From positions 1 through 55,633 of IMG/VR virus record IMGVR_UViG_3300024239_000352: a stretch of 55,633 nucleotides of DNA, one strand, 5' to 3'. Shown piece after piece: positions 1-55,633 of this stretch. The translations under genes and the position numbers were made by a program. The notes beneath the pieces are model-generated. The model was not told where the DNA came from, did not search any database, and saw only the letters and a program-made list of their open reading frames with translations. The DNA comes from a virus. How positions within the stretch are numbered: position 1 is the stretch's first letter; each line of letters begins with the position of its first letter.

Positions 1-1
1 T

Positions 2-3000
2 GTTCCTAACGTTTATAGACCAAAAGATCAACCTCTTCTGCCTTCTGAGCTGGCCAAGGTCGTCGACGATGGGTATCCTCGGTCAGCGACTGACGAGCAA
101 GCTTCGCAGAAAGAATCAGGCTTCTTCATAAAAGGTTCCGATCTTCCGACAGCCTATTCTGACGACGTCACCTCTCTTTCTGATTTCAAAAGAGGTAAAA
201 CCAAAAAGACAGGAACGGATGGCAACAAGCTTCTGAAAGACGCCACAAAGCCTGCTCCCGCCGGCTTAAGCGGCGGACACGTAAAGAAGTCAGGCGGGGA
301 CGCACCAGGAAATCCTGTTGGACCTTACGTCTCAAAGGTGCTTGAAAAGAACAGGTTCAACGCGTCGACCAATTTCGCCCCAGACGAAATGCTGCAACCA
401 CACACCAAGCTAGAGTCTCCTTCAATTTTTTCTGATCCTTCGTCCAAAGATCCAAGAGAGGTCTTTGAGAAACGTGCGAGATTCATGCCGCCGTCTCAGC
501 TTCAGTTTGGTGTCTCTGCACCTATCGACGATGATGCAAGAGGTTACGACTTTAGACGCTTGACAAGGATAGGTAACGTTCTTCAAATGAGAGCAACGGG
601 CGAGCTCAACTTTCTCGGGGGTAATCCGATAACCGACACCAGGGACCCTCTGGCTCAGCTTAGCGCCTTGGCTCCCGGCCTTGGTCAATTTGGTGCAGGT
701 GTTCCGCTGACCAGCGAATATCTCAACGTTGAAAACATCATTGCAGAGTTGGGCACCGATGATGGAAATGAAAAGAAGATATACAACAAAGAGTTGATTC
801 TGATGAACACTTTTGAAGGTGTGATAAATAACGTCTTCGACAAGTTCTCAGGATTCAGCGCGATCGGCATGCTTGCGACATGCCTAGCTTTGCTCGCCGC
901 TGTCCTTGTGGCTTTTGGAGCCTTGAGCTTGATTTTAGGTGACGGCAAGGTTGAAGGATTTCAAGTAAAAAGAGAAGCAGGCGGAGCAGGACGACCTGGT
1001 ATCGGATCTTTTTATGGCAATGGCGTCGGACCTGCCTCAGCAGACGATATCATCAGTGCATTTACACCCATTGGTGACTCTAGCCTGCTTCTTCGTTTTT
1101 TTGGAATCATGCCGACCAGGGTTGGTCTTGGTGAGGCCACCCGCAAAGGTATGCTAACATTCTTTGCTGTCGATGAAGACTTGAATCCGTTGAAGACGAT
1201 GCAGAGTCCAGGTTTTTACACGGTCATGGCCCGCTCCTTGGTGAGGTCAGCGGTCGCAATCGTTCTTGCCTTTAAGGATCTCGTTGAGCTGATCGCAACA
1301 GGCAATTTTGCCTCAAGCATTGAGCAGATATTTGAGGTCCTTGAGACCATGAAGACATCACGCTTCTTTGCGGCCATTAATATCTTTGCCCAGATAGGCA
1401 ATAACCTTACAGGGCCCGATGTCACCATCGACACACTCGACGCAGGAAGAAAGATTTCTGAGCTCGACGCCGCTGAAAAAGCTTATGGCAAGAGCAGAAT
1501 ACGAGCAAAAAATGTTATTTTAGGCAATCCAAACAAGTTAGCGTGGGCAACGAACAGAACACCCGACGCGTTGATGCTTCCTGCAAATGTTCACGAATTA
1601 TCGCTTGATGACGATTTAGGTTCGGGTCGTCTTTTGGTTGAAGATCCTTTGGCAACCACACGCTTTGAAATGACGACCAATGCATTTAATTCAAGGATAT
1701 CGACTGAAAAACGTGAAGAGATTGAGAAAAAATTCGACTCAGAGTTCATGCCGTTTTACTTTCACGACTTGAGGACGAATGAGATATTAGGCTTTCATGC
1801 ATTTTTGACGTCGCTAAATGATGATTACACGGCCAACTATGAGTCAATTGATGGTTTTGGACGCGTCGACCCGGTAAAGATTTATAAAAACACGAATAGA
1901 AAAATCGGTATCTCTTTCATCATCGCCGCCCTCGATGAACTTGACTTTGATTCGATGTGGCTTAAAATTAATAAATTGACAACGATGGTCTATCCGCAGT
2001 ACACACAAGGCAAAAGGCTGGGTGTTGAAATTAAAGAAAAAGGAACTTATCAGTTCACCAAACCTTTTACCCAGCAGATATCTGCTGCACCAATGATTAG
2101 GCTTCGATTAGGCGAACTATTCCGCAGTAATTATTCAAAGTTCAACATCGCAAGGATATTTGGAGTTATAGAACCAGGTGCTTCTGTTGGAGGACCCAAT
2201 AAAAGCAAGGTATTTGATGAAGGTGCGGCCGCCGCGAACGCGACGACAGACATCGGTAATCTACAAAAGCTTCCAACTATCACTGATCCTGCTTTCAAGG
2301 TCAAGCAAGGTTACAGGTTCAAGCCAGCTGACAGAACGTATAATTTAATCGACCCAGCGGCCTCAGGAGACAGACCTTCACAAATAAATCCATATACATT
2401 TGGCGTCTCACCAGCATTCATGCTCGAGATAACTAATCCTCTTGTTAACGACAAGGAGACAGGTCAGTCATATATTGAAGCTAAATTCGTTGAGCCTGAC
2501 GTTGAAGACACTAAATCAAGGGCAGCGTATGGACAGTATGAAGTAACATTGTTAGAGGCTGATGAAGATGGTGAACCTTTAAATAACGTGCTGAAAATTG
2601 GCGACGACAACATGCTTTTTAAAGTTTCAATCAGCGATTTACTCGAAATGTCACCCTCGACGTTCAAAAAATATAAGGAAGCTAACGGCATGGGATTGAA
2701 AGCGAATGCTGATTATGTTGCCAACGTGAAAGATTTTATCAACGAAAAAAACAATGCCATAACTAGGTCATTCAGGTCAGCCGGTGGAAAGGGCATAGCA
2801 GGCTTCATCGAAAGCCTCAGTTTTGATTGGTACAGCGCCACATGGGAGACGAAAGAAGGCAAGAGGGCTCCGAAGCTGTGCAAGGTGACGATGGCATTCG
2901 CACCAATACACGACATATCTCCAGGACTTGCAGCAGATGGCTACAATCGTGCACCGGTGTATCCTGTGGGCCCACACAACGCTGACTTAAAGACGCTGAT

Positions 3001-3019
3001 AAGCGAAAATGAGATATAA
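2..3019 (+). CDS. Large virion structural protein, 5' end missing
   Basis: The reading frame is open from base 2, so the start lies upstream of the window; the first internal start-like codon is GTG at 338. The first about 110 visible codons are polar, rich in Lys, Asp and Gly. A hydrophobic stretch that could span a membrane lies at about nt 856-936. The C-terminus has aromatic and Pro/Gly-rich segments (IHDISPG, RAPVYPVG) of a kind I associate with phage baseplate or tail proteins. It is followed at 19 nt by a gp53-like baseplate gene, so a tail/baseplate role is inferred from context. No enzymatic motif was recognised. Confidence 0.6.
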   Translation, partial: VPNVYRPKDQPLLPSELAKVVDDGYPRSATDEQASQKESGFFIKGSDLPTAYSDDVTSLSDFKRGKTKKTGTDGNKLLKDATKPAPAGLSGGHVKKSGGDAPGNPVGPYVSKVLEKNRFNASTNFAPDEMLQPHTKLESPSIFSDPSSKDPREVFEKRARFMPPSQLQFGVSAPIDDDARGYDFRRLTRIGNVLQMRATGELNFLGGNPITDTRDPLAQLSALAPGLGQFGAGVPLTSEYLNVENIIAELGTDDGNEKKIYNKELILMNTFEGVINNVFDKFSGFSAIGMLATCLALLAAVLVAFGALSLILGDGKVEGFQVKREAGGAGRPGIGSFYGNGVGPASADDIISAFTPIGDSSLLLRFFGIMPTRVGLGEATRKGMLTFFAVDEDLNPLKTMQSPGFYTVMARSLVRSAVAIVLAFKDLVELIATGNFASSIEQIFEVLETMKTSRFFAAINIFAQIGNNLTGPDVTIDTLDAGRKISELDAAEKAYGKSRIRAKNVILGNPNKLAWATNRTPDALMLPANVHELSLDDDLGSGRLLVEDPLATTRFEMTTNAFNSRISTEKREEIEKKFDSEFMPFYFHDLRTNEILGFHAFLTSLNDDYTANYESIDGFGRVDPVKIYKNTNRKIGISFIIAALDELDFDSMWLKINKLTTMVYPQYTQGKRLGVEIKEKGTYQFTKPFTQQISAAPMIRLRLGELFRSNYSKFNIARIFGVIEPGASVGGPNKSKVFDEGAAAANATTDIGNLQKLPTITDPAFKVKQGYRFKPADRTYNLIDPAASGDRPSQINPYTFGVSPAFMLEITNPLVNDKETGQSYIEAKFVEPDVEDTKSRAAYGQYEVTLLEADEDGEPLNNVLKIGDDNMLFKVSISDLLEMSPSTFKKYKEANGMGLKANADYVANVKDFINEKNNAITRSFRSAGGKGIAGFIESLSFDWYSATWETKEGKRAPKLCKVTMAFAPIHDISPGLAADGYNRAPVYPVGPHNADLKTLISENEI

Positions 3020-3037
3020 TAATTACCACGAGGAAGC

Positions 3038-3337
3038 ATGCCAGCATTTAGTAGATACCTAAGGGACAGGGTTTCGTCAGACGGCAAAGGATTGGCGACG
3101 TCAGGCGCCATCGCCGTCATTAGATCTGCGATTCAGACAGGCGACGTTCCGATCGTTAAAACTTTGACGACGACTCAGGCAGACAGGCTTGACAGCCTTG
3201 CGGCAGCCCTGTACAATGACAGCAGATATTGGTGGGTTTTGGCCGCTGCTTCAAATATAGGATGGGGATTACAGGTTCCACCCGGGACAGTCATATTGGT
3301 GCCTGACATCAAGTCCGTCGAGGGGCTGGTCGCCTGA
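3038..3337 (+). CDS. LysM-like baseplate wedge protein (T4 gp53 type)
   Basis: A 99-residue protein. Residues about 44-92 have the pattern of a LysM-type fold in phage tail proteins: a short helix with LDSLAAALYND, the aromatic RYWWVLAAASNI, then a Pro-Gly turn before ILVPD. In T4 the baseplate wedge protein gp53 uses the same arrangement. The start has a Shine-Dalgarno (CGAGGA) 6-7 nt upstream, and the stop overlaps the next start (TGATG). Position between two large structural genes supports a baseplate role. A generic tail LysM protein (gpX-like) is the alternative. Confidence 0.7.
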   Translation: MPAFSRYLRDRVSSDGKGLATSGAIAVIRSAIQTGDVPIVKTLTTTQADRLDSLAAALYNDSRYWWVLAAASNIGWGLQVPPGTVILVPDIKSVEGLVA

Positions 3338-6300
3338 TGTCTTATTTCAACGACATAAATTCGTTTTATACCTTTTTACGTGAAGGCACGCTCGACAACA
3401 AATTTAAGCTGAGACAACAGCAGGGCGATAAAATCAGCCAGACAGACGCATCAGCGAAATTCGGCGAACAGATCAAGAAGCTGTACGTTGAGAAGATGTG
3501 CTCAGGAGAGCAAATAATCAAAGGCCTCATCGATTATGCGACTCCTGACAGTAAAAATTTTGACGCTGAGTTCGCAAAGGATTTAGGTTTTGTCTTCAAC
3601 ACGTTCTATCAAAAGGCCGGCCAGCTGAAGGCAGAGGTCTTGAACAACAAGGATTATTGGCAGTATCTCGACGGCGACGGCGACGTCCCAAAGCTGACGC
3701 CTCTTGAGGGCGATTTTTATGCGAGGCTGTGCGGCGCTGACCCTCCTCCCGGCGGCGGGGGCGGTCCTCCCATCGATTTGACCGTCAACCTTTTAAGGTC
3801 GCCAAAGTTGAATCCCAAGGGCAGAAATGTTAAGTCCGTTGACCTCTTCATGAACGCGATACCGTCTCTGTTCGCGTCCCAGATGGTGCCGTACTTTGAG
3901 GTTGAGTTTGAGTTTCCAAGAATACCAGACGGAGCAAAGCGCGGGGAAACTTCGATCAGGTTCCTAAATAGACCCTCATTGCTTCGTTTTTTATTGGGTT
4001 CAGAAATAGATGTCACGAAAATGCCGTTAACGGCTGCTGACCTCGCCATGATCGCTCCATTCAAAACAAAAAAGAAGGGAGACGATGGAAGGTATTTGAC
4101 GTCGGTTTTCGCCGGCACCGAGATGTTTACATCACCACAAACCCTTATCAACATGGATACGCTCAGCGGACCCAACACGGTCAGATTGAATCCTGCGCAG
4201 CCATTTCTTCCTCCTGCCACTTTGACGAACGGAAGCATTAGAATGGTCAACGCCGGAGCAGGAACGTTTGCCATGACTTATGCCGACGTTGAATTCAAGG
4301 TGCACGACCGCGCCCGTTTTGCAGAATTCTCAGAGTTTTTAAGGCAAGACAAATACACGAAGGACATAACCACGTGGATAACTTATGGTTGGTTGGCACC
4401 TCGGTCTCGAGGTTCAGAAGACGTTTACGCTCAGTTCATAAACGAGAACATGTTGGTCAAGCGAGCGTTCAGCCTGATGAACTCAAGCTTTTCTTTTGAT
4501 CCAACGGGTCAGGTCACGGTCAAACTAGGTCTCGTGACCCAGGGTGGATCGTCGATAGTCAACGAGCCACTGCAGTCGTTGGCATCCGACTTAAAGGGTA
4601 AGGACGTCATGTCGCAATACCATAGAGATCTAAAAAGGATTCGCAACAAGATATCCAAGGCAAGAAAGTATTTTGGGCAACCGAATGAAGGAACAAAGGA
4701 CATTCGAATGTATCAGGTCCTTGACGCTGCCGCTGGCGGTGCTGTCGAATTTGGCTTAAAACCAGAAGAGTTAGCCGAGATCAGCGACAACATGAAAGTC
4801 GCGATCGAAGCGAAGGACAATGGTCTTAGCGATAACGAAAGAGCAGAAGCGTTGAAGGCTGTTGAGGCGATCCGGGCGTTGGCTTCAGAGGAAAACTGGA
4901 ACAAGGTCAAAAACCTTGCCTCATCTTACGTTCAAGAAAAACTGAAATCATGCTCTGACGGTTCTTCTCCTGATCCGTTCATTCCTCTGCCTGATAAATT
5001 TTTCAACAAAGGAGCCGAAAAGATTCCTTTTTATTCCAACGATCTTGTCAGATCAACTTATGAAAGGATTCCGCCTATACCTGACAAGAAGGATAGGTTG
5101 CCTAAGAAGCCCGACATGTCGAAGGTGCCGACAGCTGAAAATAATCCCGAAGGCGGTGTCAAGCAGCTGTCACAGGAAGAGCTTGACAAAAAGAAACCTG
5201 AGCAGGCCGCAGTGCCGATCGTCACATTGGAGAGTTTGAAAATTTCAGGAGATTTGACGGGTTCGCTCGGCCTATCTTCACCCGTCACGCCGATAAAATC
5301 TCCTTCGAAATCTGCGCAAGGAAAAAATGTCGCCGCAAAAGAAAGCACAGCACCGACGACTTTTCAACGACGTATCGTTTCGTTAGGAAAGCTTTTTTGT
5401 GCCCTGTGTCTTCCCGCCATTCTTGGAGCCGCCAAAGAAGAAGGAATAACAGAGGTTCAGATTAATTTTTATCAATTCAACGAGTCGTGTGGACCATTAT
5501 CACTTCACAATATCGCCGAGTTTCCAATAGACTTTGATTCTTTTATCGATCAGTTCGGCTTCTATTGCCTGAAAAGAGGAGGTGACGTCATCACCTTGAA
5601 CGAATTTATGGAGTTCATCTCAACGTACGTCATCAGCGATAAAAGAGCGCCTGGTTATGGAATGAAGACGTATTATAACGCCTGGAACAGGGACAGCCCA
5701 GAACCAGTTGCGTGGAACGGTGATGCGAAGGAATTTGAATCGAAGATGGCGAAGTGGTTCCTCAAGTACAAGGAATGGAAATTGCCTGCCCTAACGATTG
5801 CAGTCGACTGCATGAAAGCAGGAGAAGACCCGGCGTCCAGATCTGACCTGTTGCTGTCGCTAGCTTCTACCGTGGCCCCGGTCAACAGCGGTCCCAATGT
5901 CAATATTGGAAAGGTAAAACGAATACATATTTTTGACGATTCTCTTGAGCAGTACTCTTTACTGAAGCAGAACCTGATCAAGCAAGAAGACGGAAGCTAC
6001 GTCGTCTATGGAACCGACCAAGAAAAACAGGCTTATTTGGACTGGAGACAGAGCCAGCAGTCTACCGCCACCATGGAAGGAAAGACAGCCAAGTTACCTG
6101 GTGGGTTGGCAATCGTCACCGGCGGTAAGGACGCCCTTCTTCAGTTGGTTCAAAGCATCATTCCAACGATTGATTTTGCGACCAATGGCACCATGATAAG
6201 CAACGCGACGCTGGCATCGAAGGTCGACGGCGTCGCAGGTTCTATGGCGATGCTTGGGACGACCTTTAAGGTCGACACACAGCCTTCTCCTAACGGCTTG

Positions 6301-6681
6301 ACGATGGCTGAGAACAATCTTCCGATGAGATTTTTGCCTGCACAATTGACGATGAATTCCATGGGCTGTCCGATCGCCGAGCTTTACCAAGAATTCTTTG
6401 TTAACTTCGGTACGGGAACCTCCATCGACACGACGTACAGGGTCACGCAGATCGTCCACAACTTCTCTCCTGGGAAGTTCGATACCAGCTGGACCTTTGG
6501 TTACTCCGATGGATATGGTAAGTTCTATGGAGCTGAAACCATGGGAGATTTGATGAAGCAGGTCGCGGGTTCTACGAACCCAGGAACGACGCCGACCGAC
6601 ACATCATCGAATGAACCTCCTGAAATTTTCACAGAGCAAAGACAGTCTAAGCAAAATAAAATTCCTCCAAATGGCAAATAA
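3337..6681 (+). CDS. Very large tail/baseplate structural protein
   Basis: A protein of 1114 residues, starting in the TGATG overlap with the gp53-like gene. An N-terminal domain (1-135) is separated by a Pro/Gly hinge (136-145, PPPGGGGGPP) from a large beta-rich body. A charged, Pro/Lys-rich linker lies at about 575-680. The last about 200 residues carry a domain with MGCPIAELYQEFFVNFGTGT and a YGKFYG end. I do not recognise a named family. Size, hinge and operon position favour a hub or baseplate component. The last about 30 residues are polar and look disordered. Confidence 0.55.
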   Translation: MSYFNDINSFYTFLREGTLDNKFKLRQQQGDKISQTDASAKFGEQIKKLYVEKMCSGEQIIKGLIDYATPDSKNFDAEFAKDLGFVFNTFYQKAGQLKAEVLNNKDYWQYLDGDGDVPKLTPLEGDFYARLCGADPPPGGGGGPPIDLTVNLLRSPKLNPKGRNVKSVDLFMNAIPSLFASQMVPYFEVEFEFPRIPDGAKRGETSIRFLNRPSLLRFLLGSEIDVTKMPLTAADLAMIAPFKTKKKGDDGRYLTSVFAGTEMFTSPQTLINMDTLSGPNTVRLNPAQPFLPPATLTNGSIRMVNAGAGTFAMTYADVEFKVHDRARFAEFSEFLRQDKYTKDITTWITYGWLAPRSRGSEDVYAQFINENMLVKRAFSLMNSSFSFDPTGQVTVKLGLVTQGGSSIVNEPLQSLASDLKGKDVMSQYHRDLKRIRNKISKARKYFGQPNEGTKDIRMYQVLDAAAGGAVEFGLKPEELAEISDNMKVAIEAKDNGLSDNERAEALKAVEAIRALASEENWNKVKNLASSYVQEKLKSCSDGSSPDPFIPLPDKFFNKGAEKIPFYSNDLVRSTYERIPPIPDKKDRLPKKPDMSKVPTAENNPEGGVKQLSQEELDKKKPEQAAVPIVTLESLKISGDLTGSLGLSSPVTPIKSPSKSAQGKNVAAKESTAPTTFQRRIVSLGKLFCALCLPAILGAAKEEGITEVQINFYQFNESCGPLSLHNIAEFPIDFDSFIDQFGFYCLKRGGDVITLNEFMEFISTYVISDKRAPGYGMKTYYNAWNRDSPEPVAWNGDAKEFESKMAKWFLKYKEWKLPALTIAVDCMKAGEDPASRSDLLLSLASTVAPVNSGPNVNIGKVKRIHIFDDSLEQYSLLKQNLIKQEDGSYVVYGTDQEKQAYLDWRQSQQSTATMEGKTAKLPGGLAIVTGGKDALLQLVQSIIPTIDFATNGTMISNATLASKVDGVAGSMAMLGTTFKVDTQPSPNGLTMAENNLPMRFLPAQLTMNSMGCPIAELYQEFFVNFGTGTSIDTTYRVTQIVHNFSPGKFDTSWTFGYSDGYGKFYGAETMGDLMKQVAGSTNPGTTPTDTSSNEPPEIFTEQRQSKQNKIPPNGK

Positions 6682-6701
6682 ATGAAAACTACGGTCATGG
6701 T

Positions 6702-7934
6702 ATGATACATCATGATGATACGATGTCCATAGACAGGTTTTGTATTTCTGCAGGGGTTCTTGGTTCCGATCATCACATGACGATCGACTCTGATGGCATC
6801 AGCCTTAGCACCATGCCTCCTCACGACTGCTGGTTGCTCTCTGGACATTTTAGAAACGATGATCATCTTTGCTTAGACACATTACTGAAGCTCCATGGTG
6901 TCTGGTTCAATTCTCAACCTGATCAAAGATGGAAGAACATGATGGCATCCGTCGGCTGTGTTGAGGATGTTCCATGGTCAAAGGTTCTGCCGCCGAGTCA
7001 ATACAAGCTTCATGTAAAAAATCTAATAAAATCTGTCATTGCCAAATCAAAAGACATTTCTCAAGAATATTATAGAAACACGTGGCATCCATGCGGTGCT
7101 ATATTTCGCAGGTTGCGACCGGCCAAGATCGACACATCGACATACAAAAGCATCATTGACGCCGAAGGGCATGGAAACGGTGCATTGGAGACCTTCAAAC
7201 CATCGTCGGGAGGATACGCTTCTCAGGTGGTGTATGATCGTTTTGGAACGCGTACCGGAAGGTTGACCGTTGAGTCAGGTCCACAGATCTTGACGTTGAA
7301 AAAAGAGCATAAAAAGATCATAAAGTCTTATTACCAAGACGGACGCATAGTTTCACTCGATTTCGCAGCCCTCGAGGCCCGTGTCCTTCTTTTTGAAGCC
7401 GGTCATCAGCCTACCTCTAGCGACATCTACACACAGATTTCCAAAGATCTTTTTGAAGGCAGGGTTGAAAGATCCATCATCAAGGTGGCCGTGTTGAGTG
7501 AATTGTATGGGGCTTCTCGTGCTTCTTTGGATCACAGGTTGAACATGCCGTCAGCTGACCTTGACGTTTTCATAAAGTCGATCAAATCCTACTTCAAAAC
7601 GGCAATCCTGAAAGCACGCTTAAAAGAAGAGTTCGAAAAAAAAGGTAACATTACCAACAAGTTTGGTAGGCCTCTGTTCATCGATTCAAAAAATTCTGAT
7701 TATCTTCTTGTCAACACATACGCTCAAAGCACGGGTGCGGACATTTCTTTGCTGGGATTCTCTAAGATCACAGAGGCGTTAGGCTCTGACGGCATTCGTC
7801 CGCTTTTCGTTCTTCACGATGCCCTTATCCTTGATGTTCGACCTGATAGATTACGTGACGTGGAATCCATTACATCTATAAACATTTCAGGCTATGATCA
7901 TGGCTTTTCCATAAAGCCAGAGGTTATTGGATAA
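6702..7934 (+). CDS. Family A (Pol I-like) DNA polymerase, polymerase domain only
   Basis: A protein of 410 residues, enough for the Klenow polymerase core without a 3'-5' exonuclease domain. GTRTGRL is at 182-188 and motif A is SLDFAALEAR with catalytic Asp220. Motif B follows R-x3-K-x3-L-x3-YG with R257, K261, L265, Y269, so the position equivalent to E. coli Phe762 is Leu. Motif C is LHDALILDV: Asp373 is kept but the usual following Glu is Ala. Spacing of motifs B to C matches Pol I. A downstream in-frame ATG at 6723 is an alternative start. The window also carries a complete DnaE, so this may be a repair, priming-gap or specialised polymerase. Confidence 0.85.
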   Translation: MIHHDDTMSIDRFCISAGVLGSDHHMTIDSDGISLSTMPPHDCWLLSGHFRNDDHLCLDTLLKLHGVWFNSQPDQRWKNMMASVGCVEDVPWSKVLPPSQYKLHVKNLIKSVIAKSKDISQEYYRNTWHPCGAIFRRLRPAKIDTSTYKSIIDAEGHGNGALETFKPSSGGYASQVVYDRFGTRTGRLTVESGPQILTLKKEHKKIIKSYYQDGRIVSLDFAALEARVLLFEAGHQPTSSDIYTQISKDLFEGRVERSIIKVAVLSELYGASRASLDHRLNMPSADLDVFIKSIKSYFKTAILKARLKEEFEKKGNITNKFGRPLFIDSKNSDYLLVNTYAQSTGADISLLGFSKITEALGSDGIRPLFVLHDALILDVRPDRLRDVESITSINISGYDHGFSIKPEVIG

Positions 7935-7943
7935 TTAAACTTC

Positions 7944-8216
7944 ATGAAACTTACACACGCAGCGCTTCGAAGATTGATCAAAGAAGAAATACAAAATCTT
8001 GCCGAGTCTGACGCCAACCTAGAGACCATCAAGAGTGACGTGTCGAATGTCCTGGACAACTTTGTCAAGTACAAGAGATATAGCGTCGCCAGCGTTATTT
8101 CTGCTGTTTATGCGTGGGCAAACGAGAAAAACGCTGATTTAAATACACGATCAGTAAACAAGGCACAGGACCTGACATCGCTCGCAGCCCAGCTAAGAAA
8201 ACAACACGGAATTTGA
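7944..8216 (+). CDS. Small protein with N-terminal LIxEE tag
   Basis: A 90-residue helical protein of unknown function. Its first 20 residues contain LRRLIKEEIQN, the amphipathic tag that recurs on several other proteins in this window, followed by LAES, a possible prohead-protease-like LxE site. The remainder (SVISAVYAWANEK and on) is predicted helical. The start lies 8 nt after GATAAT (7930-7935) and has no clear Shine-Dalgarno. It could be an internal virion protein, but this rests only on the tag. Confidence 0.6.
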   Translation: MKLTHAALRRLIKEEIQNLAESDANLETIKSDVSNVLDNFVKYKRYSVASVISAVYAWANEKNADLNTRSVNKAQDLTSLAAQLRKQHGI

Positions 8217-8258
8217 CTGATTGAACAATGACCCCATTTCCATGTTAAAATGGGAATT

Positions 8259-8855
8259 ATGTCATTAAGTCCCGAAGAGATCGCTGCAAATTTTGATAAG
8301 TTTCGTTCACTTTGCGAAAGGCTAGCCGATAGATCAACGGCTGCCCTCGCGCTCGTCGATCACTTTGCAGAAAGATTAGCTTTATGTCCAGCCTCGGGCC
8401 GTAAGGAATATCACCTTGCAGAACCAGGCGGTCTGGTGGACCACTCCCTTCGGGTCCTCGGCAATGCAATGAAGCTGTGCAAGGCTTTTGAGTACAATCT
8501 TCCCAAGGATTCTCTCATCATCGCTTGTCTCTTTCACGACATCGGCAAGCTCGGTGACCTAGAGCAAGAATACTACCTTCCACAGGATTCGGACTGGCAC
8601 CGCGACAAGCTCGGTGAGATGTACAAACACAACAAGGACATCAAGTACATGACCGTCCCACACCGCGGTGTCTGGTTGTGCCAACACTTTGGTCTGAAGC
8701 TCACCCAGGATGAATGGCTTGCCATCATGCTCAACGACGGTTGGGTCCTTCAGGAAAACAAGGCATATTGTCTAAAGGAAGGAACCCTCGTGAGCGTTGT
8801 TCAGACGGCTGATTATCTTGCAACAAAGCACGAGAAGGAAACGCTTGGTGGCTAA
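8259..8855 (+). CDS. HD-domain phosphohydrolase
   Basis: A protein of 198 residues with the HD superfamily metal-binding pattern: His62 in GGLVDHSLRV, His93-Asp94 in CLFHDIGKLGD, and a late Asp in QTADYLATK. Members are metal-dependent nucleotide or nucleic-acid phosphohydrolases; the substrate is unknown. The frame also has an ATG at 8250, but that codon sits in a perfect inverted repeat (CCCATTT/AAATGGG, 8232-8254). ATG 8259 lies 7 nt after TAAAAT (8246-8251), matching other operon-head genes, so I prefer 8259. It lies between the PolA-type polymerase and SSB genes, consistent with nucleotide-pool control. Confidence 0.8.
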   Translation: MSLSPEEIAANFDKFRSLCERLADRSTAALALVDHFAERLALCPASGRKEYHLAEPGGLVDHSLRVLGNAMKLCKAFEYNLPKDSLIIACLFHDIGKLGDLEQEYYLPQDSDWHRDKLGEMYKHNKDIKYMTVPHRGVWLCQHFGLKLTQDEWLAIMLNDGWVLQENKAYCLKEGTLVSVVQTADYLATKHEKETLGG

Positions 8856-8866
8856 TATTTAAAGTC

Positions 8867-9106
8867 ATGTCGGCCGACGATATTCTTCGCAAGTACATCA
8901 GGAACCTTATTGAAGAGGTTAGAGATACCCCACGTGTGGGTGATCAACTAAAAAATGCCGATGGTTCACCTGAAAGCGGAGATGACAACGATGATGAGAA
9001 TGAGAAAGAAGTAGACGAGATGAATGTCACAGCCCACATCGTCGGCCCGATGCTTCCTTTTGCAATGAAGACACCAGGGAAGAAAAAGAAACCCGGCTGG
9101 AGATAA
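8867..9106 (+). CDS. Small acidic protein with N-terminal tag
   Basis: A protein of 79 residues. The N-terminus (ILRKYIRNLIEEVRDT) is the amphipathic tag shared with other proteins here. The middle (about 30-50) is a strongly acidic Asp/Glu/Asn run. The C-terminus contains HIVGPMLPF and a basic KKKKPGW end. There is no enzymatic motif. The start follows TAATAT (8853-8858) by 8 nt without a good Shine-Dalgarno. The architecture (tag, acidic linker, short hydrophobic terminal motif, basic tail) suggests an internal virion or scaffold-like peptide; this is inference. Confidence 0.55.
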   Translation: MSADDILRKYIRNLIEEVRDTPRVGDQLKNADGSPESGDDNDDENEKEVDEMNVTAHIVGPMLPFAMKTPGKKKKPGWR

Positions 9107-9415
9107 ATGAAAAATTTAATCCTTCCTTATACCGCCCTCTTTACGACGGGTGTAATCGGCGCTTTTGTCACAAAGAAGGTCCAAGGTGGATCACTTCCGA
9201 TATGGGCTCCCATCGGTCCATCAATCGTCAGCGGTCTTCTTTGGGGTTACATCTCTCGTCGTTCCCAAAACCTCAGCCTCATGTCGGTCCTCGTCGACGT
9301 CATCTACACGGCGGCGTTCGTCACAGGTTTCATCATCCTCGGTGATCGCCTTACACCTCTTCAGGTTGCCGGCTTCATCGTCTCACTCATCGGCGTCGCA
9401 ATGATGGCGGCATAA
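9107..9415 (+). CDS. Four-helix membrane protein, EamA/SMR-like
   Basis: A protein of 102 residues with four hydrophobic segments at about 4-21, 31-47, 57-77 and 80-101. The end (LGDRLTPLQVAGFIVSLIGV) resembles the last helices of EamA and small multidrug resistance-like transporters. The Glu in the first helix that SMR pumps need is absent, so drug efflux is unlikely. The ATG directly follows the upstream stop (TAAATG) and a GGAG Shine-Dalgarno lies 7 nt before it. Its role in the phage is unknown; a holin-like function is possible but unsupported. Confidence 0.6.
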   Translation: MKNLILPYTALFTTGVIGAFVTKKVQGGSLPIWAPIGPSIVSGLLWGYISRRSQNLSLMSVLVDVIYTAAFVTGFIILGDRLTPLQVAGFIVSLIGVAMMAA

Positions 9416-9438
9416 TCCTCACCTTCCTAATATTTAAC

Positions 9439-9522
9439 ATGTCGACCCTTCGACGCGGAATAGGATTAGGAATGAAAAACAACAACGTTTGTTCTGTCGG
9501 TCCCGACACCGTGCAAAGTTGA
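9439..9522 (+). CDS. Possible 27-codon leader ORF
   Basis: ATG at 9439 follows TAATAT (9428-9433) by 5 nt, the same layout seen before several real genes here. It opens a frame of 27 codons ending in TGA at 9520-9522. The peptide is basic and has no recognisable motif. It lies in the 250-nt gap before the SSB gene. It may be chance, or a leader peptide. Confidence 0.2.
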   Translation: MSTLRRGIGLGMKNNNVCSVGPDTVQS

Positions 9523-9665
9523 CGCAAGGAATATTATAACAATACAACCAACCGACACTGATGTAGGTTGACAACAGACTTGGATGTCTAACTGATGTGG
9601 CGAACCACATGCGGTGGTTCCACCTCGATTAGAGGTTCACAGCGGAAACGGAAAAGGAAAATATC
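9523..9665 (+). promoter_or_regulatory. Structured leader of the SSB gene, candidate autoregulatory site
   Basis: The leader contains a perfect hairpin GAACCAC/GTGGTTC (9602-9608 with 9614-9620) and a second one ACCTC/GAGGT (9622-9626 with 9632-9636). TGTGG/CCACA with a CGAA loop is an alternative pairing with the first. An unstructured A/G-rich tract with the Shine-Dalgarno AAGGAAA follows up to the ATG. A perfect -35 hexamer TTGACA is at 9568-9573, but no convincing -10 follows it. T4 gp32 represses its own translation by binding a leader pseudoknot plus an A-rich stretch; a similar role here is inferred. Confidence 0.4.
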
Positions 9666-10514
9666 ATGGCAATCGATCTAGAAGCAATCAAGCGACGTGT
9701 GGCAGAGCTCAGCGGTGTGAAGAAGACCTCATCTGTTCAGATGTGGAAGCCTGGCCTAGGTGAGTATAAGATTCGGTGTCTCCCTTGGAAGAATGCTGGG
9801 GAGGGACAACCTTTCATGGAGAGGTGGTTCTATTACATCGGCGAGAATGCAGGCCTCCTGGCACCAAACCAATTTGGTAAGCCTGATCCCATCAATGATT
9901 TGATTCGTAAGCTATACAGCAGCGGTAAGCCTGACGATAGGACACTAGCAAAGAAGTTGGCACCAAAGATGCGATGCTATGCCCCCGTCATCGTCCGCGG
10001 TGAGGAAGACAAGGGCGTTCAGGTCTGGGCATTCGGTAAGATCGTCTATCAACGCATGCTAGGTTTCTTCCTCGATGAGGAGGTCGGTGACATCCTCGAT
10101 CCATCACAGGGATTCGACCTCAAGGTTACCATCTCAAAGGCGCAGGGTAAGCAATTCAATGACACGATGGTCGATCCAGCTCGTCGACCTTCAAAGCTTC
10201 ATGAGGATCAAAAGGTTGCCTCAGGCTGGCTCGAGGCAATTCCTAATCTCGACGACATGTATCGTCTAAAGTCGACGCAGGAGATTGAGGCTGTTCTCAA
10301 CAATTGGCTTAACGGAGGAGTTCCGGATGAACCATCATCCGTTGAAGTGACACGAGGACCAGCTCCACCCGATGCGCTAGCTGATCTGGTTGCTGAGGTC
10401 AAAGGATCTCCTGAGAAGGTGGTCGCAGCAAAAAAGCCAAAGAAGGCCGATGACGAAGAACAGCCTAAGAAGAAGTCACTCGACGACGCTTTCGCTGATC
10501 TGATGTCAGACTGA
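9666..10514 (+). CDS. Single-stranded DNA-binding protein, T4 gp32-like
   Basis: A protein of 282 residues with a gp32-type OB-fold core: GEYKIRCLPW, GQPFMERWFYYIGEN and RCYAPVIVRGEEDKGVQVWAFGK are followed by a GDILDPSQGFDLKV segment. The Cys/His zinc ligands of T4 gp32 are not visible. The last about 70 residues are a Pro/Lys/Asp-rich linker with the acidic tail LDDAFADLMSD, the part that in gp32 contacts other replication proteins. Good Shine-Dalgarno (AAGGAAA). A strong terminator follows the stop, so the gene is probably a single unit with its structured leader. It would coat ssDNA during replication and recombination. Confidence 0.9.
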   Translation: MAIDLEAIKRRVAELSGVKKTSSVQMWKPGLGEYKIRCLPWKNAGEGQPFMERWFYYIGENAGLLAPNQFGKPDPINDLIRKLYSSGKPDDRTLAKKLAPKMRCYAPVIVRGEEDKGVQVWAFGKIVYQRMLGFFLDEEVGDILDPSQGFDLKVTISKAQGKQFNDTMVDPARRPSKLHEDQKVASGWLEAIPNLDDMYRLKSTQEIEAVLNNWLNGGVPDEPSSVEVTRGPAPPDALADLVAEVKGSPEKVVAAKKPKKADDEEQPKKKSLDDAFADLMSD

Positions 10515-10526
10515 TAGTCCTTGAAG

Positions 10527-10560
10527 AAGCGGCCGGAGGTAAATCTTCCGGCCGCTTTGT
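10527..10560 (+). terminator. Rho-independent terminator after SSB gene
   Basis: A perfect 11-bp GC-rich stem, AAGCGGCCGGA (10527-10537) with TCCGGCCGCTT (10547-10557), has a 9-nt loop and ends in a short T run. It sits 12 nt after the SSB stop. The -35 element of the next promoter overlaps its 3' edge. Confidence 0.85.
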
Positions 10561-10591
10561 ACTATTTCCAATCAAGATAGGATAATTGAGT
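10557..10591 (+). promoter_or_regulatory. Promoter of recA-like gene, leaderless type
   Basis: TTGTAC (10557-10562), an 18-nt spacer and GATAAT (10581-10586) are followed after 5 nt by the ATG at 10592. There is no Shine-Dalgarno between the -10 box and the ATG. The same TTGTAC hexamer precedes the exonuclease gene at 13049. Confidence 0.5.
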
Positions 10592-11779
10592 ATGGCAAGA
10601 AGAGAAAAAACAGAAGAAGCCGAAGTTTCAACCAAAAAGTCTGAAGTCGACAGCATGATGAAAGACCTAATCTCCTCTATCAATAAGGAATTTGGTCAGC
10701 GTATAGCTTACAACTTGTCTGAGATGGATGCTCCAACGGTTGTTAAGCGCTGGATTGATACTGGTTCAGTTCAACTAAACTATGCTATCAGAAACGCCAT
10801 GGAAGGTGGTTATCCTGAGGGCCGCATCATTGAGATCAGCGGCCTTCCTTCCTCTGGCAAGTCTCACCTTGCCTACCACGCCGCAGCTATGGTTCAACAA
10901 CAGGGCGGTCTTGTCGTTTATATCGACACAGAAAATGCCACTCCCGTTTCCAAGCTGGCAGACATGGGCGTCGATGTTCGCAAGCGATTTGTTTATTGCG
11001 ACTCACACTGCACAGAGGAGGTCTTCTCCATCATCGAGTCGACCATCGTAAAAGCAAAGCAGATCCTGGAGAAGAACATCCCCATCCTCGTCATCTGGGA
11101 CTCGGTGGCAGCAACATCACCCAAGGCCGAGCTGGACGGCGACTATGACCAAAACTCCATCGGTCTTCAGGCGCGTGCAATCTCAAAGGGCATGCGAAAG
11201 ATCACAGGTGTCATCGGTCAGAATAACGTGACGCTCCTCTGCATCAATCAGCTTCGTGATAACATCGGCGTTATGCATGGCGATCCAGCTACAACACCCG
11301 GTGGAAAGGCGATTCCATTCCATTCATCGGTCCGCATTCGCCTCGGCAGTGGTAATCAAGTCAAGGACAAGGCAGGTAATCCTATCGGTATCCACACAAC
11401 AGTCACCATCAAGAAGAACAAGGTTGCCGCCCCTTTCCGCAAGTGTGAGTTTGACATCATCTTTGGAAAGGGCATCGTTGAAGATGAATACCTCTTCGAT
11501 GAGGTCAGGTCACACTGCAAGGCAAATGGTCCTGTAAAGCGTGACGGCCTTGAGATCAACATTAGCGGCGAAGGAGCATGGAAGGAACTCACTGTCATGA
11601 GCACAAAGACAGGTGAGATGATTGTAGAAAAGAAGTTCTACAAGTCTGAATTCGGTGCAATGTTGAAGGATCAAAGCTACAGGAGCCACCTGTTGACGGC
11701 GATCGATGCGGCGTTGGTTGTTTCAGGTGGTGAACCATCTGGTGAAGGTGACGGAGAGGGAGGAATGTCAGATGAGTGA
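10592..11779 (+). CDS. uvsX: RecA/UvsX-like recombinase
   Basis: A protein of 395 residues. Walker A is GLPSSGKS (84-91), Walker B is ILVIWDSVAA (about 164-173), and the L2 region follows QLRDN with the TTPGGKAIPFHSS segment typical of RecA-family DNA-binding loops. It would form ATP-dependent filaments on ssDNA for strand exchange and recombination-dependent replication, working with the gp32-like SSB just upstream. A TTG at 10586 is in frame, but the ATG at 10592 fits the promoter. The C-terminus is Gly/Glu-rich. It overlaps the dUTPase start by 8 nt (ATGAGTGA). Confidence 0.93.
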   Translation: MARREKTEEAEVSTKKSEVDSMMKDLISSINKEFGQRIAYNLSEMDAPTVVKRWIDTGSVQLNYAIRNAMEGGYPEGRIIEISGLPSSGKSHLAYHAAAMVQQQGGLVVYIDTENATPVSKLADMGVDVRKRFVYCDSHCTEEVFSIIESTIVKAKQILEKNIPILVIWDSVAATSPKAELDGDYDQNSIGLQARAISKGMRKITGVIGQNNVTLLCINQLRDNIGVMHGDPATTPGGKAIPFHSSVRIRLGSGNQVKDKAGNPIGIHTTVTIKKNKVAAPFRKCEFDIIFGKGIVEDEYLFDEVRSHCKANGPVKRDGLEINISGEGAWKELTVMSTKTGEMIVEKKFYKSEFGAMLKDQSYRSHLLTAIDAALVVSGGEPSGEGDGEGGMSDE

Positions 11780-12218
11780 TACATACGTTCTTTGGGTAAA
11801 CTATGAAATTGAAGACCCCGACCTGTTACCAAAGTACCAGACACAGGGTTCATCAGGTTGTGACCTACGCTCATCAATCGATGCGGTCATTCCTGCCGGA
11901 AAGAGACAGATGGTACCCACTGGCCTAAAGGTAGAAATACCTGTAGGCTTCGAAGGTCAGGTACGACCTCGCAGCGGTTTGGCGGCAAAGCACGGCATCA
12001 CTGTCCTAAACACACCAGGAACAGTTGACTGCGACTACCGAGGTGAGATAAAGGTCATCCTGTTGAACACAAGTGACGAAGATTTTATCATCAAAAAAGG
12101 TGATAGGATTGCACAGCTCGTTTTTTCTCAGGTTTTTCGTGCCATCTTCAAGAAGGAAGAAGCGTTGACTTCAACTGAACGTGCTGAAGGAGGATTTGGT
12201 TCTACAGGAAGAGCTTGA
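11772..12218 (+). CDS. dut: Trimeric dUTP diphosphatase
   Basis: A protein of 148 residues with all five trimeric dUTPase motifs: GSSGCDLRS, PTGLKVEIP, RPRSGLAAKHG, GTVDCDYRGEIKV (catalytic Asp and substrate Tyr region) and the C-terminal GGFGSTGR P-loop-like arm. It hydrolyses dUTP to dUMP, preventing uracil incorporation and feeding ThyX. The frame extends upstream inside recA, but the Shine-Dalgarno GAGGGAGGA at 11755-11763 and the overlap ATGAGTGA choose 11772. It is co-transcribed with the recombinase. An intrinsic terminator follows at 12232. A second, unrelated dUTPase-type protein is at 34874. Confidence 0.95.
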   Translation: MSDTYVLWVNYEIEDPDLLPKYQTQGSSGCDLRSSIDAVIPAGKRQMVPTGLKVEIPVGFEGQVRPRSGLAAKHGITVLNTPGTVDCDYRGEIKVILLNTSDEDFIIKKGDRIAQLVFSQVFRAIFKKEEALTSTERAEGGFGSTGRA

Positions 12219-13019
12219 TTAGCGACCTGTGGGAGCTTCATCGGGTGCGGTAGGGGATGAAGCTCCTGTTTTCTTCGCATCCACTGCTGGGGTCTTTGGA
12301 TAATGTGTTGCTGCAACATCCTCAGTGTATCCATAATCAAGAATTACGGCCCGCCCATCAGGCGTCTTGCCCCAGTGGTCTAAAACGGTTAGATCTGCTG
12401 ACATTAGTTTATTCGAACCTTTTTCGGCCTCTCCGGGCGCAGAATGTTTCGCGGTCGACGATGAATTTCCTAACTTTAGTTTATTCGAACCTCTTTCGGC
12501 CATATCGTAAACTTTCTTTGTGAATTCATGGGCCCCGCTGGGTAAGGACATCTTATTTTTTCTGGCGAATGTTGACACTGACGCTGTCAAATCTTGAACG
12601 AATTCCTGCCAATCGACTCCGGTTAGGCTTTTGAATTCATTCGTCGATGTAATAGGTTTTACTAGGTCTGAGATGACCCATTTTCCTTCCTTGTCAGCGT
12701 CATAAATTCTGGCCGCCACGTCGGCCGACGTGGGTTCTGCGTATACCTCTACTTCAGCTTTGTTTTGAGCGATGCCTTTTTCATTCCTGGCAATCTTTAA
12801 GACTTTCTTTGATGACAAAACGAATGCGATTCTTGAGCTACCTTGACCTAATGGCTCTAGATAATTCATCGCATAAGCTTGCATGATTGATTCATTTGGC
12901 AGAGATCTAAAATCTTTTAGATCGAAACGCCGACCGCCAAAACGGGTTTTTATCTTTCTCTTTGAACGAATTTTTTCTACTATCAATTGAAGATATTCCT
13001 GTAACAGCTCGTGATTCAT
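12219..13019 (-). CDS. Protein-kinase-like fold protein with N-terminal tag
   Basis: A protein of 266 residues on the minus strand. Residues about 1-18 (LLQEYLQLIVEKIRS) are a variant of the recurrent amphipathic tag. Kinase-like features follow: a Gly loop LGQGSSRIAF, VLKIA with a candidate ATP-binding Lys, a hinge-like GKWVISDLVKP, and near the end DGRAVILDYG, which could be the DFG position. The usual HRD motif is not clear, so catalysis is uncertain. A 24-codon duplication repeats GSNKL. The gene converges on dut, and its 3' end holds the dut terminator. The start has GAGGAAT 11 nt upstream and TAATTA 5 nt upstream. Confidence 0.55.
   Translation of the reverse strand: MNHELLQEYLQLIVEKIRSKRKIKTRFGGRRFDLKDFRSLPNESIMQAYAMNYLEPLGQGSSRIAFVLSSKKVLKIARNEKGIAQNKAEVEVYAEPTSADVAARIYDADKEGKWVISDLVKPITSTNEFKSLTGVDWQEFVQDLTASVSTFARKNKMSLPSGAHEFTKKVYDMAERGSNKLKLGNSSSTAKHSAPGEAEKGSNKLMSADLTVLDHWGKTPDGRAVILDYGYTEDVAATHYPKTPAVDAKKTGASSPTAPDEAPTGR
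12232..12272 (+). terminator. Rho-independent terminator of recA-dut unit, inside the opposing gene
   Basis: GGAGCTTCATC (12232-12242) and GATGAAGCTCC (12256-12266) form a perfect 11-bp stem with a 13-nt loop, followed by TGTTTTCTT. It would stop + strand transcription just after dut. The same bases encode the C-terminal Ala/Pro/Ser/Thr-rich tail of the reverse-strand kinase-like gene. Confidence 0.7.
12404..12501. repeat. 26-nt imperfect direct repeat inside the kinase-like gene
   Basis: Copies at 12404-12429 and 12476-12501 differ at one base (TTAGTTTATTCGAACCT then T or C, TTTCGGCC). They are 72 nt apart, a whole number of codons, and encode the repeated peptide (A/M)E(R/K)GSNKL in the minus-strand protein, so the frame is kept. 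Confidence 0.85.
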
Positions 13020-13048
13020 ATCGTTAATTATTCCTCAATTTTGCATGG

Positions 13049-13084
13049 TTGTACTAGGTAGTCAGTTTGTGTATAAATGAATTT
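13049..13084 (+). promoter_or_regulatory. Promoter of exonuclease gene, leaderless type
   Basis: TTGTAC (13049-13054), exactly 17 nt, then TATAAA (13072-13077), with the ATG at 13085 only 7 nt later. No Shine-Dalgarno is present. TATAAATG also resembles the T4 late -10 box TATAAATA, but here a -35 is present too. Confidence 0.6.
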
Positions 13085-14056
13085 ATGACATCACAACGTC
13101 CTGTTCTGATCATAGATGGACAAAACCTATTCATTAGATCATGGGCGGCTTATCCTCAGATGTCGTCTCATGGCTATCAGATGGGGGGTTGCATTGGATT
13201 TCTCAAGACTCTTCGTAGAATCGTGAATGAGTTGCAACCCTTGAAGATCTGTGTCGCTTGGGAAGGCGGCGGCTCCCAGAGAAGAAGGGCGATATATTCT
13301 GACTATAAGCTTGGTCGACGACCTGAAAAGTTAAACCGTTTTTACGGTGATGACATTCCTGATTCTGAAGAGAATAGAAAGCACCAGTTGGTCTCTCTGT
13401 TGGAGATGTTGAAGTTTGCGCCCGTTTGTCAGATTTATGCTTCTGACTGCGAAGGTGATGACATCATCGCTTACCTTTGCAAAGGTCCATATGTTCGTGA
13501 CAATAAGGTTATCGTCTCATCGGACAAAGACATGTATCAACTACTCGATGACAAAACCTACATTTACTCCCTTCACAAGAAGAAGGTATTGACTAATGAT
13601 GACATATTTGAAGAGTACAGGATCAGACCTCACAATTTCGCTATGGCGAAATCTCTATGTGGCGACGACGGCGACAACATTCCTGGCATCAAAGGGTTAG
13701 GTTTCAAGACAGTTGCAAAAAAATTTCCTTTTTTAGGTGGTGACTCTGAGATATTGCTCGAGGACGTCATTTCTTTTTGTCAAGCACACATCTCAGAGTC
13801 GACAGCATACAGACGTGTCGTCGATTGCAAGGCAGACCTGGAAAGAAATTGGAGGCTGATTTACCTCGATGGCAGCATGCTCTCTGCCTCACAAGTTTCC
13901 AAGGTGCAACATGCGATAGATACATTCAGACCCAAGGTTAATAAGATTGGCCTTATCAAGTCTTTAGTAAAAGAAGGAATAGGTGATTTTGACGCCGAGT
14001 CGTTCTTCTACGCATTCAACTGCGTCGAAGGTCTCAGCTTTGGAATCGGAGAATAA
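13085..14056 (+). CDS. 5'-3' exonuclease / flap nuclease (T4 RNase H type)
   Basis: A protein of 323 residues. The N-terminus (VLIIDGQNLFIRS) and SDCEGDDIIAYL and VSSDKDMYQLL segments carry the acidic cluster of the FEN/5'-exonuclease family. A helix-three-turn-helix follows at GDDGDNIPGIKGLGFKT. It would remove RNA primers and flaps at Okazaki fragments. This activity is missing from the stand-alone PolA-type polymerase at 6702, so the two may work together. A TTG at 13067 is in frame, but ATG 13085 matches the family N-terminus and the promoter. It is followed at 1 nt by the helicase gene. Confidence 0.9.
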   Translation: MTSQRPVLIIDGQNLFIRSWAAYPQMSSHGYQMGGCIGFLKTLRRIVNELQPLKICVAWEGGGSQRRRAIYSDYKLGRRPEKLNRFYGDDIPDSEENRKHQLVSLLEMLKFAPVCQIYASDCEGDDIIAYLCKGPYVRDNKVIVSSDKDMYQLLDDKTYIYSLHKKKVLTNDDIFEEYRIRPHNFAMAKSLCGDDGDNIPGIKGLGFKTVAKKFPFLGGDSEILLEDVISFCQAHISESTAYRRVVDCKADLERNWRLIYLDGSMLSASQVSKVQHAIDTFRPKVNKIGLIKSLVKEGIGDFDAESFFYAFNCVEGLSFGIGE

Positions 14057-14057
14057 A

Positions 14058-15467
14058 ATGCTAGAAAATGACAAGACAAGCAACGGCGCAAAGCAAACGT
14101 TCGGTACATATGGAAAATCTTTTCAAGAAAAGATTGGTCAGGCATTACTGACCGATCCGAAGTGGGCCGAACAGATGATGGAGGTCTTTGATTCTTCGTA
14201 TTTTGAGCTGAAGTACCTACAATTCCTTGCTGACAGGTATTTTTCATATTCAAAGAAGTACAAGGTGTTCCCAACGTTGCAGCTTCTTGTCACTATCATT
14301 AGAGAAGACCTAAAGGTAGGAACCGACATTATTCTTCGTGATCAAATCATTGAGTACCTTCAGCGAATGAAGGCGAATCCTGACCCAGGTGACCTTCAGT
14401 TCGTCAAGGAAAAGTCTTTGGAGTTCTGCAGAAAGCAGGCCCTCAAGAAAGCCCTTGAAGATGCCGTTGATCAAATGCAGGCCAATAAATACGAATCCAT
14501 CGTCGAATCGATTCGAAAAGCTGTTCAGGTTGGTACCGCCCCTTCAGTTGGTCACGACTTCTTCAATGAGATGGATGCCAGGTTCACCCGCTTGAAGCGG
14601 GACACCATTCCGACAGGTATTCCTGATCTTGACAAGAAAGAAATCCTCAACGGCGGGTCAGGCAAGGGAGAGCTGCTCTGCGTCGTTGGTGGTAGCGGTT
14701 CAGGCAAATCCCACTGGCTTACAATGATTGGGGCAAACGCCCTTCGGGAAGGAAAGAATGTTCTTCATTACACCTTTGAGCTGTCTGAAACAGCTGTCGG
14801 TATTCGCTACGATTCGAACCTTTGTGACATGGATTCAAACGAGGTCATGGACCACAAGGACGAGATCGTTGAAAAATACAAGAACATGAAGCTTGGTCGT
14901 CTATTCATCAAGGAGTATCCAACTAATACTGCCTCAGTTTTTACAGTCAGATCACACATTGAAAGGCTTGACCTCAAAGGATTCAAGCCCGATATCGTCA
15001 TCATTGATTACGCCGACATCATGAGGTCTTCACGACAATTCGATTCTCTTCGACACGAGCTCAAGTTAGTATATGAAGAGCTTAGAGGTCTGGCCATGGA
15101 AATAGGCATTCCAATCTGGACAGCTTCACAGTCCAACAAGGAAGGTGCCAATGCTGAAGTCATTGACATGACCAACATGTCTGAAGCATATGGTAAGGCC
15201 ATGATCTGTGACTTCATCATCTCAGTCTCTAGGCGTGCCCACGAGAAGGCCAGCGGATGGGGTCGACTTTTCGTGGCAAAGAATCGTGCTGGCCGCGACG
15301 GTCTCGTCTACCCAGCCAAGATCAATACAGCACAGAGTAAATTTGAGATTACGGGTTCAGCCGATGCACCTGAAGAGATAGCTGCCACCGATGAAGCAGA
15401 GCAGAAGAAAGCCTTACGCGCGAAGTGGAGGGAACTTAAGTCGGAATTTACCCCCAACAAATCATGA
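14058..15467 (+). CDS. Replicative DNA helicase, DnaB / T4 gp41 family
   Basis: A protein of 469 residues. An N-terminal helical domain (about 20-160) precedes a RecA-type ATPase core with Walker A GGSGSGKS (211-218), a Walker B-type IVIIDYADIM, and SQSNKEG and FVAKNRAGRDG segments (the arginine-finger region of DnaB helicases). It unwinds the fork as a hexamer. The start at 14058 follows the exonuclease stop by one base. The C-terminal about 35 residues are charged. Many codons end in C, as in other core replication genes here. No primase gene was recognised in the window. Confidence 0.93.
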   Translation: MLENDKTSNGAKQTFGTYGKSFQEKIGQALLTDPKWAEQMMEVFDSSYFELKYLQFLADRYFSYSKKYKVFPTLQLLVTIIREDLKVGTDIILRDQIIEYLQRMKANPDPGDLQFVKEKSLEFCRKQALKKALEDAVDQMQANKYESIVESIRKAVQVGTAPSVGHDFFNEMDARFTRLKRDTIPTGIPDLDKKEILNGGSGKGELLCVVGGSGSGKSHWLTMIGANALREGKNVLHYTFELSETAVGIRYDSNLCDMDSNEVMDHKDEIVEKYKNMKLGRLFIKEYPTNTASVFTVRSHIERLDLKGFKPDIVIIDYADIMRSSRQFDSLRHELKLVYEELRGLAMEIGIPIWTASQSNKEGANAEVIDMTNMSEAYGKAMICDFIISVSRRAHEKASGWGRLFVAKNRAGRDGLVYPAKINTAQSKFEITGSADAPEEIAATDEAEQKKALRAKWRELKSEFTPNKS

Positions 15468-15492
15468 CAATCAGCAACTTTTGAAGTATAGT
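15464..15492 (+). promoter_or_regulatory. Promoter of ribonucleotide reductase gene
   Basis: ATGACA (15464-15469), 17 nt, then TATAGT (15487-15492). Unlike the leaderless type this leaves a leader of about 30 nt containing GCGGAGA before the ATG at 15529. Confidence 0.5.
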
Positions 15493-15528
15493 TATCAACC
15501 TCAAGTAAACCAAAAAGCGGAGATCAAG

Positions 15529-18111
15529 ATGAACACGTTCACATACAACGAAGCATACGAAGCGTCTTTAAAGTACTTCAACGATGACGAGCTTGCTGCC
15601 TCAGTTTTCGTGTCGAAGTACGCCTTGCGTGACAGCGAAGGAAACATTCTTGAAAAGACTCCAACAGACATGCACCTCCGCCTCGCCCGTGAGTTTGCTC
15701 GAATCGAAGCGAAGTATCCTAATCCGCTTTCTGAAAAAGAAATCTTTTGTCTTCTTGCTGATGTCGATCACATCGACATTTCTGAGCGTGCCGTGATGAC
15801 CTTAGAGCAACTTGCCTCGGCGTCACGCGGTGTTGGTGCGGTTGTTCCGCAGGGGTCTCCTATGTCCGCCATGGGCAATCCATATAAGCTGCAGTCTCTT
15901 TCAAACTGCTTCGTCATTGCATCACCTCAGGATTCTTATGGAGGCATTCTTTTTGCCGATCAGGAGCAAGCGCAGATCATGAAGCGGCGCGGGGGCGTCG
16001 GTTTCGACGTTTCGACTATTCGTCCGAAGGGGATGTTGACGGCCAACGCCGCAGGAACAACCGATGGCATCGGTGTCTTCATGGAACGTTTCTCCAACAC
16101 CTGCCGTGAGGTGGCGCAAGGAGGTCGTCGTGGTGCATTGATGCTTACGATCTCGGTGATGCACCCAGAGGTAGAGACCTTCATCAACATTAAGAGGGAC
16201 CTGAAGAAGGTAACAGGTGCAAACATCTCAGTTCGTCTCACCGACGAGTTCATGAATGCGGTCAAGGCTGATTCTGACTTCACGCTACGTTGGCCGGTTG
16301 AATCCTCAGTTGAGGAGGCTAAGGTCACCAAGGTCGTCAAGGCCCGGGAGATCTGGAGTCAAATCATCGATGCAGCCTGGACATCAGCCGAACCCGGCCT
16401 TCTCTTCTGGGACACAGTCAAGAAGATGACGCCCACTGAAGCGTACGCTTCAAAGGGCTATGCAAACGTCTCCACCAATCCATGTGCAGAACTCATCCTT
16501 AGCCCATATGACTCTTGTCGTCTGCTCCTCGTTAACCTCGCAAAGTTCGTTAAGGACACATATCTTCCTACAGCGTCGTTTGACTTCGATAGGTTCAAGA
16601 AGGTCTCAGCGAAGGCGCAGAAGCTGATGGATGACCTCGTCGACCTTGAGATCGAGGCAGTTGATGCAATCCTTGCAAAGATTGAAGCAGACCCAGAGTC
16701 ACCCGACGTCAAGCTTTCCGAGGTTAATCTTTGGAAGAAGATTCGGACAGCGGCAAGCGGAGCACGTCGAACTGGTCTTGGCATCACAGGAATTGGTGAT
16801 GCATTGGCATCGATCAATGTTGTTTATGGCACTCCGGAGTCGGTGAGCAAGACCGAAGAAATCTACAAGACATTAGCTCTTTCTGCCTATCGATCATCAG
16901 TTGATATGGCCAAGGATCGTGGTTCATTCCCGGTCTATGATTGGCAGCTTGAAAATGATAGCCCATTTTTGCAACGCCTCATGGAGGCTGACAAGGGTCT
17001 TTTCGTTGACTGGATGAAACATGGTCGTCGAAACATCGCCCTTCTTACTACAGCACCGGCAGGATCAGTCTCTTGCCTCACACAAACCACAAGTGGCATC
17101 GAACCCGCATATCTTCTTTCCTACACCCGTCGTAAGAAGATCAATCCAAACGATACGGCATCTCGAGTCGATTTCGTAGATCAACTCGGTGACAAGTGGC
17201 AGGAGTACAAGGTCTACCACCACGGCTTCAAGAGGTGGATGGATGCCACAGGCAAGACCGATGAACAGATTGCCGAGTCTCCGTACTGGAAGGCAACAAG
17301 CAATGACGTTGACTGGACCATGTCTGTCAAGCTACAAGCCGCCGCACAAAAGTGGGTCTGTCATGCCATCTCCAAGACGTGCAACCTTCCTAATGACGTA
17401 ACTCGTGAGGTTGTTGCAGACGTCTACATGACCGCATGGGAGGCAGGTTGCAAGGGATTCACAGTTTACCGCGATGGTTGCCGCACAGGTGTCCTAGTCC
17501 AGGATCCACCGAAGGAAGAAAAGAAGGCAGTCGATGACCAACCCGAGACCATGGTAGAAAACCACGCTCCAAAGCGCCCGAAGGAACTACCATGTGATAT
17601 TCACAGAATAAATGTGAAGGGTTCTGAGGGTCAGGAATCATACCTCGTCCTCGTCGGCAAGCTCGAGGACAAGCCCTACGAGATCTTCTGCGGCCTATCA
17701 TCACATGTTGAGGTACCGAAGAAGGTCAAGAGCGGACTCCTTGTCAAGAACGGTAAGAAGGATGGCGTTGCGACATACAACCTTCAGATCCCCCTCGGCG
17801 ACGATGATCAACTTGTCTTCAAGGACATCGTTGAGCTATTCTCCAACCCAAATCATGGTGCCTTCACAAGGTCACTTTCACTCGCACTTCGCCACGGTGT
17901 TCCTGTTCAATATGTCGTTGAACAGCTCCAGAAGGACAAACTCAGCGACATGCAGAGCTTCTCTAGGGTCCTTGCAAGGGTGCTGAAGGGATACATTCCT
18001 GATGGTGTCAAGTCAACGTCTGACAAGGTTTGCCCTGAATGTACGTCTAATTCTCTTGTCTACAAGGAAGGTTGTGTAACTTGCGCATCGTGTGGCTGGA
18101 GTAAGTGTTGA
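15529..18111 (+). CDS. nrdJ: Class II (B12-dependent) ribonucleotide reductase
   Basis: A protein of 860 residues. The first redox Cys is C127 (SLSNCFVIASP); the active-site N-x-C-x-E is N317, C319, E321 (NPCAEL). PAGSVSCLTQTTSGIEP and TGIGDAL are also typical. The C-terminus ends in a zinc-ribbon with two Cys pairs (CPEC and CASC). No separate small subunit gene lies nearby, as expected for the adenosylcobalamin-dependent class. It reduces ribonucleotides to deoxyribonucleotides. An upstream in-frame extension exists, but GCGGAG 5 nt before ATG 15529 and family length favour this start. Confidence 0.95.
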   Translation: MNTFTYNEAYEASLKYFNDDELAASVFVSKYALRDSEGNILEKTPTDMHLRLAREFARIEAKYPNPLSEKEIFCLLADVDHIDISERAVMTLEQLASASRGVGAVVPQGSPMSAMGNPYKLQSLSNCFVIASPQDSYGGILFADQEQAQIMKRRGGVGFDVSTIRPKGMLTANAAGTTDGIGVFMERFSNTCREVAQGGRRGALMLTISVMHPEVETFINIKRDLKKVTGANISVRLTDEFMNAVKADSDFTLRWPVESSVEEAKVTKVVKAREIWSQIIDAAWTSAEPGLLFWDTVKKMTPTEAYASKGYANVSTNPCAELILSPYDSCRLLLVNLAKFVKDTYLPTASFDFDRFKKVSAKAQKLMDDLVDLEIEAVDAILAKIEADPESPDVKLSEVNLWKKIRTAASGARRTGLGITGIGDALASINVVYGTPESVSKTEEIYKTLALSAYRSSVDMAKDRGSFPVYDWQLENDSPFLQRLMEADKGLFVDWMKHGRRNIALLTTAPAGSVSCLTQTTSGIEPAYLLSYTRRKKINPNDTASRVDFVDQLGDKWQEYKVYHHGFKRWMDATGKTDEQIAESPYWKATSNDVDWTMSVKLQAAAQKWVCHAISKTCNLPNDVTREVVADVYMTAWEAGCKGFTVYRDGCRTGVLVQDPPKEEKKAVDDQPETMVENHAPKRPKELPCDIHRINVKGSEGQESYLVLVGKLEDKPYEIFCGLSSHVEVPKKVKSGLLVKNGKKDGVATYNLQIPLGDDDQLVFKDIVELFSNPNHGAFTRSLSLALRHGVPVQYVVEQLQKDKLSDMQSFSRVLARVLKGYIPDGVKSTSDKVCPECTSNSLVYKEGCVTCASCGWSKC

Positions 18112-18130
18112 TGAATACTTATCGCAGACA

Positions 18131-18424
18131 ATGAAAGTCAACGACAAACAAATAAGAAAAGTAATAAAAGAGGAGCTTGCTAGAGGCATACCTGATTATG
18201 CCTTTGTGAGACCCGTTGAGAATGCTGTTGATTTATTAGTGAACGACTTGATTAAATGTCTCGTTGCTCACATCAATCAAACTTCACGAGATCCTCAGGC
18301 AAGAAACGCAAGATATGCTGCCGCCAACAGAATAGCGGCAGCGTTGCGTCGTGACCGTGAATTTACGAAAGTAATAGAAGATAAGTTAAAAGAGAAGCTT
18401 CTTATATTTTTTGATGAAGTATAA
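18131..18424 (+). CDS. Small helical protein with N-terminal tag
   Basis: A protein of 97 residues. The N-terminus MKVNDKQIRKVIKEELARG is one of the clearest copies of the recurrent tag, which is why I take ATG 18131 over the in-frame GTG at 18092 that lies inside nrdJ. The rest is helical with Arg/Ala-rich (RNARYAAANRIAAALRR) and Lys/Glu segments. Function is unknown. Confidence 0.6.
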   Translation: MKVNDKQIRKVIKEELARGIPDYAFVRPVENAVDLLVNDLIKCLVAHINQTSRDPQARNARYAAANRIAAALRRDREFTKVIEDKLKEKLLIFFDEV

Positions 18425-18457
18425 AAGATTACGCTGCTTATACTTGTATGCTTACTA

Positions 18458-18480
18458 GGCATATAATGCAATAATATGCC
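18458..18480 (+). promoter_or_regulatory. TATAAT -10 and inverted repeat across the thyX start
   Basis: An exact TATAAT at 18462-18467 precedes ATG 18476 by 8 nt without a Shine-Dalgarno. GGCATAT (18458-18464) and ATATGCC (18474-18480) form a 7-bp inverted repeat enclosing the -10 box and start codon. No good -35 is seen. Confidence 0.45.
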
Positions 18481-19138
18481 CTCCAACTCAAATAAAGTTG
18501 AGCTTATAGGAATTTATGGATCAGACGACATTCATGCCATGTCAGCCTGGACATCCACTTCACGTGATCTAACTAACGACAAGAAGAATAGAATTCCTTC
18601 TTTATTAAAGATGTTAGCTGAAAATGGACATGAAACACCATTTGAGAAATCTTCTTTACATTTTCTTGTGACGTCTGATATCAGCTCACACATCCATTTG
18701 ATTAAACACAGAATTGGTGTTTCTGTCAATGCTGAATCTGCGAGATACAAGGAGCTGAAGGATGACAAGTATTACGTCCCATGTGACTGGGATGATGAAG
18801 AAATGCAGGAATACACTCAGCATATGGAAGAAAGCCTTAAAAGATATCACACGGTGTTAAATCGATTGGTAGCCAAAGGCTTTTCAAGAAAAAGGGCAAA
18901 AGAGTCAGCCAGGCTATATCTTCCATACGGAAATCAACTAACAGCTGACGTCATGTTTAATTTTAGAAGTTTTTATCATTTCTTAAAATTAAGATATTCT
19001 GAGCATGCTCAGCTTGAAATTAGAAATATAGCAAGAGACATGCTATATTTGGTGCATGAGACAGGCAAATTTTCTCACACTCTGTCTGCTTTTAACCTTG
19101 TCATAAATGATCGACCTAGGCAACCTTTTGATTCTTGA
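18476..19138 (+). CDS. thyX: Flavin-dependent thymidylate synthase
   Basis: A protein of 220 residues. The ThyX signature is present as KHRIGVSVNAESARY (77-91): His78, Arg79, Ser83, Asn85, Ser88, Arg90, Tyr91 match the R-H-R-x2-S-x-N-x2-S-x-R-Y class, with Lys for the first Arg. LEIRNIARDM follows near the C-terminus. It methylates dUMP to dTMP using methylene-tetrahydrofolate, FAD and NADPH. It is followed by a dTMP kinase gene at 9 nt. A second, strongly diverged relative is at 36253. Confidence 0.92.
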   Translation: MPSNSNKVELIGIYGSDDIHAMSAWTSTSRDLTNDKKNRIPSLLKMLAENGHETPFEKSSLHFLVTSDISSHIHLIKHRIGVSVNAESARYKELKDDKYYVPCDWDDEEMQEYTQHMEESLKRYHTVLNRLVAKGFSRKRAKESARLYLPYGNQLTADVMFNFRSFYHFLKLRYSEHAQLEIRNIARDMLYLVHETGKFSHTLSAFNLVINDRPRQPFDS

Positions 19139-19147
19139 TGTGAGTAG

Positions 19148-19753
19148 ATGTCAATGGCGAAGTTCATAGTAATTGAAGGACCTGATAGAGTCGGTAAAGC
19201 TACGCAGTGCAAGCTTCTTCATGATTATTTTACAAAATCAGGACTAAAATCAAAGGTAATCGAGGTGCCTGTTCATGACAATTTTACATACAACGTAATT
19301 TATTGGATGCTTGGAAATGGTTTAGCAAAAAAATTCCCAAAGATATTTCAGGTTACGCAGCATTGTAATAGGCACTTATTCCAATGGCAAAGTCTAAAAA
19401 AGCTAGATCATGATTATGATTATCTGATAATGGATAGGTGGAGTCTATCAACTGTCATCTATGGTGCAGCCAGCGGCGTGAATACAAATTTTACTGAAAA
19501 TCTATATAGGATGTTACGTGAGCCTGATCATACGATTGTGCTGTTAGGCAAAGCACACCAGCATGTTGCTGAAGACGTCTATGAAAAAGACACAGAGCTG
19601 CAACTAAAAGTAAAAGAGTTGTATCGTCAATGGGCAGAATCCCGACCAGGAAAAACCACGATTATAGATTGCAATGATTCACGTGAAAAGATTTTTGACA
19701 ACATAATTGATTGTCTTTTAGATGTTGATGTTATTGAAATGAGGAAAATATGA
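19148..19753 (+). CDS. tmk: Thymidylate kinase-like protein
   Basis: A protein of 201 residues. The P-loop is IEGPDRVGKATQ (9-20, Lys17), the form used by dTMP kinases (EGPDGxGKST) with Arg in place of Gly. DRWSLSTVIYGAA matches the DR(Y/W) substrate-site segment. It phosphorylates dTMP to dTDP directly downstream of thyX. A second ATG at 19154 is in frame. The coding sequence is more AT-rich at third positions than the replication genes upstream. Confidence 0.85.
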   Translation: MSMAKFIVIEGPDRVGKATQCKLLHDYFTKSGLKSKVIEVPVHDNFTYNVIYWMLGNGLAKKFPKIFQVTQHCNRHLFQWQSLKKLDHDYDYLIMDRWSLSTVIYGAASGVNTNFTENLYRMLREPDHTIVLLGKAHQHVAEDVYEKDTELQLKVKELYRQWAESRPGKTTIIDCNDSREKIFDNIIDCLLDVDVIEMRKI

Positions 19754-20010
19754 GCTATAAAATTTCAGATGCCGTTGCTATGCGTATGATTCAAATTTTT
19801 CAAGAGGCTTTGCTTCTAGGAGTTGACGGTGCAGATTTGATGCGTCAAGTCAGGCTTGTCGTTTCGCCTGAAGACGCTGGTGTGCTTACTCTTGACCCTC
19901 AGTACGAGAAGCAAGTGTTTGATATGCATCAAAAATACCTTGAAGAAGCAGAAGCTCTTAAGTCAAAGTTAGACGATCAAAGCATAGTCAAATTAACATT
20001 TGATAATTAA
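19750..20010 (+). CDS. Small helical protein of unknown function
   Basis: A protein of 86 residues, overlapping the kinase gene by 4 nt (ATGA) with Shine-Dalgarno GAGGAAA. It has an N-terminal helix (AVAMRMIQIFQEALLLGVDGADLMRQV) and a charged, coiled-coil-like C-terminus (about 55-78). No family recognised. Translation is probably coupled to tmk. Confidence 0.6.
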   Translation: MSYKISDAVAMRMIQIFQEALLLGVDGADLMRQVRLVVSPEDAGVLTLDPQYEKQVFDMHQKYLEEAEALKSKLDDQSIVKLTFDN

Positions 20011-20011
20011 A

Positions 20012-20083
20012 ATGAACTGGTATATTCTTTCTTTGTGTCTTCTTGTCATGATTGTTAGATTGCTTCTTCCTCCAAAAGATTAA
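20012..20083 (+). CDS. Possible 23-residue membrane peptide
   Basis: ATG 20012 opens directly after the previous stop and encodes one hydrophobic helix (WYILSLCLLVMIVRLLL) with a PPKD end, stop at 20081-20083. No strong Shine-Dalgarno. The gap it fills (20011-20174) has nothing else except the heat-shock gene leader. It could be a real tiny membrane protein or chance. Confidence 0.3.
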   Translation: MNWYILSLCLLVMIVRLLLPPKD

Positions 20084-20174
20084 AAAAGATGCGTTAGGGG
20101 GTTACCAAATCTTGAAAGGTGTTTATCATAATTTTGTTGAGGCACTAGAGGTTGCCTAATACAAAGGAGAAAAA

Positions 20175-20525
20175 ATGCTTACAAGATATCATGACACCTT
20201 TCGATCACCAACATTAGATTTGTTTGATTCTTTTGGTCTTTTTAGCGATCTAACTTCTTCTCGTACTCGCAGCGACACCATCGACGATGAAGGTATTAAG
20301 ATAGAAATGCCGGGTGTAAGATCAAACGATCTTGATGTGTCAGTTGAGGGTCGTACGCTTAAGATAGCTGGCAAATCAAGACACGGCAAAGAGTATTCAT
20401 ACACCTACTCTTTACGTAACGTTGTTGATGAGTCTTTGATTGAGGCCAAGTTACAAGATGGCCTGCTTGAGATTAAGCTTCCAAAAAAGCTTGAATCAAA
20501 GGCAAGAAAAATTACTGTCACGTAA
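20175..20525 (+). CDS. Small heat-shock protein (Hsp20 / alpha-crystallin)
   Basis: A protein of 116 residues with the alpha-crystallin beta-sandwich pattern: IKIEMPGV, DLDVSVEGRTLKIAGK, EYSYTYSL and the conserved LQDGLLEIKLPK near the C-terminus. It would act as an ATP-independent holdase in the infected cell; such proteins are frequent in T4-like phages of aquatic bacteria. A strong Shine-Dalgarno (AAAGGAGA) precedes the ATG. A two-way terminator lies between it and the convergent endolysin gene. Confidence 0.92.
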   Translation: MLTRYHDTFRSPTLDLFDSFGLFSDLTSSRTRSDTIDDEGIKIEMPGVRSNDLDVSVEGRTLKIAGKSRHGKEYSYTYSLRNVVDESLIEAKLQDGLLEIKLPKKLESKARKITVT

Positions 20526-20548
20526 AGTGCATAATCGACTGTACCTTG

Positions 20549-20579
20549 ATAAAGGTTCGGACAGGTGCCGAACCTTTAT
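20549..20579. terminator. Bidirectional terminator between Hsp20 and endolysin genes
   Basis: A 12-bp perfect stem (ATAAAGGTTCGG, 20549-20560, with CCGAACCTTTAT, 20568-20579) and a 7-nt loop. A/T-rich flanks on both sides suit termination in both directions. It includes the endolysin stop codon (20576-20578 on the minus strand). Confidence 0.8.
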
Positions 20580-21358
20580 AGTATTTTAAATGCCTCAAAG
20601 TGCATGCCATCAGGTCGATTAGGAAACCACCCTCCCCAATAAAATCCAAATTGAACGGCAATGTCGACCAGCTCTCTAACGCAACCCTTTTGACCAACAA
20701 TCGCTGGCTTCATTCCTAACCCATTCCACTGCGCATTGATATCGAATGCTGTTCCCCAGGCATGATTTGACAGCGATGTTCTGGAGCCTCTAATGAAACG
20801 AGGCACCCAAGAACCTCCCCACGTGATGATTCTGTCAGTTAAGCCCGCATCTTCCCATGCATGGAAAAGAGCAACAGTTTGATTGGCAATTTTTGAATGC
20901 ATCTGTATCATCCCACTTTTGCTTGCACCTGTGACTCCTGACAGTTGAGGTACGATAATCGACGTGATGTTGTTTGTAGCCCAGCTGTCTGTGATCCTGA
21001 TCGCTTCAGGATTACCCTTGATAGGCGTAGGAATGTATGAAAAATTTCCGAACATGTTTCTTCGTTCGATAAAAGAAAGATTTTTTACGCCAGGATTTTG
21101 AGGCCAATGTGGATTGGCGACATTGTCGTCGTCGTACGCTTCAGGATACTCAAACCTTTTGGCCATTTCAAATGTTTTGGGCCCGACGATACCGTCAGCA
21201 GTGAGTTTTTGAGCCCGTTGAAATTCCACTGTTTCGGTCAGCGTCACTTCATCGAAGATACCGTTGATGACAACGTCGCTGCCGTCATTGACGCCTCTAA
21301 GAAACGCCTGCCATCTTTCCACATCGTGTCCTGTGGATCCCTTTTTTAATAAAATCAT
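20576..21358 (-). CDS. Endolysin: peptidoglycan-binding domain plus M15 peptidase
   Basis: A protein of 260 residues. Residues 1-70 form a PG_binding_1 domain (GSTGHDVERWQAFL, INGIFDEVT, ADGIVGPKTF). The rest is an M15-type zinc peptidase with metal ligands His199 (SLSNHAWG), Asp206 (TAFDIN) and His253 (PDGMHFE), and Asp250 as probable catalytic partner. It would cut peptide bonds in murein, like the T5 L-alanyl-D-glutamate peptidase. No signal peptide is seen, so it needs a holin. The start has GGTGAGGAA upstream. It is one of only three reverse-strand genes. Confidence 0.9.
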   Translation of the reverse strand: MILLKKGSTGHDVERWQAFLRGVNDGSDVVINGIFDEVTLTETVEFQRAQKLTADGIVGPKTFEMAKRFEYPEAYDDDNVANPHWPQNPGVKNLSFIERRNMFGNFSYIPTPIKGNPEAIRITDSWATNNITSIIVPQLSGVTGASKSGMIQMHSKIANQTVALFHAWEDAGLTDRIITWGGSWVPRFIRGSRTSLSNHAWGTAFDINAQWNGLGMKPAIVGQKGCVRELVDIAVQFGFYWGGWFPNRPDGMHFEAFKIL

Positions 21359-21369
21359 TTTTCCTCACC

Positions 21370-21382
21370 TATAATTAATGCG
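21370..21382 (+). promoter_or_regulatory. TATAAT -10 immediately before a start codon
   Basis: An exact TATAAT (21370-21375) ends 7 nt before ATG 21383, and no Shine-Dalgarno or clear -35 is present. It sits between the divergent endolysin gene and the downstream gene. Confidence 0.45.
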
Positions 21383-21604
21383 ATGGAAGATCTGCAGGAA
21401 AAAAAGAAGAAAAAAAAGATCAATCCAAAGTATCTCACCAAAGATGCCGACAAGATGAAAGATGAGATCGAAAAGCAGGCCGACAAGGATCCTGGTGATT
21501 CTTCGGCTTACAAATCACATCCAAAAGGCGATTGGAAGGCAGATTATTCGCCATCCGGGGAAAAGATACAAAACGAAGACATCAAAGTGGACGAGGAAAT
21601 TTAA
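21383..21604 (+). CDS. Small Lys/Asp-rich protein (DUF5872-like)
   Basis: A protein of 73 residues. It begins with a Lys run (KKKKKK at 7-12), followed by YLTKDADKMKDEIEK, DSSAYKSHPKGDWKADY and an acidic end. The order LTK, MKxEI, SAYxxxPxxxWKADY resembles the DUF5872 family as I remember it; function is unknown. It probably forms a pair with the next gene, 4 nt downstream. Confidence 0.6.
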   Translation: MEDLQEKKKKKKINPKYLTKDADKMKDEIEKQADKDPGDSSAYKSHPKGDWKADYSPSGEKIQNEDIKVDEEI

Positions 21605-21608
21605 AGAC

Positions 21609-21995
21609 ATGTACGGTGAAAACCTTGATCTTGAAGATGAACTTTTAGAATCCATAGAAGACTTTTTGCTGGAGGAGTTCGAAGACGATGCGTTGCTCCT
21701 TCGTGAGTTTATAGAAGAAGTTTTATGCGAAAAGAAGAAGGGCGGCTCTAACCCAACGAAGGCCTTAAAAAATAAGGCAGAAAAAACTGGAGCTCCGATG
21801 GGAGCTCTGCGTGCCATCTATAACAAAGGGCTTGCGGCCTGGAGAACAGGCCACAGACCAGGAACTTCTCCTCACCAGTGGGCGATGGGACGCGTCAATA
21901 GCGTTTTGGCAGGCGGCCCAGCGAGAAAGGTCGATGACGCCCAGTGGAAACAGATTCAAAAACATCGTGGAAAAAAACGAAAAAAGAACAAATAA
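21609..21995 (+). CDS. DUF5824-like protein with acidic helical N-terminus
   Basis: A protein of 128 residues. The first about 45 residues are acidic amphipathic helix (LLESIEDFLLEEF, LLREFIEEVL), related in character to the N-terminal tags elsewhere. The rest has KTGAPMGALRAIYNKGLAAWRTGHRPGTSPHQW and ARVNSVLA-like segments that I recall as DUF5824, a domain of unknown function in phages. The C-terminus is strongly basic. ATG 21609 is preferred over upstream in-frame starts, which overlap the previous gene. Confidence 0.6.
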   Translation: MYGENLDLEDELLESIEDFLLEEFEDDALLLREFIEEVLCEKKKGGSNPTKALKNKAEKTGAPMGALRAIYNKGLAAWRTGHRPGTSPHQWAMGRVNSVLAGGPARKVDDAQWKQIQKHRGKKRKKNK

Positions 21996-22012
21996 AAATG
22001 AGGTCAACTGTG

Positions 22013-22025
22013 TATAATCAGCCTC
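22013..22025 (+). promoter_or_regulatory. TATAAT -10 immediately before a start codon
   Basis: An exact TATAAT (22013-22018) followed by 7 nt and ATG 22026, without a Shine-Dalgarno. No convincing -35. Confidence 0.45.
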
Positions 22026-22460
22026 ATGACTCCCGAAAAAGATGCTTATCTCCGAGGCAAATATCCAAAGATATTCACACGATCTGAACACGAAAAAGAG
22101 CCCATTGACCTGTGGGGTCTTGAATGTGGAGACGGATGGCATGATCTCATAGATTCTCTTTGCAACAAAATACAAAAGCATGTAGACCGCCGAGCTGCAG
22201 CCACCCAAGATGCGGCTGAACTTGAGAACGTGCAAGTCGTCGCTCAGCAGGTCAAGGAAAAATTCGGTGGTCTACGTTTCTATGTTTCAGGTGGAGATGA
22301 CATCACCGATGCCCTCATCTCTTTCGCAGAAACCATGTCCTTCAAGATCTGCGAAACATGCGGAAATTCTGCGACCCAAAAAAACGTAGGCACATGGATA
22401 CACACCTCCTGCGATCCATGCTTTGAAAAACGTGCATGGAGACAAAATGAGAAAGGTTGA
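22026..22460 (+). CDS. Conserved phage zinc-ribbon protein
   Basis: A protein of 144 residues. LWGLECGDGWHDLIDSL is followed by QVKEKFGGLRFYV, ISFAETMSF, then a probable metal site with CETC and later CDPC. This set of motifs occurs in hypothetical proteins of many phages and plasmids; no function is known to me. It overlaps the methyltransferase gene by 14 nt, so the two are likely translated together. Confidence 0.7.
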   Translation: MTPEKDAYLRGKYPKIFTRSEHEKEPIDLWGLECGDGWHDLIDSLCNKIQKHVDRRAAATQDAAELENVQVVAQQVKEKFGGLRFYVSGGDDITDALISFAETMSFKICETCGNSATQKNVGTWIHTSCDPCFEKRAWRQNEKG

Positions 22461-23211
22461 GTTCAAAGATGGAATTGCTATTAATGGCGATAGTACTTCA
22501 ACAGATGTCGTTGAAGAAGTCAAAAAATGGGTAGGTGAAGCGGGCGGCGTACCTCTCATCGCAACCGATCCTCCGTATGGCAACATCGTCATGCAGCATT
22601 GGGATCGGACGAAGATGACCGACGATCAGTACGCCGACTACATGATTGGATGGACCCGACTCTGGTCCGAGGTCCTGCTACAAGGAGGAGCATTCTATGT
22701 CTGGGGAGGTCTTGGACTTCCTAATTTCAGGCCTTTTATCAAATACCTCACACGTGTTGAAGATGATAACTTTAAGATGGCCAATCTCATTACCTGGAGC
22801 AAGAAGCGCGCATATGGAGTCCAGAACAACTATCTCTTTACGCGTGAAGAACTCGCCTACTTCACCAAGGGAAACCCAAAAAAGCCGCTAAAGTTTAACA
22901 TTCCTCTCCTTGAAACCAAACGAGGTTACGCAGGGTACAATGAAAAGTATCCTGCCAAGAGCGAGTTCTACCGTCGAACCAATGTCTGGATGGACATCAA
23001 CGAGATCTTCAAGGGTAAGCTTCATCCCACCCAGAAGGCCGACAGGGTCGTTGAGATCCCTATCGAAGTCCACACAGATCCAGGTGACATCGTCCTCGAT
23101 CCCTTTGCCGGTAGCGGTTCGACTGCATTCGCTGCAAGAAGGTTGAATAGAAAATTTATTGTGATTGAAAAAGATGAAGAGATCTTTGGCAAGATGATTG
23201 AGAGGCTGTAA
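22447..23211 (+). CDS. DNA methyltransferase (N6-adenine or N4-cytosine)
   Basis: A protein of 254 residues. The catalytic motif IATDPPYG (39-45) precedes the AdoMet-binding DPFAGSGST near the C-terminus, an order typical of the beta class. There is no restriction endonuclease partner beside it, so it probably protects phage DNA or regulates it. ATG 22447 has GGAGAC upstream; an in-frame TTG at 22423 is less likely. Codons ending in C are common, as in the core replication genes. A second methyltransferase is at 33017. Confidence 0.9.
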   Translation: MRKVEFKDGIAINGDSTSTDVVEEVKKWVGEAGGVPLIATDPPYGNIVMQHWDRTKMTDDQYADYMIGWTRLWSEVLLQGGAFYVWGGLGLPNFRPFIKYLTRVEDDNFKMANLITWSKKRAYGVQNNYLFTREELAYFTKGNPKKPLKFNIPLLETKRGYAGYNEKYPAKSEFYRRTNVWMDINEIFKGKLHPTQKADRVVEIPIEVHTDPGDIVLDPFAGSGSTAFAARRLNRKFIVIEKDEEIFGKMIERL

Positions 23212-23465
23212 TGAAAACTGTAAAGAACAAACAAGTCGATCAAAAAACTTATCTCAAGAATTTGTTGGAGCAATTTACAAAGCTTCAGGCAGCATCAAAA
23301 AGCAAGATAGAAAAATATGAAGACTTATTAAAAAGAGAAGGCTCAAAGCGGTGGGACGAAAAAAAGTTTAAGAAGTCTCAACAGCGTTTAGAACAGGCTC
23401 GACTGGAATATGAACAGTCATTCGAGATTATCGACCAAATTAAGAATCAGCTCGGCCGGCTATAA
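23211..23465 (+). CDS. Small coiled-coil protein
   Basis: A protein of 84 residues, starting in the TAATG overlap with the methyltransferase. Almost wholly charged helix with heptad-like Leu spacing (LLEQFTKLQ, RLEQARLEYEQ). No catalytic motif; it may be an accessory of the upstream gene or unrelated. Confidence 0.55.
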   Translation: MKTVKNKQVDQKTYLKNLLEQFTKLQAASKSKIEKYEDLLKREGSKRWDEKKFKKSQQRLEQARLEYEQSFEIIDQIKNQLGRL

Positions 23466-23476
23466 TAATTAAAGAC

Positions 23477-24439
23477 ATGTATCTTTCACCAAAAAGAGTA
23501 AGAGTTGGGAGCAGGGTTGCCATTGTAGCTCCTTCAGCAACATTTTCAACTGAAGAACTTGCAGCAGGAATGGACGCAATTCGAGAAGCTGGATTGGAGC
23601 CTGTCGCTGGTCCTTGCGTAAGAAACTTAAGAACTGTGTCGTATCAACGTGCGGCGACTCCTCAGGAAAGAGCCGATGAATTAAATTGGGCATTTATGAC
23701 ACCCGACATGTCGGCTGTTATAGCTGTTCGAGGTGGTGAAGGGTCGGCTGCCGTGCTGCCGCACCTGAATTATGGCATGATTAGGAAATCACAAAAAGTT
23801 TTCGTTGGCAAGTCAGACAACACTTCGATTTCAATGGGGCTCTTATCTAAGTCTAATTTAATCTCTGTTTGCTCGCGGGGAGCTGCGATTCGATGCGACA
23901 AAGGGGCAGAGATCAGAGAGTCAGATTATCAATCACTAAGATGGACGTTGGAGCTTCTCATGTCCAGTGAACAATGGGACGATAAACCTTTAAAACACAA
24001 TCAACACTTTGCCAGGACGGTGTCATCAGGAATCGCTACAGGTGTAGCCGTAGGAGGTAACGCCGATACATTTTCAAGATTAATTGGAACTGACTATCTC
24101 CCTGAGCTAAATGGTGCCATTCTTTTTTTGGAGGATGTAGATGAAACTGCAGGCTCTTTGTCAAAGATTTTTTTACACATGAAGCTTTCAGGTGTTTTAA
24201 ACAGCGTCAATGGTATTGTTTTGGGAGAATTTGCGAAATCTGATGCTTCAAAGTCAAAAAATTACGTGTATGAGAACGTGATAAAAGAGTATTTCGCCGA
24301 TGGTCCTCCTTGCTCGTATGGATATAGCTTTTCTCATGGAAATTATACGTGCCCTATTCCTATAGGTTCGCATGTCAGACTGGACGCCGATACGGGTCAG
24401 TTAGAGTTTGACTTTAGAATGTCACCAGCAATAAAGTAA
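23477..24439 (+). CDS. S66 peptidase: LD-carboxypeptidase / MccF-like
   Basis: A protein of 320 residues. VAIVAPSATF, AVRGGEGSAAVLPHL and the nucleophile Ser113 in VGKSDNTSI fit the S66 family, with a late LFLEDVD Glu region and SHGNYTCPIPIG carrying the catalytic His. Family members are murein LD-carboxypeptidases or MccF, which cleaves the nucleotide antibiotic microcin C. A phage could use it for cell-wall remodelling or to disarm a host toxin. TATAAT lies 10 nt before the ATG with AAAG between. A metallophosphoesterase gene follows at 1 nt. Confidence 0.85.
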   Translation: MYLSPKRVRVGSRVAIVAPSATFSTEELAAGMDAIREAGLEPVAGPCVRNLRTVSYQRAATPQERADELNWAFMTPDMSAVIAVRGGEGSAAVLPHLNYGMIRKSQKVFVGKSDNTSISMGLLSKSNLISVCSRGAAIRCDKGAEIRESDYQSLRWTLELLMSSEQWDDKPLKHNQHFARTVSSGIATGVAVGGNADTFSRLIGTDYLPELNGAILFLEDVDETAGSLSKIFLHMKLSGVLNSVNGIVLGEFAKSDASKSKNYVYENVIKEYFADGPPCSYGYSFSHGNYTCPIPIGSHVRLDADTGQLEFDFRMSPAIK

Positions 24440-24440
24440 T

Positions 24441-25271
24441 ATGAAATTAGCATGGGCAACAGATATACACCTCGATTGTGTTAACGATGCAGTTGCATGT
24501 GTTGAAAAATTGGCAGAATCATCAATGGGTTGTGATGGAGTCGTTATTTCAGGCGACCTATCTACAAGCCCTTTGATCGTAGATCACTTAAGGTTATTAA
24601 ATGATTGCATACAAAAACCAATTTATTTCGTGTTAGGCAATCATGATTATTATTATTCTGACATTATCTCGACAAGAAAGCGTGTCGTAGAAGTATGTCG
24701 TAACCTACCTTTCTGTAGGTACTTGGGATCGACTTCATATATTAACGTCGGTAGATCTACTGCAATTGTTGGATCAGACGGATGGTACGATGCGTTGAAC
24801 GGCAACCCTGATAGCAGCGAACTAATAATGAATGATTGGCTAATGATTGCTGATTTTAAATTGTCGATTAAAAACAACCTAAGAGGAAAATCAATCGACA
24901 GAAATGTTGTGGCACATGTCGCAAGACAAATTTGCAAGGCGTCGGTTGATCACATAGCAAGAGGAATAAAATCAGTTGTGAACGATGTTGATAAAATCAT
25001 AATCATCACGCACGTGCCTCCTTTTGTTGAATCTTACACCAACTCAAAGTTCAAAGGATCACCCGACGAAAACATTGTGCCGTGGTACACATCTCGAATC
25101 ATGGGTGAGATGTTACGCTCTGCGGCTAAAACATATCAGCACATACAGTTTACAGTTTTGTCCGGGCACACTCATAGCCCATTTGAAGGAAACATCTTTC
25201 ATAATTTGCATGCAAAAGTTGGGAAATCACAGTATGGAGCGCCACAGATCGTTGGGTATATCGATACTTAA
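24441..25271 (+). CDS. Calcineurin-like metallophosphoesterase
   Basis: A protein of 276 residues with the standard metal-site series: Asp8-x-His10 (ATDIHLD), SGDLS, LGNHDYYY, THVPPF and SGHTHSPF. The substrate cannot be read from the sequence; relatives hydrolyse phosphodiesters of nucleotides or nucleic acids. It follows the S66 peptidase by 1 nt, so the pair may share a task such as clearing a nucleotide-peptide compound. A second metallophosphoesterase of a different subtype is at 29415. Confidence 0.85.
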   Translation: MKLAWATDIHLDCVNDAVACVEKLAESSMGCDGVVISGDLSTSPLIVDHLRLLNDCIQKPIYFVLGNHDYYYSDIISTRKRVVEVCRNLPFCRYLGSTSYINVGRSTAIVGSDGWYDALNGNPDSSELIMNDWLMIADFKLSIKNNLRGKSIDRNVVAHVARQICKASVDHIARGIKSVVNDVDKIIIITHVPPFVESYTNSKFKGSPDENIVPWYTSRIMGEMLRSAAKTYQHIQFTVLSGHTHSPFEGNIFHNLHAKVGKSQYGAPQIVGYIDT

Positions 25272-25290
25272 AATTCAAGGAGGAAATGCC

Positions 25291-25827
25291 ATGAAGAAGG
25301 CACTTCTCTTGAATTGTAACGGTGAACCTCTTCATTTCGTTGACGGAATACGTGCAATCAAATTGATGCTGAAAGGCAGAGTCGAAGTCGCATCGGGCAT
25401 TACAGGTGAACCATCATTTTGGGATGATGTTGTTTCTTCACCTTCATATGGCTTTAAGTTGCCGGCCGTCATTAGGCTAAAATACTATGTCAACAAAAGA
25501 ACCTACAAAAGACCACCTAGATTTCAAAAAAGAGTTCTTTTTAATCGTGACTCTTGGAAATGTCAATACTGCGGATTACAGTTACAACATCCGATGATAA
25601 CGATTGACCATGTCCATCCAATTTCAAGAGGCGGAAAGACTAATTGGAAGAATTGCGTTGTAGCATGTAAAAAATGTAATAGTTTTAAGGGTGACAAAAC
25701 TCTTGAAGAGGTAGGTATGAGATTGCTCAAGGTTCCTACAGAACCTACAGCATTTCATTATTGGGATATGCTAAAGTCTTCTGCTTGGCACCGCGACTGG
25801 ACTTTGTTTGTGTCTTTCAATGAATAA
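25291..25827 (+). CDS. HNH endonuclease
   Basis: A protein of 178 residues. The zinc-bound HNH site shows C91-x2-C94, His107/His109 in IDHVHPISRGG, then C126-x2-C129-N130. The N-terminal half (LLLNCNGEPLHFVDGIRAIKLMLKGRVEV) is the usual partner segment of stand-alone HNH proteins. Shine-Dalgarno AAGGAGG fixes the start at 25291; longer forms would run into the upstream gene. It may be a free-standing homing nuclease or a general DNA-processing nuclease. Confidence 0.88.
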   Translation: MKKALLLNCNGEPLHFVDGIRAIKLMLKGRVEVASGITGEPSFWDDVVSSPSYGFKLPAVIRLKYYVNKRTYKRPPRFQKRVLFNRDSWKCQYCGLQLQHPMITIDHVHPISRGGKTNWKNCVVACKKCNSFKGDKTLEEVGMRLLKVPTEPTAFHYWDMLKSSAWHRDWTLFVSFNE

Positions 25828-25854
25828 TTATTTGCAAAAATAACAACGCTAAAA

Positions 25855-25864
25855 CATATTTAGT
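25855..25864 (+). promoter_or_regulatory. CATATTTAGT element before a structural gene
   Basis: The 10-mer CATATTTAGT, then a Shine-Dalgarno-like TAGGAG, then TCATTT before ATG 25885. The same 10-mer and TCATTT occur before 50988. A late-type promoter is possible. Confidence 0.3.
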
Positions 25865-25884
25865 CGTGTAGGAGTCATTTTTTC

Positions 25885-27054
25885 ATGCAATTGAAGCTTG
25901 AAGAGCTACAGAAAGTCGTTAAAAGCGTCGTAAACGACGAAAAATATTCTCATGCGCTGAAGCAAGAGATTAGCCGTGCTGTTGGAGCAAAGGTCGTTAC
26001 GACGCATAGCGTAACTGTCATGGCCGAGAGCGCCAACTACCAGCTTGACATTTTTGAGAAGACAGGCAGGTCAATGCCTCACGCGAAGGCTTCTATATTA
26101 CTGAAACACGTGAATTCTGACAGCGTTGAAGTAAGAAAGCTTGTTGCAAGATTACTTCCTGAAAGCCATGTCAAAGCGATGATCGATGATCGACACCCAG
26201 CAGTACGGGCTGTCTTGGTCAAAAGATTGCCTCTTGACCTTGCTTCGAAGCTCGCAACGAGGCACAAGTCTGACGACAATGTTCAGACGCAGTATCGTTT
26301 AAGAAAACTGACAGAGTCAGTCAAGGTCGACGACAAAGAATTTGACATGTATGGTGACATGCATGTCGAAGACGCCTTTGATGGCCTCGAACATCCTGGT
26401 CTGACAGACGAATGGTATAATACACTGGCCCACAGGATTATCAATGGTCCAACTGCCTACGGAAACAATCTTGAAGGCAATTGGGAAGAAAAGATAGCGA
26501 AGAACATTTGTGATAGCTACAAATCTCAAGGCATTGAGGTTGATCATGAAAAGCTATTAGATGCCGTCTATGACCACATGGAGATGCGCGACGCCGACAT
26601 AATAAAGGCCAGCGAGAACAGAAGAGGTTCATCGGGAGGCAGCGTTGATGAGTCCGTGCTAAAAGGCATCGTTAGAAGTCTTCGATTACACGAGAATCTT
26701 GACGAGCCTTTTATGCCTATCATATCAGAAGAAATAGACCTCGTCGAGTCTTTGGTTGAGTCGGTAATGCCTTCTAGGAATTACATTGAAAAATTTGAAG
26801 AGCTTTTTGAAGTCACCAAGGAAGCAACTTATAACGTTGGAAAAAAACAAGGCATAAATGAGGGTTACTCCAAGGTTATCGCTCCTTCAACAGCTACGGT
26901 TCCATATGGAAATTTAAGAGCTGTTGATGAAAAAGCCTTGAATGCGTATGTAAAGAATTGGAATTTGCAGCGGTCGTTAAAGAATCAACCTTACAAGATA
27001 TCATGGTCCCCTGCCGCTGCATCAAGCGTGAAGTTTCACTTGGAGGTCGTATGA
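25885..27054 (+). CDS. Probable virion structural protein with HEAT-like repeats
   Basis: A protein of 389 residues. Residues about 65-140 contain paired helices with HEAT-like lines (DSVEVRKLVARLLP, HPAVRAVLVKRLPLDLA). The middle is acidic and helical. The C-terminus (WNLQRSLKNQPYKISW, PAAASSVKFHLEVV) is beta-like. No catalytic motif. It heads a group of four adjacent genes that ends with the nucleotidyltransferase. A structural or assembly role is inferred from neighbours. Confidence 0.5.
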   Translation: MQLKLEELQKVVKSVVNDEKYSHALKQEISRAVGAKVVTTHSVTVMAESANYQLDIFEKTGRSMPHAKASILLKHVNSDSVEVRKLVARLLPESHVKAMIDDRHPAVRAVLVKRLPLDLASKLATRHKSDDNVQTQYRLRKLTESVKVDDKEFDMYGDMHVEDAFDGLEHPGLTDEWYNTLAHRIINGPTAYGNNLEGNWEEKIAKNICDSYKSQGIEVDHEKLLDAVYDHMEMRDADIIKASENRRGSSGGSVDESVLKGIVRSLRLHENLDEPFMPIISEEIDLVESLVESVMPSRNYIEKFEELFEVTKEATYNVGKKQGINEGYSKVIAPSTATVPYGNLRAVDEKALNAYVKNWNLQRSLKNQPYKISWSPAAASSVKFHLEVV

Positions 27055-27605
27055 AACGAAAGCAGCTTTCTGAGGATGTTTATGTCGTTATCGAACCGAA
27101 CAGCGATGTCATATTCGATAACATGATGGCTGAGTGGAAAGGTTTACCTTACTGTCAGCTGTCTGTCGTTTTGTCACATTTGAAGTTTCTTGCGACCCTT
27201 CATGAGAATCATCATTGGACATGTATGGGAGATCCCTTTTATGGTGATCATCTTCTTTTTTCAAGACTATACGAAGCGGTCGACGCAGAAATTGATCCTG
27301 TTGCTGAAAAAGCAGTCGGACTGGCCAGCACTTCAAACGTTGATCCGCTGATCATTCATTCGCAGATCGTGAAGCTTCTTTCTGGTGTCGGCTCTGCTTC
27401 TATGATTCCCCAATCGTCTGATCTTGCAAGAAAATCTCTTGTTGCCGAAATGAACTTTTTGAAAGTGATTGACAGCTGCAGGTCGTCATTGGAAGAGTGT
27501 GGAATGCTATCGAATGGAGTAGACAACATGCTTCAGGACATTGCTGATAAGCATGAAGGGCATGTTTATCTGCTAAAACAGAGATGCTCAAAGCCAGCGG
27601 TGTGA
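27051..27605 (+). CDS. Helical protein of unknown function
   Basis: A protein of 184 residues starting in an ATGA overlap with Shine-Dalgarno TGGAGG; upstream in-frame starts lie deep in the previous gene. It has a central stretch LSVVLSHLKFLATLHENHHW, then helices. No recognised family. Probably translated together with the upstream structural gene. Confidence 0.55.
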   Translation: MKRKQLSEDVYVVIEPNSDVIFDNMMAEWKGLPYCQLSVVLSHLKFLATLHENHHWTCMGDPFYGDHLLFSRLYEAVDAEIDPVAEKAVGLASTSNVDPLIIHSQIVKLLSGVGSASMIPQSSDLARKSLVAEMNFLKVIDSCRSSLEECGMLSNGVDNMLQDIADKHEGHVYLLKQRCSKPAV

Positions 27606-27608
27606 AAA

Positions 27609-28103
27609 ATGAAAATTACATTGAATCAATTAAAACAACTAATAGCTGAAGAGGTTTCTTTAGCTAAAACTAACGACAAAGATCCACAGCGTTTTCTTCA
27701 TGGCTTTGATTCCGGTAATCCCATGGATGATGAAGGCTCCATGCTAAAATCAAGAATGTCTAACATAAAGGACATGGCGTCGACAATCTGCGATCTTCTT
27801 GAAAACGGTGATCAAGTGCCAGCGTGGTGTCAAGACCTCGTCGCAGGTGCCCACCGCGATCTTGAACACGTCAAGGATTATATGCTAGGCGATCAAAAAA
27901 TGCGTGACAAAAAAGCCAAGCAGCAGATGCAGCCCAATCCAATGCCGACAACTGTTCCAATGGTTGCCAGTGAGGCTTACATGCGTAAGTTTAGCAGGCT
28001 TACTGAGAGCTTCGCAAGAATAACAGAAAAAGAAATGCAGGCTTGGAAAAATGGCGATTGGGGCTATGTCCAAGGCGATGATTCTGAACCAGAAGACCTG
28101 TAG
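27609..28103 (+). CDS. Tagged protein with conserved DQxPxWxQ-type helical domain
   Basis: A protein of 164 residues. The N-terminus MKITLNQLKQLIAEEVSLA is the recurrent tag with an LIAE site. Residues about 35-95 (SMLKSRMSNIKDMASTI, GDQVPAWCQDLVAGAHRDLEHVKDYML) match a helical domain that I recall from hypothetical proteins of T4-like marine phages (LPEWVQ type). A Met/Gln/Pro-rich linker and acidic C-terminus follow. The tag suggests packaging into the head; the function is unknown. Confidence 0.6.
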   Translation: MKITLNQLKQLIAEEVSLAKTNDKDPQRFLHGFDSGNPMDDEGSMLKSRMSNIKDMASTICDLLENGDQVPAWCQDLVAGAHRDLEHVKDYMLGDQKMRDKKAKQQMQPNPMPTTVPMVASEAYMRKFSRLTESFARITEKEMQAWKNGDWGYVQGDDSEPEDL

Positions 28104-28111
28104 AGTTTTTT

Positions 28112-29365
28112 ATGGGTGGCAATACAACAGCAATCGATAGGACCACAGGCAAGGTCGTCGACTTCATGGGACGGCCTGGGTATGCCGATAAAGTCGATTT
28201 TACTAAGATAGACAGAGACACTTTTCGTGCCGATGTTATTGCTGCCTTTAAAAAACTTGATAAACTACATGAAGAAAATTATGGTGAACCAATCTGGGAT
28301 CCAAAGAAAAGAGATTCTTTGTTATCATCAGGGCAAGCTTTCAATGGATCTTCTGAGCACTTGTTCAATAGCAAGATCTCCGATAAGGATTTCACAAAAT
28401 ACAAACCATTGGTTGGTGACATCGATCTAACGATTCCTGCAGAAAAAGCCGAGACGTTGTTTGAGCTACTGGCATCGCTTGAGCAGGCGCAAATTATACC
28501 AAGAAAAATATGGTACATAGGACAGAATAAGAAATCGCATTCAGGCGAACAGATAAATTCGTTGTTTGCTTACAAGTATGCGCCGAAGCTACCGCCGTTG
28601 TTTCTTCAGGTGGACTTCGAGGCCGTCGAATATGAGAAGGGCAAACCTACACAGTTTGCCAAGTTTAGTCATTCTTCTTCATGGGAAGATATCCAGCAAG
28701 GAATAAAGGGAGTCTTTCACAAGTATCTCTTGAGATCTTTGACCACATCTTCAGCGCAGCCCGATGCCATATTGTTGGCCTCCAACAGCCCACTTTATCC
28801 TCCTTCAGCTGTGAAAATAGCTAAGAAGACAAGCGCTGTGAAGTTGTTATCATTCGCAGTTCAGTATGGGCTAAGATCAGCAGTAGAGCTACAGCATTAC
28901 CCAGATTTGCCTGAAGTTCCACCCAGGTTGGTGGGTAAACCTGTTGTTATAAATGGAAAGTTAGCATACAAAGAAACGTCCACAGGCGAATCTTCATACG
29001 TGACTAATCTTTCACAGATATTTTCTTTGCTGTTCGGCAAAGAACCTACCCCTGCCGAGGTCGCATCTTTCGGTTCTTTTACTGGCGTTCTTGACGTCAT
29101 GTCAACATATTTCACCGATGATCAAGTCGCTGCAATTTACGAAGATTTTGTGTATGAAAAGCTATTTGGTCGAGGAGCTCAACGATTGGATGCAAAAAGT
29201 CCTGACGTAGATCGAGCTGCAAAAATGGGAGCCGTTGAGATGTTTAGAAAAACATTCCCTTTTCTGCCTGAAGTTGATCAGCAGGTTCTTGATGCTTATT
29301 ATGGATCTTACAAGATTCGCAAGGAATCGCTGCTCAGGGCCTATATTTCTTTGTTGATTAGTTAA
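28112..29365 (+). CDS. Pol beta-type nucleotidyltransferase-like protein
   Basis: A protein of 417 residues. FNGSSEHLF (Gly-Ser of the nucleotidyltransferase fold) is followed by VGDIDLTIP with two Asp, and a third acidic site LFLQVDFEAV, which fits the Pol beta superfamily metal triad. The spacing between GS and DxD is longer than usual. The target (RNA, protein or small molecule) is unknown. The C-terminal half is helical. The gene follows a tagged protein gene by 8 nt. Confidence 0.6.
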   Translation: MGGNTTAIDRTTGKVVDFMGRPGYADKVDFTKIDRDTFRADVIAAFKKLDKLHEENYGEPIWDPKKRDSLLSSGQAFNGSSEHLFNSKISDKDFTKYKPLVGDIDLTIPAEKAETLFELLASLEQAQIIPRKIWYIGQNKKSHSGEQINSLFAYKYAPKLPPLFLQVDFEAVEYEKGKPTQFAKFSHSSSWEDIQQGIKGVFHKYLLRSLTTSSAQPDAILLASNSPLYPPSAVKIAKKTSAVKLLSFAVQYGLRSAVELQHYPDLPEVPPRLVGKPVVINGKLAYKETSTGESSYVTNLSQIFSLLFGKEPTPAEVASFGSFTGVLDVMSTYFTDDQVAAIYEDFVYEKLFGRGAQRLDAKSPDVDRAAKMGAVEMFRKTFPFLPEVDQQVLDAYYGSYKIRKESLLRAYISLLIS

Positions 29366-29414
29366 AAACCTGTTCGTGCAAACCTGTTGCTGCATGAAGT
29401 ATCATTGTTCTTAA

Positions 29415-29984
29415 ATGAATGTTTATTTCTCGTCTGACAATCATTACTTTCATGCAAACATTATTAAATACTGCGGTAGACCACACGCTAGTGTAGACGA
29501 GATGAACACCGCGATGGTCAGCAATTGGAATTCTACTGTAGGTGATGACGATGTCGTGTTTCATCTCGGCGATCTTTCGGCGGGACTAAAAGGACGCGAA
29601 AACGATCTGTGCAGACTAATTGGATCCCTAAAAGGAACGAAAATCCTCATTAGAGGCAACCATGATCACCAGCCAGATGACTGGTATGTGCAGGCAGGAT
29701 TTAGGTCTGTCCATGACTCGTTGAATCTTGGTGGAGTGCTGCTGATTCACTATCCGTTACATGAAGCTTTTTCTAGAGGATTTATTCCTGATAAACTTGG
29801 TGTCGTTGAGCAAGTCGTGCACGGGCATGTTCACAGGTGTGACATCGACGAGTTTGAGAATCATTACAATGTCGCCGTCGACAGAAATAATTTTACTCCC
29901 GTCTCGGCCAAAAATGCCATCAAGTCGCATGCTCTTTTTTCAAATTTTATGTCAGTGCAAGAAGCTTTCTTGTCTTGTAAATGA
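29415..29984 (+). CDS. Metallophosphoesterase
   Basis: A protein of 189 residues with FSSDNHYFHANIIKY, HLGDLS, IRGNHDH, LIHYP and HGHVHR, the full two-metal site of calcineurin-like phosphoesterases in the compact form common in phages. Substrate unknown. TATCAT lies 9 nt before the ATG, with no Shine-Dalgarno. It is followed by the IMPDH/GMPR gene, so a nucleotide substrate is plausible. Confidence 0.88.
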   Translation: MNVYFSSDNHYFHANIIKYCGRPHASVDEMNTAMVSNWNSTVGDDDVVFHLGDLSAGLKGRENDLCRLIGSLKGTKILIRGNHDHQPDDWYVQAGFRSVHDSLNLGGVLLIHYPLHEAFSRGFIPDKLGVVEQVVHGHVHRCDIDEFENHYNVAVDRNNFTPVSAKNAIKSHALFSNFMSVQEAFLSCK

Positions 29985-30009
29985 CGTCGTGAGGATGTAA
30001 TATCATCAT
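29975..30009 (+). promoter_or_regulatory. Promoter of IMPDH/GMPR gene, leaderless type
   Basis: TTGTAA (29975-29980), exactly 17 nt, TAATAT (29998-30003), then 6 nt to ATG 30010. GAGG occurs only upstream of the -10 box, where it could not serve a transcript starting at the ATG. Confidence 0.55.
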
Positions 30010-31092
30010 ATGAACAGGGCAGTTTGTTTTGACGATGTTCTTTTGGTCCCGCAGTATTCAGAAATTGAATCACGCTCAAGCGTTGATCTGTCAGTTCCTG
30101 GATTTGATACGTCATTTATGAACCTTGTTGAAGGAAAGCCTCATCTTACGTGTCCAATTGTCGGATCACCAATGGACACGGTGATAGGTCCAGTTGCAGC
30201 TGCCGTCCTTGCGGATGTGGGAGGATTCGGTGTCTTGCATCGATATTGCTCGATCGAAGAAACACGCCAGGCGTATCTTGAAACGACATCGATGGGCAAG
30301 ACATCATCAAACAACGTTATGGTGGCGATTGGTGCAACAGGCGATTATCTTGAACGCGCCGCTGCTTTATATTCTGTTGGGTGTCGCGCTTTTTGTGTTG
30401 ATGTTGCACACGGCCATCACGTAAATGTAAAGAATGCGCTTTCCGCTCTTCGATCAAGATTTGGCAAATCTGTTCATATCATGACAGGCAACGTCGCGAC
30501 CCTCGAGGCATTCAACGCATTGGCCGACTGGGGTTCTGATTCGATTCGTGTTGGGGTAGGCGGTGGTTCAATGTGCACGACTCGTGTCAGGACAGGTCAC
30601 GGGATTCCAACGTTGCAATCAGTAATCGATTGCGCAAAGTCGGATCGTGACGTCTACATAATCGCCGATGGAGGCATTCGAAACTCTGGTGACGCAGTGA
30701 AAGCCCTCGCAGCCGGTGCCGACATGGTGATGCTAGGCTCAATCCTTGCAGGCCATGATGAATCCCCAGGTGAGATTGTTGATAAGCGCGGTGTTCCGCA
30801 CAGTCCTAACTGGAAGAATGACATTCCGCTTTTCAAAAAATTTCGAGGAATGGCTTCACGCGAAGCGCAGCTTGAATGGCGTGGAAAGGTTTCCGTTGTT
30901 GAAGGCGATTCAACGCTTGTACCATATAAGGGCTCAATGAGACAAACCCTGATCGAATTGATGGATGGAGTCCGATCAGGGCTATCTTATTCAGGCGCCA
31001 GGACCATTAGAGAACTTCGGGCCAAGGCAAAATTTATTGGCGTTTCTTCAAGCGGTGTTAGAGAAAATGGATCACACGGTAAGAATTCTTGA
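30010..31092 (+). CDS. IMP dehydrogenase / GMP reductase family enzyme
   Basis: A protein of 360 residues. The N-terminus [11 protein letters not shown], catalytic-loop GGGSMCTTR with Cys189, [26 protein letters not shown] and the flap segment [10 protein letters not shown] are family hallmarks. CBS domains are absent, as in GMP reductase and in some short IMPDHs, so direction (IMP to XMP, or GMP to IMP) cannot be decided. GxGS is Gly-Gly here instead of Gly-Pro. It would alter the purine pool during infection. Its stop is directly abutted by the convergent Cys-rich gene. Confidence 0.88.
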
Positions 31093-31710
31093 TTACTTTT
31101 CAGATGGCCACTTACCTATAGCTTTATGCATCATCCATGCTGCCGCTGCGGCAGGTTCTTTTGCCCAACCTGAAACTTTTTGCATCTTTTGAGCAAAAGT
31201 TTTTGTTCCTTTAAGTATTTTTTGTGCCGCTTTTTTTGAAGGACCTTTTCTTTTCTTTGATTCATTCATTCCGCACTCACACATGGATTCATTCATTCCG
31301 CACTCATCACAGACCTTATCAGCCTCTTTTAAGTACTCTTCTGATGCTTCTTCAGAAGCCATAGTATACCAATTTGAATCCGAGGTATCGCTGCATCCAC
31401 ACGATCCTGCTGCAGGCATTTGGTTGCAGTGCGGACATTCTTCACCACATCCACATGAGCCGTCTACAACCATCATTCCGCAATCATCGCAACAATCGGA
31501 GTCATCTTCTCCGACGCTAAGCACGCCTTCTTCATCTTCATAACCTTCATTAGATTCATCACATCCACACATGCCTTCAACGACAGGCATTTCACAGTCA
31601 GGACATGTTTCTTCATCACGAACGCCTACGGCTCCAACGGAGGTTATGCCTGGCACTTCGCCGATAGGTGTACCAAATTTTTCATTTAAAAGGCTGCTGT
31701 AATCTTTCAT
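31093..31710 (-). CDS. Cysteine-rich repeat protein (multiple zinc-ribbon knuckles)
   Basis: A protein of 205 residues on the minus strand. Three units of the form CPxC...VVxGxCGC (about 36-50, 74-88, 92-106) and further CDEC/CEC pairs give many Cys pairs spaced as zinc knuckles, separated by acidic linkers. The C-terminal about 60 residues are basic and helical (KKAAQKILKGTKTFAQKMQKV). The N-terminus has PGITSVGAVGV. No enzyme motif. It may bind metal and nucleic acid; function unknown. Confidence 0.6.
   Translation of the reverse strand: MKDYSSLLNEKFGTPIGEVPGITSVGAVGVRDEETCPDCEMPVVEGMCGCDESNEGYEDEEGVLSVGEDDSDCCDDCGMMVVDGSCGCGEECPHCNQMPAAGSCGCSDTSDSNWYTMASEEASEEYLKEADKVCDECGMNESMCECGMNESKKRKGPSKKAAQKILKGTKTFAQKMQKVSGWAKEPAAAAAWMMHKAIGKWPSEK
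31259..31306. repeat. 21-nt perfect direct repeat in the Cys-rich gene
   Basis: GATTCATTCATTCCGCACTC and one more base occur at 31259-31279 and 31286-31306, period 27 nt, so nine codons are duplicated (ECGMNES units) in the minus-strand protein. Confidence 0.9.
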
Positions 31711-31722
31711 GTCCCTTAAATA

Positions 31723-31757
31723 TAGACAGAATCTAAAAAAACGTTATAATATTTCTT
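31723..31757 (+). promoter_or_regulatory. Promoter of sugar decarboxylase gene, leaderless type
   Basis: TAGACA (31723-31728), 16 nt, an exact TATAAT (31745-31750), then 7 nt to ATG 31758. No Shine-Dalgarno is present. The best promoter match in the window. Confidence 0.6.
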
Positions 31758-32711
31758 ATGAAATCTATATTAGTGACAGGTGCTGCAGGTTTCATAGGCA
31801 GCTATCTTGTAGAGCATCACTTACAGATAGGCGATAAAGTATATGGAGTTGACAATTTTTGTTCTTCTAGCCCTGTCTCAAGGCATCACAGAAGCGCTGT
31901 TTCTAACAAGAATTATACGTTCAGCAGGCAGGACATAGCATCTTCTGCATTTATTCAAACGCATGCACATCTGTCTTTTGACCTGATCTATAATTTTGCT
32001 TGTCCTGCCTCACCGCCTATCTATCAAAATGTTCCAATTGAAACGATGATGACATGTGTCGTAGGAACAAACAACGCGCTGTCTTTGGCGTCAGCCAAAA
32101 CCGTCTTTGTTCAGGCGTCGACGTCGGAGGTCTACGGCGACCCAATGGTGCATCCTCAACCAGAAGCCTATAGGGGCTGTGTCAACTCATATGGGCCCAG
32201 ATCATGTTATGATGAAGGTAAACGTGCCGCTGAAGCCTTATGCTTTGATCACACACATAAACGAGGCATCGACGCGAGGCTAGTTAGAATATTCAATACG
32301 TACGGCCCTAGGATGGACCCTCACGACGGCAGAGTCATAACAAATATGATTGGCCAAACATTGGCGGGAAAGCCGATGACAATCTACGGAGATGGTTTCC
32401 AGTCACGTTCTTTTTGTTATGTCACTGACATGATTAGAGGCATTCTTGCGTTAGGCAATCTTTCAAGCAATCCGAACACACCTATAAATGTTGGTAACCC
32501 TAGCGAATTTACGATCATTGAATTGGCTGAAAAAATCAAATTAAGATTGGGAGGAAGCATAGAATTTCTTCCTCTTCCAAAAGACGATCCAAAACAACGA
32601 CAACCTGACATAACGCTTGCCAAAAAAATACTGGATTGGGAGCCAAGAATTGACCTAGATATTGGATTGGATCGAATGATCGAGTACATGAGAGCGACCA
32701 ATGACGCATGA
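31758..32711 (+). CDS. NAD-dependent nucleotide-sugar epimerase/decarboxylase (UXS-like)
   Basis: A protein of 317 residues of the extended short-chain dehydrogenase family: GAAGFIGS for NAD binding, STSEVYGDP, catalytic Tyr-x3-Lys in SCYDEGKRAAE, and RIFNTYGPRMDP. The pattern SSEVYGDP with YDEGKR and the VNSYGPRS segment is typical of UDP-glucuronate decarboxylase, which makes UDP-xylose. It could supply sugars for host-surface or phage glycan modification. It overlaps the next small gene by 11 nt. Confidence 0.85.
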   Translation: MKSILVTGAAGFIGSYLVEHHLQIGDKVYGVDNFCSSSPVSRHHRSAVSNKNYTFSRQDIASSAFIQTHAHLSFDLIYNFACPASPPIYQNVPIETMMTCVVGTNNALSLASAKTVFVQASTSEVYGDPMVHPQPEAYRGCVNSYGPRSCYDEGKRAAEALCFDHTHKRGIDARLVRIFNTYGPRMDPHDGRVITNMIGQTLAGKPMTIYGDGFQSRSFCYVTDMIRGILALGNLSSNPNTPINVGNPSEFTIIELAEKIKLRLGGSIEFLPLPKDDPKQRQPDITLAKKILDWEPRIDLDIGLDRMIEYMRATNDA

Positions 32712-33003
32712 GCTGATTATTTTCGCTGCTTTTCAATGTGGTTTTTTCCTTGGTTTTGTGCTTAGTCGTATTACAAAAAATAGTTCTTCGAATTCGCAAG
32801 AAGAGCCTAAGGTGCGTTTTGGTAGTCGAAATGAAACGATGACGAAAATGAAGATTTTGAAGATCGATGAAGCAAGGTACGTCACAAAAGTTTCAGACGA
32901 CAAATTCGTCAAGACAGGAAACGAACTAGGCAAGACCTCCGCTGTCGATGATGACATAGGTTCATCTGTTTCTAGGCTTGCACAACTGAAGCAACGTAAG
33001 TAA
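32701..33003 (+). CDS. Small membrane-anchored protein
   Basis: A protein of 100 residues. Residues about 4-22 form one hydrophobic helix (LIIFAAFQCGFFLGFVL), followed by a Ser/Lys-rich soluble part. N-out/C-in topology is likely from the basic residues after the helix. No family recognised. Confidence 0.55.
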   Translation: MTHELIIFAAFQCGFFLGFVLSRITKNSSSNSQEEPKVRFGSRNETMTKMKILKIDEARYVTKVSDDKFVKTGNELGKTSAVDDDIGSSVSRLAQLKQRK

Positions 33004-33016
33004 TAATAGCAATTCA

Positions 33017-33847
33017 ATGGATCTAAACGTTGTCCACAGGGGCACAGCCCTTGACTTGCTTTGTTCGATTCCTAATGAATCAATCGATCTTATCTACACC
33101 GATCCTCCGTTCGGCACAGGAAACACACAGACGATGGACCGGAAGAAGGCCGGGAAAACCGTCTCTAAAATTGAGTATAGCGATAAGTACGAGAATTACC
33201 TCGATTTTCTTGAGCCTCACCTGATTGAAATGCACAGGGTTCTGAAACCTACTGGTACCATGTACCTCCACATGGACTGGAGGTGGGTACACTATGCTAA
33301 GGTGATGTGTGATGGAATCTTTGGAATGGAAAACTTCCTCAACGAGGTTGTTTGGTCCTACAACTTTGGTGGACGAGGAAAGGATCGTTGGCCTCAGAAG
33401 CATGACACCATCCTTGTCTACACCAAGGAGATGGGCAAGCACACTTTCAATTGGAAAGATATAGACAGGATTCCATATGCCGCACCAGAGCTACAGTATG
33501 TTGGTAGATCGAGGGAAGAGGCAGAGAAAAGAATAGCTGAAGGTCAGGTTCCAACAGACGTGTGGAGCATGAGCATCGTAGGAACAGCGTCCAAAGAGAG
33601 AATAGGATACCCCAACCAGAAACCAATTAAATTAATGAAGCGTGCAATTGTTGCATCGTCAAATGAAGGAGACATTGTTCTTGATCCTTTTGGAGGGTCG
33701 GGTTCAACAGCGGCCGCGGCTATGGAAGCAAATAGAAAATTCATTACAGGTGATTCAAGCCCAGACGCAATCCAAACAATGCGCAACAGGTTTACAGGGC
33801 TTGACGTAAAATTTATAGAAAGTAAATTAGGAGAAAACAATGGCTAA
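33017..33847 (+). CDS. DNA methyltransferase, beta class (DPPF)
   Basis: A protein of 276 residues. Catalytic TDPPFG (28-33) and AdoMet-binding DPFGGSGST near 220 give the beta-class order. NQKPIKLMKRAI precedes the second motif as usual. No adjacent restriction gene. It overlaps the actin-like gene by 8 nt. The second of two solitary methyltransferases in the window; the two differ in catalytic motif (DPPF here, DPPY at 22447) and so may mark different sites. Confidence 0.9.
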   Translation: MDLNVVHRGTALDLLCSIPNESIDLIYTDPPFGTGNTQTMDRKKAGKTVSKIEYSDKYENYLDFLEPHLIEMHRVLKPTGTMYLHMDWRWVHYAKVMCDGIFGMENFLNEVVWSYNFGGRGKDRWPQKHDTILVYTKEMGKHTFNWKDIDRIPYAAPELQYVGRSREEAEKRIAEGQVPTDVWSMSIVGTASKERIGYPNQKPIKLMKRAIVASSNEGDIVLDPFGGSGSTAAAAMEANRKFITGDSSPDAIQTMRNRFTGLDVKFIESKLGENNG

Positions 33848-34844
33848 AGGTTTAGACGTCGGTACATCATTCATCGTTCTTGCATCTGAGGGTTCAAAGG
33901 GCAAGGTGGTCTACAAGGACTTCCGGGACGCATTCTACGTCCTCAAGCCAACAACACCGATCGCCGCCAAGATGATCGAAAAGGGTTTGGCTGGCAAGAC
34001 ATTTGTCAAGGACACTGATGGTTCATTCATCCTCCTCGGCTCCGACGCAATCGAAAAGGCCGTGGAGAGAAACGACTCGGCGAAGCGTCCAATGTACCGT
34101 GGTGTCGTATCATCCAAGGAAAAGGATGCCCGTCGCATTTTGACATACATCCTCAAGGAGGTCGCAGCCTCACCCTCCGAGCCCGGTGAAAAGCTAGTCT
34201 TCTGCGTCCCTGCTCAACCAATCGATCAAGAAGACGACGATTTCGACGTTGGTTACCATGAGGACGTCATCGTCAAGCTCCTCGCCGAGGTCGGTTACGA
34301 TGCTCGTGCCATCAACGAGGCCGAGGCGCTTTGCTACTCTGAACTCGACAAGGATGACTACACAGGTGTCTGCCTCTCATGGGGCGCAGGTATGGTCAAC
34401 GTCTGCGTCATGCTCAACGGTGAACCTGTGGTCAAGTTCTCCACCACAAAGTCCGGTGATTGGGTCGATCGTATGTCCGCAGTCGCGACAGGTGAGACAG
34501 ATTCAATTGTCCAGGCCGAAAAAGAGTCAGGAGAGTTCACCGTCGGTCAACCCAACGATAACCAGGTCCTCGCCGCTGTGGCAGCCTATTATGAACGTCT
34601 TATCGACTACACTACGAAGCAACTTGCAGCGGCGATGGACGGCCACAAGTCACTTCCAAAATTCAAGGGTGATCTTCCAGTCGTGGTTGCAGGTGGTACA
34701 TCCAAGGCCAAGGGATTCGTCGACATGTTTGCTTCAAAGTTGAAGGACAATGGCTTCCCACTTCCTGTCAAAGAGGTACGCCACGCAGCAGATCCCCTAC
34801 ATGCCGTTGCTCGTGGATGTTTAATCGCAGCCCAGGTGATGTAA
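33840..34844 (+). CDS. Actin/ParM-like ATPase
   Basis: A protein of 334 residues with actin-superfamily signatures: phosphate-1 GLDVGTSFIVLA (Asp6), phosphate-2 LSWGAGMVNVCVM after NEAEALCYSE, and adenosine motif VVAGGTSKAKGF. ParM, MreB and phage actins such as AlpC share these. It could build filaments that position or segregate phage DNA; an Hsp70-like role is less likely at this length. Strong GGAG Shine-Dalgarno. Very C-rich third codon positions suggest high expression. Confidence 0.8.
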   Translation: MAKGLDVGTSFIVLASEGSKGKVVYKDFRDAFYVLKPTTPIAAKMIEKGLAGKTFVKDTDGSFILLGSDAIEKAVERNDSAKRPMYRGVVSSKEKDARRILTYILKEVAASPSEPGEKLVFCVPAQPIDQEDDDFDVGYHEDVIVKLLAEVGYDARAINEAEALCYSELDKDDYTGVCLSWGAGMVNVCVMLNGEPVVKFSTTKSGDWVDRMSAVATGETDSIVQAEKESGEFTVGQPNDNQVLAAVAAYYERLIDYTTKQLAAAMDGHKSLPKFKGDLPVVVAGGTSKAKGFVDMFASKLKDNGFPLPVKEVRHAADPLHAVARGCLIAAQVM

Positions 34845-34861
34845 AAATTAAAGATTAGGAG

Positions 34862-34873
34862 TACAATAGCAAC
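34862..34873 (+). promoter_or_regulatory. TACAAT -10-like box before a start codon
   Basis: TACAAT (34862-34867) ends 6 nt before ATG 34874. A GGAG at 34858-34861 lies just upstream and could instead be a distant Shine-Dalgarno, so the call is uncertain. Confidence 0.3.
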
Positions 34874-35239
34874 ATGGATAAGCTTGAAGAGATGTACAAT
34901 CAGCAGCGGGACTTCAACATTCTGCTTCGTGACGAGAGACAGTATCCAGATTTTCCACTGGATCTTTCTCTGAAAAAGAACCAGCAGATCCTCAAGGGAC
35001 TCGCCCACGAATGCATGCATGAGCTCTTTGAGGCAAATCACCTGCTAAAGAACAGTAAGAACCACCGCGTCACAGACATCAAAGATTTCGATCGTGAATC
35101 CTACAAGGAAGAGCTCGTCGACGCCCTACACTACTTCTTCGGCATTGTAATTTATAGCGGAATTTCGGCCGAAGAACTTCATGAGGCTTTCATGAAGAAA
35201 GGCGCAATCAACGTTCAGCGTGTAAAGAATGGATATTAA
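34874..35239 (+). CDS. Dimeric (all-alpha) dUTPase / MazG-like NTP hydrolase
   Basis: A protein of 121 residues. HECMHELFEANHLL gives a metal-binding E-x2-x-E type helix; ESYKEELVDALHYFFGI gives E-x2-D, the second half of the all-alpha NTP pyrophosphatase site. The end KKGAINVQRVKNGY (K, N, R, GY) is typical of dimeric dUTPases. It would turn dUTP (or dUDP) to dUMP. A trimeric dUTPase of a different fold is at 11772, so two types may coexist. Confidence 0.75.
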   Translation: MDKLEEMYNQQRDFNILLRDERQYPDFPLDLSLKKNQQILKGLAHECMHELFEANHLLKNSKNHRVTDIKDFDRESYKEELVDALHYFFGIVIYSGISAEELHEAFMKKGAINVQRVKNGY

Positions 35240-35255
35240 ATGTTAGGATAAGAAC

Positions 35256-36203
35256 ATGACAAAGCCTATCGATTGGGCGAATCTGCCTGACGCATTGAAG
35301 CGTCAGGCAGATTTTTCATCCCTATTTTTTGACAACAGCAAGATTAGCCTAGAACAGAAGAAAGAGCTTCTGAAGACTTTCATTCTGTCTTTACATTCAG
35401 AGACGACAGGAATCTGTGAGGCTATCGACTATAAAGAGCATAGGCTTCAGAATAAGCCTGTTGATGTTCAGAAAATTCTTTATAAATCGGTTGATGCATA
35501 TCGCTATATTTTAGCGATGTTGAATCTCTGGGGTATTAGCGCTTCAACATTTGAGATGGCGTTGGCCCAGAAGGACGATTTTCTTCACTATCGATATAGA
35601 CTTTCTCAAAAGAGGTGGGAAGGGCAGCCCGTCGTACTGTTTGACATGGATGATGTCCTTGCTGAATTTAGGAAATCGTTCTGCGGGTATGTCACCGCGT
35701 TGACAGATCACTTCATCGATCCCGAAAGCGATGAGTACTACAACGTTAGGGAGTTCAAGAGACTAAACATCAATAGCGAAAATTTCTTCAAGAAATTCAT
35801 CGACGGACACGGATTTCTGTTGCTTGAAAGGAACGACCAGTACTTTAATTTACTTCAGCATTTAAAGTCCCAGGGCTACTGGATTCAGATTGTGACGGCC
35901 CGCCCTGAAACAAATCTGACGTGCTTTTATGACACTTACTCCTGGCTGGCCCGCCACGGTGTCGATGCCGATGGCGTTGCATTCACACCTGAAAAATTCG
36001 TCTGGTTGTCTGAACAGCCTTTTTACGCAAGGGGCAGGTACTTTGCTGTAGATGATTCAGCGAAGCATGCTGCCGAGTATGCCAAACACGGCGTCGTCAC
36101 GATTGTGCCTGAAAAACCTTATAACAAAGAGGTTAACGGGGTAAACAACGTTGTGTATGTTCCGCGGAACGCGAATCCTGTAGAATTCATTCCAGTTTTA
36201 TAA
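35256..36203 (+). CDS. Fusion: all-alpha NTPase-like domain plus HAD-type 5'-nucleotidase
   Basis: A protein of 315 residues. Residues about 25-115 repeat the helical layout of the preceding dUTPase-like protein (SETTGICEAIDYKEH, YKSVDAYRYILAMLNLWGIS), though some acidic ligands look lost. From 127 a HAD domain begins: LFDMDDVLAEF with Asp130/Asp132, IVTARPETN, and YFAVDDSAKHAAEYA. This order matches deoxyribonucleotidases. Together they could hydrolyse a (deoxy)nucleotide stepwise to the nucleoside. TAGGAT lies 6 nt before the ATG. Confidence 0.75.
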   Translation: MTKPIDWANLPDALKRQADFSSLFFDNSKISLEQKKELLKTFILSLHSETTGICEAIDYKEHRLQNKPVDVQKILYKSVDAYRYILAMLNLWGISASTFEMALAQKDDFLHYRYRLSQKRWEGQPVVLFDMDDVLAEFRKSFCGYVTALTDHFIDPESDEYYNVREFKRLNINSENFFKKFIDGHGFLLLERNDQYFNLLQHLKSQGYWIQIVTARPETNLTCFYDTYSWLARHGVDADGVAFTPEKFVWLSEQPFYARGRYFAVDDSAKHAAEYAKHGVVTIVPEKPYNKEVNGVNNVVYVPRNANPVEFIPVL

Positions 36204-36252
36204 TAAGTGTAAATTTGTTCCCAACAAGGATAAAGTCATTCGAGGTATCAAA

Positions 36253-37182
36253 ATGTCAACAATCAAGAACGGTTTTGGTGGAATCAAGGTAACTTTGCTG
36301 GACGCGGGCAATCCTAAGCCCTTTGAGATGTTTTGGAACTGGTATCGTGAGACATGGTACTCGTTGCGAAATCAAGAGTTTGATCCAAACGATCACAAGC
36401 ACATCGAGGCTGCGAAGGAGGTCGTCGATGGTAAGGCACTTCCTGTTCCTCAGGAAGCACTTAACTTTCAGATTCGTGTCGAGGGCTTGAGCCGTGTAGC
36501 CCTTGCTCAGTTCACTCGCGGCCGTGTTGGCTGGGCATACTGCGTCACTTCGCAGATGCCTGAGAAGGTGGACCACGACGTCATCGTTCCAATGAACATC
36601 TATGAATCTGAGTTTGGCGACGATGCTAGAAAGCTTGTCGAGGATTCGCAGCGACTCTACGACAAGATGGTGGCTGCCGGCGTTCCACCACAGGATTGTC
36701 GATACCTTCTTATTCATGGTCAGACGACGAACTTGGCATGCGTCGTCAACTTCATGGCCCTTCGTGGCTACTTTGGTCGACGATGTGAGAACGGTCTGAC
36801 CGATGAGCTCAACCTGATCGGTCGGCTTATCCTGCATGAGCTGCGGCAGGCTCACCTGAACGCTGACGGTACCGACAAGGTCCATGGATCAGGTTGGTCT
36901 TACCTGATGACGAAGCTTGAGGCGATGGGCGCCGACAAGGTCTGTCTCAACAACGACAAGGTCTTCGGCAACACGGGTCGATCGCCTTCAGCCGGCGACT
37001 GGGTTCCATCGACTGTCAACGAGAAGAATCCATGTGACTGGAGGTTCGATAAGTCAGCTTGGTTCTTTGAGCTACAGAAGCTGCCGGCACACCTGCTCTT
37101 CCCAGGAGAGAAGGAGATGATTCAGGACTGGCAGACGATTGGCTTCGATGGTCGACTTCGTAAGGTCGGAACGAAGAAGTAA
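36253..37182 (+). CDS. Divergent ThyX-like flavin-dependent synthase
   Basis: A protein of 309 residues. ALAQFTRGRVGWAY and CRYLLIHGQTTNLACVVNFMALRGYFGRR, followed by ELNLIGRLILHEL, align in order with ThyX (substrate region, NxxxLxxFxxxR, then an E-containing helix). The ThyX signature S-x-N-x2-S-x-R-Y is replaced by CVTSQMPEK. It may have a different substrate or be a partner of the classical ThyX at 18476. Shine-Dalgarno CGAGG. C-rich third codon positions. A homing endonuclease gene follows directly. Confidence 0.65.
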   Translation: MSTIKNGFGGIKVTLLDAGNPKPFEMFWNWYRETWYSLRNQEFDPNDHKHIEAAKEVVDGKALPVPQEALNFQIRVEGLSRVALAQFTRGRVGWAYCVTSQMPEKVDHDVIVPMNIYESEFGDDARKLVEDSQRLYDKMVAAGVPPQDCRYLLIHGQTTNLACVVNFMALRGYFGRRCENGLTDELNLIGRLILHELRQAHLNADGTDKVHGSGWSYLMTKLEAMGADKVCLNNDKVFGNTGRSPSAGDWVPSTVNEKNPCDWRFDKSAWFFELQKLPAHLLFPGEKEMIQDWQTIGFDGRLRKVGTKK

Positions 37183-37187
37183 AGATT

Positions 37188-37251
37188 TTTGGACGGTCTT
37201 GACTAGTTTGAATATGTATTTACATGAAAAGAAAATTCAAGACCGTCCAAA
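37188..37251 (+). promoter_or_regulatory. 15-bp inverted repeat enclosing an endonuclease start codon
   Basis: TTTGGACGGTCTTGA (37188-37202) and TCAAGACCGTCCAAA (37237-37251) are perfectly complementary. The 34-nt loop contains TATGTATTTAC and the ATG at 37224. In read-through mRNA the start would be held in the loop. In T4, intron-encoded endonucleases use such hairpins to block translation of early transcripts. Confidence 0.75.
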
Positions 37252-38051
37252 TCACTTGTGAACAATGTGGGAAAATATCTTTAAAACAAAAAGGCCGCCG
37301 ATTTTGTAATACGTCTTGCGCGAATAAATGGTTGCATGCCCATGGCAAACTGAGCGCAAAAGCAATCATTGGAATGAATATGTCGTTGGAATCGCTGATT
37401 CAGCGATATGGAGATCTGTTAGGTCTTCAAAAATACGAAGAATTCATTAAAATAATGAGTGCTGCCACATCTGGGCAGAAAAATCCAATGTATGGTAAAA
37501 ATTACCAAACACATGGATTAAAAAAAGAGGGTGAAAAAAGAAGAGGAAAAACTGAAGTTGAACACTACGGTTTAGAGAAAGCGAAAGAAATTTCAAAGAA
37601 AAAGTCAGAAGCTTCATCTGGAAAAAACAACTCCATGTATGGTAAGCCCTCACCGAAATTATCGGGTAAAGGAACCAAAGGCTACTATAAAGGACATTAC
37701 TTTAGAAGTTTATTAGAGCTTTTGTGTATGAAACACTTAGAAGAAGATGGAATAGATCTAAATGACATCGATTATGAAAATTTTGTGATAAAATATGTTT
37801 CTTACGATGGTCGTCAAAGGACATATAGACCTGATTTTTTTATTCCAAGCAGAAATCAATTAGTTGAGGTAAAACCTTTTAGATTGATTTCTACCCCCTT
37901 GAATACACTTAAGTTCGAAGCTGCTCTTTCTTTTTGTAAAGAAAGAAACATTGAGTTTAAAGTTTTGACAGAAAAGTCTTTTACTTTATCAAAAGAAGAC
38001 GCAGTAAAAGATCAGAATGTCGTTCTTTTGGAGGCAAAAAATGAGAAATAA
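37224..38051 (+). CDS. Homing endonuclease-like: zinc knuckle, NUMOD3 repeats, PD-(D/E)XK nuclease
   Basis: A protein of 275 residues. An N-terminal zinc knuckle (CEQC, CNTSC at about 13-33) is followed by two NUMOD3-like units (SGQKNPMYGKN, SGKNNSMYGKP). A C-terminal nuclease domain has SLLELL, YRPDFFIP and LVEVKPF, i.e. E, PD and E-x-K of the PD-(D/E)XK fold. The gene is clearly A/T-richer than its neighbours, suggesting transfer. It ends with GGAGG that serves the next gene, overlapping its start. A paralogue of the same layout is at 40527. Confidence 0.75.
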   Translation: MKRKFKTVQITCEQCGKISLKQKGRRFCNTSCANKWLHAHGKLSAKAIIGMNMSLESLIQRYGDLLGLQKYEEFIKIMSAATSGQKNPMYGKNYQTHGLKKEGEKRRGKTEVEHYGLEKAKEISKKKSEASSGKNNSMYGKPSPKLSGKGTKGYYKGHYFRSLLELLCMKHLEEDGIDLNDIDYENFVIKYVSYDGRQRTYRPDFFIPSRNQLVEVKPFRLISTPLNTLKFEAALSFCKERNIEFKVLTEKSFTLSKEDAVKDQNVVLLEAKNEK

Positions 38052-38587
38052 TGAGGTATTGGCCCGTCAGAAGATTATTATCTTCGACGGGCCAGATTGA
38101 AGGGTGTGGCAAAACACACATGGCAAAGGAGCTTGCCAAAATTACTAATATCGCTTACTTTAAAAATATTGACGAACACAAGTACTTTCTCAGCGATCCA
38201 AACTACTTCATCAACGCCATCAGGTATGTCGACACGTACTTCACATCTTACTTGGAGGCGTCAGGTGCGTCGATCATTCTCGATCGTGCCTGGCCTTCTG
38301 AGTGGATCTACAGCAAGGCCGTCGGTCGTTCAACAGATCTTGAGGTTCTAAAGGATCTCGATAGGCGGCATGCTCGCTTAGGAACAAAGCTGATTATTCC
38401 ATGGCGATCCGACTATACAAAGGTGAAGGATGACTACGATGTCGTCAACCAAAAAATCAATTTAATTCATGACTTGTATCACGAATTTGCAAATTCATGG
38501 ACACAATGTGATGTCTTATTGTTGAACGTAGACAACGAAGATTTGAACGAAGAAATGCAACAAATTACAGGATTTATCAACACATGA
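38041..38587 (+). CDS. Deoxynucleotide kinase-like gene, frame broken at the P-loop
   Basis: ATG 38041 follows a perfect GGAGG by 7 nt and encodes MRNNEVLARQKIIIFDGPD, then TGA at 38098-38100. The rest of the P-loop, GCGKTHMAKELAK, continues in the +1 frame from 38102 to 38587. The 4 bases TGAA (38098-38101) separate FDGPD from GCGKT, which together would give the canonical GPDGCGKT. The frame open to 38587 can start at ATG 38051, but then lacks the first strand and Gly of the P-loop. The body (ILDRAWPSEWIYSKAVG) resembles dTMP/dNMP kinases. Either a pseudogene, a recoded gene or a sequence error. Confidence 0.7.
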
Positions 38588-39144
38588 ATAGAATTACAAA
38601 AGACATTGGACCGTATGTAAAGGTCACATTTAAGCGCCAATTACCCTACTCAATTCCTGGTCAATGTGTCAAGCTCGACGGAAAGTGGTTCGCAATTTAC
38701 GAAGTCAATCCAGGTGATTTTAGTATCTTGGTCAACAAGAATTCACATTATGCTGAAAATGACCCTCAGGAAATTTCAGAACCCCTGGGAGAAGGTTTTA
38801 CAGCCTCGCTGTGCAAACGTGCCATTGTCGTAGGAGGAGGCACAGGAATTGGCGCCGTCATGCCGGTCATCAAGAACAGAAATCGGCATGGTCTTTCAAC
38901 TGATGTGATTTTTTATACCCGAGGCGACATTTCTCCCATTAGGTTGGATCAGGCTACCATTGGTATGTGCAGGAATGTAATTTTCTGGGACACGACAAAA
39001 CAAGGTCGTCCTTCGACGCCGCTGGAGCCTCTTGTCGATAAGCAGGCTGAATCGACCATCTTCGTCGCAGGCCCAAAGTCACTTGTTACAGCGACTGAAG
39101 AGGCAGCTCGCAACTACAATTTTGATTGTTACACTAATTTTTGA
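38584..39144 (+). CDS. Flavin/ferredoxin reductase-like NAD(P)-binding protein
   Basis: A protein of 186 residues, starting in an ATGA overlap. Residues about 12-65 resemble a shortened FAD-binding barrel (RQLPYSIPGQCVKL). From about 78 an NAD(P)-binding domain follows: AIVVGGGTGIGAVMPVI, DVIFYTRGD, STIFVAGPKSLV. The order is that of FNR-like and PyrK-like reductases. It may supply electrons or reduced flavin to the ThyX-type enzyme upstream, though this is inference. No iron-sulfur Cys cluster is seen. Confidence 0.65.
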   Translation: MNRITKDIGPYVKVTFKRQLPYSIPGQCVKLDGKWFAIYEVNPGDFSILVNKNSHYAENDPQEISEPLGEGFTASLCKRAIVVGGGTGIGAVMPVIKNRNRHGLSTDVIFYTRGDISPIRLDQATIGMCRNVIFWDTTKQGRPSTPLEPLVDKQAESTIFVAGPKSLVTATEEAARNYNFDCYTNF

Positions 39145-39163
39145 AAAGTACATAAGTACTTTT
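39144..39163. promoter_or_regulatory. Inverted repeat, candidate operator before the RHH gene
   Basis: AAAAGTAC (39144-39151), ATAA, GTACTTTT (39156-39163): a perfect 8-bp dyad 20 nt before the start of a ribbon-helix-helix gene. Such proteins commonly bind palindromes in their own promoter. Confidence 0.45.
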
Positions 39164-39182
39164 GAACCTGAAAGAGATACAT

Positions 39183-39353
39183 ATGACCATGAAACAATCG
39201 AAGATCTCGTTAAATGAAGAGACTCATCGAATGCTGAAGGTGTACTGTGCGAAGCACGGATTATTGATGAGTCAATTCGTTTCGGAGATCATTCGAGAGA
39301 GGATTGGCTATGTGGACGACAAAAACGGTTCAGGAGATGCCGACAACCCCTAA
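39183..39353 (+). CDS. Ribbon-helix-helix DNA-binding protein
   Basis: A protein of 56 residues. SKISLNEETHRMLKVYC gives the N-terminal strand and first helix, GLLMSQFVSEIIRERI the second helix, as in Arc/MetJ/CopG-type repressors. A short polar tail follows. It overlaps the next gene by 44 nt. It probably regulates transcription locally, perhaps via the dyad at 39144. Confidence 0.75.
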   Translation: MTMKQSKISLNEETHRMLKVYCAKHGLLMSQFVSEIIRERIGYVDDKNGSGDADNP

Positions 39354-40446
39354 ACTGATGGGGATCTATCAAATCACTAATATAGTCAACGGGAAAAGGT
39401 ATATTGGAAAAAGCAAGAATATACGTAGGCGGTGGATGGAGCACATTCGCAATAATCGAATAGGAAATTCAGTTAATAAACACTTCCAATGTGCTTGGAC
39501 CATGTATGGTGAAGATAAATTTTTATTTGAAGTTCTTGAACAAATCCAAGATGAAGCTCAGCTTGGATTGAGAGAAAAGATTCTTGTAGAAGAGAAAATG
39601 CCTGAGTATAATGTCTCTATTGTAGACGAAGGTCAATGGACTTTAACAAACGAAAAAATTGAGAAATGTCGACAAATTAGACTTAATGCTGATCCTTCTT
39701 GGAACAAGAAGATAGGTAATTCTCTTCGTGGAAAAAAGAAAAGTGACGAACATGTAAGTAAGATGCGAAAAAGTCTTACTGGAAGGAAAGCAACCCCTGA
39801 ACAGATCGAGAAAATTCGTAAGGCTTCAACAGGTCGACTTGTTTCTGAGGATGCAAAAAAGAAAATTGCAGACAAGGCAAAAGGAAATCAAAGATGGAAG
39901 CTTCGAACGCCACAGTGGCGGGAGAACATGATTGCAGGCGTCAAGAAAAGATGGGAAAGGTACAGAAAAATGAAAAATGAAAATACTTTTGGTAAAAAAC
40001 TTGCATGCTATCTCGCTAGCGGTTGGTTTTCGCCCGATCAGGACAAGCAGCTGACAAAGCTCGAAAATGTATTTGACAGTCGAGCTGAGTGGATCTCTTT
40101 GGCTTCGCCACGAAGGATCTTCGTCTGCCCACCAGACGCATCCCTGGAGGTCCAAGACAGCGTCTTCAACGGCAATGTTGAGCACATCAAGAAGGCAGAT
40201 TTCTGTCTCGTCAACACGACATATCGTGATATCGGTACGATTTGGGAGGCTGGCGCTGCATATGCCTATGGCACAAAGATCGTTTACTTCTGCGAAAATC
40301 TTCCACCTGGTGCAAAGTTCAATTTGATGCTTAGTAGAAGCGGCATCAAGGTTTGCACTACATTCGAACAGCTCGAGGACTACCTTGAAAGGTGCAAGGC
40401 TGCCGGTGAGATGTTGTACGAACCCTACGACAAGGAAATTGAGTGA
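39310..40446 (+). CDS. In-frame fusion: GIY-YIG homing endonuclease and nucleoside deoxyribosyltransferase
   Basis: A protein of 378 residues. Residues 17-110 are a GIY-YIG nuclease (MGIYQI at 17-22, RYIGKS at 30-35, RRRWMEH, then LREKILVEEKMPEYN). NUMOD-like repeats (SLRGKKKSDEH, SLTGRKATPEQ, STGRLVSED) fill about 130-200. From about 231 a nucleoside 2-deoxyribosyltransferase starts: CYLASGWFSPDQ, IFVCPPDA, KADFCLVN, DIGTIWEAGAAYAYG. An internal ATG at 39970 with GGGAAAGG upstream could start the transferase alone. The first 16 residues may be the original transferase N-terminus. The nuclease part is A/T-rich, the transferase part is not. Confidence 0.8.
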   Translation: MWTTKTVQEMPTTPKLMGIYQITNIVNGKRYIGKSKNIRRRWMEHIRNNRIGNSVNKHFQCAWTMYGEDKFLFEVLEQIQDEAQLGLREKILVEEKMPEYNVSIVDEGQWTLTNEKIEKCRQIRLNADPSWNKKIGNSLRGKKKSDEHVSKMRKSLTGRKATPEQIEKIRKASTGRLVSEDAKKKIADKAKGNQRWKLRTPQWRENMIAGVKKRWERYRKMKNENTFGKKLACYLASGWFSPDQDKQLTKLENVFDSRAEWISLASPRRIFVCPPDASLEVQDSVFNGNVEHIKKADFCLVNTTYRDIGTIWEAGAAYAYGTKIVYFCENLPPGAKFNLMLSRSGIKVCTTFEQLEDYLERCKAAGEMLYEPYDKEIE

Positions 40447-40472
40447 GCTAATTCATAGCTAAAATAACTTCG

Positions 40473-40502
40473 AAGGCCATTGTGAAAATCGATGGCCTTT
40501 TT
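40473..40502 (+). terminator. Rho-independent terminator before the second endonuclease
   Basis: AAGGCCAT (40473-40480) and ATGGCCTT (40492-40499) form an 8-bp stem with an 11-nt loop, followed by TTTTT. It ends the operon of the deoxyribosyltransferase and isolates the endonuclease gene, whose ATG is 25 nt further on. Confidence 0.85.
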
Positions 40503-40526
40503 AGCATTTGTATATATGTATTTTTC

Positions 40527-41447
40527 ATGGACACAATAGATACACCAAAAATTGTATGCGAGATTTGCAATACTGCATTTACACACAAGAACACACAGAT
40601 AAGAACGTGCAGTAAAAAATGCAGTTATGAACTGAGAAATAAAACAAGACATCATGTAAAGCATGAACCTGTTCAAAAGAAATGTATTGAATGTCTTGAA
40701 ACCTTCCAAGACTATAGTAAAAAGAAGTTAGTGATCAAATGCCAAAATTGTGTTTATGCAAACATGGCATCAAAAAGAAAACAGAATGGAAGTTATCATC
40801 AAACAGACGAAAGAAAATTACAGCAAAGCCTGCTGATGAAACGTCTTCATCAGGAAAGAGATTTTATCTCTGATGAAGGCATACGTCAATTGTCAGAGAA
40901 AGCTAAAAGCAGGTGGCAGTCAGATGATTATAGGTCGAGTGTCAAGAAACGCAGCCTAGAGAAATATGGCGTAGAGCATTGGACGAAAACTGAAGAGGCC
41001 AGGAAACAACTCAGCGAAAGATCAAAAAAATATAGGGCCTCAGATGAAACGAAGCAGAAGATGAGGGTTAGTGCTGCTAAACGCCTACGTGAAGGTCGTA
41101 ATTTGCACCCATTCCACGGTAAGGGTGGGTACAGACAAGACATTGATCTTTACGTAAGAAGCAGATGGGAGGCTAACTTTGCGAGATATTTGCTTTTGAC
41201 GAATCAAAAATTTGAGTATGAAAAAGTGAGTTTTTCGCTTCGAGATGGAAGAACATATACACCTGATTTCAAAGTTGAAAATATGCTGTATGAAATCAAA
41301 GGATGGTGGACACAAGCTGCAAAAGAAAAATTTGAAATCTTTAAGGAAGATTATCCCGAAGCCGTCGTGCAAATAATAGACGAGGCAAGGTACAATCAGA
41401 TCCAGGATCAGTATGCTGCTTTGATTCCAAACTGGGAATATAAATGA
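40527..41447 (+). CDS. Homing endonuclease-like: zinc knuckles plus PD-(D/E)XK nuclease
   Basis: A protein of 306 residues. Two Cys clusters (CEIC with CSKKC, CIEC with CQNC) occupy about 10-75. A basic helical middle with KAKSRWQSDDYRSSVKKRSLEKYGVEHWTKTEE-type repeats follows. The C-terminal nuclease has RSRWEANFARYLL, YTPDFKV and YEIKGWW (E, PD, E-x-K). It is laid out like 37224 and shares its start context (TATGTATTT then CATG). A/T-rich. ATG 40527 follows the terminator; the upstream in-frame start would read through it. It overlaps the dnaE start. Confidence 0.75.
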   Translation: MDTIDTPKIVCEICNTAFTHKNTQIRTCSKKCSYELRNKTRHHVKHEPVQKKCIECLETFQDYSKKKLVIKCQNCVYANMASKRKQNGSYHQTDERKLQQSLLMKRLHQERDFISDEGIRQLSEKAKSRWQSDDYRSSVKKRSLEKYGVEHWTKTEEARKQLSERSKKYRASDETKQKMRVSAAKRLREGRNLHPFHGKGGYRQDIDLYVRSRWEANFARYLLLTNQKFEYEKVSFSLRDGRTYTPDFKVENMLYEIKGWWTQAAKEKFEIFKEDYPEAVVQIIDEARYNQIQDQYAALIPNWEYK

Positions 41448-44400
41448 CCAACATTCTTAGGCCACCTGCGCAGTTCATCAGCCTTCACTCGCACTCACAT
41501 TTCAGTACTTATGATGGGTTAGGGCAACCATCAGATCACATTGATTTTTGTGTCCAAAATGGATTGTCAGGTTGGTCTCTTACCGACCATGGCAACGGCA
41601 ACGGATTGGCCCATGCTCACGCTCACGCCAAGAAGATCATCAAGTCGAAGGGGCACAAGTTTAGGCAACTCTACGGTGTTGAGTTCTACTTCGTTCCTGA
41701 CTTGGCCGATTGGAAGATCAGGTACGACCTCTCCAAGAAAGAGGACTCGAAGAAGGGCGACGATGAAGAAGAAGCAGGCCTGGTCGTTGAGGACGCTGAT
41801 GAGACACGTTCCGACGGAGATCGATTCGTCGATGTCAACAAGCGTTACCACCTTGTGGTTGTCGCAAAGAACAGTGTAGGTCTTTCCAACCTGTTCACTC
41901 TCGTCAAGAAGAGCTACGTCGACGGTTTCTACAAGTTTCCTCGAATCGACTTCAAACTTCTCAAAGAACACGGCGAAGGCCTTGTTGTCTCGACTGCATG
42001 CGTCGGTGGCTATCCCAGCGGCGTCATCTACAGCGAGTTTGGCGACAAGAAGTTCGCCGAGCTTGATCCTTCGCTGGTCGACGACGAAGTCGTGAGGAAC
42101 AGGATCAGAAACAAGCTGGAGAACGTCGTCGATCGCTTCGTCGATTGTGTTGGACACGAAAACTTCTTCCTGGAGCTTCAGTTCAACAAGCTGCCTGCCC
42201 AGGACCTGACCAACAGGATGATGATCGAGACGGCGGCATCAACGGGTTGTAAGCTTCTTTCCACCGCAGACTCACACTATCCAGAACCTGCCCTGTGGGA
42301 GGCCAGGGAGATCTATCGGCAGCTGCAACCTGGTCGCATGAAGATTGGTGTAGAGCCTAAGCCTCTTCCTAAGTTTGAGGAGCTGAAGTGTGAGCTGTAT
42401 CCGAAGAACGCTCAGCAGATGTGGGACGAATATCTAGGCCGTCGCGAAGCCTATGATTGGTACAAAGGAACAGAAGACGCCGTCCGCACCTCCATGGAGA
42501 ATGGCCACGATATCGCCTGGAACCTTTGTGAGGAGATCTGGTTCGACACTTCGGCCAAGCTTCCTACCTTCGGAACACCTGAAAAATCAGGTTTCAAACA
42601 ACTCGTTGACCTCGTCAAGGAAGGTTTGGTCGCTGAGGGTCTCGACAAGAAGCCTGACTACGTTGCCCGTGCCAAGATGGAGTTGGACGACATCAAGTAC
42701 CTGAAGTCTGAGGACTACTTCTTGACCCTGCAGAAGGTGTTCAAGCTGGCCGAAAATCGAACGTTGCCAGGTTCAGGTCGTGGCTCAGGCGCCGGTTCGC
42801 TTGTCAACTACCTGCTAGGCATTACCCACGTCGATCCCCTCAAGTATGACCTGCTGTGGGAAAGGTTCATGGGGCGGCACAGGGTCGGATATCCCGATAT
42901 CGACACAGACGTCGGTGACCGTGACAAGCTGATCGAAGCAGCCAGAGAAATCTTCGGCAATGACGCTGTCGTCCCGGTTTCCAACTTCAATACCTTGAAG
43001 CTGAAGTCGCTCGTCAAGGACGTCTCCAAGTTTTACGGAGTTCCTTTCGATGAGGTCAACGCTGTCACAGGCCCACTCGAGCGTGAAGTGGAGCAGAAGT
43101 CGCGTGATCCCAACATGGAAAAGTCCATGTTCGTCCTGAAGCACGAGGACTGCATGGAGCACTCCGAGAACTATAGGAACTTCATGGAAAAGTATCCTCA
43201 GGTCGAAGAGAAGATCAGGACGTTATTCATGATGAACCGCTCAGTCGGCCGCCATGCCGGTGGTGTCCTGATCTGTCCTCAGCTCGAGAAGCACATGCCT
43301 CTCATCACTGTTCGAGGTGAGCTTCAGACACCATGGACCGAAGGTGTCAACATTCGAAATCTTGAGGAGAACGGATTCCTCAAGTTCGACTTCCTCGGCA
43401 TCAAGCAGATGAAGATGGTGGAGGATTGCATCGCCCGAATCCTGAAGCGCGAGCTGGGTCGTGAGCCGATCTTCGAAGAGATCAAGAAGTTCTACGATGA
43501 GAAGCTCAACTGTCGATACGTCGAACCGAACGACGACAAGGTCCTGAACCACGTCTATCGCAGCAATCGATGGCCAGGCATCTTCCAGTTCACATCTGAA
43601 GGCGCCCGGAAGTTCTGTCACGAGGTCCAGCCGACATCGATCGAGGACATCGGTGTCGTCACGGCAATCTATCGTCCAGGTCCACTCAAGGCCAACGTTC
43701 ACAAGAAATACGTCGAAGCAAAGAAGGACGCATCCAAGGCACAGTACGATCACCCGACCATCAAGGATGTCCTTGGCACGACCTACGGGTTCATTGCCTT
43801 CCAGGAGCAATTCATGATGTTGGCACAGAAGCTCGCCGGATTCTCACCAGGTGAATCCGACAAGATGCGCAAGACTCTTGTCAAGAAGGACCTGACGTCC
43901 CTTGGCAAGAAGTCCGAAGAGAAAGAGGCATTGGAAAAGAAGTTCATCGATGGCTGCATCACAGTCAGCGGCATGGAAAGGTTCAAGGCGAAGGAGCTGT
44001 TCGACAAGATCGCGTTCTTCTCGTTGTATGGTTTCAACAAGTCCCACGCAATTGCCTACGCAATCGATTCGTACTACGGCGCCTGGTTGATGACCTACTA
44101 TGAGACCGATTGGTTGGCAACATGCCTTCAGTCTGAAAATGCCAACGTTGAAGGCCTGGCATGGATGATCTCCGAGATCAAGCAACTTGGCTACAAGACG
44201 TCGACGCCTGACATCAACCACTCTACGAACGAATGGACGTGGTCCGAGAAGCTTCACGCTTTCGTCCCGCCCCTGTCTTCGCTGAAGGGAGTCGGTGAGT
44301 CAGCCGTCGAGGAGATCATTGCAAATCGTCCATACAAGTCGATCGAGGACATGTTGTGGACGCCGGATGGCGTGTGGCGCCACTCCAAGTTCAACAAGAA

Positions 44401-44965
44401 GGCCATCGATGCCCTGCTGAAGATGGAGGCCTTTGAGTCATTGAGGGATCCTGAAACGTGTATCTGGGGCAACTACAGACAGCTCCACTTTGCAATCGTT
44501 GAAAACATGGATACCATCAAAAAATCCACAAAAAAAGATCCGCTGTCTGGTCAGAAGAAATTCTTTGAATTATTGGAGTCGTCACGAGAGATGCCCGATT
44601 GGACCCGTATTGAGAAGATTGAGAATAAGATTTCTTGCTCCGGCACGATGGACATTAGCATGTGTGTTGAGTATGATATACTGCAACGTTTGCAGAACAA
44701 GGGAATTAGGTCTCTTGACGAGATTGATGGAACAGATATTTACTGGTTTGTCGTAAAGAACTCCATTCCAAAGACGACAAAGAATGGAAAGGCATACCTG
44801 CTGTTGGAGGCATTGAGTCCTTCAGGCAAGGTTTCAAAGATCTTCTGTTGGAAATGGGATGGAGAACGGCAGATTGTGCCTTACACGCTGTGTTTGGCTG
44901 AGGTTTCTAAGTCTGACTTTGGAATGTCCACTACATTTTGGAAATTGAATGAGGTTGATCAATGA
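41444..44965 (+). CDS. dnaE: DNA polymerase III alpha subunit (DnaE) with PHP domain
   Basis: A protein of 1173 residues. The PHP domain (1 to about 300) keeps its metal residues: HSHSHFS, LTDHG, GVEFY, YHLVVV, TACVGG and ADSHY, so proofreading activity is possible. It carries an acidic insert at about 97-125. The polymerase core has PGSGRGSGAGSLVNY and YPDIDTDVGD with Asp485/Asp487, then KFDFLGIKQMKMV and IYRPGPL. The C-terminal about 150 residues, from about nt 44500, switch to less C-rich codons. It is the likely replicative polymerase, which is unusual beside T4-type SSB and helicase. ATGA overlap with the upstream endonuclease. Confidence 0.95.
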   Translation: MTNILRPPAQFISLHSHSHFSTYDGLGQPSDHIDFCVQNGLSGWSLTDHGNGNGLAHAHAHAKKIIKSKGHKFRQLYGVEFYFVPDLADWKIRYDLSKKEDSKKGDDEEEAGLVVEDADETRSDGDRFVDVNKRYHLVVVAKNSVGLSNLFTLVKKSYVDGFYKFPRIDFKLLKEHGEGLVVSTACVGGYPSGVIYSEFGDKKFAELDPSLVDDEVVRNRIRNKLENVVDRFVDCVGHENFFLELQFNKLPAQDLTNRMMIETAASTGCKLLSTADSHYPEPALWEAREIYRQLQPGRMKIGVEPKPLPKFEELKCELYPKNAQQMWDEYLGRREAYDWYKGTEDAVRTSMENGHDIAWNLCEEIWFDTSAKLPTFGTPEKSGFKQLVDLVKEGLVAEGLDKKPDYVARAKMELDDIKYLKSEDYFLTLQKVFKLAENRTLPGSGRGSGAGSLVNYLLGITHVDPLKYDLLWERFMGRHRVGYPDIDTDVGDRDKLIEAAREIFGNDAVVPVSNFNTLKLKSLVKDVSKFYGVPFDEVNAVTGPLEREVEQKSRDPNMEKSMFVLKHEDCMEHSENYRNFMEKYPQVEEKIRTLFMMNRSVGRHAGGVLICPQLEKHMPLITVRGELQTPWTEGVNIRNLEENGFLKFDFLGIKQMKMVEDCIARILKRELGREPIFEEIKKFYDEKLNCRYVEPNDDKVLNHVYRSNRWPGIFQFTSEGARKFCHEVQPTSIEDIGVVTAIYRPGPLKANVHKKYVEAKKDASKAQYDHPTIKDVLGTTYGFIAFQEQFMMLAQKLAGFSPGESDKMRKTLVKKDLTSLGKKSEEKEALEKKFIDGCITVSGMERFKAKELFDKIAFFSLYGFNKSHAIAYAIDSYYGAWLMTYYETDWLATCLQSENANVEGLAWMISEIKQLGYKTSTPDINHSTNEWTWSEKLHAFVPPLSSLKGVGESAVEEIIANRPYKSIEDMLWTPDGVWRHSKFNKKAIDALLKMEAFESLRDPETCIWGNYRQLHFAIVENMDTIKKSTKKDPLSGQKKFFELLESSREMPDWTRIEKIENKISCSGTMDISMCVEYDILQRLQNKGIRSLDEIDGTDIYWFVVKNSIPKTTKNGKAYLLLEALSPSGKVSKIFCWKWDGERQIVPYTLCLAEVSKSDFGMSTTFWKLNEVDQ

Positions 44966-45750
44966 GCAATAATTTTCCTGAGAAAATCGCCGATAGAGAA
45001 AAGTACATCTATGAACAGGTCCTAGCTGGCAATTTTGATGCCGAATGGGTGCCGTTGGAGCACACGGCCGGCGGTAGAACAATAAAGTTCAATGTAATGA
45101 AGGACGCGCTGAAGATTGATGGTGTCAGGGTCAACGTTTCAGCCGAGCTGCAACAAAAGCTGGCTGACGTTTTTGGTGCGTCGCTTTTGACAGCACACAT
45201 CGCCGACTTGATGTTCATCAACGCCGTTCACAGGATTGAACCGTGTCCGATGCAGATTTCTTCGACAGTGGCGTCGATGGTAAAGCACAGCCAAATGGTC
45301 GACACGAAGGTAGGCCAGAATCCAACAGGGCTTGTTGCTTCTCCTGGAAAACACTGGATTCTCGATAAGAAGCTAGATTACAATACTTCTAAATCTTGCA
45401 ACTACGGTTGGCATTTCGTAGGAACAAATTACAAAGGAATTAAAGGACACCCTGCCGCTTCAAAGCAGAACAAGTTGAACGGTGCACCCATATCGGTGAT
45501 TCAGCCAAACGCTTGTGCTCACGACATGAAACATTCTGATTATTCGCAGATCTGTCAGTTAGTTTCACAGATCTGCTGGATTGATGGTGTTGAATACAGG
45601 CTGTCTAACATTTTACAAGATCCTTCCAGATGTGACCTCGTCACCGCAGGCGGACCTTTAATTTACGTTAGACAACCAGGAACTATGCCTATTGTTGGTA
45701 CATCTGTGTTATTTCCTGTTAAGATTACTTCCAATAAAGGAATTGTGTGA
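44962..45750 (+). CDS. Conserved protein of unknown function
   Basis: A protein of 262 residues in an ATGA overlap with dnaE. KYIYEQVLAGNFDAEWVPL, then GASLLTAHIADLMFINA, GKHWILDKKL, YGWHFVG, VIQPNACAHDMKHSDYSQICQ and GPLIYVRQPG. I recall similar sequences as hypothetical proteins in large phages and some bacteria, but cannot name the family. The conserved HD-K-HSDYSQ block could be a catalytic or binding site. No signal peptide. Confidence 0.6.
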   Translation: MSNNFPEKIADREKYIYEQVLAGNFDAEWVPLEHTAGGRTIKFNVMKDALKIDGVRVNVSAELQQKLADVFGASLLTAHIADLMFINAVHRIEPCPMQISSTVASMVKHSQMVDTKVGQNPTGLVASPGKHWILDKKLDYNTSKSCNYGWHFVGTNYKGIKGHPAASKQNKLNGAPISVIQPNACAHDMKHSDYSQICQLVSQICWIDGVEYRLSNILQDPSRCDLVTAGGPLIYVRQPGTMPIVGTSVLFPVKITSNKGIV

Positions 45751-45754
45751 TTAT

Positions 45755-45949
45755 ATGCCGACGTATGAGTATGAGTGCAAGTCATGTAGTCATCAACTTG
45801 AGGCGGAGCAATCGATCAACGATGACCCTCTTGTGACCTGCCCACAATGCCATGCTGATTTCTTGAGAAGATTGATCAGCAGATCTTCGTTTGTGTTGAA
45901 AGGTTCAGGCTGGGCGGCAGACAATTATTCTTCAACGGGTGCAAAATGA
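45755..45949 (+). CDS. FmdB-type zinc-ribbon protein
   Basis: A protein of 64 residues beginning MPTYEYECKSCSHQLE, with a second pair CPQC, and ending FVLKGSGWAADNY, all hallmarks of FmdB zinc-ribbon proteins. Some members regulate transcription; most are uncharacterised. ATG 45755 is set by the family N-terminus. It overlaps the epimerase gene by 4 nt (ATGA). Confidence 0.85.
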   Translation: MPTYEYECKSCSHQLEAEQSINDDPLVTCPQCHADFLRRLISRSSFVLKGSGWAADNYSSTGAK

Positions 45950-46908
45950 GAATACTAGTGACAGGCGGTGCTGGCTTCATTGGAAGCAACTTTGTCAAGA
46001 AGTGTGTCGAAATTAATCATTGCGTCGATGTAGTCGACAATCTTTCGAATGGACATGTCAACTTTGTGCCTAGTTGTTTGAGGCAAGACAACTTTTTTAT
46101 TAGTTCATTTGATTCCGATGGTGTTTTGCAAAGAATTAGAGAAAAAAATTATGATGTTGTTGTTCATCTAGCCGCTGTTCCTCGTGTCAGCTATTCTGTT
46201 GAATATCCATTTGAAACCCATGAAACGAACGTGACTGCGACATTACGTTTATTAGAAGCATGTCGAGGTAACATCAAGAGGTTTGTATTCGCTTCATCTT
46301 CGTCAGTGTACGGCGGCGCCGATGTTTTGCCAACACCTGTTACAGCAAAGAAGGATCCAAAATCACCTTATGCCTTACAGAAGTCTATTGTAGAAGATTA
46401 TTTGAAACTATACAACGATCTTTATGGATTAGATTCTGTTTCTTTACGTTTTTTTAATGTTTTTGGTCCAAATCAGTTAGGCGATTCACCTTATGCGACA
46501 GCAGTGTCTTCATGGCTAAATGCAATTATGCGAGGACAATCAATGAGGTCTGATGGAGATGGTTCACAATCACGTGACATGTGTTACGTTGACAATGTTG
46601 TCGACGCGTGTTTACGTTCATGTGTAGCCAACTCCAGCCTAGGGGCCCTCGCCCTCAACATTGCGTGCGGTGACAGAACGACGAACAAAGAAATCTTGCA
46701 ATATTTATTGAATAAATTTCCTCATGCAAAATATCATGATGCTCCGTGGAGAGCTGGTGATGTCATGCATACCCAGGCAGATATTTCTTTGACAGAAAAC
46801 GTTTTAGGATACAAGCCTCTTGTAAGATTCTGGGAGGGGTTAGACAAGACGATACGATGGCATGAAGAAAATTGGGAAGAAATTTTATCATTATCTGAAA
46901 ACACATAA
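45946..46908 (+). CDS. NAD-dependent sugar epimerase (UDP-glucose 4-epimerase-like)
   Basis: A protein of 320 residues. GGAGFIGSN for NAD binding, HLAAVPRV, SSSSVYGG, Tyr-x3-Lys in SPYALQKSIVE, RFFNVFGP and DGSQSRDMCYVDNV mark an extended SDR epimerase. It would interconvert nucleotide sugars. Together with the decarboxylase-like enzyme at 31758 it suggests that the phage changes glycans or makes a sugar donor. No glycosyltransferase was recognised in the window. Confidence 0.85.
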   Translation: MRILVTGGAGFIGSNFVKKCVEINHCVDVVDNLSNGHVNFVPSCLRQDNFFISSFDSDGVLQRIREKNYDVVVHLAAVPRVSYSVEYPFETHETNVTATLRLLEACRGNIKRFVFASSSSVYGGADVLPTPVTAKKDPKSPYALQKSIVEDYLKLYNDLYGLDSVSLRFFNVFGPNQLGDSPYATAVSSWLNAIMRGQSMRSDGDGSQSRDMCYVDNVVDACLRSCVANSSLGALALNIACGDRTTNKEILQYLLNKFPHAKYHDAPWRAGDVMHTQADISLTENVLGYKPLVRFWEGLDKTIRWHEENWEEILSLSENT

Positions 46909-46916
46909 GAGGTAAC

Positions 46917-47480
46917 ATGAATAATCCTGTTTTTATAATCTACACAGGTCCGATGATGTCAGCGAAGACCACAGGATTGTTGTCTACTGTGGACAGATAC
47001 AAATATCAAGGAAAAAAAGTTATCGTTTTTAAGCCTAACATCGATGACAGGTACAGTGTCAATGAGGTCTGCACCCATAGCGGATGGAAGATGCCTGCCG
47101 TTTGTGTCAAGTCCGGTACAGATATTCTTGAAAAACTTGCCGACATGGACGACACACCTCAGGTCGTTGCCGTCGATGAGGCGTTCATGATTGCTGGAAT
47201 TGCCGATGTTTTAATCTGGTTATACAGGACAGGTTATTCAATCGTCGTATCTTCTCTTGATTTGTCTGCGACAGGTAAACCTTTTCCAGAGGTTGAAAAA
47301 ATGTTGCCTTGGGCAACACATGTCGAAAAAAGAAGCGCAGTTTGTGTCGTCTGTAGCAAAGATGCCTTTTTTACTTACAAGAAACAGATGAACGACAACG
47401 AGATTGAAATAGGCGGATCTGAGCTATATGAACCGAGATGTCTTAGATGCCATCCAATAGTTTTTGAAGCAGGAAAGTAA
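46917..47480 (+). CDS. tdk: Thymidine kinase (TK1 type)
   Basis: A protein of 187 residues. P-loop GPMMSAKTTG (11-20), VFKPNIDDRY, a catalytic-site VAVDEAFM, SSLDLSATGKPF, and a zinc site with CVVC and CLRC. It phosphorylates thymidine to dTMP for salvage. The shape is the family's usual one. It lies 2 nt before the dCMP deaminase gene. Confidence 0.92.
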   Translation: MNNPVFIIYTGPMMSAKTTGLLSTVDRYKYQGKKVIVFKPNIDDRYSVNEVCTHSGWKMPAVCVKSGTDILEKLADMDDTPQVVAVDEAFMIAGIADVLIWLYRTGYSIVVSSLDLSATGKPFPEVEKMLPWATHVEKRSAVCVVCSKDAFFTYKKQMNDNEIEIGGSELYEPRCLRCHPIVFEAGK

Positions 47481-47481
47481 C

Positions 47482-47895
47482 ATGCAAAGACCCAGCTGGT
47501 CTGAGACCTGGATGTCGATTGCAAAAGAAATCTCCAAAAGATCTTATGACCCTCAGCTTCAGGTAGGTGCGATTATTGTCTCAGAGGACAACACAAGAAT
47601 GCTGTCTATCGGCTACAACGGTAATTATAAAGGTGGCCCTAATCAAAGAGAATCAACTGATCCTGGTATGGGTGGTTTAATTCATGCTGAAGTAAATGCG
47701 TTGGTCAAGTGCGATTTTAATTTTTCAAAGAAAAAGCATATGTACATCACGCATTCACCATGCAGAGATTGTGCGAAGCTAATTGTCAATGCTGAAATAG
47801 CAAAAGTTGTGTATGGAATTAAGTACAGGGATCTTTCTGGCCTAGAAATACTTAAGTCTGCAGGCGTCAGTGTATTTAATGCTTTGGAAACATAA
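47482..47895 (+). CDS. dCMP deaminase
   Basis: A protein of 137 residues. Zinc and catalytic residues are His68 and Glu70 in IHAEVNAL and Cys94/Cys97 in SPCRDCAKL. VGAIIV and GYNGNYKGGPN also fit dCMP deaminases, which give dUMP for ThyX. ATG 47482 has AGGAAAG upstream; an earlier in-frame start overlaps tdk. Confidence 0.92.
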   Translation: MQRPSWSETWMSIAKEISKRSYDPQLQVGAIIVSEDNTRMLSIGYNGNYKGGPNQRESTDPGMGGLIHAEVNALVKCDFNFSKKKHMYITHSPCRDCAKLIVNAEIAKVVYGIKYRDLSGLEILKSAGVSVFNALET

Positions 47896-47908
47896 TTAGA
47901 TTGGACCA

Positions 47909-48193
47909 ATGAAAACCATCAAAGATCAAGAGCTCATCAACATGATGCGCGAAGAGTGGACTAGAAAGGTAAAACTTCTTTCCGAATTTACCAATTTGTT
48001 ATTGCAGACGAAGGTTGATGATAAGCTCGTCAATCCTATAGACGATGAGCTTAATGTTGTCAACAAGAAAAGCAAGGTTAAGTACAAGGTAGTTTCAGTA
48101 GGCACCAACTCTGTGGAGCTAGCACCTCCTGAAGGTGGTGAAGTTTTCACGGTGAATGCAGAAGATTTGGAGGATGATTATGGCCTTAAGTGA
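47909..48193 (+). CDS. Small protein, helical N-terminus and beta C-terminus
   Basis: A protein of 94 residues. A charged helix (ELINMMREEWTRKVKLLSEF) is followed by strands that look like a small SH3/Tudor-like barrel (KVKYKVVSVG, SVELAPP, EVFTVNAEDL). No family recognised. It overlaps the SOD gene by 14 nt and carries its Shine-Dalgarno (TTGGAGG). Confidence 0.55.
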   Translation: MKTIKDQELINMMREEWTRKVKLLSEFTNLLLQTKVDDKLVNPIDDELNVVNKKSKVKYKVVSVGTNSVELAPPEGGEVFTVNAEDLEDDYGLK

Positions 48194-48896
48194 CAAAGAG
48201 ATTCTTGATGGGATGCTAAAAGGCATTGTAAAAGATGCCGTCAATAGTTCTGTAAAAAATGCGCAGCTACCCACGCTTGATGAAGCCTATCGTCATGAAC
48301 CAAAACCATTCAAGCAAGTCTCAGAATTAATTTCACAGAAAACAAAAAACTCTCATACCGAATTATACAAGGGATATATCGAATCCTTTAATAAGACGTC
48401 TGCAGAGTTGGATACTGTTGAAAGAGTGGACGTCAACTCCAGGCATTCACAATTTAGATCATTAAAGCTAGATGAGGTATTCAATCTCAATGCAATTTGG
48501 CTGCATGAATTGTATTTTGCCAACTGCTTTGACCCGCATAGCGAAGTAACGATGGATTCGATGTCTTTTCTTAGAATAGAAAGAGATTTTGGATCATTTG
48601 AAGATTGGCAACGTGATTTCATGGCCTGCGCACAGTCTTGTCAAAACGGATGGGCTGTCATGGGTTATCATGCTTTCTTGAAGAAGTATATCAACGTGAT
48701 GATTGACGGACACACCGGCAACATTCCGTTAGGATTTCATCCTATCATTGTCGTTGACATGTGGGAGCATGCATACTTCAGGGATTATCTAACTGACAAG
48801 AAGAGTTATCTTATTTCGCAGATGCGTGAGTTTAATTGGTCGACGATAGAAGATCGCCTAAAGAAGGCAGAGTCTATGGCTGGGGTTCTCAAATGA
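48180..48896 (+). CDS. Iron/manganese superoxide dismutase
   Basis: A protein of 238 residues. All four metal ligands are visible: His59 (KNSHTELYKGY), His109 (NAIWLHELYF), Asp193 and His197 (DMWEHAYF), together with FGSFEDWQRDF and GWAVMGY. The N-terminal about 45 residues and some loops are extra compared with bacterial enzymes. It may detoxify superoxide or be a virion component, as it is overlapped by a tagged protein gene and lies at the start of a putative structural/lysis operon. Start set by TTGGAGG. Confidence 0.85.
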   Translation: MALSDKEILDGMLKGIVKDAVNSSVKNAQLPTLDEAYRHEPKPFKQVSELISQKTKNSHTELYKGYIESFNKTSAELDTVERVDVNSRHSQFRSLKLDEVFNLNAIWLHELYFANCFDPHSEVTMDSMSFLRIERDFGSFEDWQRDFMACAQSCQNGWAVMGYHAFLKKYINVMIDGHTGNIPLGFHPIIVVDMWEHAYFRDYLTDKKSYLISQMREFNWSTIEDRLKKAESMAGVLK

Positions 48897-49468
48897 CAAA
48901 GAAAATTAAACTCAATGAGCTTAAACGTTTAATAGCCTCTGAGGCAAGAAAGATAATATCAGAAGCTAAAAAATCAGAAGAAACGGGTGAGGATTCAGTC
49001 GATGCTCAGATTGACCAATATTTTGCCAATTATGAGTTAGAAGGCAAGAATTCAAAAAACGAGGGCATGGATTTTAGACGTTTTATGCGGCGTTTTTTGA
49101 ATGAGGCTGAAGAAGAGCCTGAAGAAGAGGACAAAGAAGAACCGAAAGAAGAAGAGTCTAAAGAAGAAGAACCTGAGAAGGTTGAGAAAAAGAAGTTGAC
49201 ATCAGACGATATTGATGTTGATTCGTTCGTCGATAGTGTCGTGAGACTAGTGAACAATTACGACGCTCTGCTTGAGGTAAGAAACACTATTTTACGTCGT
49301 GCTGTCAACTTTTTATTAAAGGGTTATGAACCTACCGTTGCAGATTCATTTGAAGAAAGCCTGCTTGATCGCCACGGAATGGAAATAGGAAAAAGCAAGC
49401 AAGAAAAACAGGACGAGGACTTTGTAGCACCGCCAGCTGACAGGGCAGGTGCATCACCAGGCGGATGA
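48893..49468 (+). CDS. Tagged acidic protein, possible internal head or scaffold protein
   Basis: A protein of 191 residues. N-terminal tag IKLNELKRLIASEARKIISEA is followed by an acidic Glu/Lys run (about 77-102, EEEPEEED type) after FMRRFLNEAEEE. A helical domain follows at about 110-165 and the tail ends ASPGG. LNE-A and ISE-A resemble T4 prohead protease sites (Leu/Ile-x-Glu before a small residue). ATGA overlap with the SOD gene. Function unknown; an internal head role is inferred. Confidence 0.6.
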   Translation: MTKKIKLNELKRLIASEARKIISEAKKSEETGEDSVDAQIDQYFANYELEGKNSKNEGMDFRRFMRRFLNEAEEEPEEEDKEEPKEEESKEEEPEKVEKKKLTSDDIDVDSFVDSVVRLVNNYDALLEVRNTILRRAVNFLLKGYEPTVADSFEESLLDRHGMEIGKSKQEKQDEDFVAPPADRAGASPGG

Positions 49469-49773
49469 TGAGACCTGATATATTTGCAGATAAAAAATGT
49501 ATACATGTAAAGCTAAGTAAAGAAGTTCATTCTGCTCTTCGTGCAAAGCTTTTTAAGCACAGCATTTCAATGCAAGACTTGTTTGAGGAATGCGCTCGAT
49601 TGGTCGCAACCGAAACCGTGAAGGGACAAAACATAGTCGAAGCAATCGTTAATAGAAAGATAAAAGAGACCATTGAAGGCCTAAAGAAGAAAAAAGATAA
49701 ATCGTTAGGTGAGCTCGACGCTGACACCCTGTACAGCATGATCAATGGTGACTCTGATTCAAAGGAAGCATGA
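49465..49773 (+). CDS. Ribbon-helix-helix-like protein
   Basis: A protein of 102 residues. KKCIHVKLSKEVHSALRAKLF and SISMQDLFEECARLV form the strand-helix-helix of an Arc/CopG-like DNA-binding fold, then a long charged helical tail. Similar in layout to 39183 but longer. ATGATG gives two possible starts; the upstream gene overlaps by 4 nt. Confidence 0.65.
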   Translation: MMRPDIFADKKCIHVKLSKEVHSALRAKLFKHSISMQDLFEECARLVATETVKGQNIVEAIVNRKIKETIEGLKKKKDKSLGELDADTLYSMINGDSDSKEA

Positions 49774-50051
49774 AAACAGACATCAGATCAATAGTAGAAA
49801 GCATTACTGAAAAGGCGTTGTCAACATCAGCGTCTTTTTTGGCCTTATGTGACGCCGTGCAGAGCATAGCATCTGAATCAAAGAAGATTGCAGAAATGCT
49901 TCTTGCAGTAAATGAAAGAGTCAACAGACACGAAAAAGCTTTGTTTGCAATGTACAGCGTGATTGAAAAAAGCAATCAGAACACGAAGAAAGACAGCATT
50001 GATTTTGCTGATCTCACAAAAGAAAAAAACGCGAGCAGAAAACCTAATTAA
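49770..50051 (+). CDS. Small coiled-coil protein
   Basis: A protein of 93 residues, ATGA overlap. Heptad-like helix throughout (IAEMLLAVNERVNRHEKALFAMYSVIE), polar C-terminus. No family recognised. It lies just before a membrane/coiled-coil gene. Confidence 0.5.
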   Translation: MKTDIRSIVESITEKALSTSASFLALCDAVQSIASESKKIAEMLLAVNERVNRHEKALFAMYSVIEKSNQNTKKDSIDFADLTKEKNASRKPN

Positions 50052-50053
50052 TC

Positions 50054-50443
50054 ATGATTAAATCAATAAAGGATTTCATAAAAAAATATTGGATGATTTT
50101 TCTTGGCTTCTTTGGAGGCTTCGGGGCATTCTTTCTTTTGAGCAGTGAAAAGAAAGAAAAGCCTGTGACAGCCAAGGGTGTCAGAGGATCAGGAAAACAA
50201 TTGTCTGACGACGTGGATGGTGCCATTTCTTCACAAAACCAACAAACGGCCGAAGAGATTAAAAAGCACCAGGCGGCGATGCAGGCATTGAATGAAAAAT
50301 ATGAAGCTTTAAAGCAAAAATTGAATGACGCTGAACAAGCAGAGTGTGATAGGATATTAAAAGACACAAAGAAAAATCCTTTAGCACTTGCTGAAGAGCT
50401 TTCAAAGATAACGGGTGCAAAGATTATTCTTCCAGAGGAATGA
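50054..50443 (+). CDS. Membrane-anchored coiled-coil protein (spanin-like)
   Basis: A protein of 129 residues. A basic N-terminus and one hydrophobic helix (about 12-29, MIFLGFFGGFGAFFLL) are followed by a coiled coil (about 60-105, KKHQAAMQALNEKYEALKQKLND). One N-terminal membrane helix with a long periplasmic coiled coil is the layout of an i-spanin. No lipoprotein o-spanin was identified beside it. It overlaps the next gene (signal peptide) by 4 nt. Confidence 0.5.
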   Translation: MIKSIKDFIKKYWMIFLGFFGGFGAFFLLSSEKKEKPVTAKGVRGSGKQLSDDVDGAISSQNQQTAEEIKKHQAAMQALNEKYEALKQKLNDAEQAECDRILKDTKKNPLALAEELSKITGAKIILPEE

Positions 50444-50946
50444 TGAAAAAGCTAATTGCAACAACTTTAATCGCTAGCATGCTGACGACTACTTCTGCTT
50501 ATTCACAGGAACAGCCTATTGAATTACCTCAAGTCGATTTGGTCGATGGTGAGGTTGATCCTGGCTCGGCAGTCTCACCTATGAAGAAGCTACAAAAAGC
50601 ACCTTTTTCTGGTGTGCTGCTGTCGCCAAAGTTGTTAGCGATCGTCTTGGCTAAACTAAAATCAATCGATGACAGAACAAAGCTCGCAGCTTCGGAGGCG
50701 ACAGAGAAGGCCAATGAAGTGTGCAGAAGCGAAAAATCTTTATCACAGATTCAAAACGACACGCAGGTCAAGATCCTAAACGCTAGAATAGCTGACAACG
50801 AAAGAATCATGACCATGTATGAAAAATCGCTTGAAGAGGAAAGGCAGTCGCAGACAGATCCGGGCGTCTGGATTGGATTGGGCGCAATTGGTGGCGCCGC
50901 CGTGACAGTTTTGACAGTTTTCGCAGTGGCGCAATCAATGAAGTAA
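50440..50946 (+). CDS. Exported membrane protein with signal peptide
   Basis: A protein of 168 residues. Residues 1-22 are a typical signal peptide (MMKK, hydrophobic core, TTSAYSQ). A charged central helix (SEATEKANEV, IADNERIMTMYEKSLEEERQ) precedes a C-terminal hydrophobic helix (about 143-165, WIGLGAIGGAAVTVLTVFAV). It would sit in the periplasm or membrane, partnering the spanin-like protein. No family recognised. Confidence 0.55.
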   Translation: MMKKLIATTLIASMLTTTSAYSQEQPIELPQVDLVDGEVDPGSAVSPMKKLQKAPFSGVLLSPKLLAIVLAKLKSIDDRTKLAASEATEKANEVCRSEKSLSQIQNDTQVKILNARIADNERIMTMYEKSLEEERQSQTDPGVWIGLGAIGGAAVTVLTVFAVAQSMK

Positions 50947-50961
50947 ATGTTCACCGTGGCC

Positions 50962-50971
50962 CATATTTAGT
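50962..50971 (+). promoter_or_regulatory. CATATTTAGT element before a membrane-protein gene
   Basis: CATATTTAGT, then AAAGGGTCATTT and ATG 50988; the same 10-mer and TCATTT precede the structural gene at 25885. Confidence 0.3.
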
Positions 50972-50987
50972 ACACAAAGGGTCATTT

Positions 50988-51266
50988 ATGTCTGAAGAAA
51001 GCAAAGAACCTTCCATTGAATCCATTGAAAAAGTAAAGCCTTCTTGGTTCTGGATTAAAAATAGTAAAGGCGAAGCTTCTGTTTCTGTCACATTTTTGAC
51101 TATCGCTTTTCTTGCAACGACGGCATCATACGTTACGTCGATGTTTGAGAAACTTGGGCCTTTCGTCCCTAGGCAATTCGACGCAGGCGCCTGCTCTGCC
51201 TATTTTATTCCTCTTTTGACCTTATACTTCGGTCGCAGATGGACTGAAGCTAAGAAGGGAACCTGA
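50988..51266 (+). CDS. Holin-like small membrane protein
   Basis: A protein of 92 residues with two hydrophobic helices at about 31-48 (VSVTFLTIAFLATTASYV) and 66-81 (AGACSAYFIPLLTLYF), a polar N-terminus, and a basic end FGRRWTEAKKG. Size, helices and neighbours (spanin-like protein) fit a holin. No endolysin is next to it; the endolysin is at 20576. Confidence 0.5.
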   Translation: MSEESKEPSIESIEKVKPSWFWIKNSKGEASVSVTFLTIAFLATTASYVTSMFEKLGPFVPRQFDAGACSAYFIPLLTLYFGRRWTEAKKGT

Positions 51267-51267
51267 A

Positions 51268-52299
51268 GTGCAAAACGGATCAAATAAAAGATCTGACCTA
51301 CGTATTTTGGTCAAAAGATTGCTGGAGGACAAATCTTTGGGGCAGGAATTGGCCAACATCGTAAAGGTCAACCCTGTCGTCGATCCATCGGCAGCCCTAA
51401 CCGACCCAAGTAATCCGGATTTCAAACCCGCCACCAAACCTGAGCTTTTGGCCTCATTATCGGCCATCGTCTCTGGAATCGATGACGAAAAAATACCTGA
51501 TGTGTATGACGCAATTAAACATTCAATGACCGTTGATATAGACGAAAGTGATGAGGACGTTAAGATGAGCAACAAAAAGGTTGAAGAGTCTTTAAGACAG
51601 CAAGTCAGAAAGATCATTCGTGAGTCAAATGTGAAAAGTGAAGAAATGAGGCTTGAAGAAACCGTTAGAAGCCAGGTTAGAAAAGCAATTAAGGAAATGT
51701 TTCTTTCTGAGACAGCGCCAACGACACCGCTGCAGAAGAAGCCCCGAAAAAGACTTCCTTCAGCTGCTGAACAAGAGGCAGCTGCTGAAAAGTGGCGTGC
51801 CACGGCCGAGCAGGATGCAGCCGCCCAGGCAGCATACTTAAGTGAAAAACAACCGACGATGGGTCGTCCTGGTCAAAGTGGATTACCTGTGCCTGACGAA
51901 AAGTACTTTAAATTGTCTCCTGCGGCGCGGGCTGCCCTTGACAGTTTGTTCGCCGACCCAGTCAAAATGAGCAAGAAGAATTTAACCGTGGAAGATGTCG
52001 AAGGCACGGGTTTGTTGGAGCTCGCCCGCGAGTTTGGTTTTGCCAACCCAAATGGCGTCCTTCAATGGATCAACAGGATCTTGCCAAAAATGCGTAGACG
52101 CATTGAAAACCTTGAGACGGTTGAACTCATCAAGCTAGAGACCATGAACAAATACATCGCTGGCCTCATTACAGCGAGGAAGATTTCTCCCGAGCAAGCC
52201 GCTTCGTGGCGAAATAACCCAGAGATAATCGAGGTCCTCGAGGACAATAAAGATTTTAGAATCATGTTCGACAAGGCGCTGACGAAGGCCGGCATGTGA
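51268..52299 (+). CDS. Probable virion protein with repeated tag segments
   Basis: A protein of 343 residues starting at GTG 51268 with GAAGGGA upstream. LRILVKRLLEDK at the N-terminus and two internal copies, SLRQQVRKIIRESN and TVRSQVRKAIKEMFLSE (about 110-145), match the recurrent tag. An Ala/Glu-rich helix is followed by a C-terminal helical domain (about 205-343). No catalytic motif. The internal tags make a multi-segment precursor cut by a head protease conceivable. Confidence 0.5.
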   Translation: MQNGSNKRSDLRILVKRLLEDKSLGQELANIVKVNPVVDPSAALTDPSNPDFKPATKPELLASLSAIVSGIDDEKIPDVYDAIKHSMTVDIDESDEDVKMSNKKVEESLRQQVRKIIRESNVKSEEMRLEETVRSQVRKAIKEMFLSETAPTTPLQKKPRKRLPSAAEQEAAAEKWRATAEQDAAAQAAYLSEKQPTMGRPGQSGLPVPDEKYFKLSPAARAALDSLFADPVKMSKKNLTVEDVEGTGLLELAREFGFANPNGVLQWINRILPKMRRRIENLETVELIKLETMNKYIAGLITARKISPEQAASWRNNPEIIEVLEDNKDFRIMFDKALTKAGM

Positions 52300-53057
52300 T
52301 GGAATCAGGCAGGTCGATAGTCGCGGCTGTTCAGTACAAGCCTGAGCTGCTCGATGTTCACAAAAACATCGCTGCGGCTCAGCAGTACGCTTTTGAAGCG
52401 GCCGGCAAAGGTGCCAAGGTTGTTGTCCTTCCTGAATTGTGTCTTAGCGGTTATGCGATCAATTCCAAAGCCGAGGCTGCGTCTGTTTCTCAGGAAAGAA
52501 ATGGATATCAGACCGAGGCATTCATTCCAATTGCAAAGAAGTTTGATTGTAAAATCGTTTTTGGCTATGTTGAGCTTCATGAAGGCAATTTTTATAACTC
52601 AGCAGCCGTTGTAGGCCCACGAGGCCTCGAGGCCAACACACAGAAACACAACCTATGGGGTCCTGATGCCCTGTGGGCTACACCATCTGAAGCGTTGAGC
52701 CCTATAGTTCCGACCTCGGCCGGACGATTGGGTGTGCTTATCTGTCGCGACGCTGTAAACAATTACAGGGAAACCTATAAATTTTACAAGAATGAGGCCA
52801 GGTTCTACAAGAAAGGCTCGGTAGACACCATCGCACTTTTGACAAACTGGGGTTCTGATTACGGTTATCCCGACAGCGGATGGATAGAGCTAGCTGAAGA
52901 GACCGGCGCTAACATCATTGTTTCAAACAGGATTGGAAAAGAAAGGGATCTAAAATTCAAAGGAGGATCGTGTGTCATAGATAGAACTCGAAAAGTCTGG
53001 ACACATGGTTCCTCTTTTAAGGAAGCTGCCGTTGTGGGAGGAGTTGTGCTGCTGTGA
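52299..53057 (+). CDS. Carbon-nitrogen hydrolase (nitrilase superfamily)
   Basis: A protein of 252 residues. The catalytic triad is Glu46 (LPELCLSGY), Lys116 (QKHNLWGPD) and Cys149 (VLICRDAV). VFGYVE and FYNSAAVVGP also fit. Family members are amidases, carbamoylputrescine hydrolases or glutaminase parts of NAD synthetases; the substrate cannot be read. TGATG overlap with the upstream virion gene and GTGA overlap with the next. An unusual enzyme inside a structural-looking operon. Confidence 0.88.
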   Translation: MESGRSIVAAVQYKPELLDVHKNIAAAQQYAFEAAGKGAKVVVLPELCLSGYAINSKAEAASVSQERNGYQTEAFIPIAKKFDCKIVFGYVELHEGNFYNSAAVVGPRGLEANTQKHNLWGPDALWATPSEALSPIVPTSAGRLGVLICRDAVNNYRETYKFYKNEARFYKKGSVDTIALLTNWGSDYGYPDSGWIELAEETGANIIVSNRIGKERDLKFKGGSCVIDRTRKVWTHGSSFKEAAVVGGVVLL

Positions 53058-53437
53058 AGAAGCTAAACCAGCTTCATGAAGAGTTCATCGACAAGGCCCG
53101 CCGTCCAATGGCTTTTGGCAAGCTTCCAATAATTCCTGTCGAAGGAGACGTTGCGATCATTCCCGTTGAGAAGTGGGTCACAACGAGAGATCCCATGTCG
53201 CTAAAAAAGACCTTCAAGTTCATGAAGGTGGAGCAAAGAAACTTCTTCGTCAAAAAGCTTTTTCAGTATGAGCTAGAAACCCAACACAACGCAACACTCA
53301 TCGTCGATGAAGATCAGGTTGTTGTCAAGCTTGTCACCAAAGACATAAATCAGATAACAGAGCTTGACAAAGAATATGCAAAATTTGCTGATGTCCTTTA
53401 CAAAGACGTAGTATATAATTCTCAGAATGCTACCTGA
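53054..53437 (+). CDS. Pterin-4a-carbinolamine dehydratase-like protein
   Basis: A protein of 127 residues starting at GTG 53054. From about 57 it follows the dehydratase fold: LKKTFKFMKVEQRNFFVKKLFQYE, TQHNATLIVDE, VVVKLVT, NQITELDKEYAKFADVLY. The usual His-His-Pro is His-Asn-Ala, so activity is doubtful. The N-terminus (LHEEFIDKARRP) is extra. Possible reuse as a structural protein, or a role in pterin recycling. Confidence 0.6.
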   Translation: MKKLNQLHEEFIDKARRPMAFGKLPIIPVEGDVAIIPVEKWVTTRDPMSLKKTFKFMKVEQRNFFVKKLFQYELETQHNATLIVDEDQVVVKLVTKDINQITELDKEYAKFADVLYKDVVYNSQNAT

Positions 53438-53825
53438 ATTTGATGCTCCTCCAAAGGAGCTTATGAGCACAGACCTTAAAGACGTTATCCCTGACGAAGA
53501 AGCGCTAAAAGCATACCAAGAGTCTTTTATTTCCATCATGTTGATGACGAACAGCACGTCTCAAGCTTTGATGGGAAGTCTTCTTGGAATTGAGATCTCG
53601 AATGCAACGAAGCTTGACGTCAAGATTCCTCTTGACGAAGCTTTTGCTTTTCTATCTCATGTTATATCAGCATCACAACAACAGTTTATCAATAGCATAG
53701 TTTTAAATTTTGGAGATGAAATTACAAAGGTTTCCGGACCTTTTTTGATGTCGGGCATGAAGATTGTTGAGTTAGATGCAGTCAATAAAACATGTGTGCT
53801 TGCCATGGACCTAATTAAGCAATAA
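53427..53825 (+). CDS. Protein of unknown function in the structural-like operon
   Basis: A protein of 132 residues, overlapping the dehydratase-like gene by 11 nt. An acidic N-terminus (LKDVIPDEEALKAYQ) is followed by hydrophobic helices (FAFLSHVISASQQQF) and a beta C-terminus (MSGMKIVELDAV, TCVLAMDLI). No family recognised. A tagged protein gene follows at 12 nt. Confidence 0.5.
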   Translation: MLPEFDAPPKELMSTDLKDVIPDEEALKAYQESFISIMLMTNSTSQALMGSLLGIEISNATKLDVKIPLDEAFAFLSHVISASQQQFINSIVLNFGDEITKVSGPFLMSGMKIVELDAVNKTCVLAMDLIKQ

Positions 53826-53837
53826 CCGAGGACAGCG

Positions 53838-54347
53838 ATGAAGAAGACAGCTAAAACAATAGATTCGTATCTGAACAACATCATTCAAGAGACTGTCAGG
53901 TCGACGCTTCGAAAGCGTCTCTTACATGAACAGGATGATGCACCCGCTATAGACCCTGCGAAGCCAGGTGAAGATGAGGAGGAAAAGCTAAAAAAGGGCG
54001 AGATAACCTCTGATGACATCATCGAAAAGCTGAATGCGATTAGGGCAGGTAAGTCTTTTAAAGATCAACAGATCTCTTCTTCATTAGAATCATACGTTAA
54101 TGAAATGAGCAAGGCTGAAAAGACAGCTCTTTTTGCCTTCTTGAAAGGAATTTCACAGATAGTCACAGGTGAAATTGCCCCTGCTCAGGCAATGGATCCG
54201 TCAGAGGACGTCGCCGGCATAGAGATGAAGAAAGTTTCAGGGGCAGAAAAGATCGTGATCAAGCCTACGATGAAAAAGCCTGGTGAGACGAAGGCTTCTA
54301 AAGAAGACACGTCAGGTCCTGTTCCAATTAAGCCTAAGTCTAAGTGA
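53838..54347 (+). CDS. Tagged acidic protein
   Basis: A protein of 169 residues. N-terminus IDSYLNNIIQETVRSTLRKR, then LLHEQDD: the recurrent tag followed by a possible LxE cleavage site. An acidic linker (PGEDEEEKLKKGE), a helical region (about 55-110, MSKAEKTALFAFLKGIS) and a Lys/Pro-rich end. No catalytic motif. Internal virion protein is a guess from the tag. Confidence 0.55.
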   Translation: MKKTAKTIDSYLNNIIQETVRSTLRKRLLHEQDDAPAIDPAKPGEDEEEKLKKGEITSDDIIEKLNAIRAGKSFKDQQISSSLESYVNEMSKAEKTALFAFLKGISQIVTGEIAPAQAMDPSEDVAGIEMKKVSGAEKIVIKPTMKKPGETKASKEDTSGPVPIKPKSK

Positions 54348-54381
54348 TGTAAAGTTACATAAATCGATGTAGGATGACGTC

Positions 54382-54582
54382 ATGCAGATCGAAAACCCAA
54401 TCAAAATGAACGTTGACCTTCCCAAGGGAGGCACGCTTGAGCTTGAGCTGACCGACAAGTTTTTGCAGGTCGTAAGAGATCAATTCATGTTGCAAACGAT
54501 CTCTGAGGTCAAAGAAGAGCACATACGTATGTATATTTGGGGCGCGTTCAAAAACGCCCTTGATAAAGCTGAATTAGGTTGA
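54382..54582 (+). CDS. Small protein of unknown function
   Basis: A protein of 66 residues. MNVDLPKGGTLELELTDKFLQVV is beta-like, then IRMYIWGAFKNALDKAEL a helix. TAGGAT (54370-54375) lies 6 nt before the ATG, without a Shine-Dalgarno. It lies 4 nt before the next gene. Confidence 0.5.
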   Translation: MQIENPIKMNVDLPKGGTLELELTDKFLQVVRDQFMLQTISEVKEEHIRMYIWGAFKNALDKAELG

Positions 54583-54586
54583 AGCC

Positions 54587-54865
54587 ATGTCACAAAAATC
54601 TCTTCTTGAATACGTTCAACTTTTCGTTGAACAGAAACTACGAGAAACTCAGTTAGCTGATGGCACGACAGTTGAATGGGGGTCTGACAAGCACTTGACA
54701 GAGCTCGAGCGACAGATCGCAGAAATTCAACACAAGAGACAAAAGTCTTCACGCGGTTCCTCAGCACGGGCTGACTACAAACGTGTTGAAACAAGACTGC
54801 GAGCTGAACTAAAATCGGCCAAGCGACACGCTGAGAGAAGGCTTCAAGAAAAAGAGGAAAAATGA
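54587..54865 (+). CDS. Tagged coiled-coil protein
   Basis: A protein of 92 residues. LLEYVQLFVEQKLRE (5-19) is closely like LLQEYLQLIVEKIRS of the kinase-like protein at 12219. The rest is a basic coiled coil (ELERQIAEIQHKRQK, ETRLRAELKSAKRHAE). Overlaps the next gene by 4 nt. Confidence 0.55.
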   Translation: MSQKSLLEYVQLFVEQKLRETQLADGTTVEWGSDKHLTELERQIAEIQHKRQKSSRGSSARADYKRVETRLRAELKSAKRHAERRLQEKEEK

Positions 54866-55633
54866 GAGCAGCACTTGCCGAGGGCGGCGCCGTTGGTCAT
54901 TTGATGCACCTATACGACAACAGGGACATGTCGTTTCAGGAGATGAAAAGGATATTGACATCTGCGGCGACCGGCAAGCTTGAAAAGACGACTGAAAAGC
55001 TCGATGGGTTAAATCTTGTTTTTACATGGAATGCCACAGAGGGTGCCATTAGAATTGCTCGAGCGGCAGGCGACATCAAAAGAGGAGGCATGTCTGTAGA
55101 ACAGCTGGCGGCAAAATTTGCAGGAAGAGGATCGTTGCAAAAAGCATTTGATCTGGCCAGCAGAACATTACAAGGTGCCATCTCTTCACTGTCAGCACAA
55201 GACAACCAGACCATTTTTGGTGAATCGGGTCAAAAATGGTATTCGATTGAGGTCGTTTACACGGGTAATCCAAATGTCATAAACTACGATTCTAACTCGA
55301 TCGTCTTTCATGGTTGGCCTGTTTTTGAGATAGACGAGACTGGGATCGTTCAACCCTCAGATGACGCATCTGGAGTTGAAATTTTGACACGAAACATCGA
55401 TAAGATGCAGAAGGCCGTGAAGCTTCGTGATTGGAAGCTTCGAGGCCCTGCGGTCGTTACCCTCAGCAAGTTGGCTGACAAGTCTGTCCTGTCTGAGGTC
55501 TTTCAAAGAATCGATGAGGCCGTCACAGCTGCGGGTCTCGATGACTCAGCGACGGTCGGGCAGTACCTCGCTGCCATGCTTCAGTACGACATGGAGACGA
55601 TGGGAATCCCCGGTCCTTACGTCCAATGGTCAT
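54862..55633 (+). CDS. Ligase-like (KxDG) nucleotidyltransferase, 3' end missing
   Basis: The frame is open from ATG 54862 to the end of the window (257 codons). MHLYDNRDMSFQEMKRIL precedes TEKLDGLNL, the K-x-D-G of motif I in covalent nucleotidyltransferases (DNA/RNA ligases, capping enzymes). RIARAAGDIKRGGM and KFAGRGSLQKAF follow, then YSIEVVY and NVINYDSNSIVFHG. I recall this family from large marine phages without assigned function. AGAGGAAA is a good Shine-Dalgarno. Confidence 0.65.
   Translation, partial: MRAALAEGGAVGHLMHLYDNRDMSFQEMKRILTSAATGKLEKTTEKLDGLNLVFTWNATEGAIRIARAAGDIKRGGMSVEQLAAKFAGRGSLQKAFDLASRTLQGAISSLSAQDNQTIFGESGQKWYSIEVVYTGNPNVINYDSNSIVFHGWPVFEIDETGIVQPSDDASGVEILTRNIDKMQKAVKLRDWKLRGPAVVTLSKLADKSVLSEVFQRIDEAVTAAGLDDSATVGQYLAAMLQYDMETMGIPGPYVQWS

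What the first reader, a model, noticed from the sequence alone, without database searches (positions are those of the whole stretch)
7944..54631. A recurrent N-terminal amphipathic tag on about ten unrelated small proteins
Short helices of the type LxxLIxEE occur at or near the N-terminus of proteins at 7944 (LRRLIKEEI), 8867 (YIRNLIEEV), 18131 (IRKVIKEEL), 27609 (LKQLIAEEV), 48893 (LKRLIASEA), 53838 (LNNIIQETV), 51268 (N-terminal plus two internal copies), and as an EYxQLxVE variant at 12219 (minus) and 54587. The bodies behind them are unrelated: kinase-like, acidic, coiled coil. Several are followed by L/I-x-E before a small residue. T4 internal head proteins carry a short N-terminal capsid-targeting peptide cut by the prohead protease after such a site. 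A shared packaging or targeting code would make these proteins head cargo delivered to the host.
Basis: partly seen in the sequence, partly recalled or inferred. Interest (0 to 1): 0.78.

Follow-up and report, generated by a model that had tools for sequence, protein, structure and literature searches.

The report
Shared N-terminal head-targeting tag, uncultured phages
Many unrelated small proteins of this uncultured phage and its relatives begin with the same kind of short helix, built like the address label that makes phage T4 load proteins into its head, so they may be a large set of proteins carried inside the virus and injected into bacteria.

Summary
The tag is real. All nine named proteins carry the stated helix at or near the N-terminus; all nine have [LI]xE by residue 31, against 18 of the other 62 called proteins. 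Only three of the nine fit that strict form; six are looser variants. Bodies are unrelated, and at one locus the tag stays while the body is exchanged.
Best reading: a T4-type capsid-targeting sequence (CTS) with a prohead-protease site. In T4 IPIII (MKTYQEFIAE|A) residues 4 and 7 matter for targeting, 8 and 10 for cleavage (PMC9026906, passages); LxxLIxE has the same spacing. Relatives encode a T4-type protease and capsid protein. One kinase-like family carries LIxEE, LLxEYxxLxxE or T4-like EFIxE leaders on one body.
Not shown: presence in virions, cleavage, delivery. Against: the T4-spacing pattern also fits T4 DNA ligase, some tagged bodies look cytosolic, phages with the protease but no tag exist, and no head genes were found in the window. 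New variant of a known kind.

The parts
7944..8216 (+). 90-aa protein, tag residues 1-21 MKLTHAALRRLIKEEIQNLAE|S (about 7944-8006)
   Evidence: same locus in G021 keeps the tag (11 of first 16 residues identical) but the next 28 aligned residues share 3, and the protein is 129 aa; neighbours orthologous (HD protein 68%, PolA 43% identity)
8867..9106 (+). 79-aa acidic protein, tag MSADDILRKYIRNLIEE
   Evidence: orthologues: MSVTDILRQYIRELIEEV in L118, and in frame upstream of my called start in G025, MSDVLRQYIQEMILEV
12219..13019 (-). 266-aa kinase-like protein, tag MNHELLQEYLQLIVE (13019 down to about 12975)
   Evidence: phrog_4301 E 3.8e-20; AF2 with 26 sequences mean pLDDT 81.5, residues 3-21 one helix followed by a loop to 33; PDB look: kinase-fold entries and SAICAR synthases, best Z 8.2
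18131..18424 (+). 97-aa protein, tag MKVNDKQIRKVIKEEL
   Evidence: orthologue in G025 56958 MKLTKTQLKQLIKEEL
27609..28103 (+). 164-aa protein, tag MKITLNQLKQLIAEEV
   Evidence: orthologue in G025 44349 MKITLTQLKKLIKEEI
48893..49468 (+). 191-aa acidic protein, tag MTKKIKLNELKRLIASEARKIISE|AKK (looser variant)
   Evidence: orthologue G025 28131 MKKQITKSQLKTLIKEV
51268..52299 (+). 343-aa protein, N-terminal DLRILVKRLLE|D plus two internal tag-like stretches at residues 113 and 137 (about 51604-51711)
   Evidence: orthologue G025 24754 STLRQIVKVLLED; G023 6965 also has an internal second copy
53838..54347 (+). 169-aa protein, tag IDSYLNNIIQETVRSTLRKRLLHE|QDD
   Evidence: orthologue G025 22712 LDDYLKKIINESL
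54587..54865 (+). 92-aa protein, variant tag MSQKSLLEYVQLFVEQKLRE|T
   Evidence: orthologue G025 22184 STLVEFVKLLVEKKLREF
31093..31710 (-).
   Evidence: no Pfam match
21609..21995 (+).
   Evidence: PF19141 E 2.4e-15
48180..48896 (+). Fe/Mn superoxide dismutase with an N-terminal extension holding a weak tag-like helix (ILDGMLKGIVKDAV); doubtful member
   Evidence: PF02777 E 5.7e-19; loose-pattern match only, Asp in place of Glu

Best explanation
The tag is a T4-type capsid-targeting sequence with a built-in prohead-protease site. An amphipathic helix of about 10-20 residues, pattern [L/I/Y]xx[L/F][I/L]xE, at the N-terminus of otherwise unrelated proteins binds the scaffold core (gp22 type) while the prohead assembles; the gp21-type protease then cuts after an [LI]xE in or just behind the tag, freeing the mature body inside the head for ejection with the DNA. 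Shown here: the tag, its N-terminal enrichment, its modularity, its spacing identity with the mapped T4 CTS, and protease and MCP genes in relatives. Inferred: core binding, cleavage, presence in the virion, delivery.
For: (1) N-terminal enrichment, strict motif, observed vs shuffled: window 4 vs 0.18, G012 13 vs 0.89, G004 10 vs 1.54, LR756508 23 vs 2.68, G025 10 vs 0.59, G027 10 vs 0.36. [LI]xx[LIV]IxEE: 41 of 2224 proteins of 11 records (G025 8, G027 8, G012 8, LR756508 7, G004 6, G002 2, G021 1, immuto 1, G006, G016 and G023 0) vs 0.97 from the internal rate; 1 of 1596 in seven comparison records. (2) T4 CTS spacing in the first 20 aa: window 8 vs 1.3, G025 19 vs 4.2, G004 51 vs 10.1, LR756508 51 vs 11.7; T4 mapping and L/I-X-E specificity from passages of PMC9026906. 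(3) Unrelated bodies: 198 tag-positive proteins of 11 records in 160 body families by blastp linkage (limits in the full report); locus swap. (4) Same kinase-like body with exchangeable leaders, by eye: LLREYVSLMIE, EIKKLINEEV, KINEILTE|S, KSIEFIDE|A, ANEFIFE|K; [LI]xE in 26 of 30 distinct N-termini vs 12.3 shuffled (related sequences, not independent). (5) PF03420 protease in G012, G002, G023, G025, G027 and LR756508, PF07068 MCP in 14 of 19 records; MCP N-termini show LISE|T, LRE|A, LTE|G where T4 gp23 has LTE|A, by eye. (6) Tagged genes in the terminase/portal-to-MCP cluster: 24 of 118 vs 128 of 2178 elsewhere in ten records, P 3e-7 (limits set by hand; of seven records tested singly only G027 and LR756508 are significant). 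Rare in conserved core families: 4 of 228 vs 124 of 1495, P 6e-5.
Against: No virion proteomics. No PF07068 MCP match in the window or G001, both fragments. [LI]xE is short and common (378 of 1700 untagged N-terminal stretches) and partly built into the motif. In T4 itself the spacing pattern gives 11 hits vs 5.5 shuffled (12 of 300 shuffles reach 11), DNA ligase among them. Phages with the PF03420 protease but no excess of the strict motif exist: RM378, P-SSM2, Mel-JY01, T4. Some tagged bodies would be expected in the cytosol or at lysis: phage lysozyme (G012), poly(A)-polymerase head domain (G004). In the kinase-like family L233, L236 and L242 (31-36 residues before the core) and RM378 L258 show no such leader by eye. 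Weak or negative relatives: G006, G016 and immuto on the strict form, G020 0 of 20, G022 0 of 102.
Confidence: 0.72

Rival explanations
1. The tag marks prohead core components (gp67/gp68-like helper scaffolds) that are chopped up and leave the head, not cargo that reaches the host.
For: In G025, G027, G012, G002 and LR756508 small tagged genes lie among the terminase, portal, protease, scaffold and MCP genes, the region of T4 67/68; several bodies are small and acidic (48893, 8867).
Against: Tags also sit on enzyme-like bodies (exonuclease PF00929, NT5C-like, kinase-like), and most tagged genes lie outside the head cluster (128 of 152 in ten records).
Confidence: 0.12
2. The tag is an amphipathic helix for something else (membrane or factory localisation, dimerisation, translation start), and the T4 resemblance is coincidental.
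For: Amphipathic Lys/Glu-rich helices are common; hydrophobic moment 0.65 (139 tagged) vs 0.52 (1803 untagged N-termini). RM378 and P-SSM2 have the protease without the tag.
Against: The Glu two residues after Ile/Leu, the occurrence with T4-type head genes, and exchange with EFIxE-type leaders on one body.
Confidence: 0.1
3. The tagged proteins are paralogues that share an N-terminal domain by descent and diverged elsewhere.
For: Some are paralogues, e.g. the 21-member family of LR756508; short bodies give blastp little power.
Against: 160 body families by blastp; known unrelated domains behind the tag.
Confidence: 0.04
4. Chance and composition bias.
Confidence: 0.02

Closest known systems
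T4 capsid-targeting sequence (CTS) of IPII/IPIII; propeptides of Alt and gp24
   Same: N-terminal, 10-20 residues, hydrophobics at positions 4 and 7, Ile/Leu (Phe in Alt) at 8, Glu at 10 (sequences, mapping), unrelated mature bodies; PF03420 protease and PF07068 capsid protein in relatives
   Different: Consensus L..LI.EE (or LL.EY..L..E, or LIKKILKE) instead of MKTYQEFIAEA; on tens of proteins in the larger genomes; packaging and cleavage not demonstrated
P1 DarB N-terminal capsid-targeting signal
   Same: N-terminal 30 residues direct cargo into a phage head (PMC9024508 abstract and passages)
   Different: BLAST shows no consensus among N-termini of P1 Dar proteins (same passages); here there is one
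phiKZ / SPN3US head-protein propeptides
   Same: Cut after Glu by a gp21-like protease, head proteins (PMC5694885, PMC9026906 passages)
   Different: Several SPN3US propeptides over 100 residues, S/A-X-E in phiKZ; phiKZ shows only a small excess of the motif here (strict 3 of 353 vs 0.89, 21 of 300 shuffles reach it)

Membership tests
T4-type CTS | N-terminal position | tested here: met
   41 N-terminal proteins vs about 1 expected from the internal rate in 11 relatives; window strict 4 vs 0.18 shuffled
T4-type CTS | Hydrophobic-x-x-hydrophobic-[IL]-x-E spacing (T4 residues 4,7,8,10) | tested here: met
T4-type CTS | Unrelated mature bodies behind one leader | tested here: met
   160 body families; locus swap
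T4-type CTS | Cognate gp21-type protease (PF03420), scaffold and gp23-type MCP in the same phage | tested here: inconclusive
   Protease: G012, G002, G023, G025, G027, LR756508. MCP: G002, G012 and others by PF07068; G025 and G023 by membership of one HMM family with them. Scaffold only by position and similarity. Window and G001 are fragments without a PF07068 match
T4-type CTS | Cleavage after [LI]xE by the protease | not testable with these tools
   Sites present in all nine proteins vs 18 of the other 62; cleavage needs experiment
T4-type CTS | Sufficient to bring a foreign protein into heads; protein found in virions | not testable with these tools
   No proteomics or reporter data seen for these phages
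Protein-kinase-like fold (12219 protein) | Kinase fold with Gly-rich loop, Lys, Glu and DxG motif | tested here: inconclusive
   Invariant GxGSxR, K75, E89, D228xG230 in 26 sequences; Foldseek PDB no match at E 0.001 or below; VIA best Z 8.2, rmsd 6.2, 145 aligned; no Pfam match for the window member

The most novel reading that the evidence does not exclude
A group of uncultured T4-like phages uses an exchangeable N-terminal address tag to load tens of different proteins per virion, including a kinase-like protein, an exonuclease and, in a 484-kb phage, most of a 21-member paralogue family, making the capsid a programmable injector of host-directed proteins; the tag imitates a conserved helix of the phage's own scaffold protein.
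Probability: 0.38. Interest if true: 0.87.

Novelty: new variant of a known kind. Interest (0 to 1): 0.72.

Why it matters
Which phage proteins travel in the virion and act first in the host is mostly unknown outside a few models (general knowledge). A leader readable from sequence would let one predict head cargo in uncultured genomes (2.6-5.7% of called proteins by the strict motif in the window, G004, G012, G025, G027 and LR756508), pick candidate anti-defence proteins, and gives short exchangeable tags for loading proteins into phage heads.

Tried and rejected
Sec-type signal peptide: the tags are charged helices without a hydrophobic core (read from sequence, no predictor run). A PSSM trained on G004+G012 (MRNLIKKILKEE type) scored the window poorly (2 of 71 at 8 bits vs 0.9 expected), so the tag has sub-types; I went on with regular expressions and a pooled PSSM. 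Scaffold mimicry: the pooled tag PSSM peaks at one alignment column (about residues 35-50) in 10 gp22-type scaffolds, mean 7.4 bits, 0 of 1000 column permutations reach it; but of eight tried singly only G012, G016, G023 and LR756508 (the last at another place) beat shuffles at 5%, T4 gp22 does not, and among 31 conserved families an MCP helix scores 7.9, so this is suggestive only. The LR756508 paralogue family looked like ADP-ribosyltransferases to my eye; no informative Pfam or PDB profile match supports it (the PDB hits are mostly helical bundles), so I do not claim it; PHROGs 11975 and 12810 match it, function unknown. First AF2 model of the 12219 protein was unusable (pLDDT 46.8). DNA-pattern scan of IMG/VR for MK[LIV]xxxL[KR]x[LI]IxEE: 32 loci, 28 open an ORF of at least 44 aa, about 24 of them in two body families by eye. 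A search for immuto gave 4 papers, none a proteomics study by its title (listing only). Literature for this tag: the listings and passages of PMC3012670, PMC5694885, PMC7824862, PMC9024508 and PMC9026906 showed no description of it outside T4, P1 and phiKZ-like phages; only open-access papers are held.
Full report
What was checked. The window is a 55.6-kb virus record (G000). It has no tRNA gene and no megablast match among 50,697 phage records for its central 24 kb. I called genes with my own script (71 in the window, 96% coverage) and compared it with related contigs found by protein and pattern scans: G001 (48.6 kb; the 893-aa protein of 338-3019 is 100% identical; it reaches about 13.3 kb further upstream), G002, G020, G021, G022, G023, G025 (200 kb, close relative), G027, and more distant G004, G006, G012, G016, LR756508 and Flavobacterium phage immuto. 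T4, P-SSM2, SPO1, phiKZ, RM378 and Mel-JY01 served for comparison.

The observation. All quoted peptides are present at the stated genes. Six of the nine named proteins are looser variants. Comparison: T4, P-SSM2, SPO1, RM378 and Mel-JY01 0 each, phiKZ 3 of 353 vs 0.89. G020 gave 0 of 20 and G022 0 of 102; G006, G016 and immuto are weak on this form (3, 2, 2), though G016 and immuto exceed shuffles on a wider form (8 vs 1.75, 9 vs 2.72).

Sub-types. In G004 and G012 the leader is mostly of the MRNLIKKILKE or MKKVIxLxExDLxxLVKKVIxEE kind (by eye); by a PSSM trained on these two genomes 47 of 388 and 27 of 255 proteins reach 12 bits at the N-terminus, against 1.6 and 1.1 expected from windows at internal Met (training and test overlap here). 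In the window lineage it is MKxTxxQLRRxIKEE, with a second form LLxEYxxLxxE on 12219 and 54587. In LR756508 there are MKLTERKLRxIVKEEI and MKLKDLLFE types.

Modularity. Between the PolA-like and HD-domain genes the window has a 90-aa protein (7944) and G021 a 129-aa protein; they share 11 of the first 16 residues and 3 of the next 28 aligned, while the neighbours are orthologous (43% and 68%). G025 has no called gene there. The 198 tag-positive proteins of 11 records (regex or PSSM at 9 bits; the PSSM was built from the same records; the window and G001 overlap) fall in 160 body families by blastp linkage at 1e-4, 115 with one member. Limits: proteins under 70 aa were not compared and count as single, short bodies give little power, and the same threshold marks 1-9 proteins in each of seven comparison records, so some of the 198 are false. 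The kinase-like family of 12219 shows the leader changing on one body: LLREYVSLMIEKIR in the near relatives, MKLTEFEIKKLINEEVAKVFAE|A in L235, MKINEILTE|S in L246, MKSIEFIDE|A in L251, MRANEFIFE|K in L255 (by eye, starts not proven). Of 33 of the 44 loci (the rest left out, mostly near-identical), 2 had no usable ATG and 1 repeated another; of the 30 left 26 hold [LI]xE in the first 25 residues against 12.3 shuffled and 9 the full T4 spacing against 1.4. These are related sequences, so the counts are not independent. L233, L236 and L242 have only 31-36 residues before the core and no leader; RM378 (L258) has none by eye.

Why T4. Published mapping of T4 IPIII (passages of PMC9026906): the first 10 residues were required for incorporation, targeting lies mainly at residues 4 and 7, processing at 8 and 10, and gp21 cuts after L/I-X-E. 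On MKTYQEFIAE|A (sequence checked) that is Y4..F7 I8.E10; LxxLIxE has the same spacing, and T4 gp24 (MAKINELLRE|S) fits it too. A pattern written from those positions finds 8 of 71 window proteins in the first 20 residues vs 1.3 shuffled (six of the nine named, plus 31093 and 3337), G025 19 vs 4.2, G004 51 vs 10.1, LR756508 51 vs 11.7, immuto 19 vs 4.6, but T4 only 11 vs 5.5 (12 of 300 shuffles reach it): IPII, IPIII, gp24 and gp2 are among the 11, and so are DNA ligase and a 305-aa protein that I take from memory for RNase H, so single hits are not proof. RM378 gives 7 vs 3.2, P-SSM2 9 vs 5.2, SPO1 5 vs 3.6, phiKZ 10 vs 6.4, Mel-JY01 7 vs 4.3.

The head machinery. PF07068 MCP matches 14 of 19 records (17 from the 32 pattern loci, two from the protein scan). 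PF03420 protease is found in G012, G002, G025 and G027 (2 of 4 records), and in 7 of 13 records: G023, LR756508, T4, P-SSM2, KVP40, Mel-JY01, RM378, but not in the fragments G020, G021, G022, G024, nor in SPO1 and phiKZ. So the protease alone does not predict the tag. MCP N-termini show YENQASxLIxE|T/G or LRE|A where T4 gp23 has LTE|A (by eye). In G025 the order is terminase, tagged 123897, portal, gp21, 119398 and 119069 (the second tagged by regex), gp22, MCP, with a few other genes between (names by similarity). Ten records with a cluster I could delimit by hand: 24 of 118 cluster genes tagged vs 128 of 2178 elsewhere, P 3e-7; seven of them, first run, 22 of 96 vs 113 of 1593, singly significant only in G027 (5 of 11) and LR756508 (9 of 37). 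G016 was left out because its cluster is broken up by paralogues. In 31 families conserved in at least 7 of 10 genomes 4 of 228 proteins are tagged vs 124 of 1495 others of 100 aa or more; two of the four are the protease itself.

Cargo. Of 24 tagged proteins from relatives chosen by eye and scanned, three pass a Pfam cut-off: RNase_T exonuclease (G002 15898, E 3.5e-10), phage lysozyme (G012 70439, E 6.6e-18) and poly(A) polymerase head domain (G004 135696, E 2.3e-35, residues 298-418). An NT5C-like phosphatase (immuto, E 4.7e-5) lies just under its cut-off, a coiled-coil family further under (G025 53385); one search gave none. Of 10 window proteins scanned (the nine and 25885) none passes a cut-off. 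Lysozyme and poly(A) polymerase do not obviously need to be injected and count against a pure cargo reading. The 12219 family is predicted as a kinase-like body (AF2 pLDDT 81.5, pTM 0.73). Foldseek against the PDB gives nothing at E 0.001 or below but its top 50 are aminoglycoside phosphotransferases and other small-molecule kinases, PRPK, protein kinases and SAICAR synthases; VIA best Z 8.2 at rmsd 6.2, at the edge of what the tool calls trustworthy; among viral models 55 match at E 0.001 or below, several named protein kinase.

Cleavage sites. All nine named proteins have [LI]xE by residue 31, against 18 of the other 62 called window proteins; for six of the nine this is part of the T4-spacing pattern itself. 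In the 18 residues downstream of the wider motif, [LIVM]xE before A, G, S, T, N, D or Q occurs in 33 of 135 vs 18.7 shuffled (0 of 1000 reach 33); 9 of 27 tallied sites with L or I lie at +7, one heptad on, which a repeated helix pattern alone could produce; untagged stretches have it in 204 of 1700.

Verdict. The code is real, N-terminal, modular, and built like the T4 CTS. That it is a CTS is the best explanation (0.72); that the proteins are delivered to the host is a further inference. I found no description of such a tag outside T4, P1 and phiKZ-type phages in the searches listed, where I saw listings, and in the passages named under Tried and rejected.

Noticed in passing
window 33840-34844 (+): An actin homologue matching the Volactin family (PF25216, E 1.2e-64), known to me from archaea (recalled), in a tailed phage.
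   Followed up: no
window 30010-31092 (+): IMP dehydrogenase (PF00478, E 5e-87) carried by a phage.
   Followed up: no
window 48180-48896 (+): Fe/Mn superoxide dismutase with an N-terminal extension that looks conserved by eye in G025 28706; a neighbour of tagged 48893.
   Followed up: partly
window 52299-53437: Carbon-nitrogen hydrolase next to a pterin-4a-carbinolamine dehydratase.
   Followed up: no
LR756508 179298-337233: 21 paralogues (plus a 55-aa fragment), 16 of the 21 tag-positive, many with MKLKDLLFE-type leaders; R33, R78, P111 invariant and G34, R51, P76, S81, G95, E235 nearly so in 19 aligned members; no informative Pfam or PDB match.
   Followed up: partly
gp22-type scaffolds of 10 relatives, residues about 35-50: A conserved helix resembling the cargo tag; second best of 31 families, so possibly not specific.
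   Followed up: partly
G016 36569-100085: 26 linked paralogues, most beginning ME[KI]ETLKxIFxFLEE or similar.
   Followed up: no
window 54862-55633 (+): An open frame running off the window end (MRAALAEGGAVGHLMHLYDN...), by eye orthologous to G025 20964.
   Followed up: no

What the first reader, a model, noticed from the sequence alone, without database searches (positions are those of the whole stretch)
39310..40446. GIY-YIG endonuclease fused in frame to a nucleoside deoxyribosyltransferase
The frame runs without a stop from nuclease into transferase. The 16 residues before the nuclease end in PTTPKL and the transferase resumes at ACYLASGW, so removal of the nuclease could restore PKL-ACYLASGW; AAACT is repeated at both joints. 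This looks like an in-frame insertion into the 5' end of the transferase gene. There are no intein splice residues. An internal ATG with GGGAAAGG (39970) could rescue the transferase on its own. Insertions of this kind that keep both partners usable are rarely described.
Basis: partly seen in the sequence, partly recalled or inferred. Interest (0 to 1): 0.7.

Follow-up and report, generated by a model that had tools for sequence, protein, structure and literature searches.

The report
Repressor-linked phage nuclease fused to transferase
In this phage a DNA-cutting selfish gene, paired with a small repressor-like gene, sits directly in front of a nucleotide-recycling enzyme gene and runs into it without a stop codon; the same repressor-plus-nuclease pairing turns up in many other phages with unrelated nucleases, which I did not find described.

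Summary
The open frame is real. One stop-free frame (39310-40446) encodes a GIY-YIG homing nuclease followed by a type-II-like nucleoside deoxyribosyltransferase (NDT). A second phage (L003) has the same fusion with synonymous sites saturated, and a third contig (L002) holds its 3' part, so it is not an assembly error.

Unfused relatives show that M-N-N-FG(R/K)KL before ACYLASGWF is the transferase's own N-terminus, so the native start ATG 39970 survives. The nuclease lies upstream of the gene, not inside it. 'PTTPKL' is the nuclease's N-terminus, read out of frame across the end of a ribbon-helix-helix (RHH) gene. AAACT is a chance 5-mer absent from L003.

The unit is a two-gene cassette: tandem GTAC boxes, an SvtR-like RHH gene, then a homing endonuclease (HEG) starting inside the RHH tail, directly 5' of NDT. 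Six phages carry it. Four have a DUF7487-type nuclease whose stop overlaps the NDT start. The GIY-YIG version lacks a stop and is fused. RHH and NDT similarities disagree, so the unit moves or recombines. The same RHH type also precedes TnsA-like, Vsr-like, DUF723, HNH and GIY-YIG nucleases elsewhere. Dual translation and autorepression are inferred.

The parts
38584..39144 (+). reductase-like gene, upstream flank; its homologue abuts NDT directly in L005 and L006
   Evidence: no Pfam or PHROG hit, named by eye
39146..39161 (+). tandem GTAC boxes 8 bp apart (AAGTACATAAGTACTT), candidate operator of the RHH protein
   Evidence: only exact site in the window; equivalent boxes 8-10 bp apart at the same place in L003, L010, L108, L008, L004
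39189..39353 (+). RHH (SvtR-like) regulator gene; alternative start 39183
   Evidence: family profile A5 hits SvtR/56B structure 2kel E 6.7e-7; conserved in six phages
39295..39303 (+). GAGAGAGGA Shine-Dalgarno for the nuclease start, inside the RHH gene
   Evidence: duplex energy -8.0 kcal/mol at ATG 39310 against 0.1 at ATG 39358; the same sequence precedes the HEG start in L010 and L108
39310..39969 (+). GIY-YIG homing endonuclease part of the fused frame (GIY-YIG domain from 39358, then NUMOD3-like repeats by eye)
   Evidence: PF01541 E 4e-11, phrog_314 homing endonuclease E 9e-27; matches I-TevI catalytic domain 1mk0 E 3e-9
39953..39960 (+). GGGAAAGG, possible Shine-Dalgarno for internal initiation
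   Evidence: -6.2 kcal/mol; 12% of in-frame internal ATGs in the window do as well
39970..40446 (+). nucleoside 2-deoxyribosyltransferase with its native start codon retained
   Evidence: PF05014 E 6.5e-12; solved homologue 6evs E 2e-11; aligned starts of unfused relatives
40473..40502 (+). terminator-like hairpin AAGGCCA...TGGCCTT + T run after NDT
   Evidence: read directly; loop too long for the terminator scan

Best explanation
This is a free-standing homing endonuclease cassette of two genes, an RHH regulator and a GIY-YIG nuclease, placed directly 5' of the NDT gene. The nuclease starts at ATG 39310 inside the RHH tail, from a Shine-Dalgarno within the RHH coding sequence. It has no stop codon, so a ribosome that translates it must continue through the native NDT start into a nuclease-NDT fusion (shown by sequence). 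Internal initiation at the retained ATG 39970 probably also makes NDT alone, so the phage keeps its enzyme whatever the nuclease does (inferred). The RHH protein most likely represses the unit through the tandem 8-bp boxes upstream (inferred). The nuclease spreads the cassette by cutting alleles that lack it near the 5' end of NDT (inferred from family, mosaicism and empty sites).
For: Same RHH-HEG-NDT order in six phages (window, L003, L010, L108, L008, L004) and empty sites in L005 and L006. HEG exchanged at a fixed place: GIY-YIG in two, DUF7487-type in four, with the HEG start at the same point of the RHH tail (GAGATCATTCGAGAGAGGATTGGC identical in four phages). Fusion frame kept in L003 with dN 0.23 at saturated dS, an in-frame 11-codon linker indel, and 3+5 out-of-frame stops in the same stretch. 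Identity discordance: window against L108 is RHH 85% but NDT 62%; L008 against L108 is RHH 62% but NDT 94%; L008 against L004 is RHH 88% but NDT 68%. The RHH scan seeded only from NDT-site RHHs found six new sites, five with a nuclease or nuclease-like gene next. The best upstream repeat has an 8-bp period in the window, L003, L010, L108, L118, L121, L122, L130. SvtR is a repressor (own knowledge).
Against: No expression, cleavage or binding data. The internal Shine-Dalgarno is not exceptional (12% of internal ATGs in the window, 25% in L003 equal it). An open linker could be luck: P(open) 0.24 and 0.10. The nuclease lacks the C-terminal NUMOD1-like segment of some relatives and may be weak. 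Boxes in L008 and L004 are 10 bp apart, and most single-locus repeat tests are not significant. Reading-frame constraint in the overlap with RHH is only P = 0.04.
Confidence: 0.68

Rival explanations
1. The fusion is incidental: the GIY-YIG gene lost its stop (and perhaps its C-terminal DNA-binding end) by decay, and only NDT made from its own start matters.
For: HEGs decay often; C-terminal NUMOD1-like part absent compared with L112 and L130; linker poorly conserved, pN 0.41; internal start retained in both fusions.
Against: Nuclease under purifying selection, dN/dS about 0.09 with saturated dS; GIY, YIG, R, E and N motif residues kept in both; frame kept open across an 11-codon indel.
Confidence: 0.2
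2. A selected bifunctional enzyme: tethering NDT to the nuclease serves a purpose, for example oligomerisation of the nuclease by NDT, or making loss of the nuclease cost the phage its NDT.
For: Fusion conserved in two divergent phages; NDT is a multimer in characterised relatives, so it could bring nuclease copies together (own knowledge).
Against: Unfused HEG-NDT and HEG-free NDT occur in close relatives; internal NDT start retained; the structure model gives no confident interface (mean pLDDT 60).
Confidence: 0.08
3. One reading: in-frame insertion inside the 5' end of the transferase, borders PKL/ACYLASGW.
For: Open frame and AAACT at both points.
Against: Transferase N-terminus is complete to the right of the junction; PTTPKL overlaps an RHH gene; AAACT absent in L003; relatives with a different HEG abut the intact NDT start.
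Confidence: 0.02
4. Intein or group I intron carrying the nuclease.
For: GIY-YIG nucleases often live in introns (own knowledge).
Against: No Rfam intron in 36-46 kb; frame open throughout; no intein residues at the borders.
Confidence: 0.01

Closest known systems
Free-standing phage homing endonucleases (T4 seg and mob genes, e.g. mobE next to nrdA)
   Same: intergenic HEG beside a nucleotide-metabolism gene, variable between related phages, start overlapping the upstream ORF; T4 overlaps are 11-24 bp for segC, segF, mobA and mobC (PMC2988022)
   Different: here the overlapped upstream gene is a dedicated RHH gene (44 bp overlap), and the nuclease is fused downstream to the neighbouring enzyme
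I-TevI (phage T4 GIY-YIG intron endonuclease)
   Same: GIY-YIG catalytic domain; I-TevI represses its own transcription (PMC2988022)
   Different: no intron; the presumed repressor is a separate RHH gene
SvtR/56B of Sulfolobus rod-shaped virus 1 (PDB 2kel)
   Same: RHH fold family by profile, E 6.7e-7
   Different: paired here with nucleases in phage-like contigs
Phage nucleoside deoxyribosyltransferase (phrog_7995, PF05014)
   Same: whole domain and start
   Different: N-terminal nuclease fusion
T4 mobA / gene 60 bypass cassette and Aeh1 nrdA-mobE (own knowledge)
   Same: HEG entry changes how a neighbouring gene is translated while function can be kept
   Different: here fusion with a retained internal start, no bypass and no split gene

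Membership tests
GIY-YIG endonuclease | GIY...YIG motifs with conserved R, E and N | tested here: met
GIY-YIG endonuclease | DNA cleavage | not testable with these tools
   no assay
Free-standing homing endonuclease gene | presence/absence polymorphism at a defined site among relatives | tested here: met
   occupied: window, L003, L004, L008, L010, L108; empty: L005, L006
Free-standing homing endonuclease gene | separate ORF with its own stop codon | tested here: not met
   no stop before the NDT end in window and L003; met for the DUF7487-type versions. So it is filed as a fused derivative of such a gene, not as a typical member
Free-standing homing endonuclease gene | cleaves the cognate empty site and is copied | not testable with these tools
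   identity discordance only
Nucleoside 2-deoxyribosyltransferase (PF05014) | family profile and aligned catalytic D/E region (RDIGTIWEAG) | tested here: met
   catalytic roles from own knowledge
RHH repressor (SvtR-like) | ribbon-helix-helix profile match | tested here: met
   2kel E 6.7e-7 with the family profile; single-sequence Pfam hit below cut-off
RHH repressor (SvtR-like) | repeated operator at its own promoter | tested here: inconclusive
   8-bp tandem boxes upstream in many, 10 bp in two
Group I intron | intron RNA structure | tested here: not met
   no hit
Intein | splicing blocks at borders | tested here: not met
   no Pfam intein domain; no Cys/Ser...His-Asn at the joints by eye

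The most novel reading that the evidence does not exclude
RHH-nuclease is a general two-gene selfish unit of phages: one small SvtR-like repressor type with an 8-bp tandem operator is combined with unrelated homing nucleases (GIY-YIG, DUF7487/HNH, DUF723, TnsA-like, Vsr-like), the nuclease being swapped at a fixed junction in the RHH tail, and in this lineage the nuclease is welded to the neighbouring phage enzyme so that both products come from one frame.
Probability: 0.5. Interest if true: 0.68.

Novelty: new variant of a known kind. Interest (0 to 1): 0.55.

Why it matters
How free-standing homing endonucleases are kept from harming their phage is largely open; the T4 review names their transcriptional and translational regulation as an area of ignorance (PMC2988022). 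A dedicated, exchangeable repressor gene shared by unrelated nuclease families would be a general answer and is directly testable by binding and reporter assays. The fusion gives a natural case in which a mobile nuclease gains a useful partner while the partner's own start is kept.

Tried and rejected
Nucleotide search of 37-42 kb against phage records: no match. Nuclease-only scans of IMG/VR found only L003 and L002 as fusions. Start at ATG 39358 rejected as the main start: no Shine-Dalgarno (0.1 kcal/mol) against -8.0 at 39310. Genome-contig scan for the RHH gave one partial hit. Structure prediction of the fusion: mean pLDDT 60, nuclease poorly modelled, so no fold search was made. RHH neighbours that are not nucleases are listed in the report. 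One identity matrix used wrong coordinates for L010 NDT and L008 HEG and was redone. Literature searches for RHH with homing endonucleases, and for HEG-NDT, found nothing on point in the open-access library; subscription papers were not covered.

Full report
Observation. The window is a virus record. The frame from ATG 39310 to 40446 is open. It contains a GIY-YIG domain (PF01541, E 4e-11; phrog_314 homing endonuclease, E 9e-27) and a nucleoside deoxyribosyltransferase (PF05014, E 5e-11; phrog_7995). The profile of the nuclease matches the catalytic domain of I-TevI (1mk0, E 3e-9), and the transferase matches the solved enzyme 6evs (E 2e-11). In an alignment with other GIY-YIG homing nucleases the GIY, YIG, arginine, glutamate and asparagine positions are kept.

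The fusion is not an artefact. L003, a different contig of 116 kb, has the same gene order and the same fused frame: nuclease 69% and NDT 92% identical in protein, synonymous differences saturated (pS about 0.73-0.75), dN 0.23 for the nuclease and 0.07 for NDT, and an 11-codon insertion in the linker that keeps the frame. L002 (24 kb, 99% identical NDT) starts inside the nuclease tail and is also in frame. By chance alone the linkers would be open with probability 0.24 and 0.10, so the conserved opening is suggestive, not proof of selection.

The junction. Unfused close relatives begin the transferase with MTKNENNFGRKLACYLASGWF (L004) and MSANNFGRKLHVYLASGWF (L005); the fused ones have MKNENTFGKKLACYLASGWF (window) and MKNSNGFGRKLACYLASGWF (L003). 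The native start codon therefore survives inside the fused frame (ATG 39970 in the window), and nothing of the transferase lies to the left of the nuclease. The 16 residues ending in PTTPKL lie over the 3' end of a small gene, 39189-39353, read in another frame. AAACT at 39352 and 39997 is a five-base match, absent at the joints of L003. The insertion-into-the-gene model falls.

The small gene. It encodes a ribbon-helix-helix protein. A profile of eight relatives hits SvtR/56B of a Sulfolobus virus (2kel) with E 6.7e-7. A strong Shine-Dalgarno, GAGAGAGGA, within this gene precedes ATG 39310 (-8.0 kcal/mol; 0.1 for ATG 39358). In the 44-base overlap six of nine differences between window and L003 fall on third positions of the nuclease frame (P = 0.04). 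In L010 and L108 a different nuclease starts at the same point of the RHH tail after the same 24 bases.

A cassette in six phages. RHH, then HEG, then NDT occurs in the window and L003 (GIY-YIG) and in L010, L108, L008 and L004 (DUF7487-type, HNH-like by eye: LDHKFSVAEGF). In these four the HEG stop overlaps the NDT start codon or lies a few codons past it (ATGA in L010 and L108). L005 and L006 have no cassette: the reductase stop is followed by about nine bases and the NDT start. L007 lacks it too. The upstream gene differs (reductase or ThyX), so the fixed side is the 5' end of NDT. All six have GTAC boxes spaced by 8 bp (10 bp in L008 and L004) just upstream of RHH.

Mobility or recombination. 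Identities do not agree between genes: window and L108 share 85% in RHH but 62% in NDT; L008 and L108 62% in RHH but 94% in NDT; L008 and L004 88% in RHH but 68% in NDT and 37% in HEG. RHH, HEG and NDT have been reassorted, as expected at a homing site.

The RHH-nuclease pair elsewhere. A scan seeded only with NDT-site RHH sequences found six further loci. Five have a nuclease or nuclease-like gene next: L118 and L120 (DUF723, phrog_681), L121 (nuclease-like by eye only, no profile hit), L122 (TnsA-like) and L123 (HNH); L119 does not. Even if 20% of phage genes were nucleases, five of six has probability 0.0016; the true background rate was not measured. A wider scan added L129 (HNH), L130 (GIY-YIG with NUMOD3), L133 (DUF7487), L135 (Vsr/DUF559-like) and L137, where RHH and GIY-YIG are in one ORF; L132, L134, L136, L140 and L144 have other neighbours. 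That second scan is partly biased because its seeds were chosen near nucleases. The best upstream repeat has an 8-bp period in L118, L121, L122 and L130 as well, strongest in L130 and L121; RHH genes without a nuclease neighbour mostly lack it, but most single tests are not significant. The 8-bp period recalls MetJ operators (own knowledge).

Mechanism. Shown: order, overlap, absence of a stop, retained start, conservation. Inferred: a ribosome that starts at 39310 makes a 378-residue fusion; another start at 39970 makes the 158-residue NDT; the RHH protein represses the unit; the nuclease promotes its copying into cassette-free NDT loci. The internal Shine-Dalgarno (-6.2 kcal/mol) is matched by 12% of internal ATGs in the window, so internal initiation is plausible but untested. 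Fusion at the N-terminus should spare NDT activity because in characterised type II enzymes the C-terminus completes a neighbour's active site (own knowledge). The AlphaFold model is weak (mean pLDDT 60) but gives a helix running from the nuclease tail to just before the first NDT strand.

Comparison. T4 free-standing HEGs also overlap upstream genes, by 11-24 bp, and I-TevI represses itself (PMC2988022). HEGs at recombination boundaries and shuffling of their domains are described in PMC10448857, where the word 'ribbon' does not occur. I found no open-access paper on an RHH gene paired with homing nucleases or on a nuclease-NDT fusion.

Verdict. New variant of a known kind.

Noticed in passing
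window 38051-38150: Kinase gene just after a TnsA-like HEG looks frameshifted at its P-loop: one frame reads QKIIIFDG, another continues IEGCGKTHMAKEL, apparently through a 4-base CCAG insertion that completes a long hairpin (TGGCCCGTC A GAAGAT TATT ATCTTC GACGGGCCA). Looks like a templated (quasi-palindrome) mutation or unusual decoding.
   Followed up: partly
window 37224-38051 and 40527-41447: Two more free-standing HEG-like genes (TnsA-like with NUMOD3; endonuclease of phrog_945 type) flank the same nucleotide-metabolism cluster; both are absent at those places in L003.
   Followed up: partly
L003 5492-9900: DnaE-like polymerase gene of L003 is interrupted by intein-like sequences (CLTGDAELVT...VVHNC and a second after FNKS, by eye); the window's polymerase is uninterrupted there.
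   Followed up: no
L137 1510-1953: One ORF joins a GIY-YIG domain to a ribbon-helix-helix domain, a direct fusion of the two partners that are separate genes in the window.
   Followed up: partly
L130 1503-2466: RHH gene followed by an overlapping GIY-YIG/NUMOD3 HEG, with more than three tandem copies of an 8-bp unit (CTACTTTT) upstream of RHH.
   Followed up: partly
window 33840-34844: Actin-like protein matching the archaeal Volactin family (E 1e-64).
   Followed up: no
window 6702-7934 and 41444-44965: Two DNA polymerase genes in one phage contig: a family A polymerase and a bacterial DnaE-like polymerase III alpha.
   Followed up: no
window 31758-32711 and 45946-46908: Two nucleotide-sugar epimerase genes of the same PHROG (phrog_540).
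   Followed up: no
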